Made by a program: the position numbers and the translations under genes | Part shown: piece after piece, positions 1 through 44,696 of the stretch | How the letters are laid out: each line of letters starts with the position of its first letter | How positions within the stretch are numbered: the stretch's first letter is position 1 | Notes under the pieces: model-generated | Seen by the model: the letters and a program-made list of their open reading frames with translations, nothing else | Databases searched by the model: none | What the model was told of the DNA's origin: nothing | Source of the DNA: a virus | Reading direction: 5' to 3' (one strand) | Virus record (IMG/VR): IMGVR_UViG_3300020156_000044 | Coordinates: 1 to 44,696 of that record | DNA length: 44,696 bases

Positions 1-736
1 CTTCCCTTGCGGACTGTTCCGGCGTCTTCTGTTTAGGCTGTCTTGCCTCAAACTGTGAGATAAGATGTTCGCCTAATGCCTTGGCATCAATGGGCTGATT
101 AACCCCAATGTCAGAAAGATCAGTGCCAGACATATGGAGCTTTGTCAACATATTACGGACAGCTTGCTTGGGATCAAGCTTAATCAACGCTCTATATTGC
201 AAAGCCTCCTTGTATTCTTCATCTGTCAAGCCATGAGTGACTTGAAGTTGTGACTTCTCCTTGAGTGCATTATACCTCTCCAGAAGAACTCGTCCAGCAC
301 TAACTACTTTCTCATACTCTTGGGCAACTCTCTTGTTCCCATCCCGAGAGTTATAGAGAGCCTTCTTTAGTTTCTCGAAGACTGCTCTTGGCTTACCCGC
401 AGCAAAGAGAACTTTTCCGTCACTGTCGAGAAGGTTACCTTGAGCATCAGCCTTAAAACTAAAGTTCTCCTTAGTTTCATCCTTTGCTACAGGAGTTGTA
501 GGAGGAGTTCGCTGCTGTTGCTGATCTTCGTCGTCGTCGTCACTCTGCTGCTGCTGCTGATCATCATCAGCATCATCATCATCATCGTTCTGCTGTTGCT
601 GTTGATCATCGTCATCATCCCCAAGATCATCATCGTCTTGAGGAGGAGTGATCAATTCCTTTTCGTCGTCACTGTCGTCCTCCGTCACTTGGCTGAGGAG
701 GCTGTTGCGGAGGTCGTCCTGTTGTGCCTTGGGCAT
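1..736 (-). CDS. Acidic scaffolding-like protein (runs off the left edge)
   Basis: Open frame of 245 codons from ATG at 736 to the window edge. Upstream AGGA lies about 8 bases from the start. The N-terminal third is very acidic and low in complexity, with alternating runs of Asp and Gln (about residues 35-75). A helical, charged region follows. Position between portal and capsid, plus acidity, is what podoviral scaffolding proteins show, so scaffold is an inference from order and composition. The start lies inside the portal gene (65-base overlap). Joining window ends 1 and 44,696 adds nine codons and then a TGA that overlaps the ATG of the next gene at 44,681, giving about 254 residues. Confidence 0.7.
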   Translation of the reverse strand, partial: MPKAQQDDLRNSLLSQVTEDDSDDEKELITPPQDDDDLGDDDDDQQQQQNDDDDDADDDQQQQQSDDDDEDQQQQRTPPTTPVAKDETKENFSFKADAQGNLLDSDGKVLFAAGKPRAVFEKLKKALYNSRDGNKRVAQEYEKVVSAGRVLLERYNALKEKSQLQVTHGLTDEEYKEALQYRALIKLDPKQAVRNMLTKLHMSGTDLSDIGVNQPIDAKALGEHLISQFEARQPKQKTPEQSARE

Positions 737-2660
737 TGCTCTGTCCTTTCGTGATGTTCGCCAAAGCTTCCTTTTCCAACATATCCCAATCTTCTTGAGT
801 CACAACTGTTCCGAATGCCGTCTGGAACATTCTCAGAAGAATGCGAAGTGTTGCTCCGGGGGCAGCTTGTCCCATCTGCCCGATAGATTGAGAGACTGTA
901 ATTGCCTCTTTCTTCTTATATTCAGTAGTTGGCTTCTCGATGCTACCAGCAGCGATCTGCATCCTGAATTTCTGATTAAACTCGTCAACTGTCATCTGCT
1001 GAAAGTCGGCAGCTTTCTTCTGTCCGATCATTCCAGCGATCTCTTCCTTTGAATACTTGCTCACAAGGACTTCACAGATAGACCAAGCGAGAGCTTCAAA
1101 GGCATCTTCGATAGCATCAACAACTATGCCAACTGTCTCTTGACGAGTTTGTGCTGCATAAGCAACAGCATCCTGAGTTGTATTTGCTTTGAATTGTTCT
1201 CCTCTATCTACAGCACTTGTAGAAGCTGATCGATCAATTGAAGCTCGAAGATTTCGAGTGTCGAAGAGTTGTTCATATTGAACAGAAGGAGGAGCAAGAA
1301 CCTCAAGGATTTCGTTGATTTTCTTCTCACTCTTATTTGCGATGCCAATAGCTTGTGTCTCTGCTGGAGACCTCAAAGCATTGATCATCTTCTCGACTTC
1401 TTGCTTGTCGATATCCTGTGTGTTGTAGAGAATGATATTAAACACTCGATCTCGAATGTTCGCTATCTTCTTGTTGATCTTGTTGATCTCTTCAACCTGT
1501 CCAACGTAATAGCTGACTTCTCCGGGTTGGACGATATCCTCAATAGGTTCGCCGAATGGAAGAATGAAATGTCTAAAGAACCTAGACAAATTCATATCAT
1601 CTTCTTCCACCCAAAGAGGATGTTTCCAATCTTCATCTGAGAAAAGATACCTACGACGAAGGATTTTGTCGTAGTAATAGTAACACTTTATCTTGTCTCG
1701 AAGAGCAAGTGATTGCTTGTCTTCATCTTTGTGTTCCATAACTGTTTCAACAATGCGAGCCGAAACATCTTCATCTGCTGCCTCTCCATCAGGCTGTACT
1801 ACAACTTTTGTATTAGAACGGAGAGTCTTCGTTCCATCTTCATTATGTTGATAGTACTTCTGCTCTATGAAATCACGAGACTCATAGAACTCTTCTGCTA
1901 CCCAATTCGCATCAGACAAATCAGGGAGAGTACAGGAAGGGTCAACAATGAGACAGTTCGGCATTACGTTCGTGACAGCGAGTCCTTTATTTTGAGTAAT
2001 GGGCAAATCTCGATGAGCAATGTTCAACTTAGCGATGACTTCTCTAGCCTCTTCTTGAGACTTAACTTTTGTCAGATCATCCTCAAGCTTCTTAATGAAC
2101 TCAATTGCTTCTTGTCTGCTTCCATCATGAGGCTGATAATCAAGCCGCATCACTCCAAAATTCGTAAGCTGTCCGTGCATAATCCATCGACGGACTTTAA
2201 TCTTCATGTTCAAGCCGGGATACGTTGGCTTGTTCATCATGAATTTGAGAGTGTATTCAAGAGTGTCTGCGAGCTTCTTATCTTCATCCTCTCCTGTAAA
2301 TTCAATGTGAGGATTTTGCATGTAAGTTGCTCTCATCAAGGAGCGAACTGTTGTCCTGATGATGTTTTCATCAGTGTTATTCTTGAAATGGAAGTTGTAC
2401 TCGACGTCATTCTCTTTATCGACGCCTTCATCTCCGCATAGACGATACTGTCTAAATGAGGCATCCCATTTTAGATAGACAGCCTCATTCGCCTTGAGAG
2501 TATCTTTGATGTTTGTCCGAATGATCTCGCAAACAGCTTTAGGCGTGACAATGCTTTGTCCCACCGCAGGAAGAAAATCCTCTTCATCTACAGGTTCTGT
2601 AAGAGGCTCATCCTCAGGAAGGAGTTCCTCAAGAACGGCTAGTTGGGGACTTCTTGCCAT
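669..2660 (-). CDS. Portal (head-tail connector) protein
   Basis: 663 residues, the size of T7-like and related podoviral portals. It follows the large terminase and precedes the scaffold, the classical order. The protein is mixed alpha/beta with many charged helices and a Pro/Gln-rich C-terminus (about the last 20 residues). By family knowledge twelve copies form the packaging and ejection channel at one capsid vertex. The start at 2660 overlaps the end of terL by about 20 bases and has GGAG upstream. No enzyme motif is expected or seen. Assignment rests mainly on length and gene order. Confidence 0.8.
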   Translation of the reverse strand: MARSPQLAVLEELLPEDEPLTEPVDEEDFLPAVGQSIVTPKAVCEIIRTNIKDTLKANEAVYLKWDASFRQYRLCGDEGVDKENDVEYNFHFKNNTDENIIRTTVRSLMRATYMQNPHIEFTGEDEDKKLADTLEYTLKFMMNKPTYPGLNMKIKVRRWIMHGQLTNFGVMRLDYQPHDGSRQEAIEFIKKLEDDLTKVKSQEEAREVIAKLNIAHRDLPITQNKGLAVTNVMPNCLIVDPSCTLPDLSDANWVAEEFYESRDFIEQKYYQHNEDGTKTLRSNTKVVVQPDGEAADEDVSARIVETVMEHKDEDKQSLALRDKIKCYYYYDKILRRRYLFSDEDWKHPLWVEEDDMNLSRFFRHFILPFGEPIEDIVQPGEVSYYVGQVEEINKINKKIANIRDRVFNIILYNTQDIDKQEVEKMINALRSPAETQAIGIANKSEKKINEILEVLAPPSVQYEQLFDTRNLRASIDRSASTSAVDRGEQFKANTTQDAVAYAAQTRQETVGIVVDAIEDAFEALAWSICEVLVSKYSKEEIAGMIGQKKAADFQQMTVDEFNQKFRMQIAAGSIEKPTTEYKKKEAITVSQSIGQMGQAAPGATLRILLRMFQTAFGTVVTQEDWDMLEKEALANITKGQSNAQGTTGRPPQQPPQPSDGGRQ

Positions 2661-4132
2661 TTCATATACTCCGGAGTGAGGACTGGCCTGCGGAAGTTGA
2701 AGACTGATGCCTCTGGAAGGCGCGATAGCATGTATTTAATCACGTCCATCGCATGGTCATTCTTATCATTCGGTTCATCTTGTCTCTCACCTTCACTGTT
2801 CGTCTTCCAGAAGTAAGTCTGAAACTCATCCTCAATGAAAGAGAGATCATCTGCAAAGTAAATCATCGGACCTTTTTCTTGAGAGGAGTCATAATGCATT
2901 CCGACTCTTGGAATGAGATACTCTGACACCTTCATAATACCTGATCCGATGACATTCTGTCCCGGCTTGAGAAAGAGATCAAATCTGTTCTTGAGCAACT
3001 TCGCTACAGTGTCTGTAGTCTTACCAGTTCCATCGACAATTGTCCTCTTGAAAATAGCAGGGTCGCACCAGATTGGGTTATCTTGTTGAACACCATAAGA
3101 AATGCGTTCTTGTTTCTCAAGGATTTCGGAACCGATATCATCAATGCTCATATTCGGTTTATAAAAACCATCCATGATAAAGACTCGACCATAGTAATCG
3201 ACAAATCCTCCAAGATAACATGAAGGACTCACGATACCGAAATCGAAGCCTTCAACGTTATCGAGAGGACTCTTCGATCTGACAGCTTTATCGAGTATTT
3301 CATTCATGTCAGAGCGAGGGATCATATGGATCAGAGGGTTAAATTCTGGATAGACAAGCCCTTCATAGGCTGCCCACTCACCCATAAGAAATCTATTCCG
3401 CATCTGACCTTGATAGCTTGCTTCAAGACCAGTAAGGAAATCCTGTTCCAGATTGTGTTTGTTCTCATAAGTTGATCCTTCGAGAACCTCAATGATAGGC
3501 TCCATCGTAACAGGATCATGAAGAAGGTCTTCTGCTACAGTTCCTGTAGCTCGATACTTATGAAACGGCTTTACAATCTTTTTGTAGAACCAATTCGCAG
3601 TAGGATTTGCCGTCATGATTAGCCATCGAGGACCAGTCATAGGCATAGATCGATCACTGCCCTTGTAAGGAGTAGAACCACGGAGGCGACCGAGAAGATC
3701 AAGGAAATCCTTATACTGGATGAGAGGGTCTTCCATCTGATCCACGATTGCCCAATCATATGTTGCAGAGAGAAGGTTTGACGTTGTGATGCCATCAACT
3801 GACGCCTTTCCTCGCTGAGCAATATAACGAAAGTTCACAGTTGAACCATTCTTGAAGATGAGCGTGTTGTCATCTTTAGTAGGCCATCTCTTCACAGCAC
3901 TATGAGGACACCATTTATAGAACTCCTTCCTAATGGTGTCATTGAGTTTCGGATATGTCTCTCTTGCAATGAGACCATTGCATCCGGGATAATCCATACA
4001 AAGTTGAATAGCTCTAACACAGACGGCTGCGGTCTTTCCATTACCGAAGCCTCCTGCTAGAACTTGTATCTTTTTCCTGCACTGTAAGAAGCGATGGTGA
4101 AGTCCACCTCTTACGATTTTGTATTTATCCAC
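2639..4132 (-). CDS. terL: Terminase large subunit
   Basis: 497 residues, the usual length. The ATPase half shows Walker A GGFGNGKT at residues 27-34, Walker B AIVDQMED at about 128-135 and a coupling motif MTANPT near 174-179. The C-terminal half has the RNase H-like nuclease pattern: GFDFGIVSP near residue 295, an acidic YFADDL stretch, and KNDHAMDVIKY near the end. It cuts and pumps DNA into the prohead through the portal encoded directly downstream. The start overlaps the upstream tail-protein gene by 8 bases. This is the safest call in the late region. Confidence 0.95.
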   Translation of the reverse strand: MDKYKIVRGGLHHRFLQCRKKIQVLAGGFGNGKTAAVCVRAIQLCMDYPGCNGLIARETYPKLNDTIRKEFYKWCPHSAVKRWPTKDDNTLIFKNGSTVNFRYIAQRGKASVDGITTSNLLSATYDWAIVDQMEDPLIQYKDFLDLLGRLRGSTPYKGSDRSMPMTGPRWLIMTANPTANWFYKKIVKPFHKYRATGTVAEDLLHDPVTMEPIIEVLEGSTYENKHNLEQDFLTGLEASYQGQMRNRFLMGEWAAYEGLVYPEFNPLIHMIPRSDMNEILDKAVRSKSPLDNVEGFDFGIVSPSCYLGGFVDYYGRVFIMDGFYKPNMSIDDIGSEILEKQERISYGVQQDNPIWCDPAIFKRTIVDGTGKTTDTVAKLLKNRFDLFLKPGQNVIGSGIMKVSEYLIPRVGMHYDSSQEKGPMIYFADDLSFIEDEFQTYFWKTNSEGERQDEPNDKNDHAMDVIKYMLSRLPEASVFNFRRPVLTPEYMKWQEVPN

Positions 4133-5696
4133 TGATTACTCCATTCTCTCCTACAGAATAGTTAACAAGAGAGTAAGGCTCACCATCAAGCTCTCCTAAA
4201 TTCTCTAGAACATCTGCTTCAATCTCATCTTCATGATCAGTAGGATCATTTGGAGGAGGAAGCGCTGTAGAGTAATCCATACGACCATGCTCATAGAGAA
4301 AATTTGACACTTCCGGTGAACTGTCTACAACATTTGTATACCCATTTGTCGCTGATTTGTAAACAACAGGACCGAAGCGATCTCGATAGGTATGGAAAAT
4401 AATAGAGTGCGTACCAAAGAACTCGACACCCAAAACAGGGTTTTCTCCATAATTGTCATAGAATGAGTAACCGAGGTCCTTGGTTAAAATCTTCCTGTAT
4501 CCTTTGTATGCAAACTTCGTTGCTACAGGAGGTGTAGGAAGCATGAAAGAAAGCATGATTTCTTTGTTTCTAGCAGAAGCTCCTATAACATGAACATGCT
4601 CAAAATTATTCCCTGCTCTAAGTCCAGCGAGAACCTTAGCTTTATATGCTCCATACCAACGAGTAGCATTACCATCAAGATGACCATTGATTGCTGTAGG
4701 AAGTCCTGATGCTGGAATAGTCATCTTCTGTGGAACAGCATGAGCAGGACAACACAACCAAACTCGATCTTGGTTGATAGCAAATTCATTATGAAATTGC
4801 ATGACTGCATTACTTTGTGTTGTATTTCTTGCAGCCCAATTTCCTCCTCCCGGTTGAGATATTAAGAGAGGAGGACGATTTGTCTGTCCCCAAGCAGACA
4901 TGATTGTATCAATGAACAGAAGAAGATTGATCAACGTTTGATCATATACAGACCAGTGACTAGATACTGTCTGTTGCATCTCAGCTTGACCCTGATCAAA
5001 GGTGATAGCAGCGAGATTGAATGTCGTTGATCCTAATGTAGAGCCAAGCTTTGTAAAATAGCTTTGTGTTCTCTGCTTAGGAATGAAAGTTCCACCACTT
5101 TCTCCATCATCGTCGATCAAATCTTCTAATAGCATTCCTCCAAAACCATGAACGCAAGCAATAGCATTCTTTGTTTCAGGAGTTCCTGCTAAACTACGAC
5201 GACGATAGAAGTCATAGACGAGACCGATAACATCAGCTTCGCCATTGATGCCAGAAGTTGGTGTTCGTCCTGTGTAGGTGTCGGGATCGTATCGATTTCC
5301 ACTAGTTGGATTATCAATATCCATTGTAGCGAGAAGAGTTTGAAGAGTTTCACTTCCTCCAGATGAAGGTGATCCTATGTTTCCAAAAGGATACCACGTG
5401 TTATCTTCTCTTGCCGCTCGAACAGATGAACCAAGAGCATGAGCAACAATACTCCAAGGGGCTGTCCTTGTTTTAGGAGGATGAGCAACACCTCCTTGAG
5501 CAAGTGATTGACCAAATCCCATGAAGACTGGTCTGTCAGAACTCATCCAAGGAAGTGTTGGCACTACAGCGCCTGTAGCAGCAGCAGAATAAACCGATGC
5601 TGCCAAATCTTGAGCTTCTCTAACAGAAGTTGGTATCCCACTAATGGGATACCTTCCTCGATTGATTGGTCCAGATAATCCTGTAGACCTTCTCAT
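4125..5696 (-). CDS. Tail protein with SGNH/GDSL-type esterase features
   Basis: 523 residues. A GQSL motif at about 62-65 in the context FMGFGQSLAQGG resembles block I of SGNH hydrolases, with Ser64 as candidate nucleophile. A later DQGQAEM resembles the QGE block of sialate-O-acetylesterase-like enzymes. HLDGNATRWYGAYKA resembles the His-containing block V. It lies between a 1069-residue spike/fibre gene and terL, with ATGA-type overlaps at both ends. The likely role is deacetylation of host surface polysaccharide from the tail. The fold is inferred from short motifs, so substrate and activity are unproven. Confidence 0.6.
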   Translation of the reverse strand: MRRSTGLSGPINRGRYPISGIPTSVREAQDLAASVYSAAATGAVVPTLPWMSSDRPVFMGFGQSLAQGGVAHPPKTRTAPWSIVAHALGSSVRAAREDNTWYPFGNIGSPSSGGSETLQTLLATMDIDNPTSGNRYDPDTYTGRTPTSGINGEADVIGLVYDFYRRRSLAGTPETKNAIACVHGFGGMLLEDLIDDDGESGGTFIPKQRTQSYFTKLGSTLGSTTFNLAAITFDQGQAEMQQTVSSHWSVYDQTLINLLLFIDTIMSAWGQTNRPPLLISQPGGGNWAARNTTQSNAVMQFHNEFAINQDRVWLCCPAHAVPQKMTIPASGLPTAINGHLDGNATRWYGAYKAKVLAGLRAGNNFEHVHVIGASARNKEIMLSFMLPTPPVATKFAYKGYRKILTKDLGYSFYDNYGENPVLGVEFFGTHSIIFHTYRDRFGPVVYKSATNGYTNVVDSSPEVSNFLYEHGRMDYSTALPPPNDPTDHEDEIEADVLENLGELDGEPYSLVNYSVGENGVISG

Positions 5697-8600
5697 GAAG
5701 CGGCTCTCACATAATCAATCATGCAGATAAATTGCATACCTGTTGCAATGTTTGCTTCTGTAAGAGGCGTTCGTCCTGTCGTTCCTTGTGAAAAGAGTGA
5801 AATCGTCTTGTCTGTTCCAATTTCACATGACAAGCCAGCAGGAATGTTCACTCCATTCGATACGACTACTACAGAACCTGTAGTAGCTGCCCCCGGAGCA
5901 GGCCAATCGGCTGAGTCTGCATTGTTGATGATCGTTAGGTCTCCTGCCGTAGGAGCAGAAACAGTCCCAAGTGTAACATTAAGGATCAGTTTGTAGAATG
6001 ATGTAGCATCCACAGAAATCCTACTAGCATTCACACTTACAGGGATACCTGTTGCCGATCCACCAGTTCTTACAACTGGAGTAACTGTTACAGGAGGGAA
6101 ACGAAGAGGATTTCCTAGAGTGTCAAAGCTGTCACTGATCCTAATCCTATCCCAAGCAATAGAAAGTTCATTAGAACTTACTATTCCAGTGAGACTGTCT
6201 ACAGTACAACCAACAATTGCTGCTCGTCCCGGTGATCCAGATGGAAGTTGCAGAATTGTTGTAGCTGTTGCACTTGAAGGAATACGGCAACCATTGATGA
6301 AAGCGAATGACGTATCATCTTCACAACGAATGATTGCATCCGTCAATCCTGCTCTACCAACAGTAGTAGGAAGTCCTTTGACAAACTCAACATATGCTGC
6401 ATCCGAGATGTAAGCAGCATATTGTCCTGTCCATTTCACTTCTGAGAGGTCACAATTGAATACGTCAGACTCAGTTACCCTAAGTCCCCATTGTGAACTC
6501 TCAAATCCTGCTTGTAGCTCATCGACTTTACACCGTTGATCTACAGTTACTGTAGCACCAGCACTGACAGCAGCAGTCATAGGCTTCACAACAAGATACT
6601 TAACTCCTCCCATGTTAACTCTGGTCGGTCCGTTTACATGATTTACTGAAACTGTGACGGCGGCTCTCGATTTTTCATCTACAATCGCCCAAACAGTTCC
6701 AATTTTAACCTTGTCCTTCATGTAAACGTCTTGAGGAAGCTCATCCACAAGTGGAATGATCGTGTCACCTATAGCAACATCGTCAGCAAGCTCTCCAGCA
6801 ACGAAACTGTTCCCTACAATTTGAATACAAACGTTACTTGTATCAAATCCGGGCTTATATATGCCTGTTCCACCTTCTGCTGGACCAACAAGACCTTGAT
6901 TACAGTTGATATTTCTGAAAATTCCTCCTCTGGATTGTTCATAGCTCAGAGTTCCAACACCCTCATATCTATCAACTTGAACAACTGCATGAGAATGTTC
7001 AACTTCTAGCCCTCGACGAGCATCTCCTCTGACCATCAAATGTCCAATGCGAACTTTTCCAAGACATTCTAGGAGATGAATACCAAAGACACTATCGGGA
7101 GAAATAGGATCATCTGTTGAATTGAGTGTTTCAATGTCGAAGCCAACACAATCAACGTCATACTCAAGCTGATAGCTCTTCGTGACTCCAAGATTTCCTG
7201 TCCATTGCGGCTGAGGAGATATCGCAACGAGATCAGCAAAGTCTACAGGGTGACTACTAGAATAAAGGATACCATCCGCGAGGGCTCTAGTTACACCAGA
7301 AACTTGAAGTTCTTCGTTATCCTCAAAAGCTCCAGAAACAGCACTGAGATACAGTGTTCCTGTTGTACCACTGTCAGTCTGATCTATTACAGTTCCTGTA
7401 GCACCAGAGGTCAAACCGACAACGACACTCCCAACGGCGAAGTTGATTGTCTGATTGTCATAGTTAAGAGCATCAGCGTAAGTGGGAATGTTTGCTGACG
7501 TTCCACTGTAGAAGAAACCACTACCAGCAACGGTTCCTACACCTTTGATATAGAAACCTCCATTGTTTGCTTCTGTAGAGAAGGCTCCCTGCCAACATTT
7601 AGTTGCCTTGATGAAGCCTATCTTCATTCCTTTACCGATTGTGCCTCTCTGTCTTTCAACAGTGAGTGTATCACAATAGTCTCCACAGGAAATCCATCCG
7701 CAACCAGAAGCAATACCGTTGGCAGTATAAGGCCAAACAGTCATCTGAGAACACGAAGCGAACTCATATGGTCGAAGAATACGAGCGAAACATACTTCAT
7801 TATCTATAGGTGTAAGATAATAAAGGTCCATCCTTGATGGATGATATGTTTCGAGATACGTTGCCTGCGTTTTGTGTGGATTGTTTTCGTCATCAAATCC
7901 ATCAGCATCGGGATCATATTTGAAACCGAAATGGAATAGATTGATGATATTGTTTGTTGTGTTTGTTTTACCAAACAGACCAATACCAACCTTACAATTC
8001 TCAACATATCCCATGTAAGCAATCATGATATTTGATTGCGACTGCACACCAGCAGAAGTATTCCTGCCAGCGCGCATGATATGGATATGAAGATCGATAT
8101 CGGTAATCAATTCTTGTGTTTCAGTTGTTCCAAAGTCTCCAACTCTGATGATACAACCGAAAGGACCAAGTCCTCCTCCTTGACCAAGGATAGGCATGTC
8201 AGGACGAGCAATCGATGGCTTTGTGACAGCACTTCCACCTGAGTTAACAGCATGCCATTGACCGATAATCTTTAGATTGATGAAGCCTGAACCTGTCGTT
8301 CTAAAAACAAAGCCACATTCAATGTGACCCATAAGAGTTCCATCGTAGTAATACTTCGTCCAAAGAGTGCAAGAGAAAGGATTGAGACCCATCCAACGAG
8401 TGAAGAGTTCAAGTTCACCATCGATGAAATGATCAGAGTCAATATAACCAACTAGACCTTTCTCATAAAGATATTCATCAAGGATAGACATGATCTCTCG
8501 ATCGTCTGTTCCTTGAGTTCTAATAAATCCTTCATTTGATGTAACTCCTACACCATTCCCTCCTCCATTAGAGAGTCCAGATTGAAGTTCATATTCGAGA

Positions 8601-8902
8601 TCACCTCTTGCTCCAGCCATTGTGAGAGTGATTTCATGTTCTTCATCGAGAATGAAGAAGTTGTTATTCCTTGATCTGATCCATAGCAGATCACTAACAC
8701 TAGCAACTTCACTTTCACTACTCTTGCGATAGATAGCCGCTCCTCTAGTAGAGTGGATATCTTTGTTATAAGCTTGAGTAAGAACGTGAGTTACTTCATC
8801 GTTAATGAATTTCTCCGATGCAGAGACTTTATCAGTAACGACCATCATCCCTTCAAGGATTTTTCTGATGGAGAACGTTGAATAGAGATCAATTCCGCTC
8901 AT
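5693..8902 (-). CDS. Large tail spike/fibre protein
   Basis: 1069 residues, among the largest late proteins. The N-terminal part is charged. The rest is rich in Gly, Asn, Thr and hydrophobic beta-strand-like segments with no long helices, as in beta-helical tailspikes. The C-terminal region holds Ala/Thr/Val-rich beta segments. It overlaps the SGNH-like tail gene by 4 bases, so the two probably act together in receptor binding and surface degradation. The start at 8902 has GAGGA about 7 bases upstream. No catalytic motif was recognised. Spike or fibre is inferred from size, composition and context. Confidence 0.65.
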   Translation of the reverse strand: MSGIDLYSTFSIRKILEGMMVVTDKVSASEKFINDEVTHVLTQAYNKDIHSTRGAAIYRKSSESEVASVSDLLWIRSRNNNFFILDEEHEITLTMAGARGDLEYELQSGLSNGGGNGVGVTSNEGFIRTQGTDDREIMSILDEYLYEKGLVGYIDSDHFIDGELELFTRWMGLNPFSCTLWTKYYYDGTLMGHIECGFVFRTTGSGFINLKIIGQWHAVNSGGSAVTKPSIARPDMPILGQGGGLGPFGCIIRVGDFGTTETQELITDIDLHIHIMRAGRNTSAGVQSQSNIMIAYMGYVENCKVGIGLFGKTNTTNNIINLFHFGFKYDPDADGFDDENNPHKTQATYLETYHPSRMDLYYLTPIDNEVCFARILRPYEFASCSQMTVWPYTANGIASGCGWISCGDYCDTLTVERQRGTIGKGMKIGFIKATKCWQGAFSTEANNGGFYIKGVGTVAGSGFFYSGTSANIPTYADALNYDNQTINFAVGSVVVGLTSGATGTVIDQTDSGTTGTLYLSAVSGAFEDNEELQVSGVTRALADGILYSSSHPVDFADLVAISPQPQWTGNLGVTKSYQLEYDVDCVGFDIETLNSTDDPISPDSVFGIHLLECLGKVRIGHLMVRGDARRGLEVEHSHAVVQVDRYEGVGTLSYEQSRGGIFRNINCNQGLVGPAEGGTGIYKPGFDTSNVCIQIVGNSFVAGELADDVAIGDTIIPLVDELPQDVYMKDKVKIGTVWAIVDEKSRAAVTVSVNHVNGPTRVNMGGVKYLVVKPMTAAVSAGATVTVDQRCKVDELQAGFESSQWGLRVTESDVFNCDLSEVKWTGQYAAYISDAAYVEFVKGLPTTVGRAGLTDAIIRCEDDTSFAFINGCRIPSSATATTILQLPSGSPGRAAIVGCTVDSLTGIVSSNELSIAWDRIRISDSFDTLGNPLRFPPVTVTPVVRTGGSATGIPVSVNASRISVDATSFYKLILNVTLGTVSAPTAGDLTIINNADSADWPAPGAATTGSVVVVSNGVNIPAGLSCEIGTDKTISLFSQGTTGRTPLTEANIATGMQFICMIDYVRAAS

Positions 8903-9234
8903 CGATCAGTCCTCGTGAAAGTGGAAGTGAGACTTGTCTCTTCTGTTGTATTGGTTAAGTTGACTCTGATCCATGACTTAGCAATGGGAATGCCTGTCAT
9001 TCGACCATTTGCCTCAGTGTTAACATCATTGAAATCAATCCAAGGACCAGTTGCTGTTGGAGCCTGTTGAAGTTGAGCAGTTGCTCCTCCCCAAGTTCCC
9101 CAAATGAGCCATTCATAGGTTCCATTCTGGAAGAAGATAGGGGAGCCGGTTTCGGTTGCTTGATAGAGAAGGTCTTCTTGAAAGAAACCAATGGAGAGAG
9201 CGTCTGCTCGGGCTTTGTCTTTGACAAGAGGCAT
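8899..9234 (-). CDS. Small late protein, probably tail-associated
   Basis: 111 residues with no recognised family. It has a Trp/Gly-rich middle (EWLIWGTWGG) and a Thr-rich C-terminus, suggesting a small beta-rich virion domain. Its N-terminus (MPLVKDKARADAL) resembles that of the next gene upstream (MPIVADKSRSW), a possible shared assembly peptide. The Shine-Dalgarno AGGAG lies inside the palindrome at 9237-9251, which occupies the gap to the upstream stop codon. It overlaps the spike gene by 4 bases. Confidence 0.65.
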   Translation of the reverse strand: MPLVKDKARADALSIGFFQEDLLYQATETGSPIFFQNGTYEWLIWGTWGGATAQLQQAPTATGPWIDFNDVNTEANGRMTGIPIAKSWIRVNLTNTTEETSLTSTFTRTDR

Positions 9235-9250
9235 TGCTACAACTCCTGTA

Positions 9251-9760
9251 TCAGGTATCAGCTGAGATGGTTTTCACAGTTCCATCACCGAAGATGACTT
9301 TAAGATCGCCATCAGCAGAGTCAACAAAGAGCTTTGCAAGACCAACTGTTGCTGAGGGGGCTGTGATGCCATCTCCAATACCAAGATGGCCCGAGAAGAA
9401 GCCATTCAGATAACGAAGAGCAGTCGTTCCAAGGCTGTATTGGTTATCAGAACCGGGATTTACGCTAGAAGTAGCGAAATTCATCCGATTTGAGCCGTTG
9501 ATGTTGATCGTAAAAGATGATCCAGCCTCTATTCTGACTGCTCTTTGTGTTCCACCATTGGTTTCAGTACCAATTTCGAGAGCATTGGACTGCCAATGAA
9601 TGTATCCTCGTTCATAATTACTCCCGGATAGGGAGTTGTATGTGTGAAATTGATCAAGACGAGGTACTCCTGAGGGATCATCTTCCAAAGGATAACGAGG
9701 AGAAGCAATGTGAGCCTCTGCCTTTGACCAAGAACGTGATTTATCTGCTACGATGGGCAT
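9251..9760 (-). CDS. Tail-fibre-like protein
   Basis: 169 residues. The second half (GSDNQYSLGTTALRYLNG, then GHLGIGDGI) follows the repeat pattern common in phage tail fibres and head fibres, with aromatic residues every 10-15 positions. The N-terminus resembles the neighbouring 111-residue protein. The start is set by AGGAG embedded in the exact palindrome 9761-9775, which alone fills the gap between the upstream TAG and this ATG. Probably a host-recognition accessory of the tail. Confidence 0.6.
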   Translation of the reverse strand: MPIVADKSRSWSKAEAHIASPRYPLEDDPSGVPRLDQFHTYNSLSGSNYERGYIHWQSNALEIGTETNGGTQRAVRIEAGSSFTININGSNRMNFATSSVNPGSDNQYSLGTTALRYLNGFFSGHLGIGDGITAPSATVGLAKLFVDSADGDLKVIFGDGTVKTISADT

Positions 9761-9775
9761 CTACAACTCCTGTAG
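9761..9775. repeat. Palindrome/ribosome-site cassette between two late genes
   Basis: Minus-strand CTACAGGAGTTGTAG fills the gap from the TAG at 9,776-9,778 to the ATG at 9,758-9,760 exactly. AGGAG at this point is the only ribosome site for the tail-fibre-like gene. Confidence 0.85.
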
Positions 9776-10366
9776 CTAGCGTCTCTTTCCGACTTCGATG
9801 TTGATATTCTTTGTATCTTCACCGTCTTCAAAGACAATCTTCAAAGACTCGAAAGAGGAGTCATCTTTATTCCGTCCATAGAGAGTTTCATAATGAAGGC
9901 CGCTGCGATCCATGACGTCTGCGGCAGCTTTCATACGAGCATTCTCATTTTTCGCTTTAACAGCGAGGTCAAGCATCGACTCAAGGGCTGCTGGAGCAAA
10001 AGCAGCAATCTTTGCTTGCAGAGATGACGAATTTGTAGAGATAAATTGACTAAAAAGTATCTCGAAGGTCTCCTGATAAGCAGGCATATCCTTCAAATAC
10101 TGAATTTGTTCAATATCTATCCCAACTAGGATGGAAATTTCGTTGTCTGTTAGACCCATAAGGTGATAAACAAGCACAACATTGAGTGCAGTCTGTGTTT
10201 TAGGGTCAGTTGGAAGCTCTTTAATGCTTCGTTGATGATCAGGGGTGATCCTTTTCGCTATCGGAGGACCGATGCTAGTCGAATTTACATCAGGAATAGC
10301 ATCGGTCTTGATGATAACTTGCCCCTCGCGAGTTACGTAGGGGTCACCTTTCTTTGCGAGGGGCAT
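9776..10366 (-). CDS. Terminase small subunit candidate (helix-turn-helix)
   Basis: 196 residues. Residues about 70-100 (LTDNEISILVGIDIEQIQYL) look like a helix-turn-helix of the kind found in small terminase subunits. A helical segment and an acidic C-terminus follow. It lies in the operon that carries terL, though separated from it by tail genes. By analogy it would recognise the packaging site and load TerL. AGGAG for its start sits in the palindrome at 10370-10384. It could instead be a transcription regulator of late genes. Confidence 0.5.
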   Translation of the reverse strand: MPLAKKGDPYVTREGQVIIKTDAIPDVNSTSIGPPIAKRITPDHQRSIKELPTDPKTQTALNVVLVYHLMGLTDNEISILVGIDIEQIQYLKDMPAYQETFEILFSQFISTNSSSLQAKIAAFAPAALESMLDLAVKAKNENARMKAAADVMDRSGLHYETLYGRNKDDSSFESLKIVFEDGEDTKNINIEVGKRR

Positions 10367-10384
10367 TTGTTACAACTCCTGTAG

Positions 10385-10585
10385 TTACTTCTTCTCAAAA
10401 GAGAAGCTGGCAGTCGAAGTGATCACTGACACAAGGCCATTTTCCTCCGACCAAGACACAACTTCGTCGTCGGCATTGATCGCACCGTCTTTCTGCCTCT
10501 TCTTTAGCTCGTTGGAGACGTAAGTTGGGCAGTCGGATGACTTCTTTGTATCTTTTTCGTCGTCTTTCCAAGCGTTTTTTGCCAT
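10385..10585 (-). CDS. Small charged late protein, function unknown
   Basis: 66 residues with a Lys/Asp-rich N-terminal half and a more hydrophobic C-terminal half. No family recognised. ATG at 10585 was chosen over an upstream TTG because GGAGG lies just upstream and the ATG overlaps the previous stop codon by one base, indicating translational coupling. It is the second gene of the leftward operon. Confidence 0.6.
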   Translation of the reverse strand: MAKNAWKDDEKDTKKSSDCPTYVSNELKKRQKDGAINADDEVVSWSEENGLVSVITSTASFSFEKK

Positions 10586-10923
10586 CACGCCCTCCAATTC
10601 GTACCAGCCTTGTTCACAGGAGTAGCGATCCTGCTATCTTCATTGAAGAAAGACTTCAATTCTGTGATATCATCAGCAGTAGAATTTCGACTGATGACTA
10701 CACGATCTGTAGCAACCCTCTTCGCTGAGTGTGGATCAGAATAATAGGTAGGAACCTGAGCAATTGTCAACGATGCAGCACTGCCAGCAGCAGCACCAAT
10801 AGTTGTATCAAGAAGCTCACGAACCCGTCTATTCTGTCTTCCAAAGCGAAAGAGTTGTCGATTGTTCGGAGAGAAGTTTCGGAGAGGAGAGTATGACTCT
10901 CCCCAAAGTGATGAATGACTCAT
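10585..10923 (-). CDS. First gene of the leftward late operon, function unknown
   Basis: 112 residues. Basic N-terminal third (FRFGRQNRRVRELLD), then an Ala/Gly-rich hydrophobic stretch (about residues 43-58), then a charged C-terminus. ATG 10923 is supported by GAGGAG 7 bases upstream; an upstream TTG frame extension lacks such a site. Directly upstream is the palindrome 10938-10952, which coincides with the predicted transcription start. No homology recognised. A membrane-associated or DNA-associated role is possible but not shown. Confidence 0.65.
   Translation of the reverse strand: MSHSSLWGESYSPLRNFSPNNRQLFRFGRQNRRVRELLDTTIGAAAGSAASLTIAQVPTYYSDPHSAKRVATDRVVISRNSTADDITELKSFFNEDSRIATPVNKAGTNWRA
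10698..10712. repeat. Palindrome copy with C at the first spacer position (CTACACGATCTGTAG)
   Basis: Exact arms with an atypical spacer starting with C; most copies have G or A there. It encodes Thr-Asp-Arg-Val on the minus strand, the usual frame. It shows that the arms, not the spacer, are conserved. Confidence 0.7.
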
Positions 10924-10937
10924 TTCAGTCTCCTCTA

Positions 10938-10952
10938 CTACAGCTTCTGTAG
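10938..10952. promoter_or_regulatory. Palindrome CTACAGCTTCTGTAG at the late promoter start site
   Basis: Exact family member. It lies directly after the predicted -10 of the leftward promoter (10,959-10,987) and just before the Shine-Dalgarno of the first late gene. This is where a repressor or a 5'-UTR hairpin would act. Confidence 0.65.
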
Positions 10953-10958
10953 TAAATA

Positions 10959-10987
10959 TGATTAACAAATAAGAAAAGAAAAATCAA
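10959..10987 (-). promoter_or_regulatory. Predicted promoter of the leftward late operon
   Basis: Read on the minus strand: -35 TTGATT (10,987-10,982), 17-base spacer, weak -10 TAATCA (10,964-10,959), in a very AT-rich stretch. The predicted start coincides with the palindrome 10,938-10,952. The same TTGATT-N17 arrangement faces the other way at 11,082. It is probably read by host sigma-70 RNA polymerase, since no phage polymerase is encoded. Confidence 0.45.
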
Positions 10988-11081
10988 CTATTGTAAAATA
11001 AATAAATATATGATATCTGTTGATGTAACACAGGGCGGGGGAATATTGTCGCCACGCCCGACCCCAGCCTCACGAAAGAGA

Positions 11082-11110
11082 TTGATTATTTATTATTATT
11101 AATTTATTAG
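11082..11110 (+). promoter_or_regulatory. Predicted rightward early promoter
   Basis: -35 TTGATT at 11,082-11,087, 17-base spacer, -10 TATTAG at 11,105-11,110, in AT-rich DNA. The palindrome 11,120-11,134 starts 9 bases after the -10, that is at about +3, and is followed by the Shine-Dalgarno of the leader ORF. It forms a divergent pair with the leftward promoter at 10,959-10,987. Confidence 0.5.
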
Positions 11111-11119
11111 TTGATGTTA

Positions 11120-11134
11120 CTACAGAGGCTGTAG
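11120..11134. promoter_or_regulatory. Palindrome CTACAGAGGCTGTAG at the early promoter start site
   Basis: Exact family member placed between the predicted -10 at 11,105-11,110 and the AGGAG of the leader ORF. It is the mirror of the copy at 10,938 on the leftward side. Candidate operator. Confidence 0.65.
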
Positions 11135-11145
11135 TAGGAGTTGAT

Positions 11146-11319
11146 ATGCGCAGGGATGATAATTCATTACTTCTCGTAGGAGAAGTTCGTCGAGGCTCTC
11201 TCCTCATTCCATTTAGAGATGTGATGATCATCGTGCATCCTCTTGAGCCTATTCGATATATCGACATGTCAACAATTCCTCCTGTTATTCGTCAACTCCC
11301 TCCATCCTATCTTCATTAG
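11146..11319 (+). CDS. 57-residue leader protein
   Basis: ATG preceded by AGGAG 6 bases upstream, stop TAG at 11,317. Basic N-terminus (MRRDD), central LLLVGEVRRGSLLIPFRDV, then a segment rich in Ile and Pro. No family recognised. It is the first gene behind the predicted rightward promoter and lies upstream of a strong terminator, so it could be an early regulator or a peptide whose translation affects termination. It falls below usual ORF length cut-offs. The good ribosome site and the palindrome next to it argue that it is real. Confidence 0.55.
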   Translation: MRRDDNSLLLVGEVRRGSLLIPFRDVMIIVHPLEPIRYIDMSTIPPVIRQLPPSYLH

Positions 11320-11453
11320 AACAGCGCCGTATTTATATCTGATGGAATACGCCGTCAGGCGCGATGTTGCTCTCCTCTTCAAAATTCACCTCTGCTACAT
11401 CTCCTCCTTGCTACATCTCCTGTAGCAAAATCATCCTCTGTAGCAAAATCATC

Positions 11454-11482
11454 TTGACAACTTATCCTAATGATGATTAGAT
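11454..11482 (+). promoter_or_regulatory. Possible promoter ahead of the leader terminator
   Basis: Consensus -35 TTGACA at 11,454-11,459, 17-base spacer, poor -10 TTAGAT at 11,477-11,482. A start near 11,489 would give a transcript of about 70 bases ending at the terminator 11,525-11,559. The weak -10 makes this uncertain. Confidence 0.35.
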
Positions 11483-11524
11483 CATCTGGTCAAGATGACC
11501 TCTTGATCGTTTTCCTCCCATATT

Positions 11525-11559
11525 GACGGCTGTGTCTCTGACGCGGCCGTCTTTTTTTT
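11525..11559 (+). terminator. Strong intrinsic terminator in the early leader
   Basis: Perfect 6-bp stem GACGGC/GCCGTC extended by further pairs, with two G-U, to about 11 bp around a 5-base loop, followed directly by eight T residues. It lies between the leader ORF and the first early operon genes. Early transcripts from 11.1 kb should stop here unless anti-terminated. Confidence 0.85.
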
Positions 11560-11864
11560 GATCATTTCTAAGCTATCGATAGCATGGCTGCGTGCACTAG
11601 GGTGCGATATCTGCTACATGGGTTGTAGTGGGGTGAGGTTTACCTCGCTGTCGCTCGCCGGCACGCCTTGTCAACCAACCTCAGGTTGTATTTTGCTTTG
11701 TCGGGGGGAGGAGGGGGGTTGTAGGAATTGAGTCCTAGCCATGCAAGGATCATGCCAGTCAGCCATGCAGCGCGCGCATAGCAGGTATGCAAAGATAGCT
11801 GTAGCGCGGCTACGTAAATGCGCGTAGTATATAGGGACAGTAAGCAGAGAGGTTGGTGATAGAG

Positions 11865-12059
11865 ATGGCCATGTCATCAGAGGTGTCGAGCGTGAGATAT
11901 CACGCAAAGAAGGCTTATGAGTTATGGCTAAGGCGCGCTTCTATGGCGGTCGGCTTTAAGAGGAGCGATAGTCATCGCGGCTTTATCTATCAGGCCGATG
12001 GATATATCGTGATCATGGATATCAACGGCGCAATCAAGCGCACAATCAAGGAGAAGTGA
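11865..12059 (+). CDS. Small early protein, function unknown
   Basis: 64 residues, basic. The N-terminal half is helical with many Arg/Lys, and the C-terminal half contains FIYQADGYIVIMD, predicted beta strands. AGAGAGG at 11,846-11,852 is 12 bases from this ATG; GTG 11,856 or ATG 11,871 are alternatives. It is followed one base later by the next gene, so the two are co-transcribed. Small and basic would suit a nucleic-acid-binding early protein, but no domain was recognised. Confidence 0.55.
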   Translation: MAMSSEVSSVRYHAKKAYELWLRRASMAVGFKRSDSHRGFIYQADGYIVIMDINGAIKRTIKEK

Positions 12060-12060
12060 A

Positions 12061-12324
12061 ATGTCGCGCATACTTGAAGACGTCTCTACAGGTTCTGTAG
12101 TTGAGACTGAGGAGACGAAGGCTGAGGCTTTCCGCAGGCTCGCCAACAAGCGTGTGAGCGTTGTTTTGGACAAGCTGAGGATCGTCGGCAATCTGAGCAA
12201 TCGATCAATCTATGAGTTCACTGATGAACAGGTTGATGCAATTGAGCGCGCTGTTCAAGATGAACTCGCAATGATCATGAGACAGTTCAGGAAGGAGAAA
12301 GTGAAAAAGACATTCAGCATTTGA
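12061..12324 (+). CDS. Conserved-type small early protein
   Basis: 87 residues. The core AFRRLANKRV with GNLSNRSIYEFTDEQV resembles, from memory, a short protein often seen in alphaproteobacterial phages, of unknown function. The C-terminus is basic (RKEKVKKTF). AAGGAGAAG lies 7 bases before the ATG. An exact palindrome at 12,086 encodes Thr-Gly-Ser-Val near the N-terminus. Mostly helical by composition. Confidence 0.65.
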   Translation: MSRILEDVSTGSVVETEETKAEAFRRLANKRVSVVLDKLRIVGNLSNRSIYEFTDEQVDAIERAVQDELAMIMRQFRKEKVKKTFSI

Positions 12325-12331
12325 CCCCGTT

Positions 12332-12381
12332 TTGGGGAATGATAAGCCGCACCATCAACCCAAGCGATTATCATTCCCCAA
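12332..12381. repeat. 14-bp perfect inverted repeat with 22-base spacer
   Basis: TTGGGGAATGATAA at 12,332-12,345 and its exact complement at 12,368-12,381, just after the stop of the preceding gene. No T-run follows, so it is not a standard intrinsic terminator. It could be a transcript-end stabiliser or a binding-site pair. Confidence 0.75.
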
Positions 12382-12472
12382 TCCAGCCCTTCCTAAGCTT
12401 CTACTACAGACCTTGTAGTCAGTAGAACCTTAGTAAACGCTGGGAAGAGAGAGTTTTGGATTTCAATTTCCA

Positions 12473-12501
12473 TTGAAAAACAGGATGAAATCCCTTATAC
12501 T
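12473..12501 (+). promoter_or_regulatory. Predicted promoter of the first early operon
   Basis: -35 TTGAAA at 12,473-12,478, exactly 17 bases, -10 TATACT at 12,496-12,501. This is the best sigma-70-like promoter in the window. The palindrome 12,520-12,534 lies at about +12 to +27, and AGGAGG of the next gene follows. A second palindrome is at 12,404, about 100 bases upstream of the start site. Drives the genes from 12,556 to the terminator at 16,746. Confidence 0.7.
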
Positions 12502-12519
12502 CTGATGGAATTGGAACTG

Positions 12520-12534
12520 CTACAGTAGTTGTAG
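12520..12534. promoter_or_regulatory. Palindrome CTACAGTAGTTGTAG in an early 5' leader
   Basis: Exact family member in non-coding DNA between the promoter at 12,473 and the ribosome site at 12,544. With the copies at 10,938 and 11,120 it makes three promoters with a palindrome at or just after the start site. Confidence 0.65.
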
Positions 12535-12555
12535 CAGAAAATCAGGAGGACGGTG

Positions 12556-12870
12556 ATGACTGATCTTGAAATCATCAACAAAGTCGAAGCACATTTGCTT
12601 GCACAAGGACGTCGAGCTACGAACTTTGATACATGCGTCTATAAATCTGCCAATGGCAGCAAATGCGCTGTCGGATGCCTTTTCACCGACGAAGAATATT
12701 CACCTAAAATGGAAGGTCATGGAGTTGGGGGACTCTATGAAGCCAGCCTATTACCATCACGCCTTATCCCACATCTAAGCTTGCTCATTCAACTTCAAGT
12801 TATCCATGATAGATCACTCCCTGAACAGTGGTCTAGCAAGCTCGCTGAACTTCGGAGAATGTATGAATAA
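12556..12870 (+). CDS. CAVGCL-type phage protein, copy 1
   Basis: 104 residues. Shares the signature KCAVGCL-[FI]-[TS]-DEEYSPKMEG and the N-terminus MT[DE]LEI with the gene at 16,053; the two are clear paralogues. I recall this signature from conserved hypothetical proteins of other phages and plasmids, without a known function. Two or three conserved Cys and several acidic residues could bind metal. ATG is chosen over GTG 12,553 because AGGAGG is 6 bases upstream. First gene after the promoter at 12,473. Confidence 0.75.
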   Translation: MTDLEIINKVEAHLLAQGRRATNFDTCVYKSANGSKCAVGCLFTDEEYSPKMEGHGVGGLYEASLLPSRLIPHLSLLIQLQVIHDRSLPEQWSSKLAELRRMYE

Positions 12871-12878
12871 TCAACATT

Positions 12879-12934
12879 CCTTCTAGCTAGTCTCAAAAGG
12901 ACTAGCTTAAAGGACTGTTGATAGGCAGCAGTCT
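12879..12934 (+). ncRNA. Double-hairpin intergenic RNA element A
   Basis: CCTTCT, then stem 1 (AGCTAGTC 12,885-12,892 with GACTAGCT 12,900-12,907), then TAAA, then stem 2 (GACTGTTG 12,913-12,920 with CAGCAGTC 12,926-12,933, one G-U). First of three spacers with the same architecture but different stem sequences. It lies in the 84-base gap before the next gene, in a genome where most genes abut. Confidence 0.7.
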
Positions 12935-12954
12935 ATAATCGAAAGGAACGAAAA

Positions 12955-13140
12955 ATGGAAAGCAACGGATACGAAACTTTATCTTTTTGTCAAAAACTTA
13001 GCCCTACTGGTTCTGTTCAGCAGGCTTTCACAAGGATTTATAACAACGCTAGAAAGGATCATCTATCTGAAACAGACATTGTTAAATGTCTCCTCAAAGC
13101 ACTGTTAGATGGTTTAGAATTTGGTAATTGGCCAAATTAA
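12955..13140 (+). CDS. Small early protein, function unknown
   Basis: 61 residues with AAGGAACG 5 bases upstream. The sequence is helical (QQAFTRIYNNARKDHLSETD, then IVKCLLKALLDGLEFG) and could be a small adaptor or inhibitor. No family recognised. Flanked on both sides by the double-hairpin spacers A and B. Confidence 0.55.
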   Translation: MESNGYETLSFCQKLSPTGSVQQAFTRIYNNARKDHLSETDIVKCLLKALLDGLEFGNWPN

Positions 13141-13144
13141 CCAT

Positions 13145-13201
13145 CCTTCTGGATAGCTGTCATAGCAGCTATCCTAAAGGATTGTTGATAATCAACAATC
13201 C
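13145..13201 (+). ncRNA. Double-hairpin intergenic RNA element B
   Basis: CCTTCT, then a 9-bp stem 1 (GGATAGCTG 13,151-13,159 with CAGCTATCC 13,166-13,174), linker TAAA, then a 10-bp stem 2 (13,179-13,188 with 13,192-13,201, loop TAA). Same order as A and C with unrelated stem sequences, so pairing rather than sequence is kept. Confidence 0.75.
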
Positions 13202-13235
13202 ATCATGGCGAAAGCCAAACAAAGGAGACTGGAAA

Positions 13236-13430
13236 ATGTTCAAGTTTGCTGTAATCGTTTTCACTGCAACAAACGTTGCTTCATCTGGTCCTGTCAATCT
13301 CGAACAGAAGACAATCTATGAATGGTCTGTCGCTGAAAAGCAGGTCAAACAGACACGCTCCGCTTGTGAGCGTATCGCAAAGGCTTTTATGACTTCTCGT
13401 ATCAACGCAATGTGTGTTGAACAGAAGTGA
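13236..13430 (+). CDS. Small putative exported protein
   Basis: 64 residues. Start ATG has AAAGGAGA 9 bases upstream; a longer frame from 13,128 runs through element B and is rejected. Residues 1-17 (MFKFAVIVFTATNVASS) look like a short signal peptide with a possible cut after VAS. The mature part holds two Cys (SACERIAKAF, then AMCVEQK) that could form a disulfide in the periplasm. Function unknown. Confidence 0.6.
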   Translation: MFKFAVIVFTATNVASSGPVNLEQKTIYEWSVAEKQVKQTRSACERIAKAFMTSRINAMCVEQK

Positions 13431-13435
13431 TCTCT

Positions 13436-13488
13436 CTTCTGGATAGGAGATTTTGTAATCTCCTATCCTAAAGAGCAATCGCTGCTCT
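13436..13488 (+). ncRNA. Double-hairpin intergenic RNA element C
   Basis: CTTCT, then a 12-bp stem 1 (13,441-13,452 with 13,457-13,468, loop TTGT), linker TAAA, then stem 2 AGAGCA with TGCTCT (13,472-13,477 with 13,483-13,488). Followed by an exact palindrome at 13,495 and the ribosome site of the next gene. Confidence 0.75.
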
Positions 13489-13526
13489 GGTCTGCTACAG
13501 ACAATGTAGCTAAAGAGGAAAGACCA

Positions 13527-13841
13527 ATGAATGAGGAACACGAACAAATGCTTAATGATCTCCGAAAGAAGATCAAAGCAGAGGGAAGCGAAAGCGGTCA
13601 GGCGGCTTTGTTGCTTTTGGATAGTGGCTTTTTTGAGTCACTACAGTCTTTCGTGAAGGAGGCAAGGAAGCATAATATCAATGGCCAGTTGATGATCAAT
13701 ACCATCATATCTGGCGCAACCAATTTTGTCATGCAATGTGCTAGTAAAGACCCAATCAGTCAAGCAATCGTTGGGGCACATGCAATCACTATAATGGAAG
13801 AGGAGATTGCTCTCTTCATCAATCGAGACAAAGGAGAATAG
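13527..13841 (+). CDS. Early helical protein, function unknown
   Basis: 104 residues, helical and acidic at the N-terminus (MNEEHEQMLNDLRKKI), with a central hydrophobic stretch (MINTIISGATNFVMQCAS). AGAGGAAAG is 5 bases upstream. The palindrome 13,495-13,509 and element C lie in its leader. No family recognised. Followed 2 bases later by the next gene. Confidence 0.65.
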   Translation: MNEEHEQMLNDLRKKIKAEGSESGQAALLLLDSGFFESLQSFVKEARKHNINGQLMINTIISGATNFVMQCASKDPISQAIVGAHAITIMEEEIALFINRDKGE

Positions 13842-13843
13842 AA

Positions 13844-14071
13844 ATGAAGACAACTCTCATCAAGTTTGCTGATTTGGATCAGACCAGACAGCTCAATATC
13901 ATGCGAGATGCAGAACGCTATGCGGCCGCTGATAAGAGTGATCCTTTTGCTATAGCAAGGATCAAAGCTCATCTCAAGAGTGGCATTGCTTCCGTTGCTG
14001 TCACTGGCAAGGAGGTGAGGGAAGACTTCTACACTGCCGATGAAAATCATAGCAACAGGGCAAGGCCGTGA
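13844..14071 (+). CDS. Small early protein, function unknown
   Basis: 75 residues. AAAGGAGAA is 6 bases upstream. Helical, mixed charge, ending SNRARP. It shares a GTGA overlap with the next gene, implying coupled translation. No recognised domain. Confidence 0.6.
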   Translation: MKTTLIKFADLDQTRQLNIMRDAERYAAADKSDPFAIARIKAHLKSGIASVAVTGKEVREDFYTADENHSNRARP

Positions 14072-14523
14072 GATTTCATCTCCCAATCATTACCTATCGT
14101 CACCACGCTCTCCTAACGGAGGGCGTGGATATTTCGCGTGAGATATCTATTGACTATTGTGGAAAAAACACTATAGTTGATGCTTCTCGATACGTTGACG
14201 CAGGGATTTATGGTTTCACTTCCATTGAAGCAAGAGATAAATTCATCTCGCTTTGTAATAGACAGGGACATGAAAGCGAAATTGCTTTTAGTTGTTCTCC
14301 TCAAGGCGCTACAGATGTTGTAGTAGATATCACGAATGAGCGCCTTGAGGAGCACAAGCCTCCACCGTTGCATCCGGTAGATGCAGAACTAGGCCAAAGG
14401 TTAGAAGAACTTTTGGAAATCATCCACAGGAGATTAGAAAATGGCAAAGACAGAAAAGAAGACAGAAGAGAAGGTCGAGGAAAAGGTCGAGGCTCCAAAG
14501 CCAATCGTTCCCGCAACAGTTGA
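14068..14523 (+). CDS. Early protein with basic tail, function unknown
   Basis: 151 residues from GTG, overlapping the previous stop. The body (about 1-115) has a normal alpha/beta composition; the last 30 residues are strongly basic (KDRKEDRREGRGKGRG). Its 3' end overlaps the next gene by 83 bases in another frame. The palindrome at 14,309 encodes Thr-Asp-Val-Val in this frame, the frame used in the other genes, which supports the reading frame. Basic tails often bind nucleic acid. Function unknown. Confidence 0.6.
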   Translation: MRFHLPIITYRHHALLTEGVDISREISIDYCGKNTIVDASRYVDAGIYGFTSIEARDKFISLCNRQGHESEIAFSCSPQGATDVVVDITNERLEEHKPPPLHPVDAELGQRLEELLEIIHRRLENGKDRKEDRREGRGKGRGSKANRSRNS

Positions 14524-15409
14524 GCGGCTTCAATCGGCTGGCATCTCTCTGACACCCTATTCTGAGAATAACGTTACCGAATTTGGTAACAAGTTCCTCT
14601 CCTCGCTCGTTGCTGCTGCATCGGCTGAGGAAGAAGCGCAACAGATGCTTGCTGCTGCCGGTGAGGCAAAGCAGTATCTCGGCTTTGAAATGCTGCGAGC
14701 AGTCTTTGATCTCTCAAAGCGTTTCGAGGATGGCAAGGATGCTATCGATATCTATGCTGTCTTCGGTGAAGCAAAGGACGTGGAAAAGCTTAATCAGCGC
14801 GTCCTGATCAAGATGGGCGTTCTCAAGCGTGAAATCGGTGAAGATGATACTGTTCAGTATCTTTGGACTGATGAAACAAACGAGAAGCTTTACAGCTATA
14901 CGAAGAAGCTCAAGGAAGAGGACGAAGCAGAGTATAACAAGCGTTTCAATAATCGGAAGCGTTTGAATATGCGTCTATCGGAAGCATACAAGGCTGCTTG
15001 CAGTCTTCGCGATGCTGGCCTCTCTCCCGACGATCTCTTCTACAGTGAAGACGATACAGGTAAGCTTGTTCCTACCATTCGCAATGCTCCAAAGCAGATC
15101 GGTGGTGAACAGGGCACAATTCAGATGAATGTGCGCAAGCCTGTCAAGGGCGCTTCTCTTTCTCCAACTATGTCTTCTCTTGTCAAGCTGGCAACAGATA
15201 AGCACAAGGAGCCAAAGGCTGATCGTGCTGACAAGGGCGAGAACCGTGAAGGAGAAGCAAAGATCGGTATGACCGATGAAGCTTTTGGAAATATCGTCAA
15301 CACTCTTCGTCGTGCTATCAATGCACAGGAAGGGAAGTTCACTGAGGAAATGCAGAAACAGATCAAGAACCTGATCCCATATCTGCAACAGACAATCGAG
15401 AGCTTCTGA
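14441..15409 (+). CDS. Abundant-looking acidic early protein, function unknown
   Basis: 322 residues. The N-terminal 20 are a Lys/Glu-rich linker (KTEKKTEEKVEEKVEAPKP). A long helical, acidic domain follows, and a Lys-rich stretch near 240-270 precedes a C-terminal helical segment. Codons look optimised (many GCT, CTC, AAG, GTC) compared with its neighbours. The 10-bp GCAA-loop hairpin just after the stop may protect the mRNA. Both suggest high expression, as for a DNA-binding or structural early protein. No family recognised. Confidence 0.7.
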   Translation: MAKTEKKTEEKVEEKVEAPKPIVPATVERLQSAGISLTPYSENNVTEFGNKFLSSLVAAASAEEEAQQMLAAAGEAKQYLGFEMLRAVFDLSKRFEDGKDAIDIYAVFGEAKDVEKLNQRVLIKMGVLKREIGEDDTVQYLWTDETNEKLYSYTKKLKEEDEAEYNKRFNNRKRLNMRLSEAYKAACSLRDAGLSPDDLFYSEDDTGKLVPTIRNAPKQIGGEQGTIQMNVRKPVKGASLSPTMSSLVKLATDKHKEPKADRADKGENREGEAKIGMTDEAFGNIVNTLRRAINAQEGKFTEEMQKQIKNLIPYLQQTIESF

Positions 15410-15416
15410 TCTTTAT

Positions 15417-15440
15417 AGTGGGGAGAGCAATCTCCCCACT
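15417..15440 (+). other. 10-bp hairpin with GCAA tetraloop after the 322-residue gene
   Basis: Perfect 10-bp stem (15,417-15,426 with 15,431-15,440) closed by GCAA, a GNRA tetraloop. No T-run, so it is more likely a 3' stabiliser or processing signal than a terminator. It overlaps the palindrome at 15,439 by 2 bases. Confidence 0.75.
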
Positions 15441-15463
15441 ACATCTTCTGTAGGAACATCGCC

Positions 15464-15691
15464 ATGACTATCACTTGTGAGAAGTGCGGAGGAGATAGTC
15501 GTGTTACTAATTGTAGAAAGAGTTCGTCTCTCTTCCGTAGAAGACGCGCTTGTCTATCTTGTGACAACAGATGGACGACTTTTGAAATATCAGAAGAAAC
15601 ACTATCTGAGGTTCAGGAAATCATCAAACTTAGACAACAGATAGTGGAAGCAACCACGAAAATCATGAAACTTTTGGGAGAAATAAAATGA
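15464..15691 (+). CDS. NrdR-like zinc-ribbon protein
   Basis: 75 residues. CEKCGG near the N-terminus, a basic FRRRRACLSCDNRWTTFE and a second Cys pair reproduce the N-terminal zinc ribbon of the NrdR regulator. The ATP-cone domain of full NrdR (about 150 residues) is absent and replaced by a short helix. The NrdR ribbon binds palindromic DNA, so this is a plausible DNA-binding regulator of phage or host genes. The ATG follows the palindrome 15,439-15,453. It overlaps the next gene by ATGA. Confidence 0.7.
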   Translation: MTITCEKCGGDSRVTNCRKSSSLFRRRRACLSCDNRWTTFEISEETLSEVQEIIKLRQQIVEATTKIMKLLGEIK

Positions 15692-16056
15692 AACGGTCAC
15701 AGTTCATCGAGGATATCAAGACAAAATATAGCGGAGAAGGGAAAAAAATCCTCGAAGTCTCCTGCTATATGAATAACAAATCCACTGCTCTCCGTATCAC
15801 TGCTCTCGATGGTGAGCCTCTTATAATTGCAACGGTCAACCTTGAGAAGTACGCTCCACCAGATGGGCATATTCTCATCAAGGATTGGTCTGAGAATGAA
15901 GGTATCCAACTCGCTCTTGAGAAAGCTGGCCTCATCAGTGAGCCAATCAATCATTATCCTACAGGATTTGTAGAAGCAACCGAACATCGTATGAAGGGAA
16001 AACTTCTCGAAGCATGGGAAGCTTTTAAGGAAGAGCAGGGAGGAAGACTGAGATGA
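15688..16056 (+). CDS. Conserved phage protein, function unknown
   Basis: 122 residues. The stretch GHILIKDWSENEGIQLALEKAG resembles a motif I know from small proteins of many unrelated phages (IK-x-[YW]-SENEG-x-x-x-AL), function unknown. Coupled to the zinc-ribbon gene upstream and to the CAVGCL paralogue downstream by ATGA overlaps. GGGAG is 8 bases upstream. Confidence 0.7.
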   Translation: MKRSQFIEDIKTKYSGEGKKILEVSCYMNNKSTALRITALDGEPLIIATVNLEKYAPPDGHILIKDWSENEGIQLALEKAGLISEPINHYPTGFVEATEHRMKGKLLEAWEAFKEEQGGRLR

Positions 16057-16394
16057 TCACAATGACAGAGCTTGAGATACTCAACATCGTTGAGGAGCAT
16101 CTGCTAAAACAAAACAGACATGCTCTAAATTCAAAAGGAGCTTGTTCTTATCGTGCTCTTGATGGAACCAAATGTGCTGTCGGTTGTCTCATCTCTGATG
16201 AAGAATATTCACCAAAGATGGAAGGAGGAACGGTTACTATTCTTATTGCTCAAAATCTTCTTCCTGAACGACTCCTTCCATATGCAGTTTTGCTTATGGA
16301 ATTGCAGAGTATCCATGACAACTATCCTGTTGATACATGGAAAGAATTACTAGATAAAATCAGAGCCAGTCTTTTGGATCAGAGAGGAGACTGA
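16053..16394 (+). CDS. CAVGCL-type phage protein, copy 2
   Basis: 113 residues, paralogue of the gene at 12,556. It shares MT[DE]LEI, HLL, the KCAVGCL signature with DEEYSPKMEG, and a C-terminal [IL]-x-LQ-[SV]-IHD motif. It overlaps the upstream stop, with GGAGG 8 bases upstream. Two diverged copies in one early operon suggest either an old duplication with split roles or two captures of the same family. Function unknown. Confidence 0.75.
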   Translation: MITMTELEILNIVEEHLLKQNRHALNSKGACSYRALDGTKCAVGCLISDEEYSPKMEGGTVTILIAQNLLPERLLPYAVLLMELQSIHDNYPVDTWKELLDKIRASLLDQRGD

Positions 16395-16395
16395 G

Positions 16396-16740
16396 ATGAT
16401 CAAGATCGTGTTCGCTTTGCTCACGCTTTCGACTACAAGCGCTGTAGCAAACGATCTTGCAGAGTGGAACCCTCCTTCTCAATATGATCGTCCGTATCAT
16501 GGTCAGCTAATTGAGCGCTCTCTATCTCCTCACCTTGTAGATGGAGCTTGTCAGAGCCTCTTTGCCAAGCATGGTTTCAAGAGTATAGGAGGAAAAATGA
16601 GAGGATGCGCTTATCACAAAGACAACACTTGTTGGATTATCTATATCAACAAACAACATGGAAAGAGCAGTCCAGCAGCAGTTCGTCGTCATGAGATAGG
16701 ACATTGCAATGGTTGGCAAGCCAATCATTCAGAGGATTGA
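16396..16740 (+). CDS. Secreted zinc-metallopeptidase-like protein
   Basis: 114 residues. Residues 1-19 form a signal peptide (MIKIVFALLTLSTTSAVAN, cut probably after AVA). The mature part has four Cys and ends with RRHEIGHCNGW-QANH, an HExxH zinc site with a further His 8 residues later as a possible third ligand. It could be a periplasmic protease acting on envelope or competing phage entry, or a small lytic enzyme. It closes the first early operon, directly before the terminator at 16,746. AGAGGAGA is 6 bases upstream. Confidence 0.65.
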   Translation: MIKIVFALLTLSTTSAVANDLAEWNPPSQYDRPYHGQLIERSLSPHLVDGACQSLFAKHGFKSIGGKMRGCAYHKDNTCWIIYINKQHGKSSPAAVRRHEIGHCNGWQANHSED

Positions 16741-16745
16741 AAGAA

Positions 16746-16770
16746 AAGCCCCGTAATAGGGGCTTTTTTG
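16746..16770 (+). terminator. Intrinsic terminator of the first early operon
   Basis: Stem AAAGCCCC/GGGGCTTT around a 6-base loop, followed by more T residues (six in total after GGGGC). Starts 5 bases after the preceding stop codon. Confidence 0.9.
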
Positions 16771-16775
16771 TCTAT

Positions 16776-16804
16776 TGCAAAAGGAATAAAAATATGCTAT
16801 AAAG
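16776..16804 (+). promoter_or_regulatory. Predicted promoter of the second early operon
   Basis: -35 TTGCAA at 16,776-16,781, 17-base spacer, -10 TATAAA at 16,799-16,804, directly behind the terminator. The AT-rich leader to 16,961 holds the palindrome at 16,928 but no convincing gene; an ATG frame at 16,837 stops after 11 codons. Confidence 0.65.
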
Positions 16805-16961
16805 AAATACAAACAAAGAAAACAGAGATATAGATATGAAAACAATGTTTATATTGCTTTGGATTATTTTGATTTTTGGATTTTCATATGGAATTATAAA
16901 TTTGATGATTTAGACTACCAAAAATGACTACAGAAACTGTAGCAGAAAGAGGAAAACGACA

Positions 16962-17159
16962 ATGCAAGAGCGTATCTACAAAGTGACCAACCTCCTCAAT
17001 GGTTTCTTCCACTATGAAACCGAGGATCAAACACTCGTCTTCAATGCTTCTCCTTCGCCAGAAGAGATAGAAGCTCTAGCTGATGATCTCACTATGTATG
17101 CCGTTTATCAGCACGGCAAAACCTTCTCCTCAAGGATTACTCCTCAGAATATGTGGTGA
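16962..17159 (+). CDS. Small early protein, function unknown
   Basis: 65 residues with GAGGAAAA 6 bases upstream. Aromatic-rich N-terminal half (NGFFHYETEDQTLVF), acidic middle and a neutral tail. First gene of the second early operon. No family recognised. Confidence 0.6.
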   Translation: MQERIYKVTNLLNGFFHYETEDQTLVFNASPSPEEIEALADDLTMYAVYQHGKTFSSRITPQNMW

Positions 17160-17164
17160 GTACC

Positions 17165-17392
17165 ATGAGAATTGCTCTCGGTACTAACCATAAGAAGCAA
17201 CCTTTTGCTGAATTTGTGCGTGATGGCAGCAGTCATCGCGCCTCTTGGCGTATCTGGTTATCATTTAACAATGATATCACCAGTGGCACCTATCTTGAAC
17301 TTAATCAAGACGGAAGCTGTGACCGTATCACAGTTAACAATGGACAGATCATTGATATCGTCTGTCTAACTACAGGAGTTGTAGTGAAATGA
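17165..17392 (+). CDS. Small early protein, function unknown
   Basis: 75 residues from ATG 17,165; GTG 17,153 or 17,156 would add a few residues. Beta-rich composition with WRIWLSF and repeated Gly/Asn turns. The palindrome 17,370-17,384 encodes its last codons (Thr-Gly-Val-Val) and also carries AGGAG for the next gene. Confidence 0.55.
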   Translation: MRIALGTNHKKQPFAEFVRDGSSHRASWRIWLSFNNDITSGTYLELNQDGSCDRITVNNGQIIDIVCLTTGVVVK

Positions 17393-17583
17393 ATATCCTA
17401 TCTGCCGAGCAATTCATCGCTCAAGGAACAAATGCTCATCAAATAAGGAGCATGGCTGTCTTCCATGAGCGAGTAGTTAGGAACCAATTCACTGGTGAAA
17501 CCATTCGAGTACCATCAGCAGTGAACATCAAAATCGCAAAGAAGCTGCGAGAGATAGCGGAGGAAGTCGAAAATGCGTCCTGA
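17389..17583 (+). CDS. Small early protein, function unknown
   Basis: 64 residues. The start overlaps the previous stop (ATGA). AGGAG lies inside the palindrome 17,370-17,384. The C-terminal half is basic and helical (NIKIAKKLREIAEEVENAS). No recognised domain. Confidence 0.6.
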   Translation: MNILSAEQFIAQGTNAHQIRSMAVFHERVVRNQFTGETIRVPSAVNIKIAKKLREIAEEVENAS

Positions 17584-17950
17584 GATCATCGCTCTTAGAA
17601 ACAAGCTCCAGCCGAAGTATGAGAATAATACTGATCCTCTCATCTTTGACTATCGTTTTTGGACTGAGCTTGAGAAGCTTGCTAAAAAAGAGAGAGAAGC
17701 TGCTCTCGATAGAGCAAAAGCATTCTCTTCTGATCCTGAGAAGGAAGGTCTTGTCATCAAAGGCAAGGCTCTTCGTCTCATGCTCAAGATATCATCTCCA
17801 CCGAAGGCTTTTGATAAGGAAACTTTCATGAATACTATCAGTGAGCAGTTCAAGATCGAGAAGCATAAGCTTCGAGAGATTGCTACAGCTTCTGTAGCTG
17901 AGGGAACTCCTCGTAAGAGTTACACTGTGGAGGATCGAGAGGATGACTGA
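17573..17950 (+). CDS. Early charged helical protein, function unknown
   Basis: 125 residues, Lys/Glu-rich and mostly helical; residues about 30-55 (ELEKLAKKEREAALDRAKAF) could form a coiled coil. GGAGGAAG is 8 bases upstream. The palindrome 17,883 encodes Thr-Ala-Ser-Val. It overlaps both neighbours by 8-11 bases, suggesting coupled translation. Confidence 0.65.
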   Translation: MRPEIIALRNKLQPKYENNTDPLIFDYRFWTELEKLAKKEREAALDRAKAFSSDPEKEGLVIKGKALRLMLKISSPPKAFDKETFMNTISEQFKIEKHKLREIATASVAEGTPRKSYTVEDREDD

Positions 17951-18236
17951 AATCTATTCTCATCCAACTATCCACGAAAAAACTCATGACGAGCTTCTCT
18001 TTCGTCTTGATCAAATTCGCAATCGTCGCCTTGTTGCTGCAATTGAATATCGAACAGCAGCAGAGAAGCGAATGGAAAAAGAAAATGCCAAGCTAACTGA
18101 TCAGTGGGAGAAGCTTCGTGATCGTCTTCAAGCGAAGATCATCAAGCTTGATATGGATATCAACGATATCGAGAAGGGTATCCAGAAGATGACGGAAATA
18201 TCCCATAAGATCAAGCTAACGGAGTTCTCACTATGA
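17943..18236 (+). CDS. Coiled-coil early protein
   Basis: 97 residues, almost entirely helical with heptad-like hydrophobics (residues about 15-90), for example WEKLRDRLQAKIIKLDMDIN. Likely a dimer or adaptor. No family recognised. Overlaps both neighbours by a few bases. Confidence 0.6.
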   Translation: MTEIYSHPTIHEKTHDELLFRLDQIRNRRLVAAIEYRTAAEKRMEKENAKLTDQWEKLRDRLQAKIIKLDMDINDIEKGIQKMTEISHKIKLTEFSL

Positions 18237-18346
18237 GCGAATGGATCACACCTTTTCTTGTCGTCGTTTTCATGCTCGCAATCTATATCATCGTGGATGC
18301 AGTGATCGTCTTGATCAGGAACATCTCGTCTGATGGAAGGTATTGA
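18233..18346 (+). CDS. 37-residue single-span membrane protein
   Basis: Starts MSEWITPFLVVVFMLAIYII and continues hydrophobic to about residue 28 before a polar tail RNISSDGRY. GGAG is 9 bases upstream and the start overlaps the previous stop (ATGA). Very short, but the ribosome site, coupling and membrane profile support it. Early phage membrane peptides often target host envelope functions; the role here is unknown. Confidence 0.6.
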   Translation: MSEWITPFLVVVFMLAIYIIVDAVIVLIRNISSDGRY

Positions 18347-18348
18347 AG

Positions 18349-18573
18349 ATGACAGAGTTCAACGAATTTGAACAGGCAGCAATTGCTCGTGACTTGTCTC
18401 GTAGACCAGAAGTGAAAGCGATTGCTCTTGCGCTTGCGAAGATTAACTCTCCGCGAAACGTTAAGGTCAACCCTGCTGAAATCCCTCCGATCTATATCAC
18501 TCTTGCTTATCATCTAGTGAATAGAAAGGAAGAGAGGGCAGCATTCCTCATGCTTTTGGAGATACTATCATGA
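18349..18573 (+). CDS. Small early protein, function unknown
   Basis: 74 residues from ATG 18,349; an upstream TTG is less likely. GGAAGG is about 10 bases upstream. Helical with FEQAAIARDLSRRPEVKAIA and a C-terminal KEERAAFLMLLEILS. No family recognised. ATGA overlap with the next gene. Confidence 0.6.
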   Translation: MTEFNEFEQAAIARDLSRRPEVKAIALALAKINSPRNVKVNPAEIPPIYITLAYHLVNRKEERAAFLMLLEILS

Positions 18574-18920
18574 ACCATTCGGAAATCCTCAAGGCAAGTA
18601 GTAAAATCATAGATGATCGAAACCTTCCGTATGGTGATCCTATGGTCAATCACACTTGTGCTGGAGAGTTGAAAGAAGTTTTCCATCGCTATTTTGGAAA
18701 ACATCGTATCGTTTCAAATGCTGAACGAGCAGCGATGGATAATGTCATCACCAAGATTGCTCGTATTGCTACAGGTCCTGTAGTAAGAGAAGACACCTAT
18801 ATTGATGGTGCTGCCTATTTTGCTATTGCAGGATCAGCAGCATCACCTGTCAGCTTCGACGCTGAACTCGAAGATACTCTTATCAGAAGGATGAGTGAAG
18901 ATGTCTCTACAAATAGCTGA
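18570..18920 (+). CDS. DUF6378/MazG-like protein
   Basis: 116 residues. LPYGDPMVNH near residue 20, then NVITKIARIATGP and DTYIDGAAYFAIAG near 75-100. These match the pattern YG-x-P-x-x-N-H ... K-x-ARL ... D-x-YID-x-x-Y-x-x-xA of the phage DUF6378 family, related in fold to MazG-type all-alpha NTP pyrophosphohydrolases. It might clean up nucleotides or act on alarmones during infection. The family match is from memory. The palindrome 18,769 encodes Thr-Gly-Pro-Val. Confidence 0.65.
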   Translation: MNHSEILKASSKIIDDRNLPYGDPMVNHTCAGELKEVFHRYFGKHRIVSNAERAAMDNVITKIARIATGPVVREDTYIDGAAYFAIAGSAASPVSFDAELEDTLIRRMSEDVSTNS

Positions 18921-19182
18921 AATCTTTCCAGAAGATATCGAGCGTTGTTTTCGTAACAGTCTTCCCAAGGAAGCTGTTGATACACTGATCCGTCTTGCTA
19001 TCAATGTTCAGGAATGTGAGAAGGCAATTCAAGACCTTCATAACATGAACAAGGAGCTTGTCAAGATTGTCACTATGAGTGGCAAGCTTCATGCAAGTCT
19101 CAATGATCGTCTCAAGAAGTTCGAGAGCCGATTTGATGGGTCATCCCTTCTCACTACAGAAGCTGTAGGAGGAGAACAGTGA
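18901..19182 (+). CDS. Early helical protein, function unknown
   Basis: 93 residues from ATG 18,901, 9 bases after AGAAGG; GTG 18,895 is an alternative. Overlaps the upstream gene by 20 bases. The middle (QECEKAIQDLHNMNKELVKI) is coiled-coil-like. The palindrome 19,154 lies near the 3' end (Thr-Glu-Ala-Val), followed by GGAGGAG for the nuclease gene. Confidence 0.6.
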   Translation: MSLQIAEIFPEDIERCFRNSLPKEAVDTLIRLAINVQECEKAIQDLHNMNKELVKIVTMSGKLHASLNDRLKKFESRFDGSSLLTTEAVGGEQ

Positions 19183-20237
19183 CAACCTTCCGTCTTGCAA
19201 ACATGGAATGGAAAAACGGCAAGCGTGTTGATCCAGACAGCAAGCTTCCCTATTACTCCTCCTCAATCATGGAGGAGATCACTACTTGTCCTAAGTGGGG
19301 TCTCATTCGATACAAAGATCGTAAGTATTTCCGAGCGAACTTTCGTTCTCTAGCTTTGGAAGCAGGAAGTCAGATGCACGAAGTCTTTGCTGCTCTTCGT
19401 CTTTGGCAGCTTCATCGTGTGCAAGGTTTGACTGATCATTTCAATCATCATGCAGTTCGTATCTTTGGTCAAGCGAGAGTAGAAGCCTGCTTTTGGCCAA
19501 AGCCTGACATGCGAGATGAAGCACTCTCTTTCTGTTTTGAAATCCTTAACAGCGGAGATTTCTTCGATGATCCTTCCGATAACAAGCGCACCATTGCAAA
19601 CATGGAAGAGACAACCATTCGCTATGTCGATGAAATGATGGCAGTGATGGACAGGAATGCGGTATGGGTCTCCGATGAGCAAGACCCTACAGCACCTGTA
19701 GGCATCGAGCTTCCTTTTGATATGGTGATCAATGAGCAAATTCGTTATATCGGAACGATTGATGCTGTTGGTGTACATTCAGAAGCAGGCATCCGTCTTG
19801 AAGAGAATAAGACAGCTAGTCGTCTTGATGATGCTTGGCGAGATAGCTTCCGCATTCGTCATCAGCTTACCGGATATGTGATCGCTGGTCGCTTGCTCAC
19901 TAATAGTCCAATTGAGCAAGTGAAGATGATTGGTATCAAGATCAAACAAACGCGTAGCATCGAAGACTTTCTCTCCTTCGTAGAGCATCGTGATGAGGAG
20001 CACTTTGAAGCATTCCTGCGGACACTATTCTATACTCATCAACTTACTGAACAGTTCGCAGGAAATCACCTCAATGCTCCTCAGTTCACACACTCTTGTA
20101 ATCGTTACTTTCGACCATGTGGGTTTATCGATCTCTGTGCAGGAAGTAAGGAAGATCAAGAGATGATGTATGAGAGCATGGAAAGAACTCCTTACTCTCC
20201 ATCAGAGCGAGGAGTTTTGGGAGAAGATGATGCTTAA
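19179..20237 (+). CDS. Cas4/RecB-like PD-(D/E)XK nuclease
   Basis: 352 residues from GTG with GGAGGAG 6 bases upstream. GSQMHEVFAAL (about 65-75) is the RecB-motif helix. GTIDAVG is followed by LEENKTASRLDD, giving Asp and Glu-x-Lys of the PD-(D/E)XK core near 190-215, then QLTGYVIAG. An N-terminal Cys (TTCPKWGL) and three C-terminal Cys (SCNRYFRPCGFIDLC) fit the Fe-S cluster of Cas4/AddB-type nucleases. Probably a recombination or replication exonuclease working with the Sak4-like ATPase downstream. Confidence 0.85.
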   Translation: MTTFRLANMEWKNGKRVDPDSKLPYYSSSIMEEITTCPKWGLIRYKDRKYFRANFRSLALEAGSQMHEVFAALRLWQLHRVQGLTDHFNHHAVRIFGQARVEACFWPKPDMRDEALSFCFEILNSGDFFDDPSDNKRTIANMEETTIRYVDEMMAVMDRNAVWVSDEQDPTAPVGIELPFDMVINEQIRYIGTIDAVGVHSEAGIRLEENKTASRLDDAWRDSFRIRHQLTGYVIAGRLLTNSPIEQVKMIGIKIKQTRSIEDFLSFVEHRDEEHFEAFLRTLFYTHQLTEQFAGNHLNAPQFTHSCNRYFRPCGFIDLCAGSKEDQEMMYESMERTPYSPSERGVLGEDDA

Positions 20238-20556
20238 GGAACTTACTCTCCTTGTTAACAACACTCCTCTGATTTGTATCAATGTGAGTGATATTTTCAT
20301 CTACACAGGAGGTCTCAAATCCTGTCCTGAGTGGATGATCGAACTCGTTGAAGATGAGAAGGCAATCATCTTTCCTAATAAAAATCTCCTAATCCGTTGG
20401 GAGAATGGCTCTATCATCGCTGAGCCAGACGATATAGTCATCCGCTTCGATGGTCCAAAGGATTTCTACTCTTATAACTACTGTGTGATCCACGCAAAGG
20501 GCCGTGTTACAGAAGCTGTAGTAACAAACGAGGAAAACGATGGAAGTCCAAGATAA
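20227..20556 (+). CDS. Small protein in the recombination operon, function unknown
   Basis: 109 residues. Two adjacent ATGs (20,227 and 20,230) follow GGGAG, and both overlap the end of the nuclease gene. Beta-rich with a GGLKSCPEWM segment. A variant palindrome at 20,507 encodes Thr-Glu-Ala-Val near the C-terminus. Its last 17 bases overlap the ATPase gene. Confidence 0.6.
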   Translation: MMLKELTLLVNNTPLICINVSDIFIYTGGLKSCPEWMIELVEDEKAIIFPNKNLLIRWENGSIIAEPDDIVIRFDGPKDFYSYNYCVIHAKGRVTEAVVTNEENDGSPR

Positions 20557-21331
20557 AGAACAACTAGAGCGTCGAATGACAGGTATCATTTGGGGAAAGT
20601 CAGGCTGTGGAAAGACTACCTTTCTATCCTCTCTTCCTCAACCGATCCTCTATGTCATGATCGATCCTGATGGTAAAGAGAGTATCCCGGAGGTCTGTGA
20701 CTATAAAGTTCTTGATCTTTCCATGATGGAGGATGGAGAGACAGTCCGAGCCCTCAAAGACAAAGTACCTACCATGATCAAACAGATGAAGGGACAAGTT
20801 GCATCTGTTGTTGTTGATAGTTTGACAGTTTATGCTGAAAGAGGACTTAACTACGCTATTCAACAAAAGGTTGGAGGCAGTCCTAAGTTCACACCAACTA
20901 TTGAAGCTCCGGGACAAACTGCCTATGGAGCGCGTCGTCAATATATCGTTCATGCGACCAGTAATATCCTTCGTGCTACAGCACTTGTAGGAATGCATTG
21001 TTTCTTCACGACACATGATAGTGAAGTAACCAACGACAAAGGTGAAATTCTCCACTATACGATGATGCTTGGTGGTAAAGCTAACAATGACGTTGGCATC
21101 AAGATCAGTGAGTGTTGGTGGATGAGAGAACACGATGGAAAGTGGTTCATCGCTGTTCGCAATTGCAGACAAAGAGAGCCTATGAAGACGAGAATGTTCA
21201 ACTCTTCTAGCTCTCCAGAGTTCGAACTCAAGTTTAATCCAGCACTTGGGATCGATCAGCCACACTCGATTTCGAGGTGGTTTGAAAGCTGGATAGCTGC
21301 GGGAAGAAAGAAAATCCCGCTACCAACCTAG
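20540..21331 (+). CDS. Sak4-like RecA-fold ATPase (single-strand annealing/recombination)
   Basis: 263 residues. Walker A GKSGCGKT at 19-26 and a Walker-B-like VASVVVDSLT at 87-96. Size and lack of extra domains fit the Sak4/AAA_24 group of phage recombinases. Neighbours (Cas4-like nuclease, probable ssDNA-binding protein, RecD-like helicase) are the usual Sak4 company. It probably loads on or anneals single strands during replication or recombination. Start ATG has GAGGAAAA 2 bases before it. The palindrome 20,976 encodes Thr-Ala-Leu-Val. Confidence 0.85.
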   Translation: MEVQDKEQLERRMTGIIWGKSGCGKTTFLSSLPQPILYVMIDPDGKESIPEVCDYKVLDLSMMEDGETVRALKDKVPTMIKQMKGQVASVVVDSLTVYAERGLNYAIQQKVGGSPKFTPTIEAPGQTAYGARRQYIVHATSNILRATALVGMHCFFTTHDSEVTNDKGEILHYTMMLGGKANNDVGIKISECWWMREHDGKWFIAVRNCRQREPMKTRMFNSSSSPEFELKFNPALGIDQPHSISRWFESWIAAGRKKIPLPT

Positions 21332-21356
21332 GAGGAAATCGTGAAAGGAAATTAAG

Positions 21357-21860
21357 ATGCCCCGGAAGAAATCTGTTACAGAAGTTGTAGAGAAGTCAGA
21401 AGTTGTAGAAGAACAGCCAAAGGAGATGAAAATGGCTCAGGACGACAGCATTCTCGAACTCGATATGAACCTTGAGGATTATGCGGATTTTGAACCGCTT
21501 CCGAAGGGTCCGTATCCTGCCACTTGTGTTCAGGCTGAGCGCCGCACCAGTGACAAGGGGAATGACTATTACTACACCGTTTGGACAATTCATCCGGACG
21601 ACTATCCTGCGGACTATGCTCGGGAGAACAACCCCGAAGGAACTCGTTTGAACTATTCTCGTGTTCAGGTTCCTGATGCAAAGAACCGTCGATCCATCAC
21701 GGCAGTTAAAAACCTTCTTCGAGCCATTGGCATCTCGACGAAGACCAACGTTATCAACTGCGGTGAGTGGGAAGGTAAGAAGGCTAAGCTCATCGTTGAC
21801 GTTGGTGAGTTCAACGGTATGCCTAACAACCAGATCGCGAGCATTGAGGCTCTCGATTAA
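21357..21860 (+). CDS. Probable ssDNA-binding protein (DUF669/DUF2815-like)
   Basis: 167 residues. After an acidic, Lys/Glu-rich linker (about 1-25) comes LDMNLEDYADFEPLPKGPYPA and a beta-rich domain with GNDYYYTVWT, fitting the OB-like proteins that follow Sak4 genes in many phages. AAAGGAAA precedes the ATG. A second in-frame ATG at 21,432 also has an excellent AAAGGAG, so a shorter form starting MAQDDS may be made. The GCAA hairpin after the stop suggests a stable mRNA and abundant product. Confidence 0.7.
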   Translation: MPRKKSVTEVVEKSEVVEEQPKEMKMAQDDSILELDMNLEDYADFEPLPKGPYPATCVQAERRTSDKGNDYYYTVWTIHPDDYPADYARENNPEGTRLNYSRVQVPDAKNRRSITAVKNLLRAIGISTKTNVINCGEWEGKKAKLIVDVGEFNGMPNNQIASIEALD

Positions 21861-21870
21861 TCATTATCAA

Positions 21871-21892
21871 GGAGGGGGAGCAATCCCCCTCC
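21871..21892 (+). other. 9-bp hairpin with GCAA tetraloop after the ssDNA-binding gene
   Basis: Perfect 9-bp stem (21,871-21,879 with 21,884-21,892) closed by GCAA, no T-run. Same design as the hairpin at 15,417 behind another apparently abundant early protein. Confidence 0.75.
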
Positions 21893-21910
21893 AAACTCCA
21901 ACAAGGGAAA

Positions 21911-22201
21911 ATGGTCATGAACAACTTGAAGCAACTCAACTATGAAATGAACACTCTGAGTGCAAGAGTTAGCGGTATTAATACTGCTTTGGAACAGCTT
22001 CTTCAACATCTTCAAGGAACAAATCGAATATCAACAGACTCAGGAAAAAGTACTTCTGAGGTTGGCCCTCAAGGTATCCTACCAGAGATGGATCATACTT
22101 TGGTAGTGATCATCAACGGTATTACCAAAATCGAAGAAAACATGCATGTTCTTATGGACATTGCAGGTATCTATGATGCCGCAGCAAAGGGGCACAGGTA
22201 A
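21911..22201 (+). CDS. Small early protein, function unknown
   Basis: 96 residues with AAGGG 4 bases upstream; ATG 21,917 is an alternative. Helical N-terminal half (NYEMNTLSARVSGINTALEQ), then a Ser/Gly-rich linker and a second helix. Its TAA overlaps the helicase start (TAATG). A helicase or ssDNA-binding-protein partner is conceivable, but no family was recognised. Confidence 0.6.
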   Translation: MVMNNLKQLNYEMNTLSARVSGINTALEQLLQHLQGTNRISTDSGKSTSEVGPQGILPEMDHTLVVIINGITKIEENMHVLMDIAGIYDAAAKGHR

Positions 22202-23397
22202 TGCTCACTTATAACAGTCTCTCAGAAGAACAGCATGAAGCTGTTGATCTCTGTGCAGACCGCTCAAAGATGCTTGTAGGTGTTACAGGTGAAGCTGGTA
22301 GTGGTAAGACTTCTGTGTTGAAGTTTGTCCATGATCAACTTTGCGAAGATGAGAGTGCTCACATTGCTCTCGTTGCTCCTACTGGTAGAGCGGCTAAGCG
22401 CATTCAGGAAGCTACTGGCATTCCTGCGAAAACAATCCACCGCTTCATGCGGTGGTCTGTTCCTGTTGACGACGAAGACAGTGGCCTTCCAGCTTATGAC
22501 AAGTTCAACAAGTACCCGTTTAATACAGTACTTGTAGACGAAGCGTCGATGATGAACGAAGAGCTATATCGTGCTCTCATTGATGCTCTTCCTCCCCGAG
22601 GTGTCATTCGCTTCTTTGGTGATGCCAATCAGCTTCCTCCAGTTGAAGGGAAGTCTCCATTTCTTCAACTTTTGGAAAAGTTCCCATCAATTCGTCTCAC
22701 GAAGAACTTCCGTAGTGATGATGGCATTGTTACAGCTGCGAGGCAGATTGTCAGTGGTAGAGTTCCAGAGAGCAATAGTCAGTTTACAATGCTCAACCCC
22801 GGAACAGGGAATATGCTTCCAGCAGTGATGCAATTCATCGATGACTCTTTTCGAGGTCTTGGATCACAGCTGATCATTCCAACGAAGGTTGGCAAGTATG
22901 GTTGTGAAGCTCTCAACAATCATCTTCAACAAAAACTAAATGAGAATAAGAAACATCTCGTCATCAAGTATAAGGACAAAGAAGGTCACGACGACATTCG
23001 GAAGTTCAAGATCGGTGACAAGATGATCTGGACTAAGAATGACTACAAACTAAATCTCTTCAATGGCATGATCGGATGGGTGGAGGACTTAGATGACGAC
23101 ACTGGAGAAATCGTTCTCAACATCGAGGATAAAAGCATCGTCATCCCCACACATATTGAAAGTTACAACGCCGACGGCCGTGCCATCTTCCAGTACGACC
23201 CAAGAAAGAACATCAGTCTTGCCTATGCTATTACAACTCACAAAGCGCAAGGGTCCGAGTTCGATCGCGTTGTTCTGCTTCTTAATAGATCATATGTCCT
23301 CAACAGGGCAAATTTCTACACAGCAGTCACAAGAGCTAAGAAAACTGCGACTGTCGTTTTGGGAGCAGGAGCACTAGCAACGGCCTTGAAGAAATGA
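22201..23397 (+). CDS. RecD-like SF1B helicase
   Basis: 398 residues, the length of compact RecD/Dda-type helicases. Walker A GEAGSGKT (30-37), motif Ia APTGRAAKRI (59-68), motif II DEAS (113-116), motif III GDANQLPPV (140-148), motif V THKAQGSEFDRVVL (about 345-360) and motif VI YTAVTRAKK near 380. Predicted to unwind 5'-3'. It is the only helicase gene in the window, so it may serve replication as well as recombination. Confidence 0.9.
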   Translation: MLTYNSLSEEQHEAVDLCADRSKMLVGVTGEAGSGKTSVLKFVHDQLCEDESAHIALVAPTGRAAKRIQEATGIPAKTIHRFMRWSVPVDDEDSGLPAYDKFNKYPFNTVLVDEASMMNEELYRALIDALPPRGVIRFFGDANQLPPVEGKSPFLQLLEKFPSIRLTKNFRSDDGIVTAARQIVSGRVPESNSQFTMLNPGTGNMLPAVMQFIDDSFRGLGSQLIIPTKVGKYGCEALNNHLQQKLNENKKHLVIKYKDKEGHDDIRKFKIGDKMIWTKNDYKLNLFNGMIGWVEDLDDDTGEIVLNIEDKSIVIPTHIESYNADGRAIFQYDPRKNISLAYAITTHKAQGSEFDRVVLLLNRSYVLNRANFYTAVTRAKKTATVVLGAGALATALKK

Positions 23398-23407
23398 GGA
23401 GGAAGAG

Positions 23408-23749
23408 ATGACACGTGTAAGGATACTGGAAGGGGCCAAGCGGCTCCTTCTAGCAGGCTATCTACCTCATGGAAAGATAACTTGCACCGACATTCATGAT
23501 AACCCTGTATCAGTATCTCATCCTGATGCAGCAAAGTTCACTTTGTTCTCAGCAATCGAAAGAGCCATCTTCAATCAGACAGGCTCTCCTCCTTTTGAGC
23601 GTATTGCTCTTTATGAGGCTGCTACAGAACCTGTAATAAACTACCTCGGAGGTGATACCATTGAAGCTTTCGAGAAGATGAGAACAATGTCTCAAGAGCA
23701 GACACTCAAGATGATCAACAATATCTTGAAGAGTTGGGAGCCTAAGTGA
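23408..23749 (+). CDS. DUF6197-like phage protein
   Basis: 113 residues with AGGAGGAAG 3 bases upstream. ILEGAKRLLLAGYLPHG, then SHPDAAKFTLFSAIERA, recalls the DUF6197 pattern (an A-x-LL helix, then pDA-x-x-F/C-x-x-xAI), function unknown. A variant palindrome at 23,632 encodes Thr-Glu-Pro-Val. Low certainty on family. Confidence 0.55.
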   Translation: MTRVRILEGAKRLLLAGYLPHGKITCTDIHDNPVSVSHPDAAKFTLFSAIERAIFNQTGSPPFERIALYEAATEPVINYLGGDTIEAFEKMRTMSQEQTLKMINNILKSWEPK

Positions 23750-24018
23750 TGAAAGACACACGGATCGTTTATGGTAGTGGTTGTACTTGGTGGGACGATA
23801 TCACTAAGATAGGAACAAGATTTGGACTCCCATGTTGTCCTCATTGTAAGTGTGCTTTATTCGAGGTGAAGAATGAGGCTGAATGGTTCAATGGCGTTGA
23901 TAAATACGAAGCTGCTGGTAATCCCGGATATCGAGCTTTTATTGAATGGTTGAGAGGAAAATGTCTCCCTGATTATGACGTCGCTAAGCAAGTCTATGAA
24001 GCAAGAGAAGTCAAATGA
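23749..24018 (+). CDS. Conserved CxxC phage protein
   Basis: 89 residues from ATG 23,749 (the GTG at 23,746 is the same frame but overlaps the stop less neatly). GCTWWDDITKIG, then GLPCCPHCKCALFEV, then AEWFNGVDKYEAAGNPGYRA. The Cys cluster suggests a zinc site. I recall this family from phages and prophages, without a known role. It overlaps the polymerase gene by 4 bases. Confidence 0.65.
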   Translation: MKDTRIVYGSGCTWWDDITKIGTRFGLPCCPHCKCALFEVKNEAEWFNGVDKYEAAGNPGYRAFIEWLRGKCLPDYDVAKQVYEAREVK

Positions 24019-26510
24019 ACATAGAACAACTCAAGCAAGAGTTCAAAACGAGAGCTAGTGAACTATCTCTCAGAGTTCAATGTCCTGCTGATGGAGATGT
24101 AAATGCCGAAATCGCCATCATTGGAGAAGGACCGGGACAGAACGAAGTCAACGAAGAACGTCCTATGGTTGGTGCTTCTGGAAAGCTGCTATGGAATGCT
24201 CTTCGTCCTCGTCATATTCTCCGTACTGATTGCTATATTACAAACGTCTGCAAGCGTCAGATCAGTCTCGCACAGAATACTCGCTATCCTGTGTCTGCCG
24301 ACGAGTGGGTGAAATGGAAACATCTTCTCCATTGGGAGCTTAATCAACTTCCCAATTTGAAGTATATCCTATGCCTCGGTAATGCAGGGCTCGATGCTCT
24401 CTTTGGTCTGGATGGTGTCACCAAAGTTCGTGGTAGCGTCTTCTCTGAACTAGAGGCTATCAATCATCCAACCAAATCTCTAATCACCTTCAATCCTGCC
24501 GCTGTAATTCGTGAGCCGAAGAATGAAATAGTCTTCCTCATGGATATCAAACGTTTTGGAGACGTAGTCAATGGAGACTTCGTCCCTTATCATATCACAA
24601 AACATATCAACCCAACTTATCAGGAAGCTTCCGAATGGATCGCTGAAATGCGCCATTCTACAGAACCTGTATCATGGGACATTGAGTCAATCTCTATGGA
24701 AACGGTTTGTCATGGCCTTGCAAATCAAGGTCATGAAGCTATGTGTATCAATCTCAGAGATCGATATGATAATCGCTTCTCTACCGAGGAGGAGCTACAG
24801 CTTCTGTATCAGCTTCAAGACCTCTTCCAAAATCAAAAAATCATTGCCCAAAACGGCAACTTCGATGCGCATTGGTCAGGATATAAGGATTTACTAGATG
24901 CACGGATTTACTTTGATACAATGCTGGCACATCACACCCTTTACCCGCTGCTCCCACACTCTCTTGGGTTTCTCACATCACAGTACACAACCCATCCTTT
25001 CTATAAGGATGAAGGGAAAACATGGCGAGAGGGAGGAGATATCGACGCATTTTGGCGTTATAACGCTACCGATGCAGCTATCACATGGGAATGCCATCGT
25101 CGCCTTAAACTCGAATTAGAGGAACAGAAGCTTGACACGTTCTTCTTTAATCACGTTATGCGTCTTGATCCTCATCTCGTGCGTTCCACTGTTGATGGTT
25201 TTCTTACTGATAGCTCTGTCCGTAATGAAATTGCGGCTGGCCTCTCTATTGACGTGGCGAAGATCGAGCAGAAATTCCAAGAACAAGTTCAGAGGCTAAT
25301 CGATATTCCAACATACAAGCCGAATATCAGAAGCCCTCAACAGATGAAGTCTCTTTTCTTTGATCGACTCAAAGTCAAAACTACTACAGGTTCTGTAGAC
25401 AAAGAGAACAGAGACAAGATCATCAATGACGTTCGTACTCCTCAAGATATCAAAGAACTTCTCCTCACATATGATGAATACCAAAGAGAGAGTAAGTTCT
25501 TCTCAACCTATGCAGACATGAGAGTTGATCCCGATGACCGATTTAGAACAACATGGAAGCAACAAGGAGTTACCAAAGCTCCCGGTAGATTATCATCTGC
25601 TGGTAATCTTTGGGGAACAGCAAGTAACGCTCAAAATCAACCAACTCGAAGCCATAAGTTCTTCATCGCTGAGGATGATACAGTCATTATTTATATCGAT
25701 GGGGGACAAGCCGAAGCAAGAGTTGTTGCCTACCTTGCTGATATTGAAAAGTGGAAACAAGACTTTGAGCGAGCTAGACTTACCGGCACATTCGACGCAC
25801 ATTGTTCGTTGGCTTCTGACATGTATAAAATCCCATACGATGATGTGCCTAGAGAAGACTGGACAGTCGATGAGCGAACAGGACTTGAAGTTCCAACCAT
25901 TCGATACAAAGCAAAACGATGCCGACATGGACTAAATTATCGTATGAATTGGCCTCGTCTTGCTGAAACAGCAAAGCTTTCTCTCTATGAAGCGAAGAAA
26001 AACTATATCCTCTATCACAATGTTAACCCTGAGATCAAACTCTGGTGGAACAGATTAGAGAGGATAGTGCGAGCCGATAGACAACTTTTCACTCCTCTAG
26101 GAAGACGTCTTCGTATCATTCAACGTATTGATGAAGATGCTTTGGAGAGTATCGTTGCTTTTGTTCCTCAAGCAACGATTGGTGATCATGTTAAGCGCGT
26201 TTGGTATCAATCTCATGAAGATGACGAATGGGATAATTCCAAGATGCGTATCAAATTCAATGTTCATGATGCTCTCATTGGTATCGCTAAGCCATCACAT
26301 GCGAAGACTGCTCTCAGGATCATGAAGAAATACATGGAGCAACCAATCATGATCGAGAATGTTTACAAGACAAAGGTTGAACCTTGTATCATTCCCGGTG
26401 ATTGCAAGATATCAACCAATGAGATCAGAAACAAGGAAGGTGAGGTAATTGATATCGACCGATACCATCGTTGGTCAAACTTGATCAAGGTGAAGGATTT
26501 GGGACCATGA
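24015..26510 (+). CDS. Uracil-DNA-glycosylase-like / DNA polymerase A fusion
   Basis: 831 residues. Residues about 30-170 resemble a family 4/5 UDG: GEGPGQNE at 37-44, GASGKLL, ITNVCK, LGNAGLDALFG, and TFNPAAVIREP at 158-168, where the usual His is Asn. Then a 3'-5' exonuclease with all acidic motifs (WDIES 221-225, NGNFDAHW 280-287, YNATDAA 349-355). Polymerase motifs: A YIDGGQAEARV (560-570), B R630...K634...Y642, C VHDA (750-753) with Ala for the usual Glu. Replicative polymerase; no primase gene recognised. Whether the UDG part is active is open. Confidence 0.9.
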   Translation: MNIEQLKQEFKTRASELSLRVQCPADGDVNAEIAIIGEGPGQNEVNEERPMVGASGKLLWNALRPRHILRTDCYITNVCKRQISLAQNTRYPVSADEWVKWKHLLHWELNQLPNLKYILCLGNAGLDALFGLDGVTKVRGSVFSELEAINHPTKSLITFNPAAVIREPKNEIVFLMDIKRFGDVVNGDFVPYHITKHINPTYQEASEWIAEMRHSTEPVSWDIESISMETVCHGLANQGHEAMCINLRDRYDNRFSTEEELQLLYQLQDLFQNQKIIAQNGNFDAHWSGYKDLLDARIYFDTMLAHHTLYPLLPHSLGFLTSQYTTHPFYKDEGKTWREGGDIDAFWRYNATDAAITWECHRRLKLELEEQKLDTFFFNHVMRLDPHLVRSTVDGFLTDSSVRNEIAAGLSIDVAKIEQKFQEQVQRLIDIPTYKPNIRSPQQMKSLFFDRLKVKTTTGSVDKENRDKIINDVRTPQDIKELLLTYDEYQRESKFFSTYADMRVDPDDRFRTTWKQQGVTKAPGRLSSAGNLWGTASNAQNQPTRSHKFFIAEDDTVIIYIDGGQAEARVVAYLADIEKWKQDFERARLTGTFDAHCSLASDMYKIPYDDVPREDWTVDERTGLEVPTIRYKAKRCRHGLNYRMNWPRLAETAKLSLYEAKKNYILYHNVNPEIKLWWNRLERIVRADRQLFTPLGRRLRIIQRIDEDALESIVAFVPQATIGDHVKRVWYQSHEDDEWDNSKMRIKFNVHDALIGIAKPSHAKTALRIMKKYMEQPIMIENVYKTKVEPCIIPGDCKISTNEIRNKEGEVIDIDRYHRWSNLIKVKDLGP

Positions 26511-26710
26511 AGAGAAGAATGGTTGATGTCGAAATCAAGATCAAACATGAAACAGAAAAGGCTTATCTTGTAGAGAACGAGATTACTACAAGTCCTGTAT
26601 GGATACCTAAACTGATCAATGGCGAAGAATATGAAGTAGATGAAGGAGAACGAGGATGGGCAGTGATAACAGTTCCGGAATGGTGGGCAACAGAGAAGGG
26701 GATCGTGTGA
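26507..26710 (+). CDS. Small protein, function unknown
   Basis: 67 residues from ATG 26,507 overlapping the polymerase stop (ATGA); a longer frame from 26,471 is rejected. Basic N-terminus (MKRRMVDVEIKIKHE) and an acidic beta-rich rest with VPEWWATEKG. Variant palindrome at 26,586 (Thr-Ser-Pro-Val). No family recognised. Confidence 0.6.
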   Translation: MKRRMVDVEIKIKHETEKAYLVENEITTSPVWIPKLINGEEYEVDEGERGWAVITVPEWWATEKGIV

Positions 26711-27078
26711 TGGCTACAGAAACTGTAGACGAACTGGATAGGCTAATGGTGGAACTGCGGCATCTGGTAAGTCTAAATAAGCCACAGAATGGCGGCCCTT
26801 ACAGGGGATACGCCGCAGAAAGGTGCGTGATGGCAATGACGCAATCCGCCGACGCCATCGACCGTCTCCGTGAAGAGAACGAGCGGCTTCGTAATGAAGT
26901 GGTCTTTGGATTTTATGAAGAAGAACACCCAATGTTTGTTCAAGGATACGATAAGGGTGTCCACGAACTGACTTCTCCTGTGACCGCAGAAGAATGTGCC
27001 GGATACGTAAACCTCGTTCGTATAAACAAAGATCGTGCTGAGAAGGCCGAAAAACGTCTGAGAGAAGCGGAGGGGTGA
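26710..27078 (+). CDS. Coiled-coil small protein, accessory region
   Basis: 122 residues starting MATETVDELDRL, where ATG is 1 base before the palindrome 26,714-26,728 context. IDRLREENERLRNEV and RAEKAEKRLREAEG are coiled-coil segments. Base composition rises toward GC here, and the gene belongs to a patch of small genes unlike the replication block upstream. Function unknown. Confidence 0.6.
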   Translation: MATETVDELDRLMVELRHLVSLNKPQNGGPYRGYAAERCVMAMTQSADAIDRLREENERLRNEVVFGFYEEEHPMFVQGYDKGVHELTSPVTAEECAGYVNLVRINKDRAEKAEKRLREAEG

Positions 27079-27089
27079 TACGTGTTTTG

Positions 27090-27140
27090 ATGCACTATAG
27101 TTACACCAAGCTCAAGGAGTACGAAAATGAAAGACACTGA
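27090..27140 (+). pseudogene. Duplicated 3' remnant of the following gene
   Basis: A 16-codon frame ending KLKEYENERH-stop, nearly identical to the end of the 27,127 gene (KLKEYENAGH-stop). The shared block includes the AAGGAG ribosome site of the next gene in both places (27,103-27,130 and 27,359-27,386). It looks like a leftover of a tandem duplication. Confidence 0.65.
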
Positions 27141-27396
27141 CAAAGAAGCTATTATCCGTCTCAGTGAAGAAAACGAACGACTGAGACGGGAGCATGACGC
27201 AGAGAAAGCTACGGGAGATGTTCTCTTGGATGCCATGAAGCAATTTCAAAAGAGAGCCGAGGAGGCCGAAGCACTCCTAAAGGAAGCGGCGGGGGTAATC
27301 AATAATCTGATGCGAAATCCAAGCAATTATCGCGTCCGAAAAGCTTCCTTCGCCCTCCATACCAAGCTCAAGGAGTACGAAAATGCAGGTCACTGA
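27127..27396 (+). CDS. Coiled-coil small protein, accessory region
   Basis: 89 residues with AAGGAG 9 bases upstream. RLSEENERLRREHDAEKATG and KRAEEAEALLKEA form helices and coiled coil. Its 3' end is repeated just upstream (27,090-27,140). Possibly a Lar/Ea22-like variable early protein. Function unknown. Confidence 0.6.
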   Translation: MKDTDKEAIIRLSEENERLRREHDAEKATGDVLLDAMKQFQKRAEEAEALLKEAAGVINNLMRNPSNYRVRKASFALHTKLKEYENAGH

Positions 27397-27691
27397 CGAG
27401 ATTGCTGCGCTGATACAGCAAATAACGCCAAGCAACTTCTACTACCACAGAGACATTGGAGACAGCAATGCTTGGTGTGAACGACTGAGAAACGCCCTCA
27501 CCGCCGCACTCTCCAAGGCGGAAGAGCCTACCGTCTACACCATCGAACACGATGGCTTCACAGGCACCGTAGTTGGCTCCTACATCACCCGTGAGGGAAA
27601 GCGCGGCGTAGTGCTCCAGCAGGTCGGCACCCGCGTCGTGCATGTGTACGGGGAGAAATGGCTGACCCCTTCGGAGAACCGCGATGCTTGA
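27383..27691 (+). CDS. Small accessory protein, function unknown
   Basis: 102 residues. AAGGAGTACG upstream lies in the duplicated block. Later part has HDGFTGTVVGSYITREGKR, beta-rich. High GC (many CGC, GTC, ACC codons) compared with the core genes. Overlaps the next gene by 8 bases. Confidence 0.6.
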   Translation: MQVTDEIAALIQQITPSNFYYHRDIGDSNAWCERLRNALTAALSKAEEPTVYTIEHDGFTGTVVGSYITREGKRGVVLQQVGTRVVHVYGEKWLTPSENRDA

Positions 27692-28007
27692 ACTGACATG
27701 CCAGCATTGCTTCGGGCAGGGTTGGACCGGGCCAGTACACATCAATCGCGGTGCACTCGGGTGTGAGTGGGTCGATCGCATGGATTGTCAGTCATGCGCT
27801 GGCACCGGGCAGTGGACCGCAGAACAAGCTGTCCGCTTTCGTGATGGCCAGAAAGCACGTCAAGAGCGGGTTGAGCGCGGCGAAACGCTCCGAGAGGCGG
27901 CGCGTCGTCTAGGCGTCTCCGCTGCTGCTTTGTCAGCTTTTGAGCAGGGCCGCGCCGCTCTTGATGAGGTAGCGCCAACTACAGGACCTGTAGCAGATGC
28001 TTCGTAA
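27684..28007 (+). CDS. Zinc motif plus XRE-type helix-turn-helix protein
   Basis: 107 residues. The N-terminal part has CQHCFGQGW and CQSCAGTGQW, a DnaJ-like Cys pair motif. Residues about 65-100 (ETLREAARRLGVSAAALSAF, then EQGRAAL) match an XRE/Cro helix-turn-helix. Known XRE sites such as that of PBSX Xre have TACA and TGTA half-sites, so this is a candidate reader of the CTACA-N5-TGTAG family. That is an inference only. Its own 3' end contains an exact palindrome (27,979). The role is probably transcription control. Confidence 0.7.
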   Translation: MLELTCQHCFGQGWTGPVHINRGALGCEWVDRMDCQSCAGTGQWTAEQAVRFRDGQKARQERVERGETLREAARRLGVSAAALSAFEQGRAALDEVAPTTGPVADAS

Positions 28008-28557
28008 AGCCTTCTTTGCGTATCAGTTATCCTTCTCAGGAAAGTGGTGTCCCGTCATTTTATATGATGAAGACCCACGAGTTCGGCAACATGTTAATGG
28101 AAAGGAAACAAAGCCAACCTTCTTAAACATAACACCCATAGATCAGCAGTTTCTGAGTGAAGATGAAGTCACTATATCCTTCTCTCAGCTACAGAAGCTG
28201 TATCCCCCACCCTTGACAAAAGAGACTTCTGGAGATACAACAATGGTAAGACCTGTACAAGGATTTGTAACCTCGCAAGGTAAGTACTTCGATGATCAGA
28301 AAGAGGCAGATTACTATGAAGCATCTTTTGAGCTTAATGCTACACTCTTTAAGCTCCTTGTGGATAGGTATGGATTATCCAAAGATGATGCCGCTTCTAT
28401 CTGTCAACAAATCATCGATGATCTCTGGAGCAATCGTAAAATAATCGAAGAGTATCTAAATGCGAGACATTCTGCTATGCCACAGGCGGCGAGCAGTTTA
28501 CCAGTCGAAGACACTGGAAGCTCATCCCGGTCTGACGTACAAAGTGATGAAGGATAA
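27997..28557 (+). CDS. Accessory protein, function unknown
   Basis: 186 residues; the ATG overlaps the previous gene by 11 bases, with AGGAC in the palindrome 27,979-27,993 as a possible ribosome site. Two helical segments, SQLQKLYPPP and FKLLVDRYGLSKDDAASICQ. The palindrome variant 28,189 is in frame 1 with its final TAG changed to TAT (encodes LQKLY), avoiding a stop. The C-terminal 30 residues are Ser-rich and low in complexity. Confidence 0.6.
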   Translation: MLRKAFFAYQLSFSGKWCPVILYDEDPRVRQHVNGKETKPTFLNITPIDQQFLSEDEVTISFSQLQKLYPPPLTKETSGDTTMVRPVQGFVTSQGKYFDDQKEADYYEASFELNATLFKLLVDRYGLSKDDAASICQQIIDDLWSNRKIIEEYLNARHSAMPQAASSLPVEDTGSSSRSDVQSDEG

Positions 28558-28705
28558 AATCTTCATCTACGACGAGAGAAAGAAAGTGGCTACAGAACCT
28601 GTAGCCATCTTCTTCCCACAAGAGAAGAGACTTCATTTCAAAGGTAAGGATATCTCTGTCTCTCTAATCCAAAAAGCAATTCATCACGTATGGAGCCATC
28701 TATGA
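28460..28705 (+). CDS. Small accessory protein, function unknown
   Basis: 81 residues if started at ATG 28,460, which overlaps the previous gene by 98 bases; ATG 28,547 would give 52 residues. The exact palindrome 28,590 is in the usual Thr-x-x-Val frame (Thr-Glu-Pro-Val), supporting this reading frame. Basic, beta-rich with IFIYDERKKVA and HFKGKDISVSLIQKAI. Confidence 0.5.
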   Translation: MRDILLCHRRRAVYQSKTLEAHPGLTYKVMKDKIFIYDERKKVATEPVAIFFPQEKRLHFKGKDISVSLIQKAIHHVWSHL

Positions 28706-29022
28706 AGTACCCAAATCATTTCAAGTACATCACGAAAATTCGCCTCAAGCTTCTGGCTGCTGGTATTACTGGCATCAGTCGAAACGATCTCAATCAGGCT
28801 ACTCGTACCAAATACTTCCAAGGGTCTCATATGAAAGAGACCATTGATGAGTGGATTGCTAAGGGATGGGTTGAGTCCTTCGAGGTACAAGGAAAAAAGA
28901 GCCGTCACCCTGAGACAATTTATAGGGCAACGACTCTTCTTCGTGATGAGTGGGGGAAGATTATGCTTGAGCAGGAACTCCCTAGGGAGTCAAAATCGGA
29001 CCAAGATGCTTCTCAACTTTGA
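28702..29022 (+). CDS. Possible winged-helix DNA-binding protein
   Basis: 106 residues from ATG 28,702 (GGAG 7 bases upstream, ATGA overlap). ITGISRNDLNQATRTKYF, then MKETIDEWIAKGWVESFEV, reads like a winged helix: recognition helix, then a strand pair. Possibly a regulator of late or early genes. It ends the rightward unit and overlaps the end of the opposite ejection-protein gene by 41 bases. Confidence 0.5.
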   Translation: MKYPNHFKYITKIRLKLLAAGITGISRNDLNQATRTKYFQGSHMKETIDEWIAKGWVESFEVQGKKSRHPETIYRATTLLRDEWGKIMLEQELPRESKSDQDASQL

Positions 29023-29043
29023 AACGTGATCCCTTAGGGATCA
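28977..29043. terminator. Convergence zone with two hairpin palindromes
   Basis: ACTCC-CTAG-GGAGT at 28,977-28,990 and TGATCCC-TTA-GGGATCA at 29,027-29,043, where the two transcription units meet. Neither has a T-run, so they may act as transcript-end hairpins or need a factor; simple termination is unproven. Confidence 0.45.
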
Positions 29044-32000
29044 TTCCTCTCATCATCAAATCCTCAGTCATCTTGTCCTCGACAAGATCGACTAGCTTCA
29101 TTTGTTCTTTGAGGAGCATGAGTCTCTCTCTTTCAAGAATACCGATAAGAGAGAGAACATCATCTCTCTTTGAGAGATCGAGATCATGCGTCTTTACAAG
29201 CCTGTCAGCCTTAGCTCTCTCTATGAGGTCTAAGCTAGGCTTATCTCCTGCTGTTTGGAGTTCTGCATCTGCTCCTTCATATGTCTTTTGCCACTCTTTG
29301 AAGGCATCCTTCCTTCCAGCAGAGTAACTTTTCAGAAGCCTGATCTGCTTTCTCAAATTCATTTCTCTGTCAACAAGGCCGTCCCATCCTTCACTGTTCC
29401 CATTTAGGACAGATTTGATCAACTCCCCATATTCCTGAACAATCGGATTAGTAGGGGTTGGCATAGGAAGAGGCCCTAGTCGATAAATCGAACTCTCGTC
29501 TCGATCATCCTCAATGATCCCTTTAGTAGATGGAAGAGCCCTCTTGGCAAGTCTTCCTTCTCTATCAAAGTGCTCATTGTACATATCGACAAATTCTCTC
29601 AGAGCATCAACTTTCGCTTGCTTCTCATGTGAAATAGGTGTGTAATTCGTCACAGGTGTTCTTGTTCCTGCAAGATCGCGGACGATAGGAGTCCTCTTTG
29701 TTAAACTATTCCCAAACTCGTCCAAGAACGCCTCTGGGCCACCTTCCCACATAGCTGCCGCTGATACAAGTGCTGTATCAGAGATGGCTCCAAACATACT
29801 TCTTACAGTTGCCTCAACATTCTGAGGAAGAAGACCAACATTGTCTTCTCGAAGCTGATAAACATCATCTCCCCATGTGAAAGGGTTAATGCTTTCTGGA
29901 GCTTTCTGTCCAGCAGCACTGAACATCAGTGTTCCGGGTTGAGGAAAACCAACCATAGCTGAGTTATCAAGAGATGTTCCAGCTATGTGCATCATCATAT
30001 TTCGAACGTCCTCGGTATCTCCTCCATTCATCATGGAATAGAGAGCAGTTGTCCAAGGTGAATTGAAAAGCAACAACTCATGGGGGATTGGAATTTGTAT
30101 CCCTTCCTCTGGCCTCTTCCCCGGAACACCTATATACAAATTCATAGCTTGATCTCTGCTACTTCTCTCCTCGAAGGCAAACCTGTTATACTCCTCTCCG
30201 AGCATCTCATTCCAACCCATGATGACCATCGCAGGAAGACCTAATCCTGTCCATGCTCGGAGATTAGTCTTGATAGGGTCATCAATGAAGGCGTTTCCCA
30301 TCCTTCTAGTGCCTTGCACCATTGGATTGAAATACGGTGTTGTCTCTCGCAAGAACTCAATGCCTTTACCAACAACAGGAGCGACTGACTTCATTCCCTT
30401 GTTGATAGCATCAGCATCAATTCTCTTTCCCTGAGGAGAATATACACGACCACTTCTCGTTGTGTCACCTGTGAGTTTCTTAACCTCTCGAACAACATCT
30501 TCTGGATTAGCTCCAGCCTTCACATTCTTTGTGAATGTGGCAAATCGAGGAGACTCCTGAATAGCATCAAACACATTCCTGAAACCATGGATTAGTGCCC
30601 TTACAGGATGACCCATTGTTTTCATTCCGGGTATTTTCTCTACAGCGTCTGTAGAAGAACGAGCTATCTCACTGAAAATGCCTCTAGCATTCTCAATGTT
30701 TGTCCTCATCAGTGAAGCATCTGTACCACCACTAGCATTTGCAAGGTGATAAAGACTATTCATATAACTATTACTGATCTGCGTAGCAAGAATACTCTTC
30801 TGCTGTTGATCCAGAAAAGGTATGTTCATATTACTACGCAAAACATCAATAGCTGCAAGCTGCGTCTTCGCCCAAATCTGCTTAGGAACAGCCGCAATCA
30901 CATCATAAGGATTAGCTCCTTTCATGTTCCTAGGTAGAAATACCCATCCAGCGAGACTGTCTCTCAACATTGTCATAGGAGCAAACGTTAGAGACAATGG
31001 ACCAGTTGTGCCCTGTTCAAACAACCTCTTCATAGAGTACATATTTGGGAACTTGGCAACGTATGGATCAAATTTCAGCAACTCACTTTGTAGTTTGCTG
31101 CTGAGATAGACCCTCTTTTTGCCTCCCTCATAGAACTCAACCTGACGATCCTTGAATTTCCCTCTCTCTTTCTTAGAGATGGGACGCATCGTCTCTCCAC
31201 CCCATTGGCTCTGTCGCATTGCCTGTACATAAGCCTGTCGAACGTCATTCTCCATTTTAGAATGAAGAGCAGAACGAGTGTAATCTTTCAATGCTTCAAA
31301 AGCATTCGACGTGTTATCAAGATCAGCCAGATCAGTGATCTCGGGCATCTTGAATAGTTCATCCCGTCGTGTATCAAGAGCAGCATCAGCAAGTCTTCTC
31401 GCTAGGCTTTCTTGTGGATTAAGTGCTCTCCTACTAATTGGAACATAATTCGGTCTTTCAATTCCGAGCCTCTGCAATTCAGAAGCAGAAAGCATTGCTC
31501 CATTTCCCTGAGCAATGTAATTCCTTACAGCAGCTGTATTGTCTTGGTAGATTTTGGAAATCTGCTTGACCTCAGGAAAGCGTTGCTCAATCTGGAAAAT
31601 TGCAGCATTTGCCTGTCGAAGAAGCCTTTGTGACTTCCTCACATTCACATTGTTCGTGATATTCTGATGAAGAACATCAGTTAGATTTTTGTATTTCACA
31701 TATCTGTCTGCATCAAGCTTTTGAACAGCCGGAAGTCTATCCACTTGATCAAACAGTTGATCAGGTGTGACATTGACGGAGTAATTCCCTCCAACAGTCC
31801 TCAACTTCCCTGTGCGCATCGCTTCATTGATACGCATCACAGCAGACATTTGGGTGTCGTTATCGATCAACCTCTCGATAATGTCAGGATCAGGAACACC
31901 AGCCCTTCTTGCAAAGGAAGACAGCACTGTCTTTTCATCCACAGCGTAAGTCTTAAACAAATCACCTGCTGTCTCAAACGTCTTGAGTCTCAATGGACCA

Positions 32001-33439
32001 TATGGGTCGAGCTTGATGACGTCTGTTAACTTAGGCTGTCTTCCAGCCTTCCGAAGACGCATCTTGTTCACTACTACAGGAGTGATAATTGATGCTCCAG
32101 CCATGATGCCCATTGCAGGAAGAAGAGCTTCTACAAGAGCAGGATATGACCTATCATTTGTCTCAGAAGTGAGACCGAGTTTGTCAAAAGCAGTCTTATA
32201 GTCATCATCTGCGGAGTCAATGACCTCTCTCACAGCCTGATCTGCTACAAGTGCTGTAGTGAAATTTGCAATAACTCTTTTTCCTCCTCCACCGATGACA
32301 AGAGGAGTTGCTATCTCAGCAATATTCCCGAGAGTAGATGTAGGAGCAGCCAACCCCGGAATAGGTGCAATAGAGCCAATGATATTCGCAGCGCTTTCCC
32401 CTATATTACGAGGATCACCTATCCCTACCTTTGTATTCACGTCTTGCTGTATTTCACCAGCAGTCTTGAGAATGTCATCAGCTGTAATGACGACTTCTCC
32501 CTCTTTGTTTTTCAACAAAGGCTGTTGTGTGACAAGCTCCAAACCTTTACCCAACAAACCAGTGAGAGCAACAGGACCACTTGTTACAGCATTAGCTGCT
32601 CCACTGACTACTTGTCCCGCTTTTCTTTCAATAGCTGCCGGATCAACCAAATTCTCAAGCATCGATTGTTCATCAAGACGCTGCCTCGTAGCAGCCTCTT
32701 CCGCAGCAATTTGAGGATCAATCGTGCTACTAAATCCTCCAATGACTTTCGCAAGTTCGTCATCAGACAAAGCTTCAATTCTGCTGACGTCTTTCAACTT
32801 CTCAGCAAGTTCAAAATCTTCGACTAGCTCCTGTTGAGCAATAGCGTTCTCAATCGTTGGAGCATTATTTACTATAGGTTTTGTAGTAGGAACAGGAGTA
32901 ATCGGCAACACAGCCCTTCTAGCAGGAGTCTGTTCAGCCAAAATCTGAGCAATTTGCTCTTGGAGTAATTTCTCCTCATCAACAATCTTCTGAGGATTAA
33001 GCATCCGAGGCTCTACAGAAGTTGTAGTAGGAGGAGTTGGAGAAGTTTCCATTCTCCTCCTGCCTCCTCCTCTTGCTCCAGCAAGCTCAATATGCCAAGG
33101 CTCCCAACTCATAGGGAAAGTCAACCCATGAGCAGCCGCATTTGCATGAACCCACTCCTTCGCCTTAGGAGAGAGGAACTTCAAATCGGCAGCACGGCCA
33201 TGATTATGTTGAGACCTTCCGGGTCGAGCGACCATCTTTCCAGATTTATCACTCTGTTCCCAAAGTTGTTTCTGTCGTTCAATAGAACGAAAGCCTGAAT
33301 TAACCTTCAACTGCTGCTGTATCTCTGGAGGAGCAGCCGCAATCAATGCAGCAAGAGCAGCATAAAATTCCTTATCCATACCTGAGAAGCTATCAGGGCG
33401 AGTAGCTCCTCCTATAGCAAGGTCTTCAAGCCTAGCCAT
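28982..33439 (-). CDS. Giant ejection protein with N-terminal M15 peptidase domain
   Basis: 1485 residues from ATG 33,439 (GGAG 9 bases upstream; ATG 33,457 adds 6). Residues about 45-120 form an M15/VanY-type peptidoglycan peptidase: SQHNHGRAAD at 76-85 (SxHxxGxAxD) and EPWH at 113-116, giving zinc ligands His78, Asp85 and His116. The remaining about 1350 residues are helical with Ala/Gly-rich, partly hydrophobic segments, like T7 gp16-type internal virion proteins. Probably digests cell wall and forms the DNA ejection conduit. T7 uses a transglycosylase here, so the peptidase is unusual. Confidence 0.85.
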   Translation of the reverse strand: MARLEDLAIGGATRPDSFSGMDKEFYAALAALIAAAPPEIQQQLKVNSGFRSIERQKQLWEQSDKSGKMVARPGRSQHNHGRAADLKFLSPKAKEWVHANAAAHGLTFPMSWEPWHIELAGARGGGRRRMETSPTPPTTTSVEPRMLNPQKIVDEEKLLQEQIAQILAEQTPARRAVLPITPVPTTKPIVNNAPTIENAIAQQELVEDFELAEKLKDVSRIEALSDDELAKVIGGFSSTIDPQIAAEEAATRQRLDEQSMLENLVDPAAIERKAGQVVSGAANAVTSGPVALTGLLGKGLELVTQQPLLKNKEGEVVITADDILKTAGEIQQDVNTKVGIGDPRNIGESAANIIGSIAPIPGLAAPTSTLGNIAEIATPLVIGGGGKRVIANFTTALVADQAVREVIDSADDDYKTAFDKLGLTSETNDRSYPALVEALLPAMGIMAGASIITPVVVNKMRLRKAGRQPKLTDVIKLDPYGPLRLKTFETAGDLFKTYAVDEKTVLSSFARRAGVPDPDIIERLIDNDTQMSAVMRINEAMRTGKLRTVGGNYSVNVTPDQLFDQVDRLPAVQKLDADRYVKYKNLTDVLHQNITNNVNVRKSQRLLRQANAAIFQIEQRFPEVKQISKIYQDNTAAVRNYIAQGNGAMLSASELQRLGIERPNYVPISRRALNPQESLARRLADAALDTRRDELFKMPEITDLADLDNTSNAFEALKDYTRSALHSKMENDVRQAYVQAMRQSQWGGETMRPISKKERGKFKDRQVEFYEGGKKRVYLSSKLQSELLKFDPYVAKFPNMYSMKRLFEQGTTGPLSLTFAPMTMLRDSLAGWVFLPRNMKGANPYDVIAAVPKQIWAKTQLAAIDVLRSNMNIPFLDQQQKSILATQISNSYMNSLYHLANASGGTDASLMRTNIENARGIFSEIARSSTDAVEKIPGMKTMGHPVRALIHGFRNVFDAIQESPRFATFTKNVKAGANPEDVVREVKKLTGDTTRSGRVYSPQGKRIDADAINKGMKSVAPVVGKGIEFLRETTPYFNPMVQGTRRMGNAFIDDPIKTNLRAWTGLGLPAMVIMGWNEMLGEEYNRFAFEERSSRDQAMNLYIGVPGKRPEEGIQIPIPHELLLFNSPWTTALYSMMNGGDTEDVRNMMMHIAGTSLDNSAMVGFPQPGTLMFSAAGQKAPESINPFTWGDDVYQLREDNVGLLPQNVEATVRSMFGAISDTALVSAAAMWEGGPEAFLDEFGNSLTKRTPIVRDLAGTRTPVTNYTPISHEKQAKVDALREFVDMYNEHFDREGRLAKRALPSTKGIIEDDRDESSIYRLGPLPMPTPTNPIVQEYGELIKSVLNGNSEGWDGLVDREMNLRKQIRLLKSYSAGRKDAFKEWQKTYEGADAELQTAGDKPSLDLIERAKADRLVKTHDLDLSKRDDVLSLIGILERERLMLLKEQMKLVDLVEDKMTEDLMMRGMIPKGSRFKVEKHLGPILTP

Positions 33440-34385
33440 TAAAGATGTCTCCGACATTCCTTAGGTTAGCCCAAGGATCATAGGGTTGCGAAGTCTCATC
33501 AACTTCATCATCTTCAAACTGCAACCTACTCAGAACAGCAGCAAGACCGCTCAAGTCTGGAGCAGTCTGTCCAACACTGTTTGCGTATCGAGCATAGGCA
33601 TTCTGAGAAGCTCCTCGACCACTCTCGATTGCAGCAATCAACTGTCCTAGAGAGTTATCAGCCCTTCCTGACAAATCACGGTTGAAACTGCTAAAGTCTA
33701 CAGGACTTGTAGTAGTCTGATCCGCAATATTCTTGAAGAAACCAAGTTCTCCTTGTGCTCTGTTCATATCAGCAGCTTCCTCAGAAGCAAAGTTCTGTCT
33801 GCCGATCTGTTTCCCTTTAAGGATAGCTTCTTGCAAACTACCAGCATAGGCATCATCTGCCTGTTTGAAGACAGAAGCAATCTGTGACGAGCCTCCAGTG
33901 CGCATCAATTGCTTAGCAAGGAGAGCAGCAGCTTGATCAAGCCCCTTTCTCCTACTATTCAAGAGGTCATCTGTAGCCTCAGTAACTGACTCAGCTTCAC
34001 TTCCTCGCGGTCGATACTTGTATTCATTAAAGGCGCGAGTAAATTCCTCATCGCCCATTTGACTGCGCTCATCCATCCTCTCAGCAGCAGCCCTATTCCT
34101 AGGAGCATCTTGAGAAAGATTAGCGTATCTCTCTCTTTGCTCAGCACCAAGAATAGCCTCAGTGATAGGAGTTAGATCATACTTAAACCCTATCCCCGGA
34201 ATGTATCGAATTACGTTTCCGTAAGCATCACCACGATCAGATCGGGCAAGCTGTTCACTCTTACGATTAGCCCTCTTTGTCTCAAGCAAAGAGAGCCAAT
34301 CAATGTTAGCTTGTCTCTGTGATGCTCCTGCTCCGAGGATAGCACTTAGAGCAGAGACACCAGCACCAAGAAGAGGACCGATCAT
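33432..34385 (-). CDS. Internal virion/ejection protein candidate
   Basis: 317 residues. A hydrophobic Gly/Ala-rich N-terminus (MIGPLLGAGVSALSAILGAG) may insert into membrane; the rest is helical with many Ala, Gln and Arg. Lies directly before the giant ejection gene with an 8-base overlap, as paired ejection proteins usually do. No family recognised by motif. AGAGG is about 6 bases upstream. Confidence 0.6.
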   Translation of the reverse strand: MIGPLLGAGVSALSAILGAGASQRQANIDWLSLLETKRANRKSEQLARSDRGDAYGNVIRYIPGIGFKYDLTPITEAILGAEQRERYANLSQDAPRNRAAAERMDERSQMGDEEFTRAFNEYKYRPRGSEAESVTEATDDLLNSRRKGLDQAAALLAKQLMRTGGSSQIASVFKQADDAYAGSLQEAILKGKQIGRQNFASEEAADMNRAQGELGFFKNIADQTTTSPVDFSSFNRDLSGRADNSLGQLIAAIESGRGASQNAYARYANSVGQTAPDLSGLAAVLSRLQFEDDEVDETSQPYDPWANLRNVGDIFNG

Positions 34386-34389
34386 CTTA

Positions 34390-34686
34390 TTACCTCTGTG
34401 GATATTGATCCAGCAACCTACGGAGCAGATCGTCTTCCATCTCTGGACGAGAAGGAGCAGCCCCCTCTGTCATGATCCTCTCAACTTCCATCATATCAGA
34501 GTCTGTTGCAGGTTCTCGACCATACTGCTGAGCAAACATTTCAACCGCTTGTTGAAAAGCTTCACTTTCATACAATTGAGGGCCAGCACTTTGACTTCCG
34601 CCTAGTCGAGGATCAGCATATTTCGCTTGTTGAGGAGCTTGAGCTTCTTGCATCGTTGCGAGGATCATATTTGTAATATCACTCAT
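34390..34686 (-). CDS. Small virion-region protein, function unknown
   Basis: 98 residues from ATG 34,686 (AGAGG 9 bases away); ATG 34,692 is an alternative, and a longer frame is rejected. Helical, rich in Gln, Met and Pro (MQEAQAPQQAKYADPR). No family recognised. Overlaps the previous gene by 8 bases. Confidence 0.6.
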   Translation of the reverse strand: MSDITNMILATMQEAQAPQQAKYADPRLGGSQSAGPQLYESEAFQQAVEMFAQQYGREPATDSDMMEVERIMTEGAAPSRPEMEDDLLRRLLDQYPQR

Positions 34687-35299
34687 CCTCATTTTCCTCT
34701 TCTCTTGGTTTACCAAGATCATCAAGTGTTAACTTTTTCTTTCCATCCTCTTTCGCCCCAATGGAATTGAACATTTCACTGATAGGAGCATCTGGATTTT
34801 TGATAACCCTATTCCAAAATGTCATTCTTTGTGTAGGCTTGAGAGCTTGATACTTCTGAATGTCTCTATCAGAAGCCTCTATCTCCATTCCGATCATCTC
34901 CGCAGCTTGGAGTGGATCAGGAATAGCCAGAAATTCGTCTTTACCGACCCCTTCGATGGTATCTTTCCTGAGATTAGCCATCACCTTCGGATCGTTCTTG
35001 TCAAAACCTCTCCTGCCTTCTCGTCTCATGATCCCTTCATTCATGATCATGTTAGCGATCGACTCAGGACCCGGTTGAGGCATTCCTCCTACAGGTGCTG
35101 TAAGCTGTTCACGAGAAGTTTGATTGAGATACCTTCCACCTCTTGGGTTTTTCATGCCGGGGTCTTTTCGGCCCTCTTTTACCATGGTCTTATACTGTTT
35201 AGGCTTCGCCTTAGAAGGGGTTCCATCCTTCTTTGTCTTTGCTCGGCCTTCATTTCCTAGGATTTCATCTAGGAGCCAATTCGGAACTTGTCTAGGCAT
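34679..35299 (-). CDS. Virion-region protein, function unknown
   Basis: 206 residues. Basic N-terminal half (KTKKDGTPSKAKPKQ), helical C-terminal half ending in an acidic EEENEDE. GAGGAAAT is upstream. The near-exact palindrome 35,089 encodes Thr-Ala-Pro-Val. Basic-then-acidic pattern could suit DNA contact inside the capsid. No family recognised. Confidence 0.6.
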   Translation of the reverse strand: MPRQVPNWLLDEILGNEGRAKTKKDGTPSKAKPKQYKTMVKEGRKDPGMKNPRGGRYLNQTSREQLTAPVGGMPQPGPESIANMIMNEGIMRREGRRGFDKNDPKVMANLRKDTIEGVGKDEFLAIPDPLQAAEMIGMEIEASDRDIQKYQALKPTQRMTFWNRVIKNPDAPISEMFNSIGAKEDGKKKLTLDDLGKPREEENEDE

Positions 35300-35700
35300 T
35301 AGTATTTCCTCACATTTCCACGAGTGAGTTGATCAATGTCTTGCTCAAGCATATGTTGGAGTACATCATTGGGAATAGTTGATGTTCCCGATTTCATTGT
35401 CTCTTGCCGCTTGAGTATGTCATCGAACAAACTCTGTTCTTCTTGAGAAAGAGGATCAAGACCTTGTTGGTTCATCCAGTTTTCAAAACCGGGTTGACCT
35501 TCCATCATCTCAAATACTTTAGCAAGAACGTCATCATAAAAACGTTCATCGCCTATCTTATTAGAGTTTTGACGGAGGTATTCCATGACTCCTTGTTTAG
35601 CTTGGTCTGGCATTCCTCGAAAGTATTCAGACCACTCTTGAAAGTGTTCTCTTCCTCGCTTATTTCTTTCGACTTCGTGTAAGTCGTAAATGCCAACCAT
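35299..35700 (-). CDS. Virion-region protein, function unknown
   Basis: 133 residues, helical, acidic, with FQEWSEYFRGMPDQAKQGVM. The start is set by the palindrome 35,701-35,715, whose spacer supplies AGGAG and which by itself is the whole gap from the upstream TAA to this ATG. Probably a small internal or tail protein. Confidence 0.6.
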   Translation of the reverse strand: MVGIYDLHEVERNKRGREHFQEWSEYFRGMPDQAKQGVMEYLRQNSNKIGDERFYDDVLAKVFEMMEGQPGFENWMNQQGLDPLSQEEQSLFDDILKRQETMKSGTSTIPNDVLQHMLEQDIDQLTRGNVRKY

Positions 35701-35715
35701 CTACAACTCCTGTAG
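35701..35715. repeat. Palindrome that is the whole intercistronic gap and the ribosome site
   Basis: On the minus strand CTACAGGAGTTGTAG sits between TAA of the upstream gene and ATG of the downstream gene, nothing else. Stem CTACA/TGTAG with GGAGT in the loop would present the Shine-Dalgarno. The same cassette occurs at 9,761-9,775 (TAG to ATG) and, with changed outer bases, at 9,237-9,251 and 10,370-10,384. Confidence 0.85.
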
Positions 35716-36621
35716 TTAGAAGGGTGAAGTCGGAGCAGTCGTGTCCGCGTTCTCTTCCTCTTCATCGTCATCGAAGATGCCAGCAAGAGCATTCGGATCA
35801 AAAGGCGTATTCTGAGCCCCTTGAGCAGCCCCTGCAACACCTGCAAGACCACTTGTATCAAACAAGTTACTCGGAGCAGTAGCCCTGTAACGGTCTCCTA
35901 GACCAGCGAAGAAGTCTGCAAAATAGTTATTCAACTCTGTTCCAACATTGAATGGATCAAAGTTAGTACCGAGCCTCAAATTACTCACTGTGGAACGGTT
36001 TCTATTGACAAGATTTTCAGCCCCTGCTCGTCCTCCTTCCAGAATACCCAAAGCGACTTCATCTAGTCGGCTTCTTGCTGTAGGAAGCTGTCTTTCGAGG
36101 TTCTGAACAGCGGCATTATAGCCACTTCCTGTAATAACTCCTCGATCTCTTAAATTATCGACATAACTTCTAGCTGTGTTCTGCTGTTCTCCGAGAATGG
36201 ATGCGATAATTTCATCATCCACATCATTTGTGATCCTCGAAGTTGAGAAGCCTGTTGGAGCAATGGAGTCAATAGCTCTCATGTGCCTATTCCGAGCAGC
36301 TTCTTGCTCAGCATTATAAACCATTTCTCCAAGGTTCTGGAAATACGACCCCGGATTGGTATCTCCTTGAGGTATTCCACCTCTTACGAGATTACCTCTG
36401 CTCCTAATAGCACCTGCATACTGATTAGGATCAAGGCCCTGAGAAGTAAAATAATCAAGAGCGCCTTGAATGCCAGTATCGTAAGCACTACCAAGTCGCT
36501 GCTGAAACTCCTGCAAAGCCTGAGCTTCTCGACGTCGCTCTTCCTCTCTTGCTTCTCGGGCAGCCTGTGCCTCAATTCGAGCAACCTCATCACTGTTGTC
36601 TTCCGGGGTACCACCACCCAT
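35716..36621 (-). CDS. Internal virion protein candidate
   Basis: 301 residues. Highly charged N-terminus (EARE...EERRREAQALQEFQQRL), long helical body, acidic C-terminus (DDDEEEENADTT). GGAGG 5 bases upstream. Position in the cluster of ejection-type genes suggests an internal core or ejection protein. No family recognised. Confidence 0.6.
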   Translation of the reverse strand: MGGGTPEDNSDEVARIEAQAAREAREEERRREAQALQEFQQRLGSAYDTGIQGALDYFTSQGLDPNQYAGAIRSRGNLVRGGIPQGDTNPGSYFQNLGEMVYNAEQEAARNRHMRAIDSIAPTGFSTSRITNDVDDEIIASILGEQQNTARSYVDNLRDRGVITGSGYNAAVQNLERQLPTARSRLDEVALGILEGGRAGAENLVNRNRSTVSNLRLGTNFDPFNVGTELNNYFADFFAGLGDRYRATAPSNLFDTSGLAGVAGAAQGAQNTPFDPNALAGIFDDDEEEENADTTAPTSPF

Positions 36622-37068
36622 TTAAGCCTCCATCAGATGCACTGATCCAACATACCTAAATCCGAACTTTTGTGCAAATTTCTCAAAAGTCTCGGGACGG
36701 AGGCCCGTCACGTTCATAAGTCGGATTTGTCGAACTTTCCTATTCTTCGCCCATTCGATGTAACTTTCTACAAGTTCTGTAGCAAGTTGAGTGTCGCGAT
36801 GATCTGGATGGATATAAAAGATGTTATCCACAGCCATTACTTCATGACTAAAGATGTAAGCAGAAAGAGAGGCACAAAAGCCTCCAACAACCTGCCCATC
36901 TTTCACTGCTACATTCACAAAGAAAGTTAAATTGCGAAGGTTTCCATGAAGGAGATCGCTCATCTTTGTTCGACTGAAACGAATATCCTTCATCGATGAC
37001 GTAGAGAGATGCTGCTCGATTAAATCAAGCAGCACCTGAATATCTTGTTGCTCGTATCGACGGATCAT
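36622..37068 (-). CDS. GNAT-family acetyltransferase
   Basis: 148 residues, the usual size. VDNIFYIHPDHRDTQLATEL (about 80-100) contains the acetyl-CoA-binding R/Q-x-x-G/A-like motif A; beta strands and the C-terminal KFGFRYVGSV follow the GNAT fold. Such enzymes occur in the structural operons of several podoviruses, where targets are unknown. The palindrome 36,768 encodes Thr-Glu-Leu-Val in motif A. AAGGATTA is upstream. Confidence 0.75.
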   Translation of the reverse strand: MIRRYEQQDIQVLLDLIEQHLSTSSMKDIRFSRTKMSDLLHGNLRNLTFFVNVAVKDGQVVGGFCASLSAYIFSHEVMAVDNIFYIHPDHRDTQLATELVESYIEWAKNRKVRQIRLMNVTGLRPETFEKFAQKFGFRYVGSVHLMEA

Positions 37069-37069
37069 G

Positions 37070-37288
37070 TTAATCCTTCACAGGAGGCTGCTCTTTTACG
37101 AGCCCTGTGACTCCATCGCGAGAGATATTGATCACGATCTTGATAGTGTTCTGGAGGATTAGCAATCCAGCAGAAATCTGTGCGATCGTCTCGGTATTGA
37201 ACCCGAATACTGTCAAATCTGCTGCAAGCAAGACGCCTGCAAACAGAAACAGAAAATTCAGGATATTGTGGAAGAAGTTCGTATTCAT
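37070..37288 (-). CDS. Holin candidate
   Basis: 72 residues with two hydrophobic segments (about 10-27 and 37-54) and a charged C-terminus (KEQPPVKD). Small size, two spans and location next to spanin-like and endolysin genes fit a class II holin. Starts 1-4 bases inside the lipoprotein gene. Holin assignment rests on topology and context. Confidence 0.6.
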   Translation of the reverse strand: MNTNFFHNILNFLFLFAGVLLAADLTVFGFNTETIAQISAGLLILQNTIKIVINISRDGVTGLVKEQPPVKD

Positions 37289-37569
37289 TTGTCTGACTCT
37301 CTCAAAGCTCTTGCCACTGTTGCGTAAGCAGTCGCGGCTACTACAAGTGCTGTAGAAGAGTCAACTGCTGATGGATCACTACAGACGACCTCTGCACCCT
37401 TCCATGCAGCTTCAACTTTACTATTTGTCTCTCCAGCAGCGGAAAGAGCAGTGTAAGCAGTTGTCAAAGCTGCACAAACCTTCGGCAGATTGTCTCGGAT
37501 TGCGGTGTCAACCGTAGGAGAGCAACCTGCTACAAGTGCTGTAGCGAGAAAGATAAGAAACAGTCTCAT
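37285..37569 (-). CDS. Small lipoprotein (outer spanin-like)
   Basis: 94 residues from ATG 37,569 (GAGGAAGAC upstream, ATGA overlap). MRLFLIFLATALVAGC is a lipoprotein signal with lipobox LVAG-C, cut before Cys. The mature part is Ala/Thr-rich and helical. With the adjacent coiled-coil membrane protein it suits the outer half of a two-component spanin. A palindrome encodes Thr-Ala-Leu-Val within the signal peptide (37,530); another copy is at 37,341. Confidence 0.65.
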   Translation of the reverse strand: MRLFLIFLATALVAGCSPTVDTAIRDNLPKVCAALTTAYTALSAAGETNSKVEAAWKGAEVVCSDPSAVDSSTALVVAATAYATVARALRESDK

Positions 37570-38090
37570 TTTGTCTTCCTCATCGGTTCGAACCACATAG
37601 TCTGATTTCTACCTGTAAGCGTTCTGACCTCATTTGTCAAAACTTCAATCTTTGTAGAGAGTTGATTGGTATCTTTCTTGAGTCCTTCCATAGAATTGAT
37701 AACAGACTCAGAGAGTCGATCCATTCTCTTATTTGTCTCTGACAAAGAGCCTTCTAGTACTCCAACGCGATAGGCAATATTATCGAGAGGAGCTATTTTC
37801 GTATTAAGTTCTAGAACACCGTTATTGATGTTAGAGAATTTCTGATCAGCTTCTTTGCTCCTTTCAACTCTTGACACTTCTATCGCATTGATTGCTTTGT
37901 CTTGTTCAGCGTCTTGGTTCCACTGATAATAAAACAAGCCACCAATCATAGCAATAGTTGGTAGATGAGCGACCAGTCTATTGAACAATTGTGGGTCATT
38001 GTACATATCACTAGCCACCTGCAAAATGTCGCCAAGGGTGTAGCTCGAAGTGGGGACTGTCGATGAAGCGTTCATCTTTGCTTGATCCAT
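37566..38090 (-). CDS. Inner-membrane coiled-coil protein (inner spanin-like)
   Basis: 174 residues from ATG 38,090; ATG 38,075 is an alternative. A hydrophobic segment (HLPTIAMIGGLFYYQW, about 40-58) and a long helical coiled coil (about 75-155, with NTKIAPLDNIAYRVGVLEGS and NKRMDRLSES). Positions next to the lipoprotein and endolysin support an inner spanin role. Overlaps the endolysin gene by 80 bases. Confidence 0.6.
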   Translation of the reverse strand: MDQAKMNASSTVPTSSYTLGDILQVASDMYNDPQLFNRLVAHLPTIAMIGGLFYYQWNQDAEQDKAINAIEVSRVERSKEADQKFSNINNGVLELNTKIAPLDNIAYRVGVLEGSLSETNKRMDRLSESVINSMEGLKKDTNQLSTKIEVLTNEVRTLTGRNQTMWFEPMRKTK

Positions 38091-38442
38091 CTCTGTCCCA
38101 ATCAGCACCCCACCTGATTGGAATGTTGAGTTCCTTGCTCGCCTTTTGAAAGGCTTCGTTCACCTTCGCTAGCTCTTTATGAATGTTGTCATCATTCCAT
38201 CCTTTGAAAGGATAAGGAATGACGTCAATTGCACAGGCTGGCTTCTGATTATGAGCAGAATTGGGGAAACGAACCTTCGTATTCCCTTTTGCATAGGCAT
38301 TGTTCTGCTCAACTTTTCCACGGTAAGCTTCGATGATCGTGAAGTCCTGTTCGGTGATCTCTATTGCTCGCCGTGCAACTTTCTGGAGTAGAGGATGAGC
38401 CTCTTCTAGATTTTTTAGTGATCTTTCTCCAAACTTAGGCAT
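38011..38442 (-). CDS. M15-family endolysin (peptidase)
   Basis: 143 residues from ATG 38,442 (AAGGAG 9 bases upstream); a longer frame is rejected. SAHNQKPACAID at 62-73 and DSPHFEL near 128-134 give His64, Asp73 and His131, the zinc ligands of L-alanyl-D-glutamate/VanY-type peptidases. No signal peptide, so it should need the holin candidate. It is the second M15 enzyme of the phage besides the ejection protein. Confidence 0.85.
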   Translation of the reverse strand: MPKFGERSLKNLEEAHPLLQKVARRAIEITEQDFTIIEAYRGKVEQNNAYAKGNTKVRFPNSAHNQKPACAIDVIPYPFKGWNDDNIHKELAKVNEAFQKASKELNIPIRWGADWDRDGSSKDERFIDSPHFELHPWRHFAGG

Positions 38443-38452
38443 AGCTTTCTCC

Positions 38453-39130
38453 TTAGTACATCTTTGAAGAAGAGGCACCGAGAACCATATTCGCAAGTCC
38501 TGTGCTATTAACTGCTACAGAAATTGTAGAAGCAGGCTGTCGATAGTCCCATCCCCAAGCCATTGTGTGTGTGCTGGATTTTAGTGTCGCTTCTCCTCTC
38601 TTTGTCATGTTAACAAATGATAGAGACGAATTAGCAGCCTTTACTGCTGCTCCAATGATAATCCCTCTCTCTGGAATGTCTAAATTCACGAGAAGATTAT
38701 CTGTTGAGTTTCCAAAGGTTTCTTCGCCGTCATGACTCGTCCTACTAGGAAAAGAAAGATTAAGCACTACAACATGAGCGATTGTCTCAAAGTTCGTAGT
38801 AAAAAATATCTCTCCTACAGAACCTGTAGCAACTTCGACCACTCTAGCAAAACTAGAAGCTAGCAATGTCGTCCCTGCTCCCCCATGAGCAAAAGAGCAA
38901 TCTGCATCTGATGCTTCAACACCAGCTATTTCAATGTTCTGAGCAAGAACTGATGTAGGAACAGCAGCACTATTCTTTCCAACAAGACCTACTATGATTG
39001 CTATCCTTCTTCCGGGGTATGCATTTCCTAGATTAGCATCAAAAGTGTGCGTTAAACCATGCACAGTCGTTTGCTCATCTGTTTGATTGATGAGCTTAGC
39101 ATGATTTGTTGGGAAAAGAGCAGCAATCAT
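38453..39130 (-). CDS. Tail-region protein, function unknown
   Basis: 225 residues from ATG 39,130 (ATGA overlap); the longer frame is rejected. Beta-rich with Gly, Ser, Thr and Asn, no helices of length, as in virion decoration or receptor-binding domains. Palindromes 38,515 and 38,815 are in its coding sequence (Thr-x-x-Val). Probably a tail or fibre-tip component. Confidence 0.6.
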   Translation of the reverse strand: MIAALFPTNHAKLINQTDEQTTVHGLTHTFDANLGNAYPGRRIAIIVGLVGKNSAAVPTSVLAQNIEIAGVEASDADCSFAHGGAGTTLLASSFARVVEVATGSVGEIFFTTNFETIAHVVVLNLSFPSRTSHDGEETFGNSTDNLLVNLDIPERGIIIGAAVKAANSSLSFVNMTKRGEATLKSSTHTMAWGWDYRQPASTISVAVNSTGLANMVLGASSSKMY

Positions 39131-39975
39131 TGCATCGCCTGTATAATGAGAAGACTTCCTGCCTGCGAAACACTGCAAAAACATCTAAACTTGTGACCAT
39201 TCGTCGTTGAGAATGAGTCTCCAATAACTCTAGTCCAATTGTTTAAACTGATGGCTCCAGCAGATGCTCCATTTGTTATGTCAACAATGATCATTCCTGT
39301 GTCTGATCCCGGAGCGAAGGCATGAGCCCCATTGTTTGTGTAATATTGGAGAGGACCATCTCCCATATCAAGAACAATGTTTGATCCAGTTGTTGTGCCA
39401 AGATTTAAAGGAATAATCGACAATCCTCCAGTGAAGGTTTGATCTTGCACATTTTTCATTAGAACACTTCCTGTTCCTGAAAGATCAGAAAATGCTCCAC
39501 TTGTTGCCACTGTTGAAAGACCAAGCAAAGACTTCTGTACTAAGGCATTTGATGCTGTTAGCATAGACCTTCCAGCAGAAGTAGAATTGACTCTGGTGGC
39601 AACACTGCCAGACGTAAACATTACAAAGTCACCATTAACAGGTGACAAAGCAGCTATCGCATCAAGAACAGCACTTTGAGAAGCAGAAGAAGTCTCCCAA
39701 TATGTAGGATGGGCTGCCCTGTCGAGACTCATCACTCCAGATGCTCTAGAAGTGTGGTCTACAGCGCAACGCCATAGGCTTCCATCAACTTCATCGAAGA
39801 GTTTCTGTCCAATGGTGTAAGCAGTCGAATTCTGCCAAACTCCATCTGCTACAATACCTGTAAGCGAATTGAGTGCAGCATCGATTGCTCGAAAGTTGTA
39901 GTTAACCTCATCGTGCCAAGGACTGTTATTGAAATTCGGCAAGAAGAGATTGAGATAAGTTGTGAACTCGCTCAT
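39127..39975 (-). CDS. Tail protein with carbohydrate-binding-like module
   Basis: 282 residues. Residues about 44-95 (DGVWQNSTAYTIGQKLF, then WRCAVDHTS, then YWETS) follow the CBM5/12 chitin-binding-type pattern (W...Y-x-x-G-x-x-V...Y...W), also present in the next gene. The rest is beta-rich. It probably helps bind surface glycans. Coupled to both neighbours by ATGA overlaps. Confidence 0.65.
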   Translation of the reverse strand: MSEFTTYLNLFLPNFNNSPWHDEVNYNFRAIDAALNSLTGIVADGVWQNSTAYTIGQKLFDEVDGSLWRCAVDHTSRASGVMSLDRAAHPTYWETSSASQSAVLDAIAALSPVNGDFVMFTSGSVATRVNSTSAGRSMLTASNALVQKSLLGLSTVATSGAFSDLSGTGSVLMKNVQDQTFTGGLSIIPLNLGTTTGSNIVLDMGDGPLQYYTNNGAHAFAPGSDTGMIIVDITNGASAGAISLNNWTRVIGDSFSTTNGHKFRCFCSVSQAGSLLIIQAMQ

Positions 39976-41771
39976 CGCTTGTAAGTTCCCATCGTTATCA
40001 GGAGTGTGATGACTGAGAATTTAAGTCTTTTCGTTGTCGATCCTTTGAAACGCAACTTCAAAAGCTTAAATTCACAAGGAAATCCCCATAGTCGTTCATC
40101 GGCGGCTCGTCGACCACCACCATAAGGCTGATCTCCTCCACCATAACCGAGACTGCTTCCTGCAACGAACTCAAGAGATATCGCAGGATCATCTTCTTCC
40201 TCAGCAGTATATCGAATGTTATCGACAAAGGCTTCTACAGTAAATGTAGCTGTGCCCTCTGTATCAATAGCGATAAAGCTGAGCCTCTTTTTCTTCGCTC
40301 TCTTTCCGGTATCAGTCCAAGGAAGCTCCCAATCAAAGTCAATTTCTTCGCCTTGATAGAGCGTCCAATACTGATTGGTGAGATCGTTATCAAAAATAGC
40401 AGAAGTGTGATCTTCGAGACAGATATATGTCTCATCTTCATGAAGAACTTTATCTCCTACTACATAAGCTGTAGCAGTAGCCCACTCGTCATCATAATTA
40501 CCAATGAGATCGGCTGTGAAGTCTTCATCTTCAAAGACACTATTCCCGTACTGGTAAATCCTGCTCCCACTAGCAAGAAACACCCTTCCTCTGGTTGATG
40601 ATGCTCCAGCGACAAAGTTCATGTCACAGAAAAAGCTCCATCCAACCTTCTTAAAGCCTTCATCGAAAGTCATGTTATAGATGTTATACTGATCTTCTCC
40701 TTTCAAGAAGAACAAAATCTCACCTTCGATCTTGTTATAAACAGCAAAAGAGGCAAGCCTGTTCACTCCATTCGTAGGAACATCAGCAATATAACCAGTC
40801 TGGATTTTGTTAGACAGCTTTTTATTCTCTAGTGCAGAACCAAAAGCATTCCTATTAGCCTTCCAAACACCTTGCTCATCAGCAAAAATCAAATCTTGAT
40901 CTGCTGCACAGATAGTTCTATGACTAATCGTGCCCTGATCAGGAAGAGTATCAAGGATGCGAGGCTTGTGAGTTGTATCATCATACTCTCCAAGGACCAC
41001 TACAAGACTTGTAGTAGCGAAGTGTACAATGAGGAAGTTCCTGAAACTGCTCAATCCTCGAAGATCACCACCAGTTTCAGCTGAATAGCTTGCGATGTTG
41101 ATAGATAGACTATCATTCGGAGCATCATCTCCGGGCCATGTGCCACTTGTTCCAGCAGATGAAATATAAATCTCGTCTGGAGATGCTTCAATGCCAGCGA
41201 CTACGAGATAATTTCCTACAGTAGTTGCATACTTACCAGTAGGTGTAAAGACGTTCGATCCTGTAGGAATATCTTGTAGATACGTTGCAACATGTGTCTT
41301 ACTGACAATGATAGGCTTATCTACTCCATTATGAATGGTGAGTTCATTCTTAAATTCTGTAAAATCTACAGACGTGAATGTATTCCCCCATCCATCAGGA
41401 TTACCAGCTAAAGCTCCAGCAATAGTATCATTCCAGATAGCCGTCATAGTTCCACTACCATCGATAGTGCAAACTTCTCCTTCACTCGTGACGACTACGA
41501 ATTTGTCTCTGAAATAGATAAAATCGACAACATCTCCTGAGACAACGCTGCTAACGTCCCAACGGAATTTAGTACCCCAACGCACAGCCATTGTGCTGTC
41601 AGAGTCTCTATGAACATTCTTCATAACTTTCGCATATGAAGTGTTCAAATGTAGATCGTGATCAGTCAAATTGAGTCCTCCACTGAAATCTTTCAGCGAG
41701 AACTCGTCAGGAATTGGTCTGGCGCGTCGAGTGATCTTAACTCGGGAGCGTCCGAACGGTGAGAGGGACAT
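39972..41771 (-). CDS. Tail tubular protein B / stabilisation-like protein
   Basis: 599 residues, close to T7 gp12 size, following a tail-tube-A-like gene. The body is beta-rich with many Asp/Thr/Ser repeats and several GxY/YxxxG blades, compatible with a propeller-type nozzle. About 427-475 (EWATATAYVVGDKV, then ETYICLEDHTS, then YWTLY) is an inserted CBM5/12-like module. Basic N-terminal 20 residues. Structural role at the tail tip is inferred from size and order. Confidence 0.7.
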   Translation of the reverse strand: MSLSPFGRSRVKITRRARPIPDEFSLKDFSGGLNLTDHDLHLNTSYAKVMKNVHRDSDSTMAVRWGTKFRWDVSSVVSGDVVDFIYFRDKFVVVTSEGEVCTIDGSGTMTAIWNDTIAGALAGNPDGWGNTFTSVDFTEFKNELTIHNGVDKPIIVSKTHVATYLQDIPTGSNVFTPTGKYATTVGNYLVVAGIEASPDEIYISSAGTSGTWPGDDAPNDSLSINIASYSAETGGDLRGLSSFRNFLIVHFATTSLVVVLGEYDDTTHKPRILDTLPDQGTISHRTICAADQDLIFADEQGVWKANRNAFGSALENKKLSNKIQTGYIADVPTNGVNRLASFAVYNKIEGEILFFLKGEDQYNIYNMTFDEGFKKVGWSFFCDMNFVAGASSTRGRVFLASGSRIYQYGNSVFEDEDFTADLIGNYDDEWATATAYVVGDKVLHEDETYICLEDHTSAIFDNDLTNQYWTLYQGEEIDFDWELPWTDTGKRAKKKRLSFIAIDTEGTATFTVEAFVDNIRYTAEEEDDPAISLEFVAGSSLGYGGGDQPYGGGRRAADERLWGFPCEFKLLKLRFKGSTTKRLKFSVITLLITMGTYKR

Positions 41772-42405
41772 GCGCAGTGCGACTCCCTAGTCCTATTCCA
41801 CCCTCACTGAGGGCCGTCATAAGGTCTTGATATGACGTATCGAATAGGAGTTGAGCTTTCTGTGCAGCTGGAGGGTTAATCCCATCACTATCTAACAAGT
41901 CCCAAGCTGCTGCCTGTGCAATGACATGAGAAGGAAAAGGCACGATATCAGTGTTTTGAACAAATGGATCAGGTTTTGTTCTGGAGTAAATGTCTACATC
42001 TCCTGTAGCAGTGACAGGCCAGAACTTGATGACTCGTGTTGAAAAGTTGCTATCTCCATAGCGAATAGGTGTAAAATAAAGAGGTGTCGATCCAGTAACA
42101 TGCAAATGTTCACGACCTGCTGGTCGCCCAACAAGTCGATTTGTTCCAGATATCCTGATCTCTTTGACGTCTTCATAAGCTTTGAATGTGACGTTAGTGT
42201 TTAGGATACCTCCACTACCGGATAGAGTGAAGGTATCCCAACCACTAAGCCACTCCCAAAACCTCTTCATGAAGATCATGTCGAACTGGTTCTGGATAGC
42301 CCTCTTTACTTGTGGCTCAGTGTAAGTCTGCACTGCTGTACCAGAAACAAGACCCACAATGCTCAACACTTCCGTGACAAGGTCTTGCAAGTTTTTGTAA
42401 GCCAT
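41737..42405 (-). CDS. Tail tubular protein A-like / head-tail adaptor
   Basis: 222 residues, size and order of T7 gp11-type adaptors. The N-terminal helical segment (NLQDLVTEVLSIVG, YTEPQVKRAIQNQFDMIF) is typical; beta segments follow. It would join the portal to the nozzle. Overlaps the 599-residue gene by 35 bases. Palindrome 41,994. Confidence 0.7.
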   Translation of the reverse strand: MAYKNLQDLVTEVLSIVGLVSGTAVQTYTEPQVKRAIQNQFDMIFMKRFWEWLSGWDTFTLSGSGGILNTNVTFKAYEDVKEIRISGTNRLVGRPAGREHLHVTGSTPLYFTPIRYGDSNFSTRVIKFWPVTATGDVDIYSRTKPDPFVQNTDIVPFPSHVIAQAAAWDLLDSDGINPPAAQKAQLLFDTSYQDLMTALSEGGIGLGSRTAHVPLTVRTLPS

Positions 42406-42419
42406 TGTGGGTCTCGCTA

Positions 42420-43106
42420 TTAGCCAGCGTAGTGCCTGATACCGTGAAGGCCACCATTGTTATCGTCGTTCACATTGTTGTCCAACTGAACGTCGATCTC
42501 AAAGACCTTCGTGCCATTCGGTGTTCCAGTGAGGATATACGTTCCTCGTGGATCACCTGTGGTTGCTGTAGCAGGGTCTGTTACTACAGGTGCTGTAAGA
42601 GTTCCTGCCGCAGCGATCGCTCCATCTTCGTACTCACGATAGACAGCACGAGTCTTATACGGCAGACCCATTCTTGTGCCCCATCCCAAATCGATGGTCG
42701 TCGCGGCAGTGCCGACAGGAATATTCACCTTATCGACATACTTAAACGCCTTCAAACCTGTGACGGAGTTCGTACCATTGAGAGTGAGAGTCTCCCTCAT
42801 AGGTTGACCGAGATAATCTCGACCGATGACTATTACAGTACTTGTAGCAGCACCACTAGCAAGCACTGTAACATTCCGACCGAATGGTCCCATTTTGTCG
42901 GAGTCGTACAGAACATTGAGCGTCGTGATATCCCCAACCGTTGCGTTATCCGCACCATCGAGAATACCATCGGCATCAGCGAGAACGACTGCTCCAAGGT
43001 TTACCTTGTAAGGACCAAGAAGCTGACCAAGATCAGCCCCTGCCTGCATTGCGGGGACATAGTAATTGAACCCCTCAATGAAGTTATCACGCCGCCTTGC
43101 GCTCAT
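42420..43106 (-). CDS. Structural protein near capsid, function unknown
   Basis: 228 residues, beta-rich (many Gly, Thr, Val, Asn) with a Trp in LGWGTRMGL. AGGAG 8 bases upstream. Lies between capsid-side genes and the tail adaptor, so a decoration or head-completion protein is likely. Palindrome variants at 42,584 and 42,833 encode Thr-Ala-Pro-Val and Thr-Ser-Thr-Val. Confidence 0.6.
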   Translation of the reverse strand: MSARRRDNFIEGFNYYVPAMQAGADLGQLLGPYKVNLGAVVLADADGILDGADNATVGDITTLNVLYDSDKMGPFGRNVTVLASGAATSTVIVIGRDYLGQPMRETLTLNGTNSVTGLKAFKYVDKVNIPVGTAATTIDLGWGTRMGLPYKTRAVYREYEDGAIAAAGTLTAPVVTDPATATTGDPRGTYILTGTPNGTKVFEIDVQLDNNVNDDNNGGLHGIRHYAG

Positions 43107-43500
43107 GGATCAACTCCTCTTTGTTAATGACAGGACCGTGTTTACGAACACAGTTCTTGATGACTTCATCTTCCATTTCCCTCCAAGCCTTCTCACGCTC
43201 TTCGGGATTGATGGCGAGCTTAAAGCGACCATAGCAAGTCCTCGTATCATTTGCCTTGTCCAAATTAAGAACAGCAGGCTGACGATTGAGGAAACCTCGC
43301 TTCATTGCTTCCTTCTTCGTGAGACGGTACGAATGTCCCGTCGGAAGATAAAGCATATAGCCGCCCTCCTGCTTCGTAGGAGTGACGACGATCTTTTTCG
43401 CTTTAGGGTCATAACTGTGCTTATTTCGCACCAGCGTCCCTTCGATAGGCCGAAGCACAAATTCAAGCCTCGGCCCTTTCAAGTCAATGGCTACAGACAT
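43087..43500 (-). CDS. Small basic virion-region protein
   Basis: 137 residues, Lys/Arg-rich. Central KKIVVTPTKQEGGYMLYLP and a C-terminal charged helix (AWREMEDEVIKNCVRKHG). GAGG upstream. Follows the capsid gene directly; head completion or DNA contact is possible. No family recognised. Confidence 0.6.
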   Translation of the reverse strand: MSVAIDLKGPRLEFVLRPIEGTLVRNKHSYDPKAKKIVVTPTKQEGGYMLYLPTGHSYRLTKKEAMKRGFLNRQPAVLNLDKANDTRTCYGRFKLAINPEEREKAWREMEDEVIKNCVRKHGPVINKEELIHERKAA

Positions 43501-43502
43501 TC

Positions 43503-44459
43503 TCAGACCTCATTGGTTCCAGAGGCGTGGGTACGATAGTTCTTCCAGCTTGCTAGCTGGTATTCCATGATGTACCGTCGGCCGATTGCGTCCATATTCC
43601 AAGGAGCGGTGAGCTTCTTCACCTTCATATTCGCAGACTTGAGAATATGAATGCTCAGGAACTCCTCATTGATGAAATAGAACTGATCAGGATGAAGAGC
43701 CTCATCGTAGATGATGGGGATACCCTGATGCGTTGTTCCCTTGATACCAAGATTGATCAACTGCTTTCCAAAGCCAGTCGATGAAAGCGAAATCTGCGTC
43801 TTGTCGCGAGCAGCGGCTCGATGAAGACGGAAGATATTCCTTCCAACGAAGATGACTGTTGGCTCAGTATCATCGACGTGGAGATCGAGGAGAATGTCAT
43901 CAAAGGCTTCCTCGATGTTATTCTCATCGAGAGCACCATTGAAGTCATATGCCGAAGGACGGAACAGAGGCTCGTTCGCCAAGTTCATTCCACCTACAGA
44001 ACCTGTAGTAGGATCGGGAGGGAGAAGGTTCGGAAGACCATTCGGGTCCTGTCCTGTGTTGAGAGTGACAGCCTTCGTCCTCTGGAACTTCTTGATAGCA
44101 TGTTCCAGAGCCTTGATCTTGCCCTCAAGAATTTTGATGATGACTGCATCACCTTGGTTCTCATCATCTTCCTGATCGGACATGATGAGAGTGCCAACCA
44201 TACGAGTCATGTTGTAGAGAACGGTGTCAAACTCACTCGTCTCATCTACAGGGACTGTATCGTAGTAGGTTGCAGTCGTCACATTCGGATTGCTGCCAGT
44301 GATGAGAGGGTTCTCAATCTCTGGTCCGCCATCTTCCATCTTAATCCTGCCCTTTGCAGCAAGATAAGTGTAGACGCCTCCTGTGAGAGTAGCCGCAAGG
44401 ATTAGTTTCTTGCGGCTGCGATTGGCCATCGCATGAATGATGGTTTCAGGGGTTGCCAT
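43503..44459 (-). CDS. Major capsid protein (HK97-like fold, inferred)
   Basis: 318 residues, position after the scaffold region. Near the N-terminus a helical region; mid-protein PTVIFVGRNIFRLHRAAARD; C-terminal IPIIYDEALHPDQFYFIN and MEYQLASWKNYRTH, with the alternating beta/charged pattern of HK97-type major capsid proteins. GGAG is 6 bases upstream and TAA of the previous gene abuts the ATG. Palindromes at 43,994 and 44,246 (Thr-Gly-Ser-Val and Thr-Val-Pro-Val). Family inferred from order and composition, no decisive motif. Confidence 0.75.
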   Translation of the reverse strand: MATPETIIHAMANRSRKKLILAATLTGGVYTYLAAKGRIKMEDGGPEIENPLITGSNPNVTTATYYDTVPVDETSEFDTVLYNMTRMVGTLIMSDQEDDENQGDAVIIKILEGKIKALEHAIKKFQRTKAVTLNTGQDPNGLPNLLPPDPTTGSVGGMNLANEPLFRPSAYDFNGALDENNIEEAFDDILLDLHVDDTEPTVIFVGRNIFRLHRAAARDKTQISLSSTGFGKQLINLGIKGTTHQGIPIIYDEALHPDQFYFINEEFLSIHILKSANMKVKKLTAPWNMDAIGRRYIMEYQLASWKNYRTHASGTNEV

Positions 44460-44681
44460 TTATGTCTCCAAGGCTTGGATATCGCGAAGCAGATCACGAC
44501 CAATCTGCTCAAATGACTGATTAGGATCAGCAGGTTTAACGGAGAGAAACCTCTTCGTCTTATCTGTCCTAGCAGCCGGTTGATTATTTCGCGGAATGAC
44601 CGGTCCAGTAGGCTTTTGTTGTTGCTGCTTACCTCTTGCAGCATTCACAAGGATTTCTGTCCAGATTTCATCTAACGTCAT
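44460..44681 (-). CDS. Small protein between scaffold and capsid
   Basis: 73 residues. Central KTKRFLSVKPADPNQSFEQI, basic and Gln-rich; the frame also stays open to the right edge, so the true start may lie beyond the window. If the window is circular, the ATG overlaps the scaffold stop. It may be a small capsid-assembly cofactor or, by frameshift, a scaffold extension. Confidence 0.5.
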   Translation of the reverse strand: MTLDEIWTEILVNAARGKQQQQKPTGPVIPRNNQPAARTDKTKRFLSVKPADPNQSFEQIGRDLLRDIQALET

Positions 44682-44696
44682 GTGAGGAAAACGAGT

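Follow-up and report, generated by a model that had tools for sequence, protein, structure and literature searches.

The sequence analyzed here, hereafter the window, is the entire 44,696-nucleotide stretch of the IMG/VR record IMGVR_UViG_3300020156_000044, and the carriers of the feature described below form an uncultured group of bacterial viruses. Between positions 487 and 44008, the window contains 48 exact copies of the palindrome CTACA-N5-TGTAG (Table 1); dinucleotide shuffles of it contain 0.02 exact copies on average and never more than one, and the same arms at other spacer lengths (0 to 14) yield zero copies in the window. Allowing one mismatch recovers 21 more copies, with the mismatch falling on the outermost base in 19 of the 21, and two copies show a double outer-base change (at 29764 and 31525). 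The core TACA-N5-TGTA is thus found at 69 sites with a mean gap of 644 bp, in agreement with the preliminary description, which had estimated about 48 exact and 22 near copies at one per roughly 640 bp. Around this invariant core the consensus extends symmetrically to about 21 bp, as YTnCTACAGnnnCTGTAGnAR.

Table 1. Palindrome copies in the window and candidate binding proteins. Exact, CTACA-N5-TGTAG; Outer, outer base changed; Both, both outer bases changed; kept, site retained in those named.
Feature	Coordinates	Strand	Remarks
Exact	487..501		
Exact	1208..1222		
Outer	1799..1813		TACA-N5-TGTA core
Outer	2588..2602		same gene position in G002, G003, G008
Exact	3004..3018		
Exact	3535..3549		within terminase gene; kept: G002, G003, G010, L020, G008, G009
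Outer	4325..4339		
Exact	4523..4537		
Exact	5564..5578		
Exact	5869..5883		
Exact	6541..6555		
Outer	7387..7401		
Outer	9237..9251		directly upstream of gene 8899-9234; its Shine-Dalgarno GGAG in spacer
Exact	9761..9775		occupies intergenic gap; Shine-Dalgarno GGAG of gene 9251-9760 in spacer
Outer	10370..10384		intergenic
Exact	10698..10712		
Exact	10938..10952		divergent intergenic region
Exact	11120..11134		divergent intergenic region
Exact	11411..11425		divergent intergenic region
Exact	11614..11628		divergent intergenic region
Exact	12086..12100		
Exact	12404..12418		
Exact	12520..12534		
Exact	13495..13509		
Exact	14309..14323		
Exact	15439..15453		intergenic
Exact	15959..15973		
Exact	16433..16447		
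Exact	16928..16942		
Exact	17370..17384		
Exact	17883..17897		
Exact	18769..18783		
Exact	19154..19168		
Exact	19687..19701		kept: G002, G003, G008
Outer	20507..20521		
Exact	20976..20990		kept: G003, G004, G008
Outer	21376..21390		
Outer	22523..22537		
Outer	23622..23636		
Outer	24658..24672		
Outer	24795..24809		kept: G002, G003
Exact	25384..25398		
Outer	26586..26600		
Exact	26714..26728		
Exact	27979..27993		
Outer	28189..28203		
Exact	28590..28604		intergenic, upstream of winged-helix gene
Both	29764..29778		ATACAAGTGCTGTAT
Exact	30640..30654		
Both	31525..31539		TTACAGCAGCTGTAT; kept: G003, G008
Exact	32245..32259		
Exact	33013..33027		
Exact	33698..33712		kept: G002, G003, G008
Outer	35089..35103		
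Exact	35701..35715		occupies 15-bp intergenic gap; GGAG in spacer
Exact	36768..36782		kept: G002, G003, G008, G009, G007
Exact	37341..37355		
Exact	37530..37544		
Exact	38515..38529		
Exact	38815..38829		
Outer	39849..39863		
Exact	40235..40249		
Exact	40460..40474		kept: G002, G003, G008
Exact	41000..41014		
Exact	41994..42008		kept: G002, G003, G010, G008, G009
Outer	42584..42598		
Outer	42833..42847		
Exact	43994..44008		kept: G010, L020, G008
Outer	44246..44260		last copy; kept: G002, L020
Candidate binder 1	28702..29022	+	stand-alone winged-helix protein, 106 aa; predicted fold, profile matches
Candidate binder 2	14441..15409	+	322-aa helical protein; every encoding contig found carries sites
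Candidate binder 3	9776..10366	-	196-aa protein, upstream of large terminase gene

Selection on the palindromes at the DNA level

As many as 53 of the 69 sites lie entirely within genes, and the non-coding copies are about threefold enriched. Codon-preserving shuffles, a control put forward in the preliminary description, do not reproduce these counts: coding DNA holds 53 core sites against a mean of 2.0 after synonymous shuffling (maximum 7 in 200 shuffles), and 34 exact copies against 0.65 (maximum 4). Further, T-x-x-V tetrads number 100 in the proteome as against 55 expected, with the reverse V-x-x-T at 61, i.e., the proteome pays about 45 additional T-x-x-V tetrads for the palindromes. The inner bases, read on the sense strand, are alike on both sides of the palindrome. 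The excess of coding sites and of T-x-x-V tetrads, along with the codon positions shared with relatives (see below), shows that selection on the palindromes acts at the DNA level, against the protein-coding grain; chance and codon usage as their origin are ruled out by the two kinds of shuffles and the tetrad counts.

Inspection of the arms and spacers bears on whether the selected element is read as DNA or as RNA. Complementary pairs between the arms number 281 at the outer base and 250 at the inner base, as compared with 290 and 269 expected under independence, and self-complementarity of the spacer is avoided in both coding (z = -4.5) and non-coding copies (z = -3.5). The independence of the arms and the anti-complementarity of the spacers thus point to a double-stranded DNA site as opposed to a hairpin. 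Some copies upstream of genes (9237, 9761, 10370 and 35701) do carry GGAG in what would be the loop, as might be expected of RNA hairpins acting, for example, as translational or processing signals. However, in addition to the missing covariation and the anti-complementary spacer, the core sequence is invariant, intragenic copies occur on both strands, drift between genomes is symmetric and Rfam has no match for the palindrome, making the hairpin reading exceedingly improbable, and it was rejected. Hence, of the two possibilities earlier regarded as equal, the hairpin is not borne out, whereas the site for a dimeric protein is supported by the symmetric consensus of about 21 bp, the symmetric drift and the independent arms.

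Conservation and drift among related genomes

Seven near-complete genomes, including the window, carry 40-87 copies each; as these are relatives of one another, they are not independent tests. Each genome has its specific symmetric variant (CTACAG-N3, TTACAA-N3 or TTACAT-N3), with both arms changing symmetrically in each relative, and the motif differs between phages whose capsid proteins are 73-85% identical. Sites at the same codon position as in the window number 13, 12 and 11 in G002, G003 and G008, respectively, versus 0.3-0.4 by chance. The site at 36768, which is common to six genomes, shifts towards the consensus of each carrying genome; its sequence in G007, whose variant is TTACAA, is ATTACAACACTTGTAAC. 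The sister clade, sampled over 785 kb, has 22 palindromes against 16 expected, i.e., the array is absent. The comparison with relatives proposed in the preliminary description therefore recovers the site as genome-specific variants and finds the sister clade without it; the array is restricted to one phage clade. Searches of viral contigs with the pattern GCTACAGNNNCTGTAGC returned mostly single chance copies in addition to the known relatives, and the head protein found no relative when aligned against bacterial genomes or against phages and plasmids.

These patterns also bear on a quite unlikely alternative, namely that the palindromes are sites of a host protein, such as a global regulator or a nucleoid protein, exploited by the phage. 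Some phages are known to carry numerous sites for host regulators, and the CtrA-site-rich phages of Alphaproteobacteria resemble the window in having many sites for one DNA-binding protein; however, that protein is the host's and its sites are skewed to intergenic gaps, where they cluster, and to terminal repeats, whereas the palindromes are evenly laid and mostly coding (PMC9437464). Additionally, operators of the MerR type in Rhodobacteraceae (GCTACAGTNACTGTAGC) are near-identical in geometry and sequence, indicating that a bacterial dimer can read such a geometry, but they occur in one to three copies near few genes, and the likeness is presumably convergent. One such operator lies directly upstream of what, by inspection, we take to be a MerR-family gene. 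Against host origin stand also the difference in motif between phages with such similar capsid proteins and the isolated copies only of GCTACAGNNNCTGTAGC in bacterial genomes, among the matches listed, with the MerR-type operators being some of these.

Even spacing and proposed genome coverage

The spacing CV of the sites is 0.48-0.68 in all seven site-bearing genomes, as opposed to about 0.97 by chance, and 0.56 in the window with all 69 sites. None of 3000 simulations was as even in six of the genomes (P 0.001 in G011), gaps of more than three times the mean number 0 of 424 against 21 expected, and the CV of the palindrome lies below that of nearly all 5-mers of similar abundance. The exact 15-mers of the window are by themselves not evenly spaced (CV 0.86, P 0.21); the near copies sit in the gaps between them, and evenness is seen only with the full core set. 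The preliminary description had noted neither this regularity and the role of the near copies in it, nor the symmetric extension of the consensus and its symmetric drift from genome to genome. An origin of the even spacing in one site per gene is rejected, as long and short genes are equally dense (1.29 and 1.26 sites per kb, respectively). Early and late genes do not differ in density, nor do the two strands, and the three operons have 1.46, 1.57 and 1.43 sites per kb. The divergent intergenic region, at 4.25 sites per kb, is roughly three times as dense as the average, and 13 sites, versus 4 expected, lie at most 40 nt upstream of start codons, leaving room for a transcriptional role.

Such a role might resemble that of stoperators, with a phage repressor bound to the sites blocking initiation and elongation of transcription in both operons during a quiescent or early stage. 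In support of this, the sites are numerous, cover both transcription units, and are densest in the divergent regulatory region and directly upstream of starts. The stoperators of Cluster A mycobacteriophages (L5-type repressor sites) likewise comprise twenty or more genome-wide sites for one phage protein, but have a 13-bp asymmetric sequence that a monomer reads, follow the direction of transcription, lie in promoters and mostly short intergenic spaces, and belong to temperate phages (PMC9283540). Thus, the likeness to stoperators noted earlier holds for number and spread and fails for asymmetry, orientation and intergenic preference, given palindromic sites of which 53 of 69 are intragenic; it may fail for the temperate lifestyle too, as neither tyrosine nor serine integrases (PF00589, PF00239) were detected in the seven site-bearing genomes, although a phage might persist by other means. 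Further, silencing one transcript does not require even spacing within single long genes, and on the whole we consider this reading unlikely.

The closest precedent is provided by Cluster O mycobacteriophages such as Corndog and Catdawg, whose 17-bp dyad repeat TGTTCGG-N3-CCGAACA is of unknown function (PMC4351075). As in the window, over 30 copies of one palindrome with invariant arms and a variable centre are dispersed through phages lacking an integrase, and a dimeric binder has been proposed. Unlike the palindromes of the window, those of Cluster O occur about once per 2 kb, lie in many cases between genes, are concentrated towards the right end, and share one sequence among five close relatives, with no drift reported; in Catdawg, taken as the Cluster O example, their spacing CV is 1.11 (n=34) versus 0.56 in the window. 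The head and early proteins of the window had no match in a phage collection containing Catdawg. The earlier statement that no such system was known therefore stands for this particular site, but Cluster O offers a comparable dispersed palindrome (PMC4351075). Similarly, the SPBRE is a conserved 15-bp repeat within one phage genome, that of Bacillus phage SPbeta, and has one phage-encoded binder, MrpR, with a tyrosine-recombinase fold; the approximately ten SPBRE sites, however, lie in prophage promoter regions (PMC10516654). The literature yielded no described phage system in which a sequence-specific site is evenly laid across the whole genome, and almost nothing comparable has been worked out before.

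On balance, we favor, as somewhat probable, the reading that the palindromes are double-stranded DNA sites of a dimeric binder, which is probably phage-encoded, and that selection acts on the whole array, for genome coverage; protein binding, the phage origin of the binder and whole-genome coverage are all three what we infer from the above patterns. A two-fold symmetric dimer would recognize the palindromes and decorate the entire phage genome at intervals of about 0.5-1 kb, such that no stretch is far from a site, and this decoration could organize, mark or silence the genome in its entirety rather than regulate promoters one by one. More specifically, a phage chromatin or genome-marking system, in which the spacing of the sites is itself under selection and the phage writes them into its coding sequence and protein composition, is plausible, though we would put it at somewhat short of even. 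If coverage is indeed what is selected, it would represent a sequence-specific way for a phage to organize, protect or silence all of its genome, as well as a rare example of a genome-wide DNA code visibly biasing the amino acid make-up of a proteome. Dispersed palindromes of unknown function were already known from a few phages, without a functional handle; the spacing statistics, the symmetric drift across at least seven genomes and the absence from the sister clade make function testable, both by asking which gene shifts its specificity along with the site and by asking why each kilobase needs one.

The sites could also be marked chemically, as the recognition sequence of an enzyme labeling phage DNA as self: a bipartite palindrome with a fixed spacer resembles the sites of some modification enzymes, and its even spread would label every fragment. 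This is very improbable, as none of the window proteins scanned against Pfam belonged to a methyltransferase family, and phages usually avoid restriction sites rather than multiply them.

Candidate binders and a possible replication role

Three proteins of the window are considered as binders of the putative double-stranded sites (Table 1). The 196-aa protein, which by inspection we take to be small-terminase-like, is found in site-bearing records covering the region. The 322-aa protein, with no match in the structure search and no known fold, is a doubtful second candidate. An NrdR-type zinc-ribbon protein (15464-15691) was rejected, as it is missing from site-carrying relatives; a scan for its relatives found none.

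The best candidate, albeit a tentative one, is the winged-helix protein. Its AF2 model (pLDDT 80.8) shows an H-H-H-E-E-H arrangement of helices with a two-strand wing, and Foldseek matches are PadR/MarR-like but weak (best E 7e-3, none below 1e-3), with no relevant Pfam family. Profile matches reveal its homology to the C-terminal end of a DUF3987-type protein of 412-490 aa; negatives for DUF3987 from the genome-wide Pfam search were left out of the results, since that search missed a protein which hmmscan finds.

This relationship is relevant to the improbable alternative that the palindromes serve replication or recombination, either as regular starts of lagging-strand priming or as Chi-like barriers to nuclease degradation. 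A spacing of 0.5-1 kb without long gaps would suit a distance-limited process, the site-bearing phages retain only the winged-helix end of their relatives' DUF3987-type protein, and none of the scanned window proteins matched a primase family. However, a single-stranded signal should keep a hairpin, contrary to the behavior of the arms and spacer, Chi sites are asymmetric, and DUF3987 is without an established function. The winged helix is free-standing in 7 of 7 site-bearing genomes but in the 7 site-less records in which it was found it always lies within the 412-490 aa frame, and in these site-less relatives the gene for the DUF3987-type protein adjoins that of a DNA polymerase.

Abundance, even spacing and placement of the palindrome

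The genes called in this analysis on the window, a 44,696-base virus record, include those for a terminase, a major head protein, tail proteins, a RecD/Dda-like helicase and a family A DNA polymerase, along with an exonuclease, an AAA_24 ATPase and a DUF669 protein. In a pattern search, CTACA-N5-TGTAG matched the window exactly at 48 places, where 0.02 would be expected; the arms occurred at no other spacer length, and 21 further copies had one mismatch, which in 19 of them is at the outermost base. The unit of analysis was the 69 window sites sharing the core TACA-N5-TGTA; their symmetric consensus extends past the arms (YTnCTACAGnnnCTGTAGnAR), and they take forms such as CTACAGNNNCTGTAG, with TTACAANNNTTGTAA as the counterpart in the related genome G007. 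The first site, near the contig end, is adjoined by a minus-strand frame of low complexity with runs of M and S.

Analysis of the inter-site gaps revealed a coefficient of variation of 0.48-0.68 in each of seven related genomes, as opposed to about 0.97 under random placement; none of 3000 simulations was as even as the real arrangement in six genomes (P 0.001 in G011), and 5-mers of similar abundance were never equally even in six genomes, with one such case in G011, these tests not being independent of one another on account of the shared ancestry of the genomes. Both extremes are depleted among the 424 pooled gaps: chance predicts 40 below one-tenth of the mean and 21 above three times the mean, whereas the genomes have one and zero, respectively. 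Taken by themselves, the exact copies of the window show no such evenness (0.86); with the near copies, which fill their gaps, the value falls to 0.56. Further, site density in the window is equal between long and short genes and across all three operons, while the divergent intergenic region is about three times denser; in the genomes where both genes could be placed, the 2-kb stretch richest in sites falls within or next to the interval from the small-terminase-like gene to that of the 322-aa protein. Since selection for the spacing takes no account of gene, strand or operon, its benefit would have to lie in how close each point of the genome is to a site.

Synonymous codon shuffles within each gene left a mean of 2.0 sites (maximum 7) as against the 53 coding sites of the window: selection acts on the DNA and not on the protein. 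The frame reading T-x-x-V holds 51 of these 53; in another, an exact copy would end in a stop codon. T-x-x-V occurs 100 times in the translated window versus 55 expected (61 for the mirror V-x-x-T), an excess by which roughly 45 residue pairs are owed to the DNA site, and which recurs in the relatives, least so in G007. Non-coding DNA, though 8 percent of the window, carries 16 of the 69 sites, some with a ribosome-binding GGAG inside the spacer.

The preliminary description had regarded an RNA hairpin as equally possible. A true stem should render the variable arm positions complementary above chance, and this is not observed (outer bases 281 versus 290 expected, inner bases 250 versus 269), so that the hairpin reading was rejected. 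In the seven site-bearing genomes, spacer bases 2 and 4 are complementary less often than expected (z -4.5 in coding and -3.5 in non-coding sites) and the spacer centre favors C-W-C or G-W-G, an asymmetry within an otherwise symmetric site that may reflect avoidance of long perfect palindromes or a preference of the binder.

Restriction to one clade and drift of the site

Searching with the polymerase and with the head protein retrieved six complete or near-complete records (G002, G003, G007, G008, G009 and G011) and many fragments. The core is present in all six of the former, with 40 to 87 copies apiece, and its arms differ from genome to genome, symmetrically in every case: CTACA(G/A) in the window, G002, G003 and G008, YTACAG in G009, TTACAA in G007 and the further records L031 and L032, and TTACAT in G011, with the form TACAGG-N-CCTGTA in the record L300. 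Of the window sites in aligned genes, 13, 12 and 11 share their position with a site of G002, G003 and G008, respectively, where chance predicts 0.3-0.4. One site is kept in six genomes, and its G007 version, ATTACAACACTTGTAAC, is G007's own form; this drift is the pattern of a site that keeps up with one trans-acting protein as its specificity shifts. Fragment L030 (IMGVR_UViG_3300025018_000765) has no N5 copies and instead carries nine copies of a palindrome ACAA-N4-TTGT, around ACAAAGCATTGT, most of them flanked by A or T and having a nearly fixed center, AGCA or TGCT (best score 20 versus at most 11.5 in six shuffles); with modest confidence, this may represent the same half-site around a spacer that is longer by one base.

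The sites are restricted to one phage clade. In a sister group, reached via head proteins of greater divergence (785 kb in 80 loci), the core matched 22 times versus 16 expected, and the group shares no other strong palindrome; core matches number zero or one in each of nine larger records.

Candidate binding proteins

Location of the features discussed (window coordinates unless a record is named)
Position	Strand	Feature
487-633	-	Low-complexity frame adjoining the first site
9776-10366		Small-terminase-like protein
14441-15409		322-aa protein
15416-15441		11-pair stem TAGTGGGGAGAGCAATCTCCCCACTA
15439		Site overlapped by the stem
15464-15691	+	NrdR-type zinc ribbon
17165-17392		Protein of the site-bearing genomes
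17573-17950		Protein of the site-bearing genomes
28702-29022		Winged-helix protein
36768		Site kept in six genomes
L017:16443-17696		DUF3987 frame, winged helix as C-terminus
L265:1395, 4381, 5181		GCTACAGTNACTGTAGC palindromes

Among the protein families shared by all, or almost all, of the site-bearing genomes but not seen in site-less relatives are the 322-aa protein and those at 17165-17392 and 17573-17950; the relatives are mostly metagenomic records of uncertain completeness, and a gene missing from a fragment weighs little. The 322-aa protein was found only in site-carrying records, being absent from every site-less record tested, and a structure search matched it to no known fold. The winged-helix protein, confidently predicted as such, has PadR and MarR regulators as its nearest, weakly matching structures. 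It is free-standing in all seven site-bearing genomes (the usual start codon was not seen in G003). In the seven site-less records in which it was detected, two of them giving identical matches, it belongs without exception to an open frame 412-490 residues long, which is DUF3987 where confirmed, as in L017. The domain persists alone in the site-bearing clade, the remainder of a DUF3987-type protein being gone. Both the winged-helix protein and the 322-aa protein are candidate binders.

The NrdR-type zinc ribbon (PF22811, 32.5 bits versus a cut-off of 27.2), likely followed by a coiled coil in place of the ATP cone, was rejected as binder, being missing from the relatives. The stem just downstream of the 322-aa gene is a possible terminator overlapping a site.

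Comparison with known systems

We favor, as the probable reading, a phage-encoded binding system of the coverage type. From the consensus, a dimer would read two half-sites of about 9 bp each, one helical turn apart. Whole-genome organization, marking or silencing would fit the distance dependence better than control of a single promoter, and so would priming, a barrier to nucleases or other processes of limited reach. Stoperators, the repressor sites of Cluster A phages, resemble the window sites in number and spread; however, they are asymmetric, oriented and intergenic (PMC9283540), and stoperator-like silencing in the strict sense is unlikely. SPBRE/MrpR involves about ten promoter sites (PMC10516654). 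In CtrA-rich phages a host protein is involved, with intergenic site clusters (PMC9437464); binding of the present sites by a host protein seems improbable. As a kind, the present sites belong with the 34 palindromes, of unknown function, of the integrase-less Cluster O mycobacteriophages (PMC4351075), the closest precedent, and no integrase was found in the seven site-bearing genomes either. They differ from the Cluster O palindromes in density, in evenness (Catdawg spacing is not even, with a coefficient of variation of 1.11), in lying mostly inside genes and in drifting across a deep clade.

Among the matches listed, a bacterial operator of nearly the same sequence was seen in Rhodobacteraceae: GCTACAGTNACTGTAGC palindromes, often paired 1180 bp apart, in L265 and also in L177, L204, L242, L253, L266 and L269. 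One lies directly upstream of a gene resembling the MerR family, which by analogy suggests that a dimeric regulator can read the geometry of the site; these palindromes and the MerR-like gene perhaps belong to a mobile island for metal resistance that carries operators of its own.
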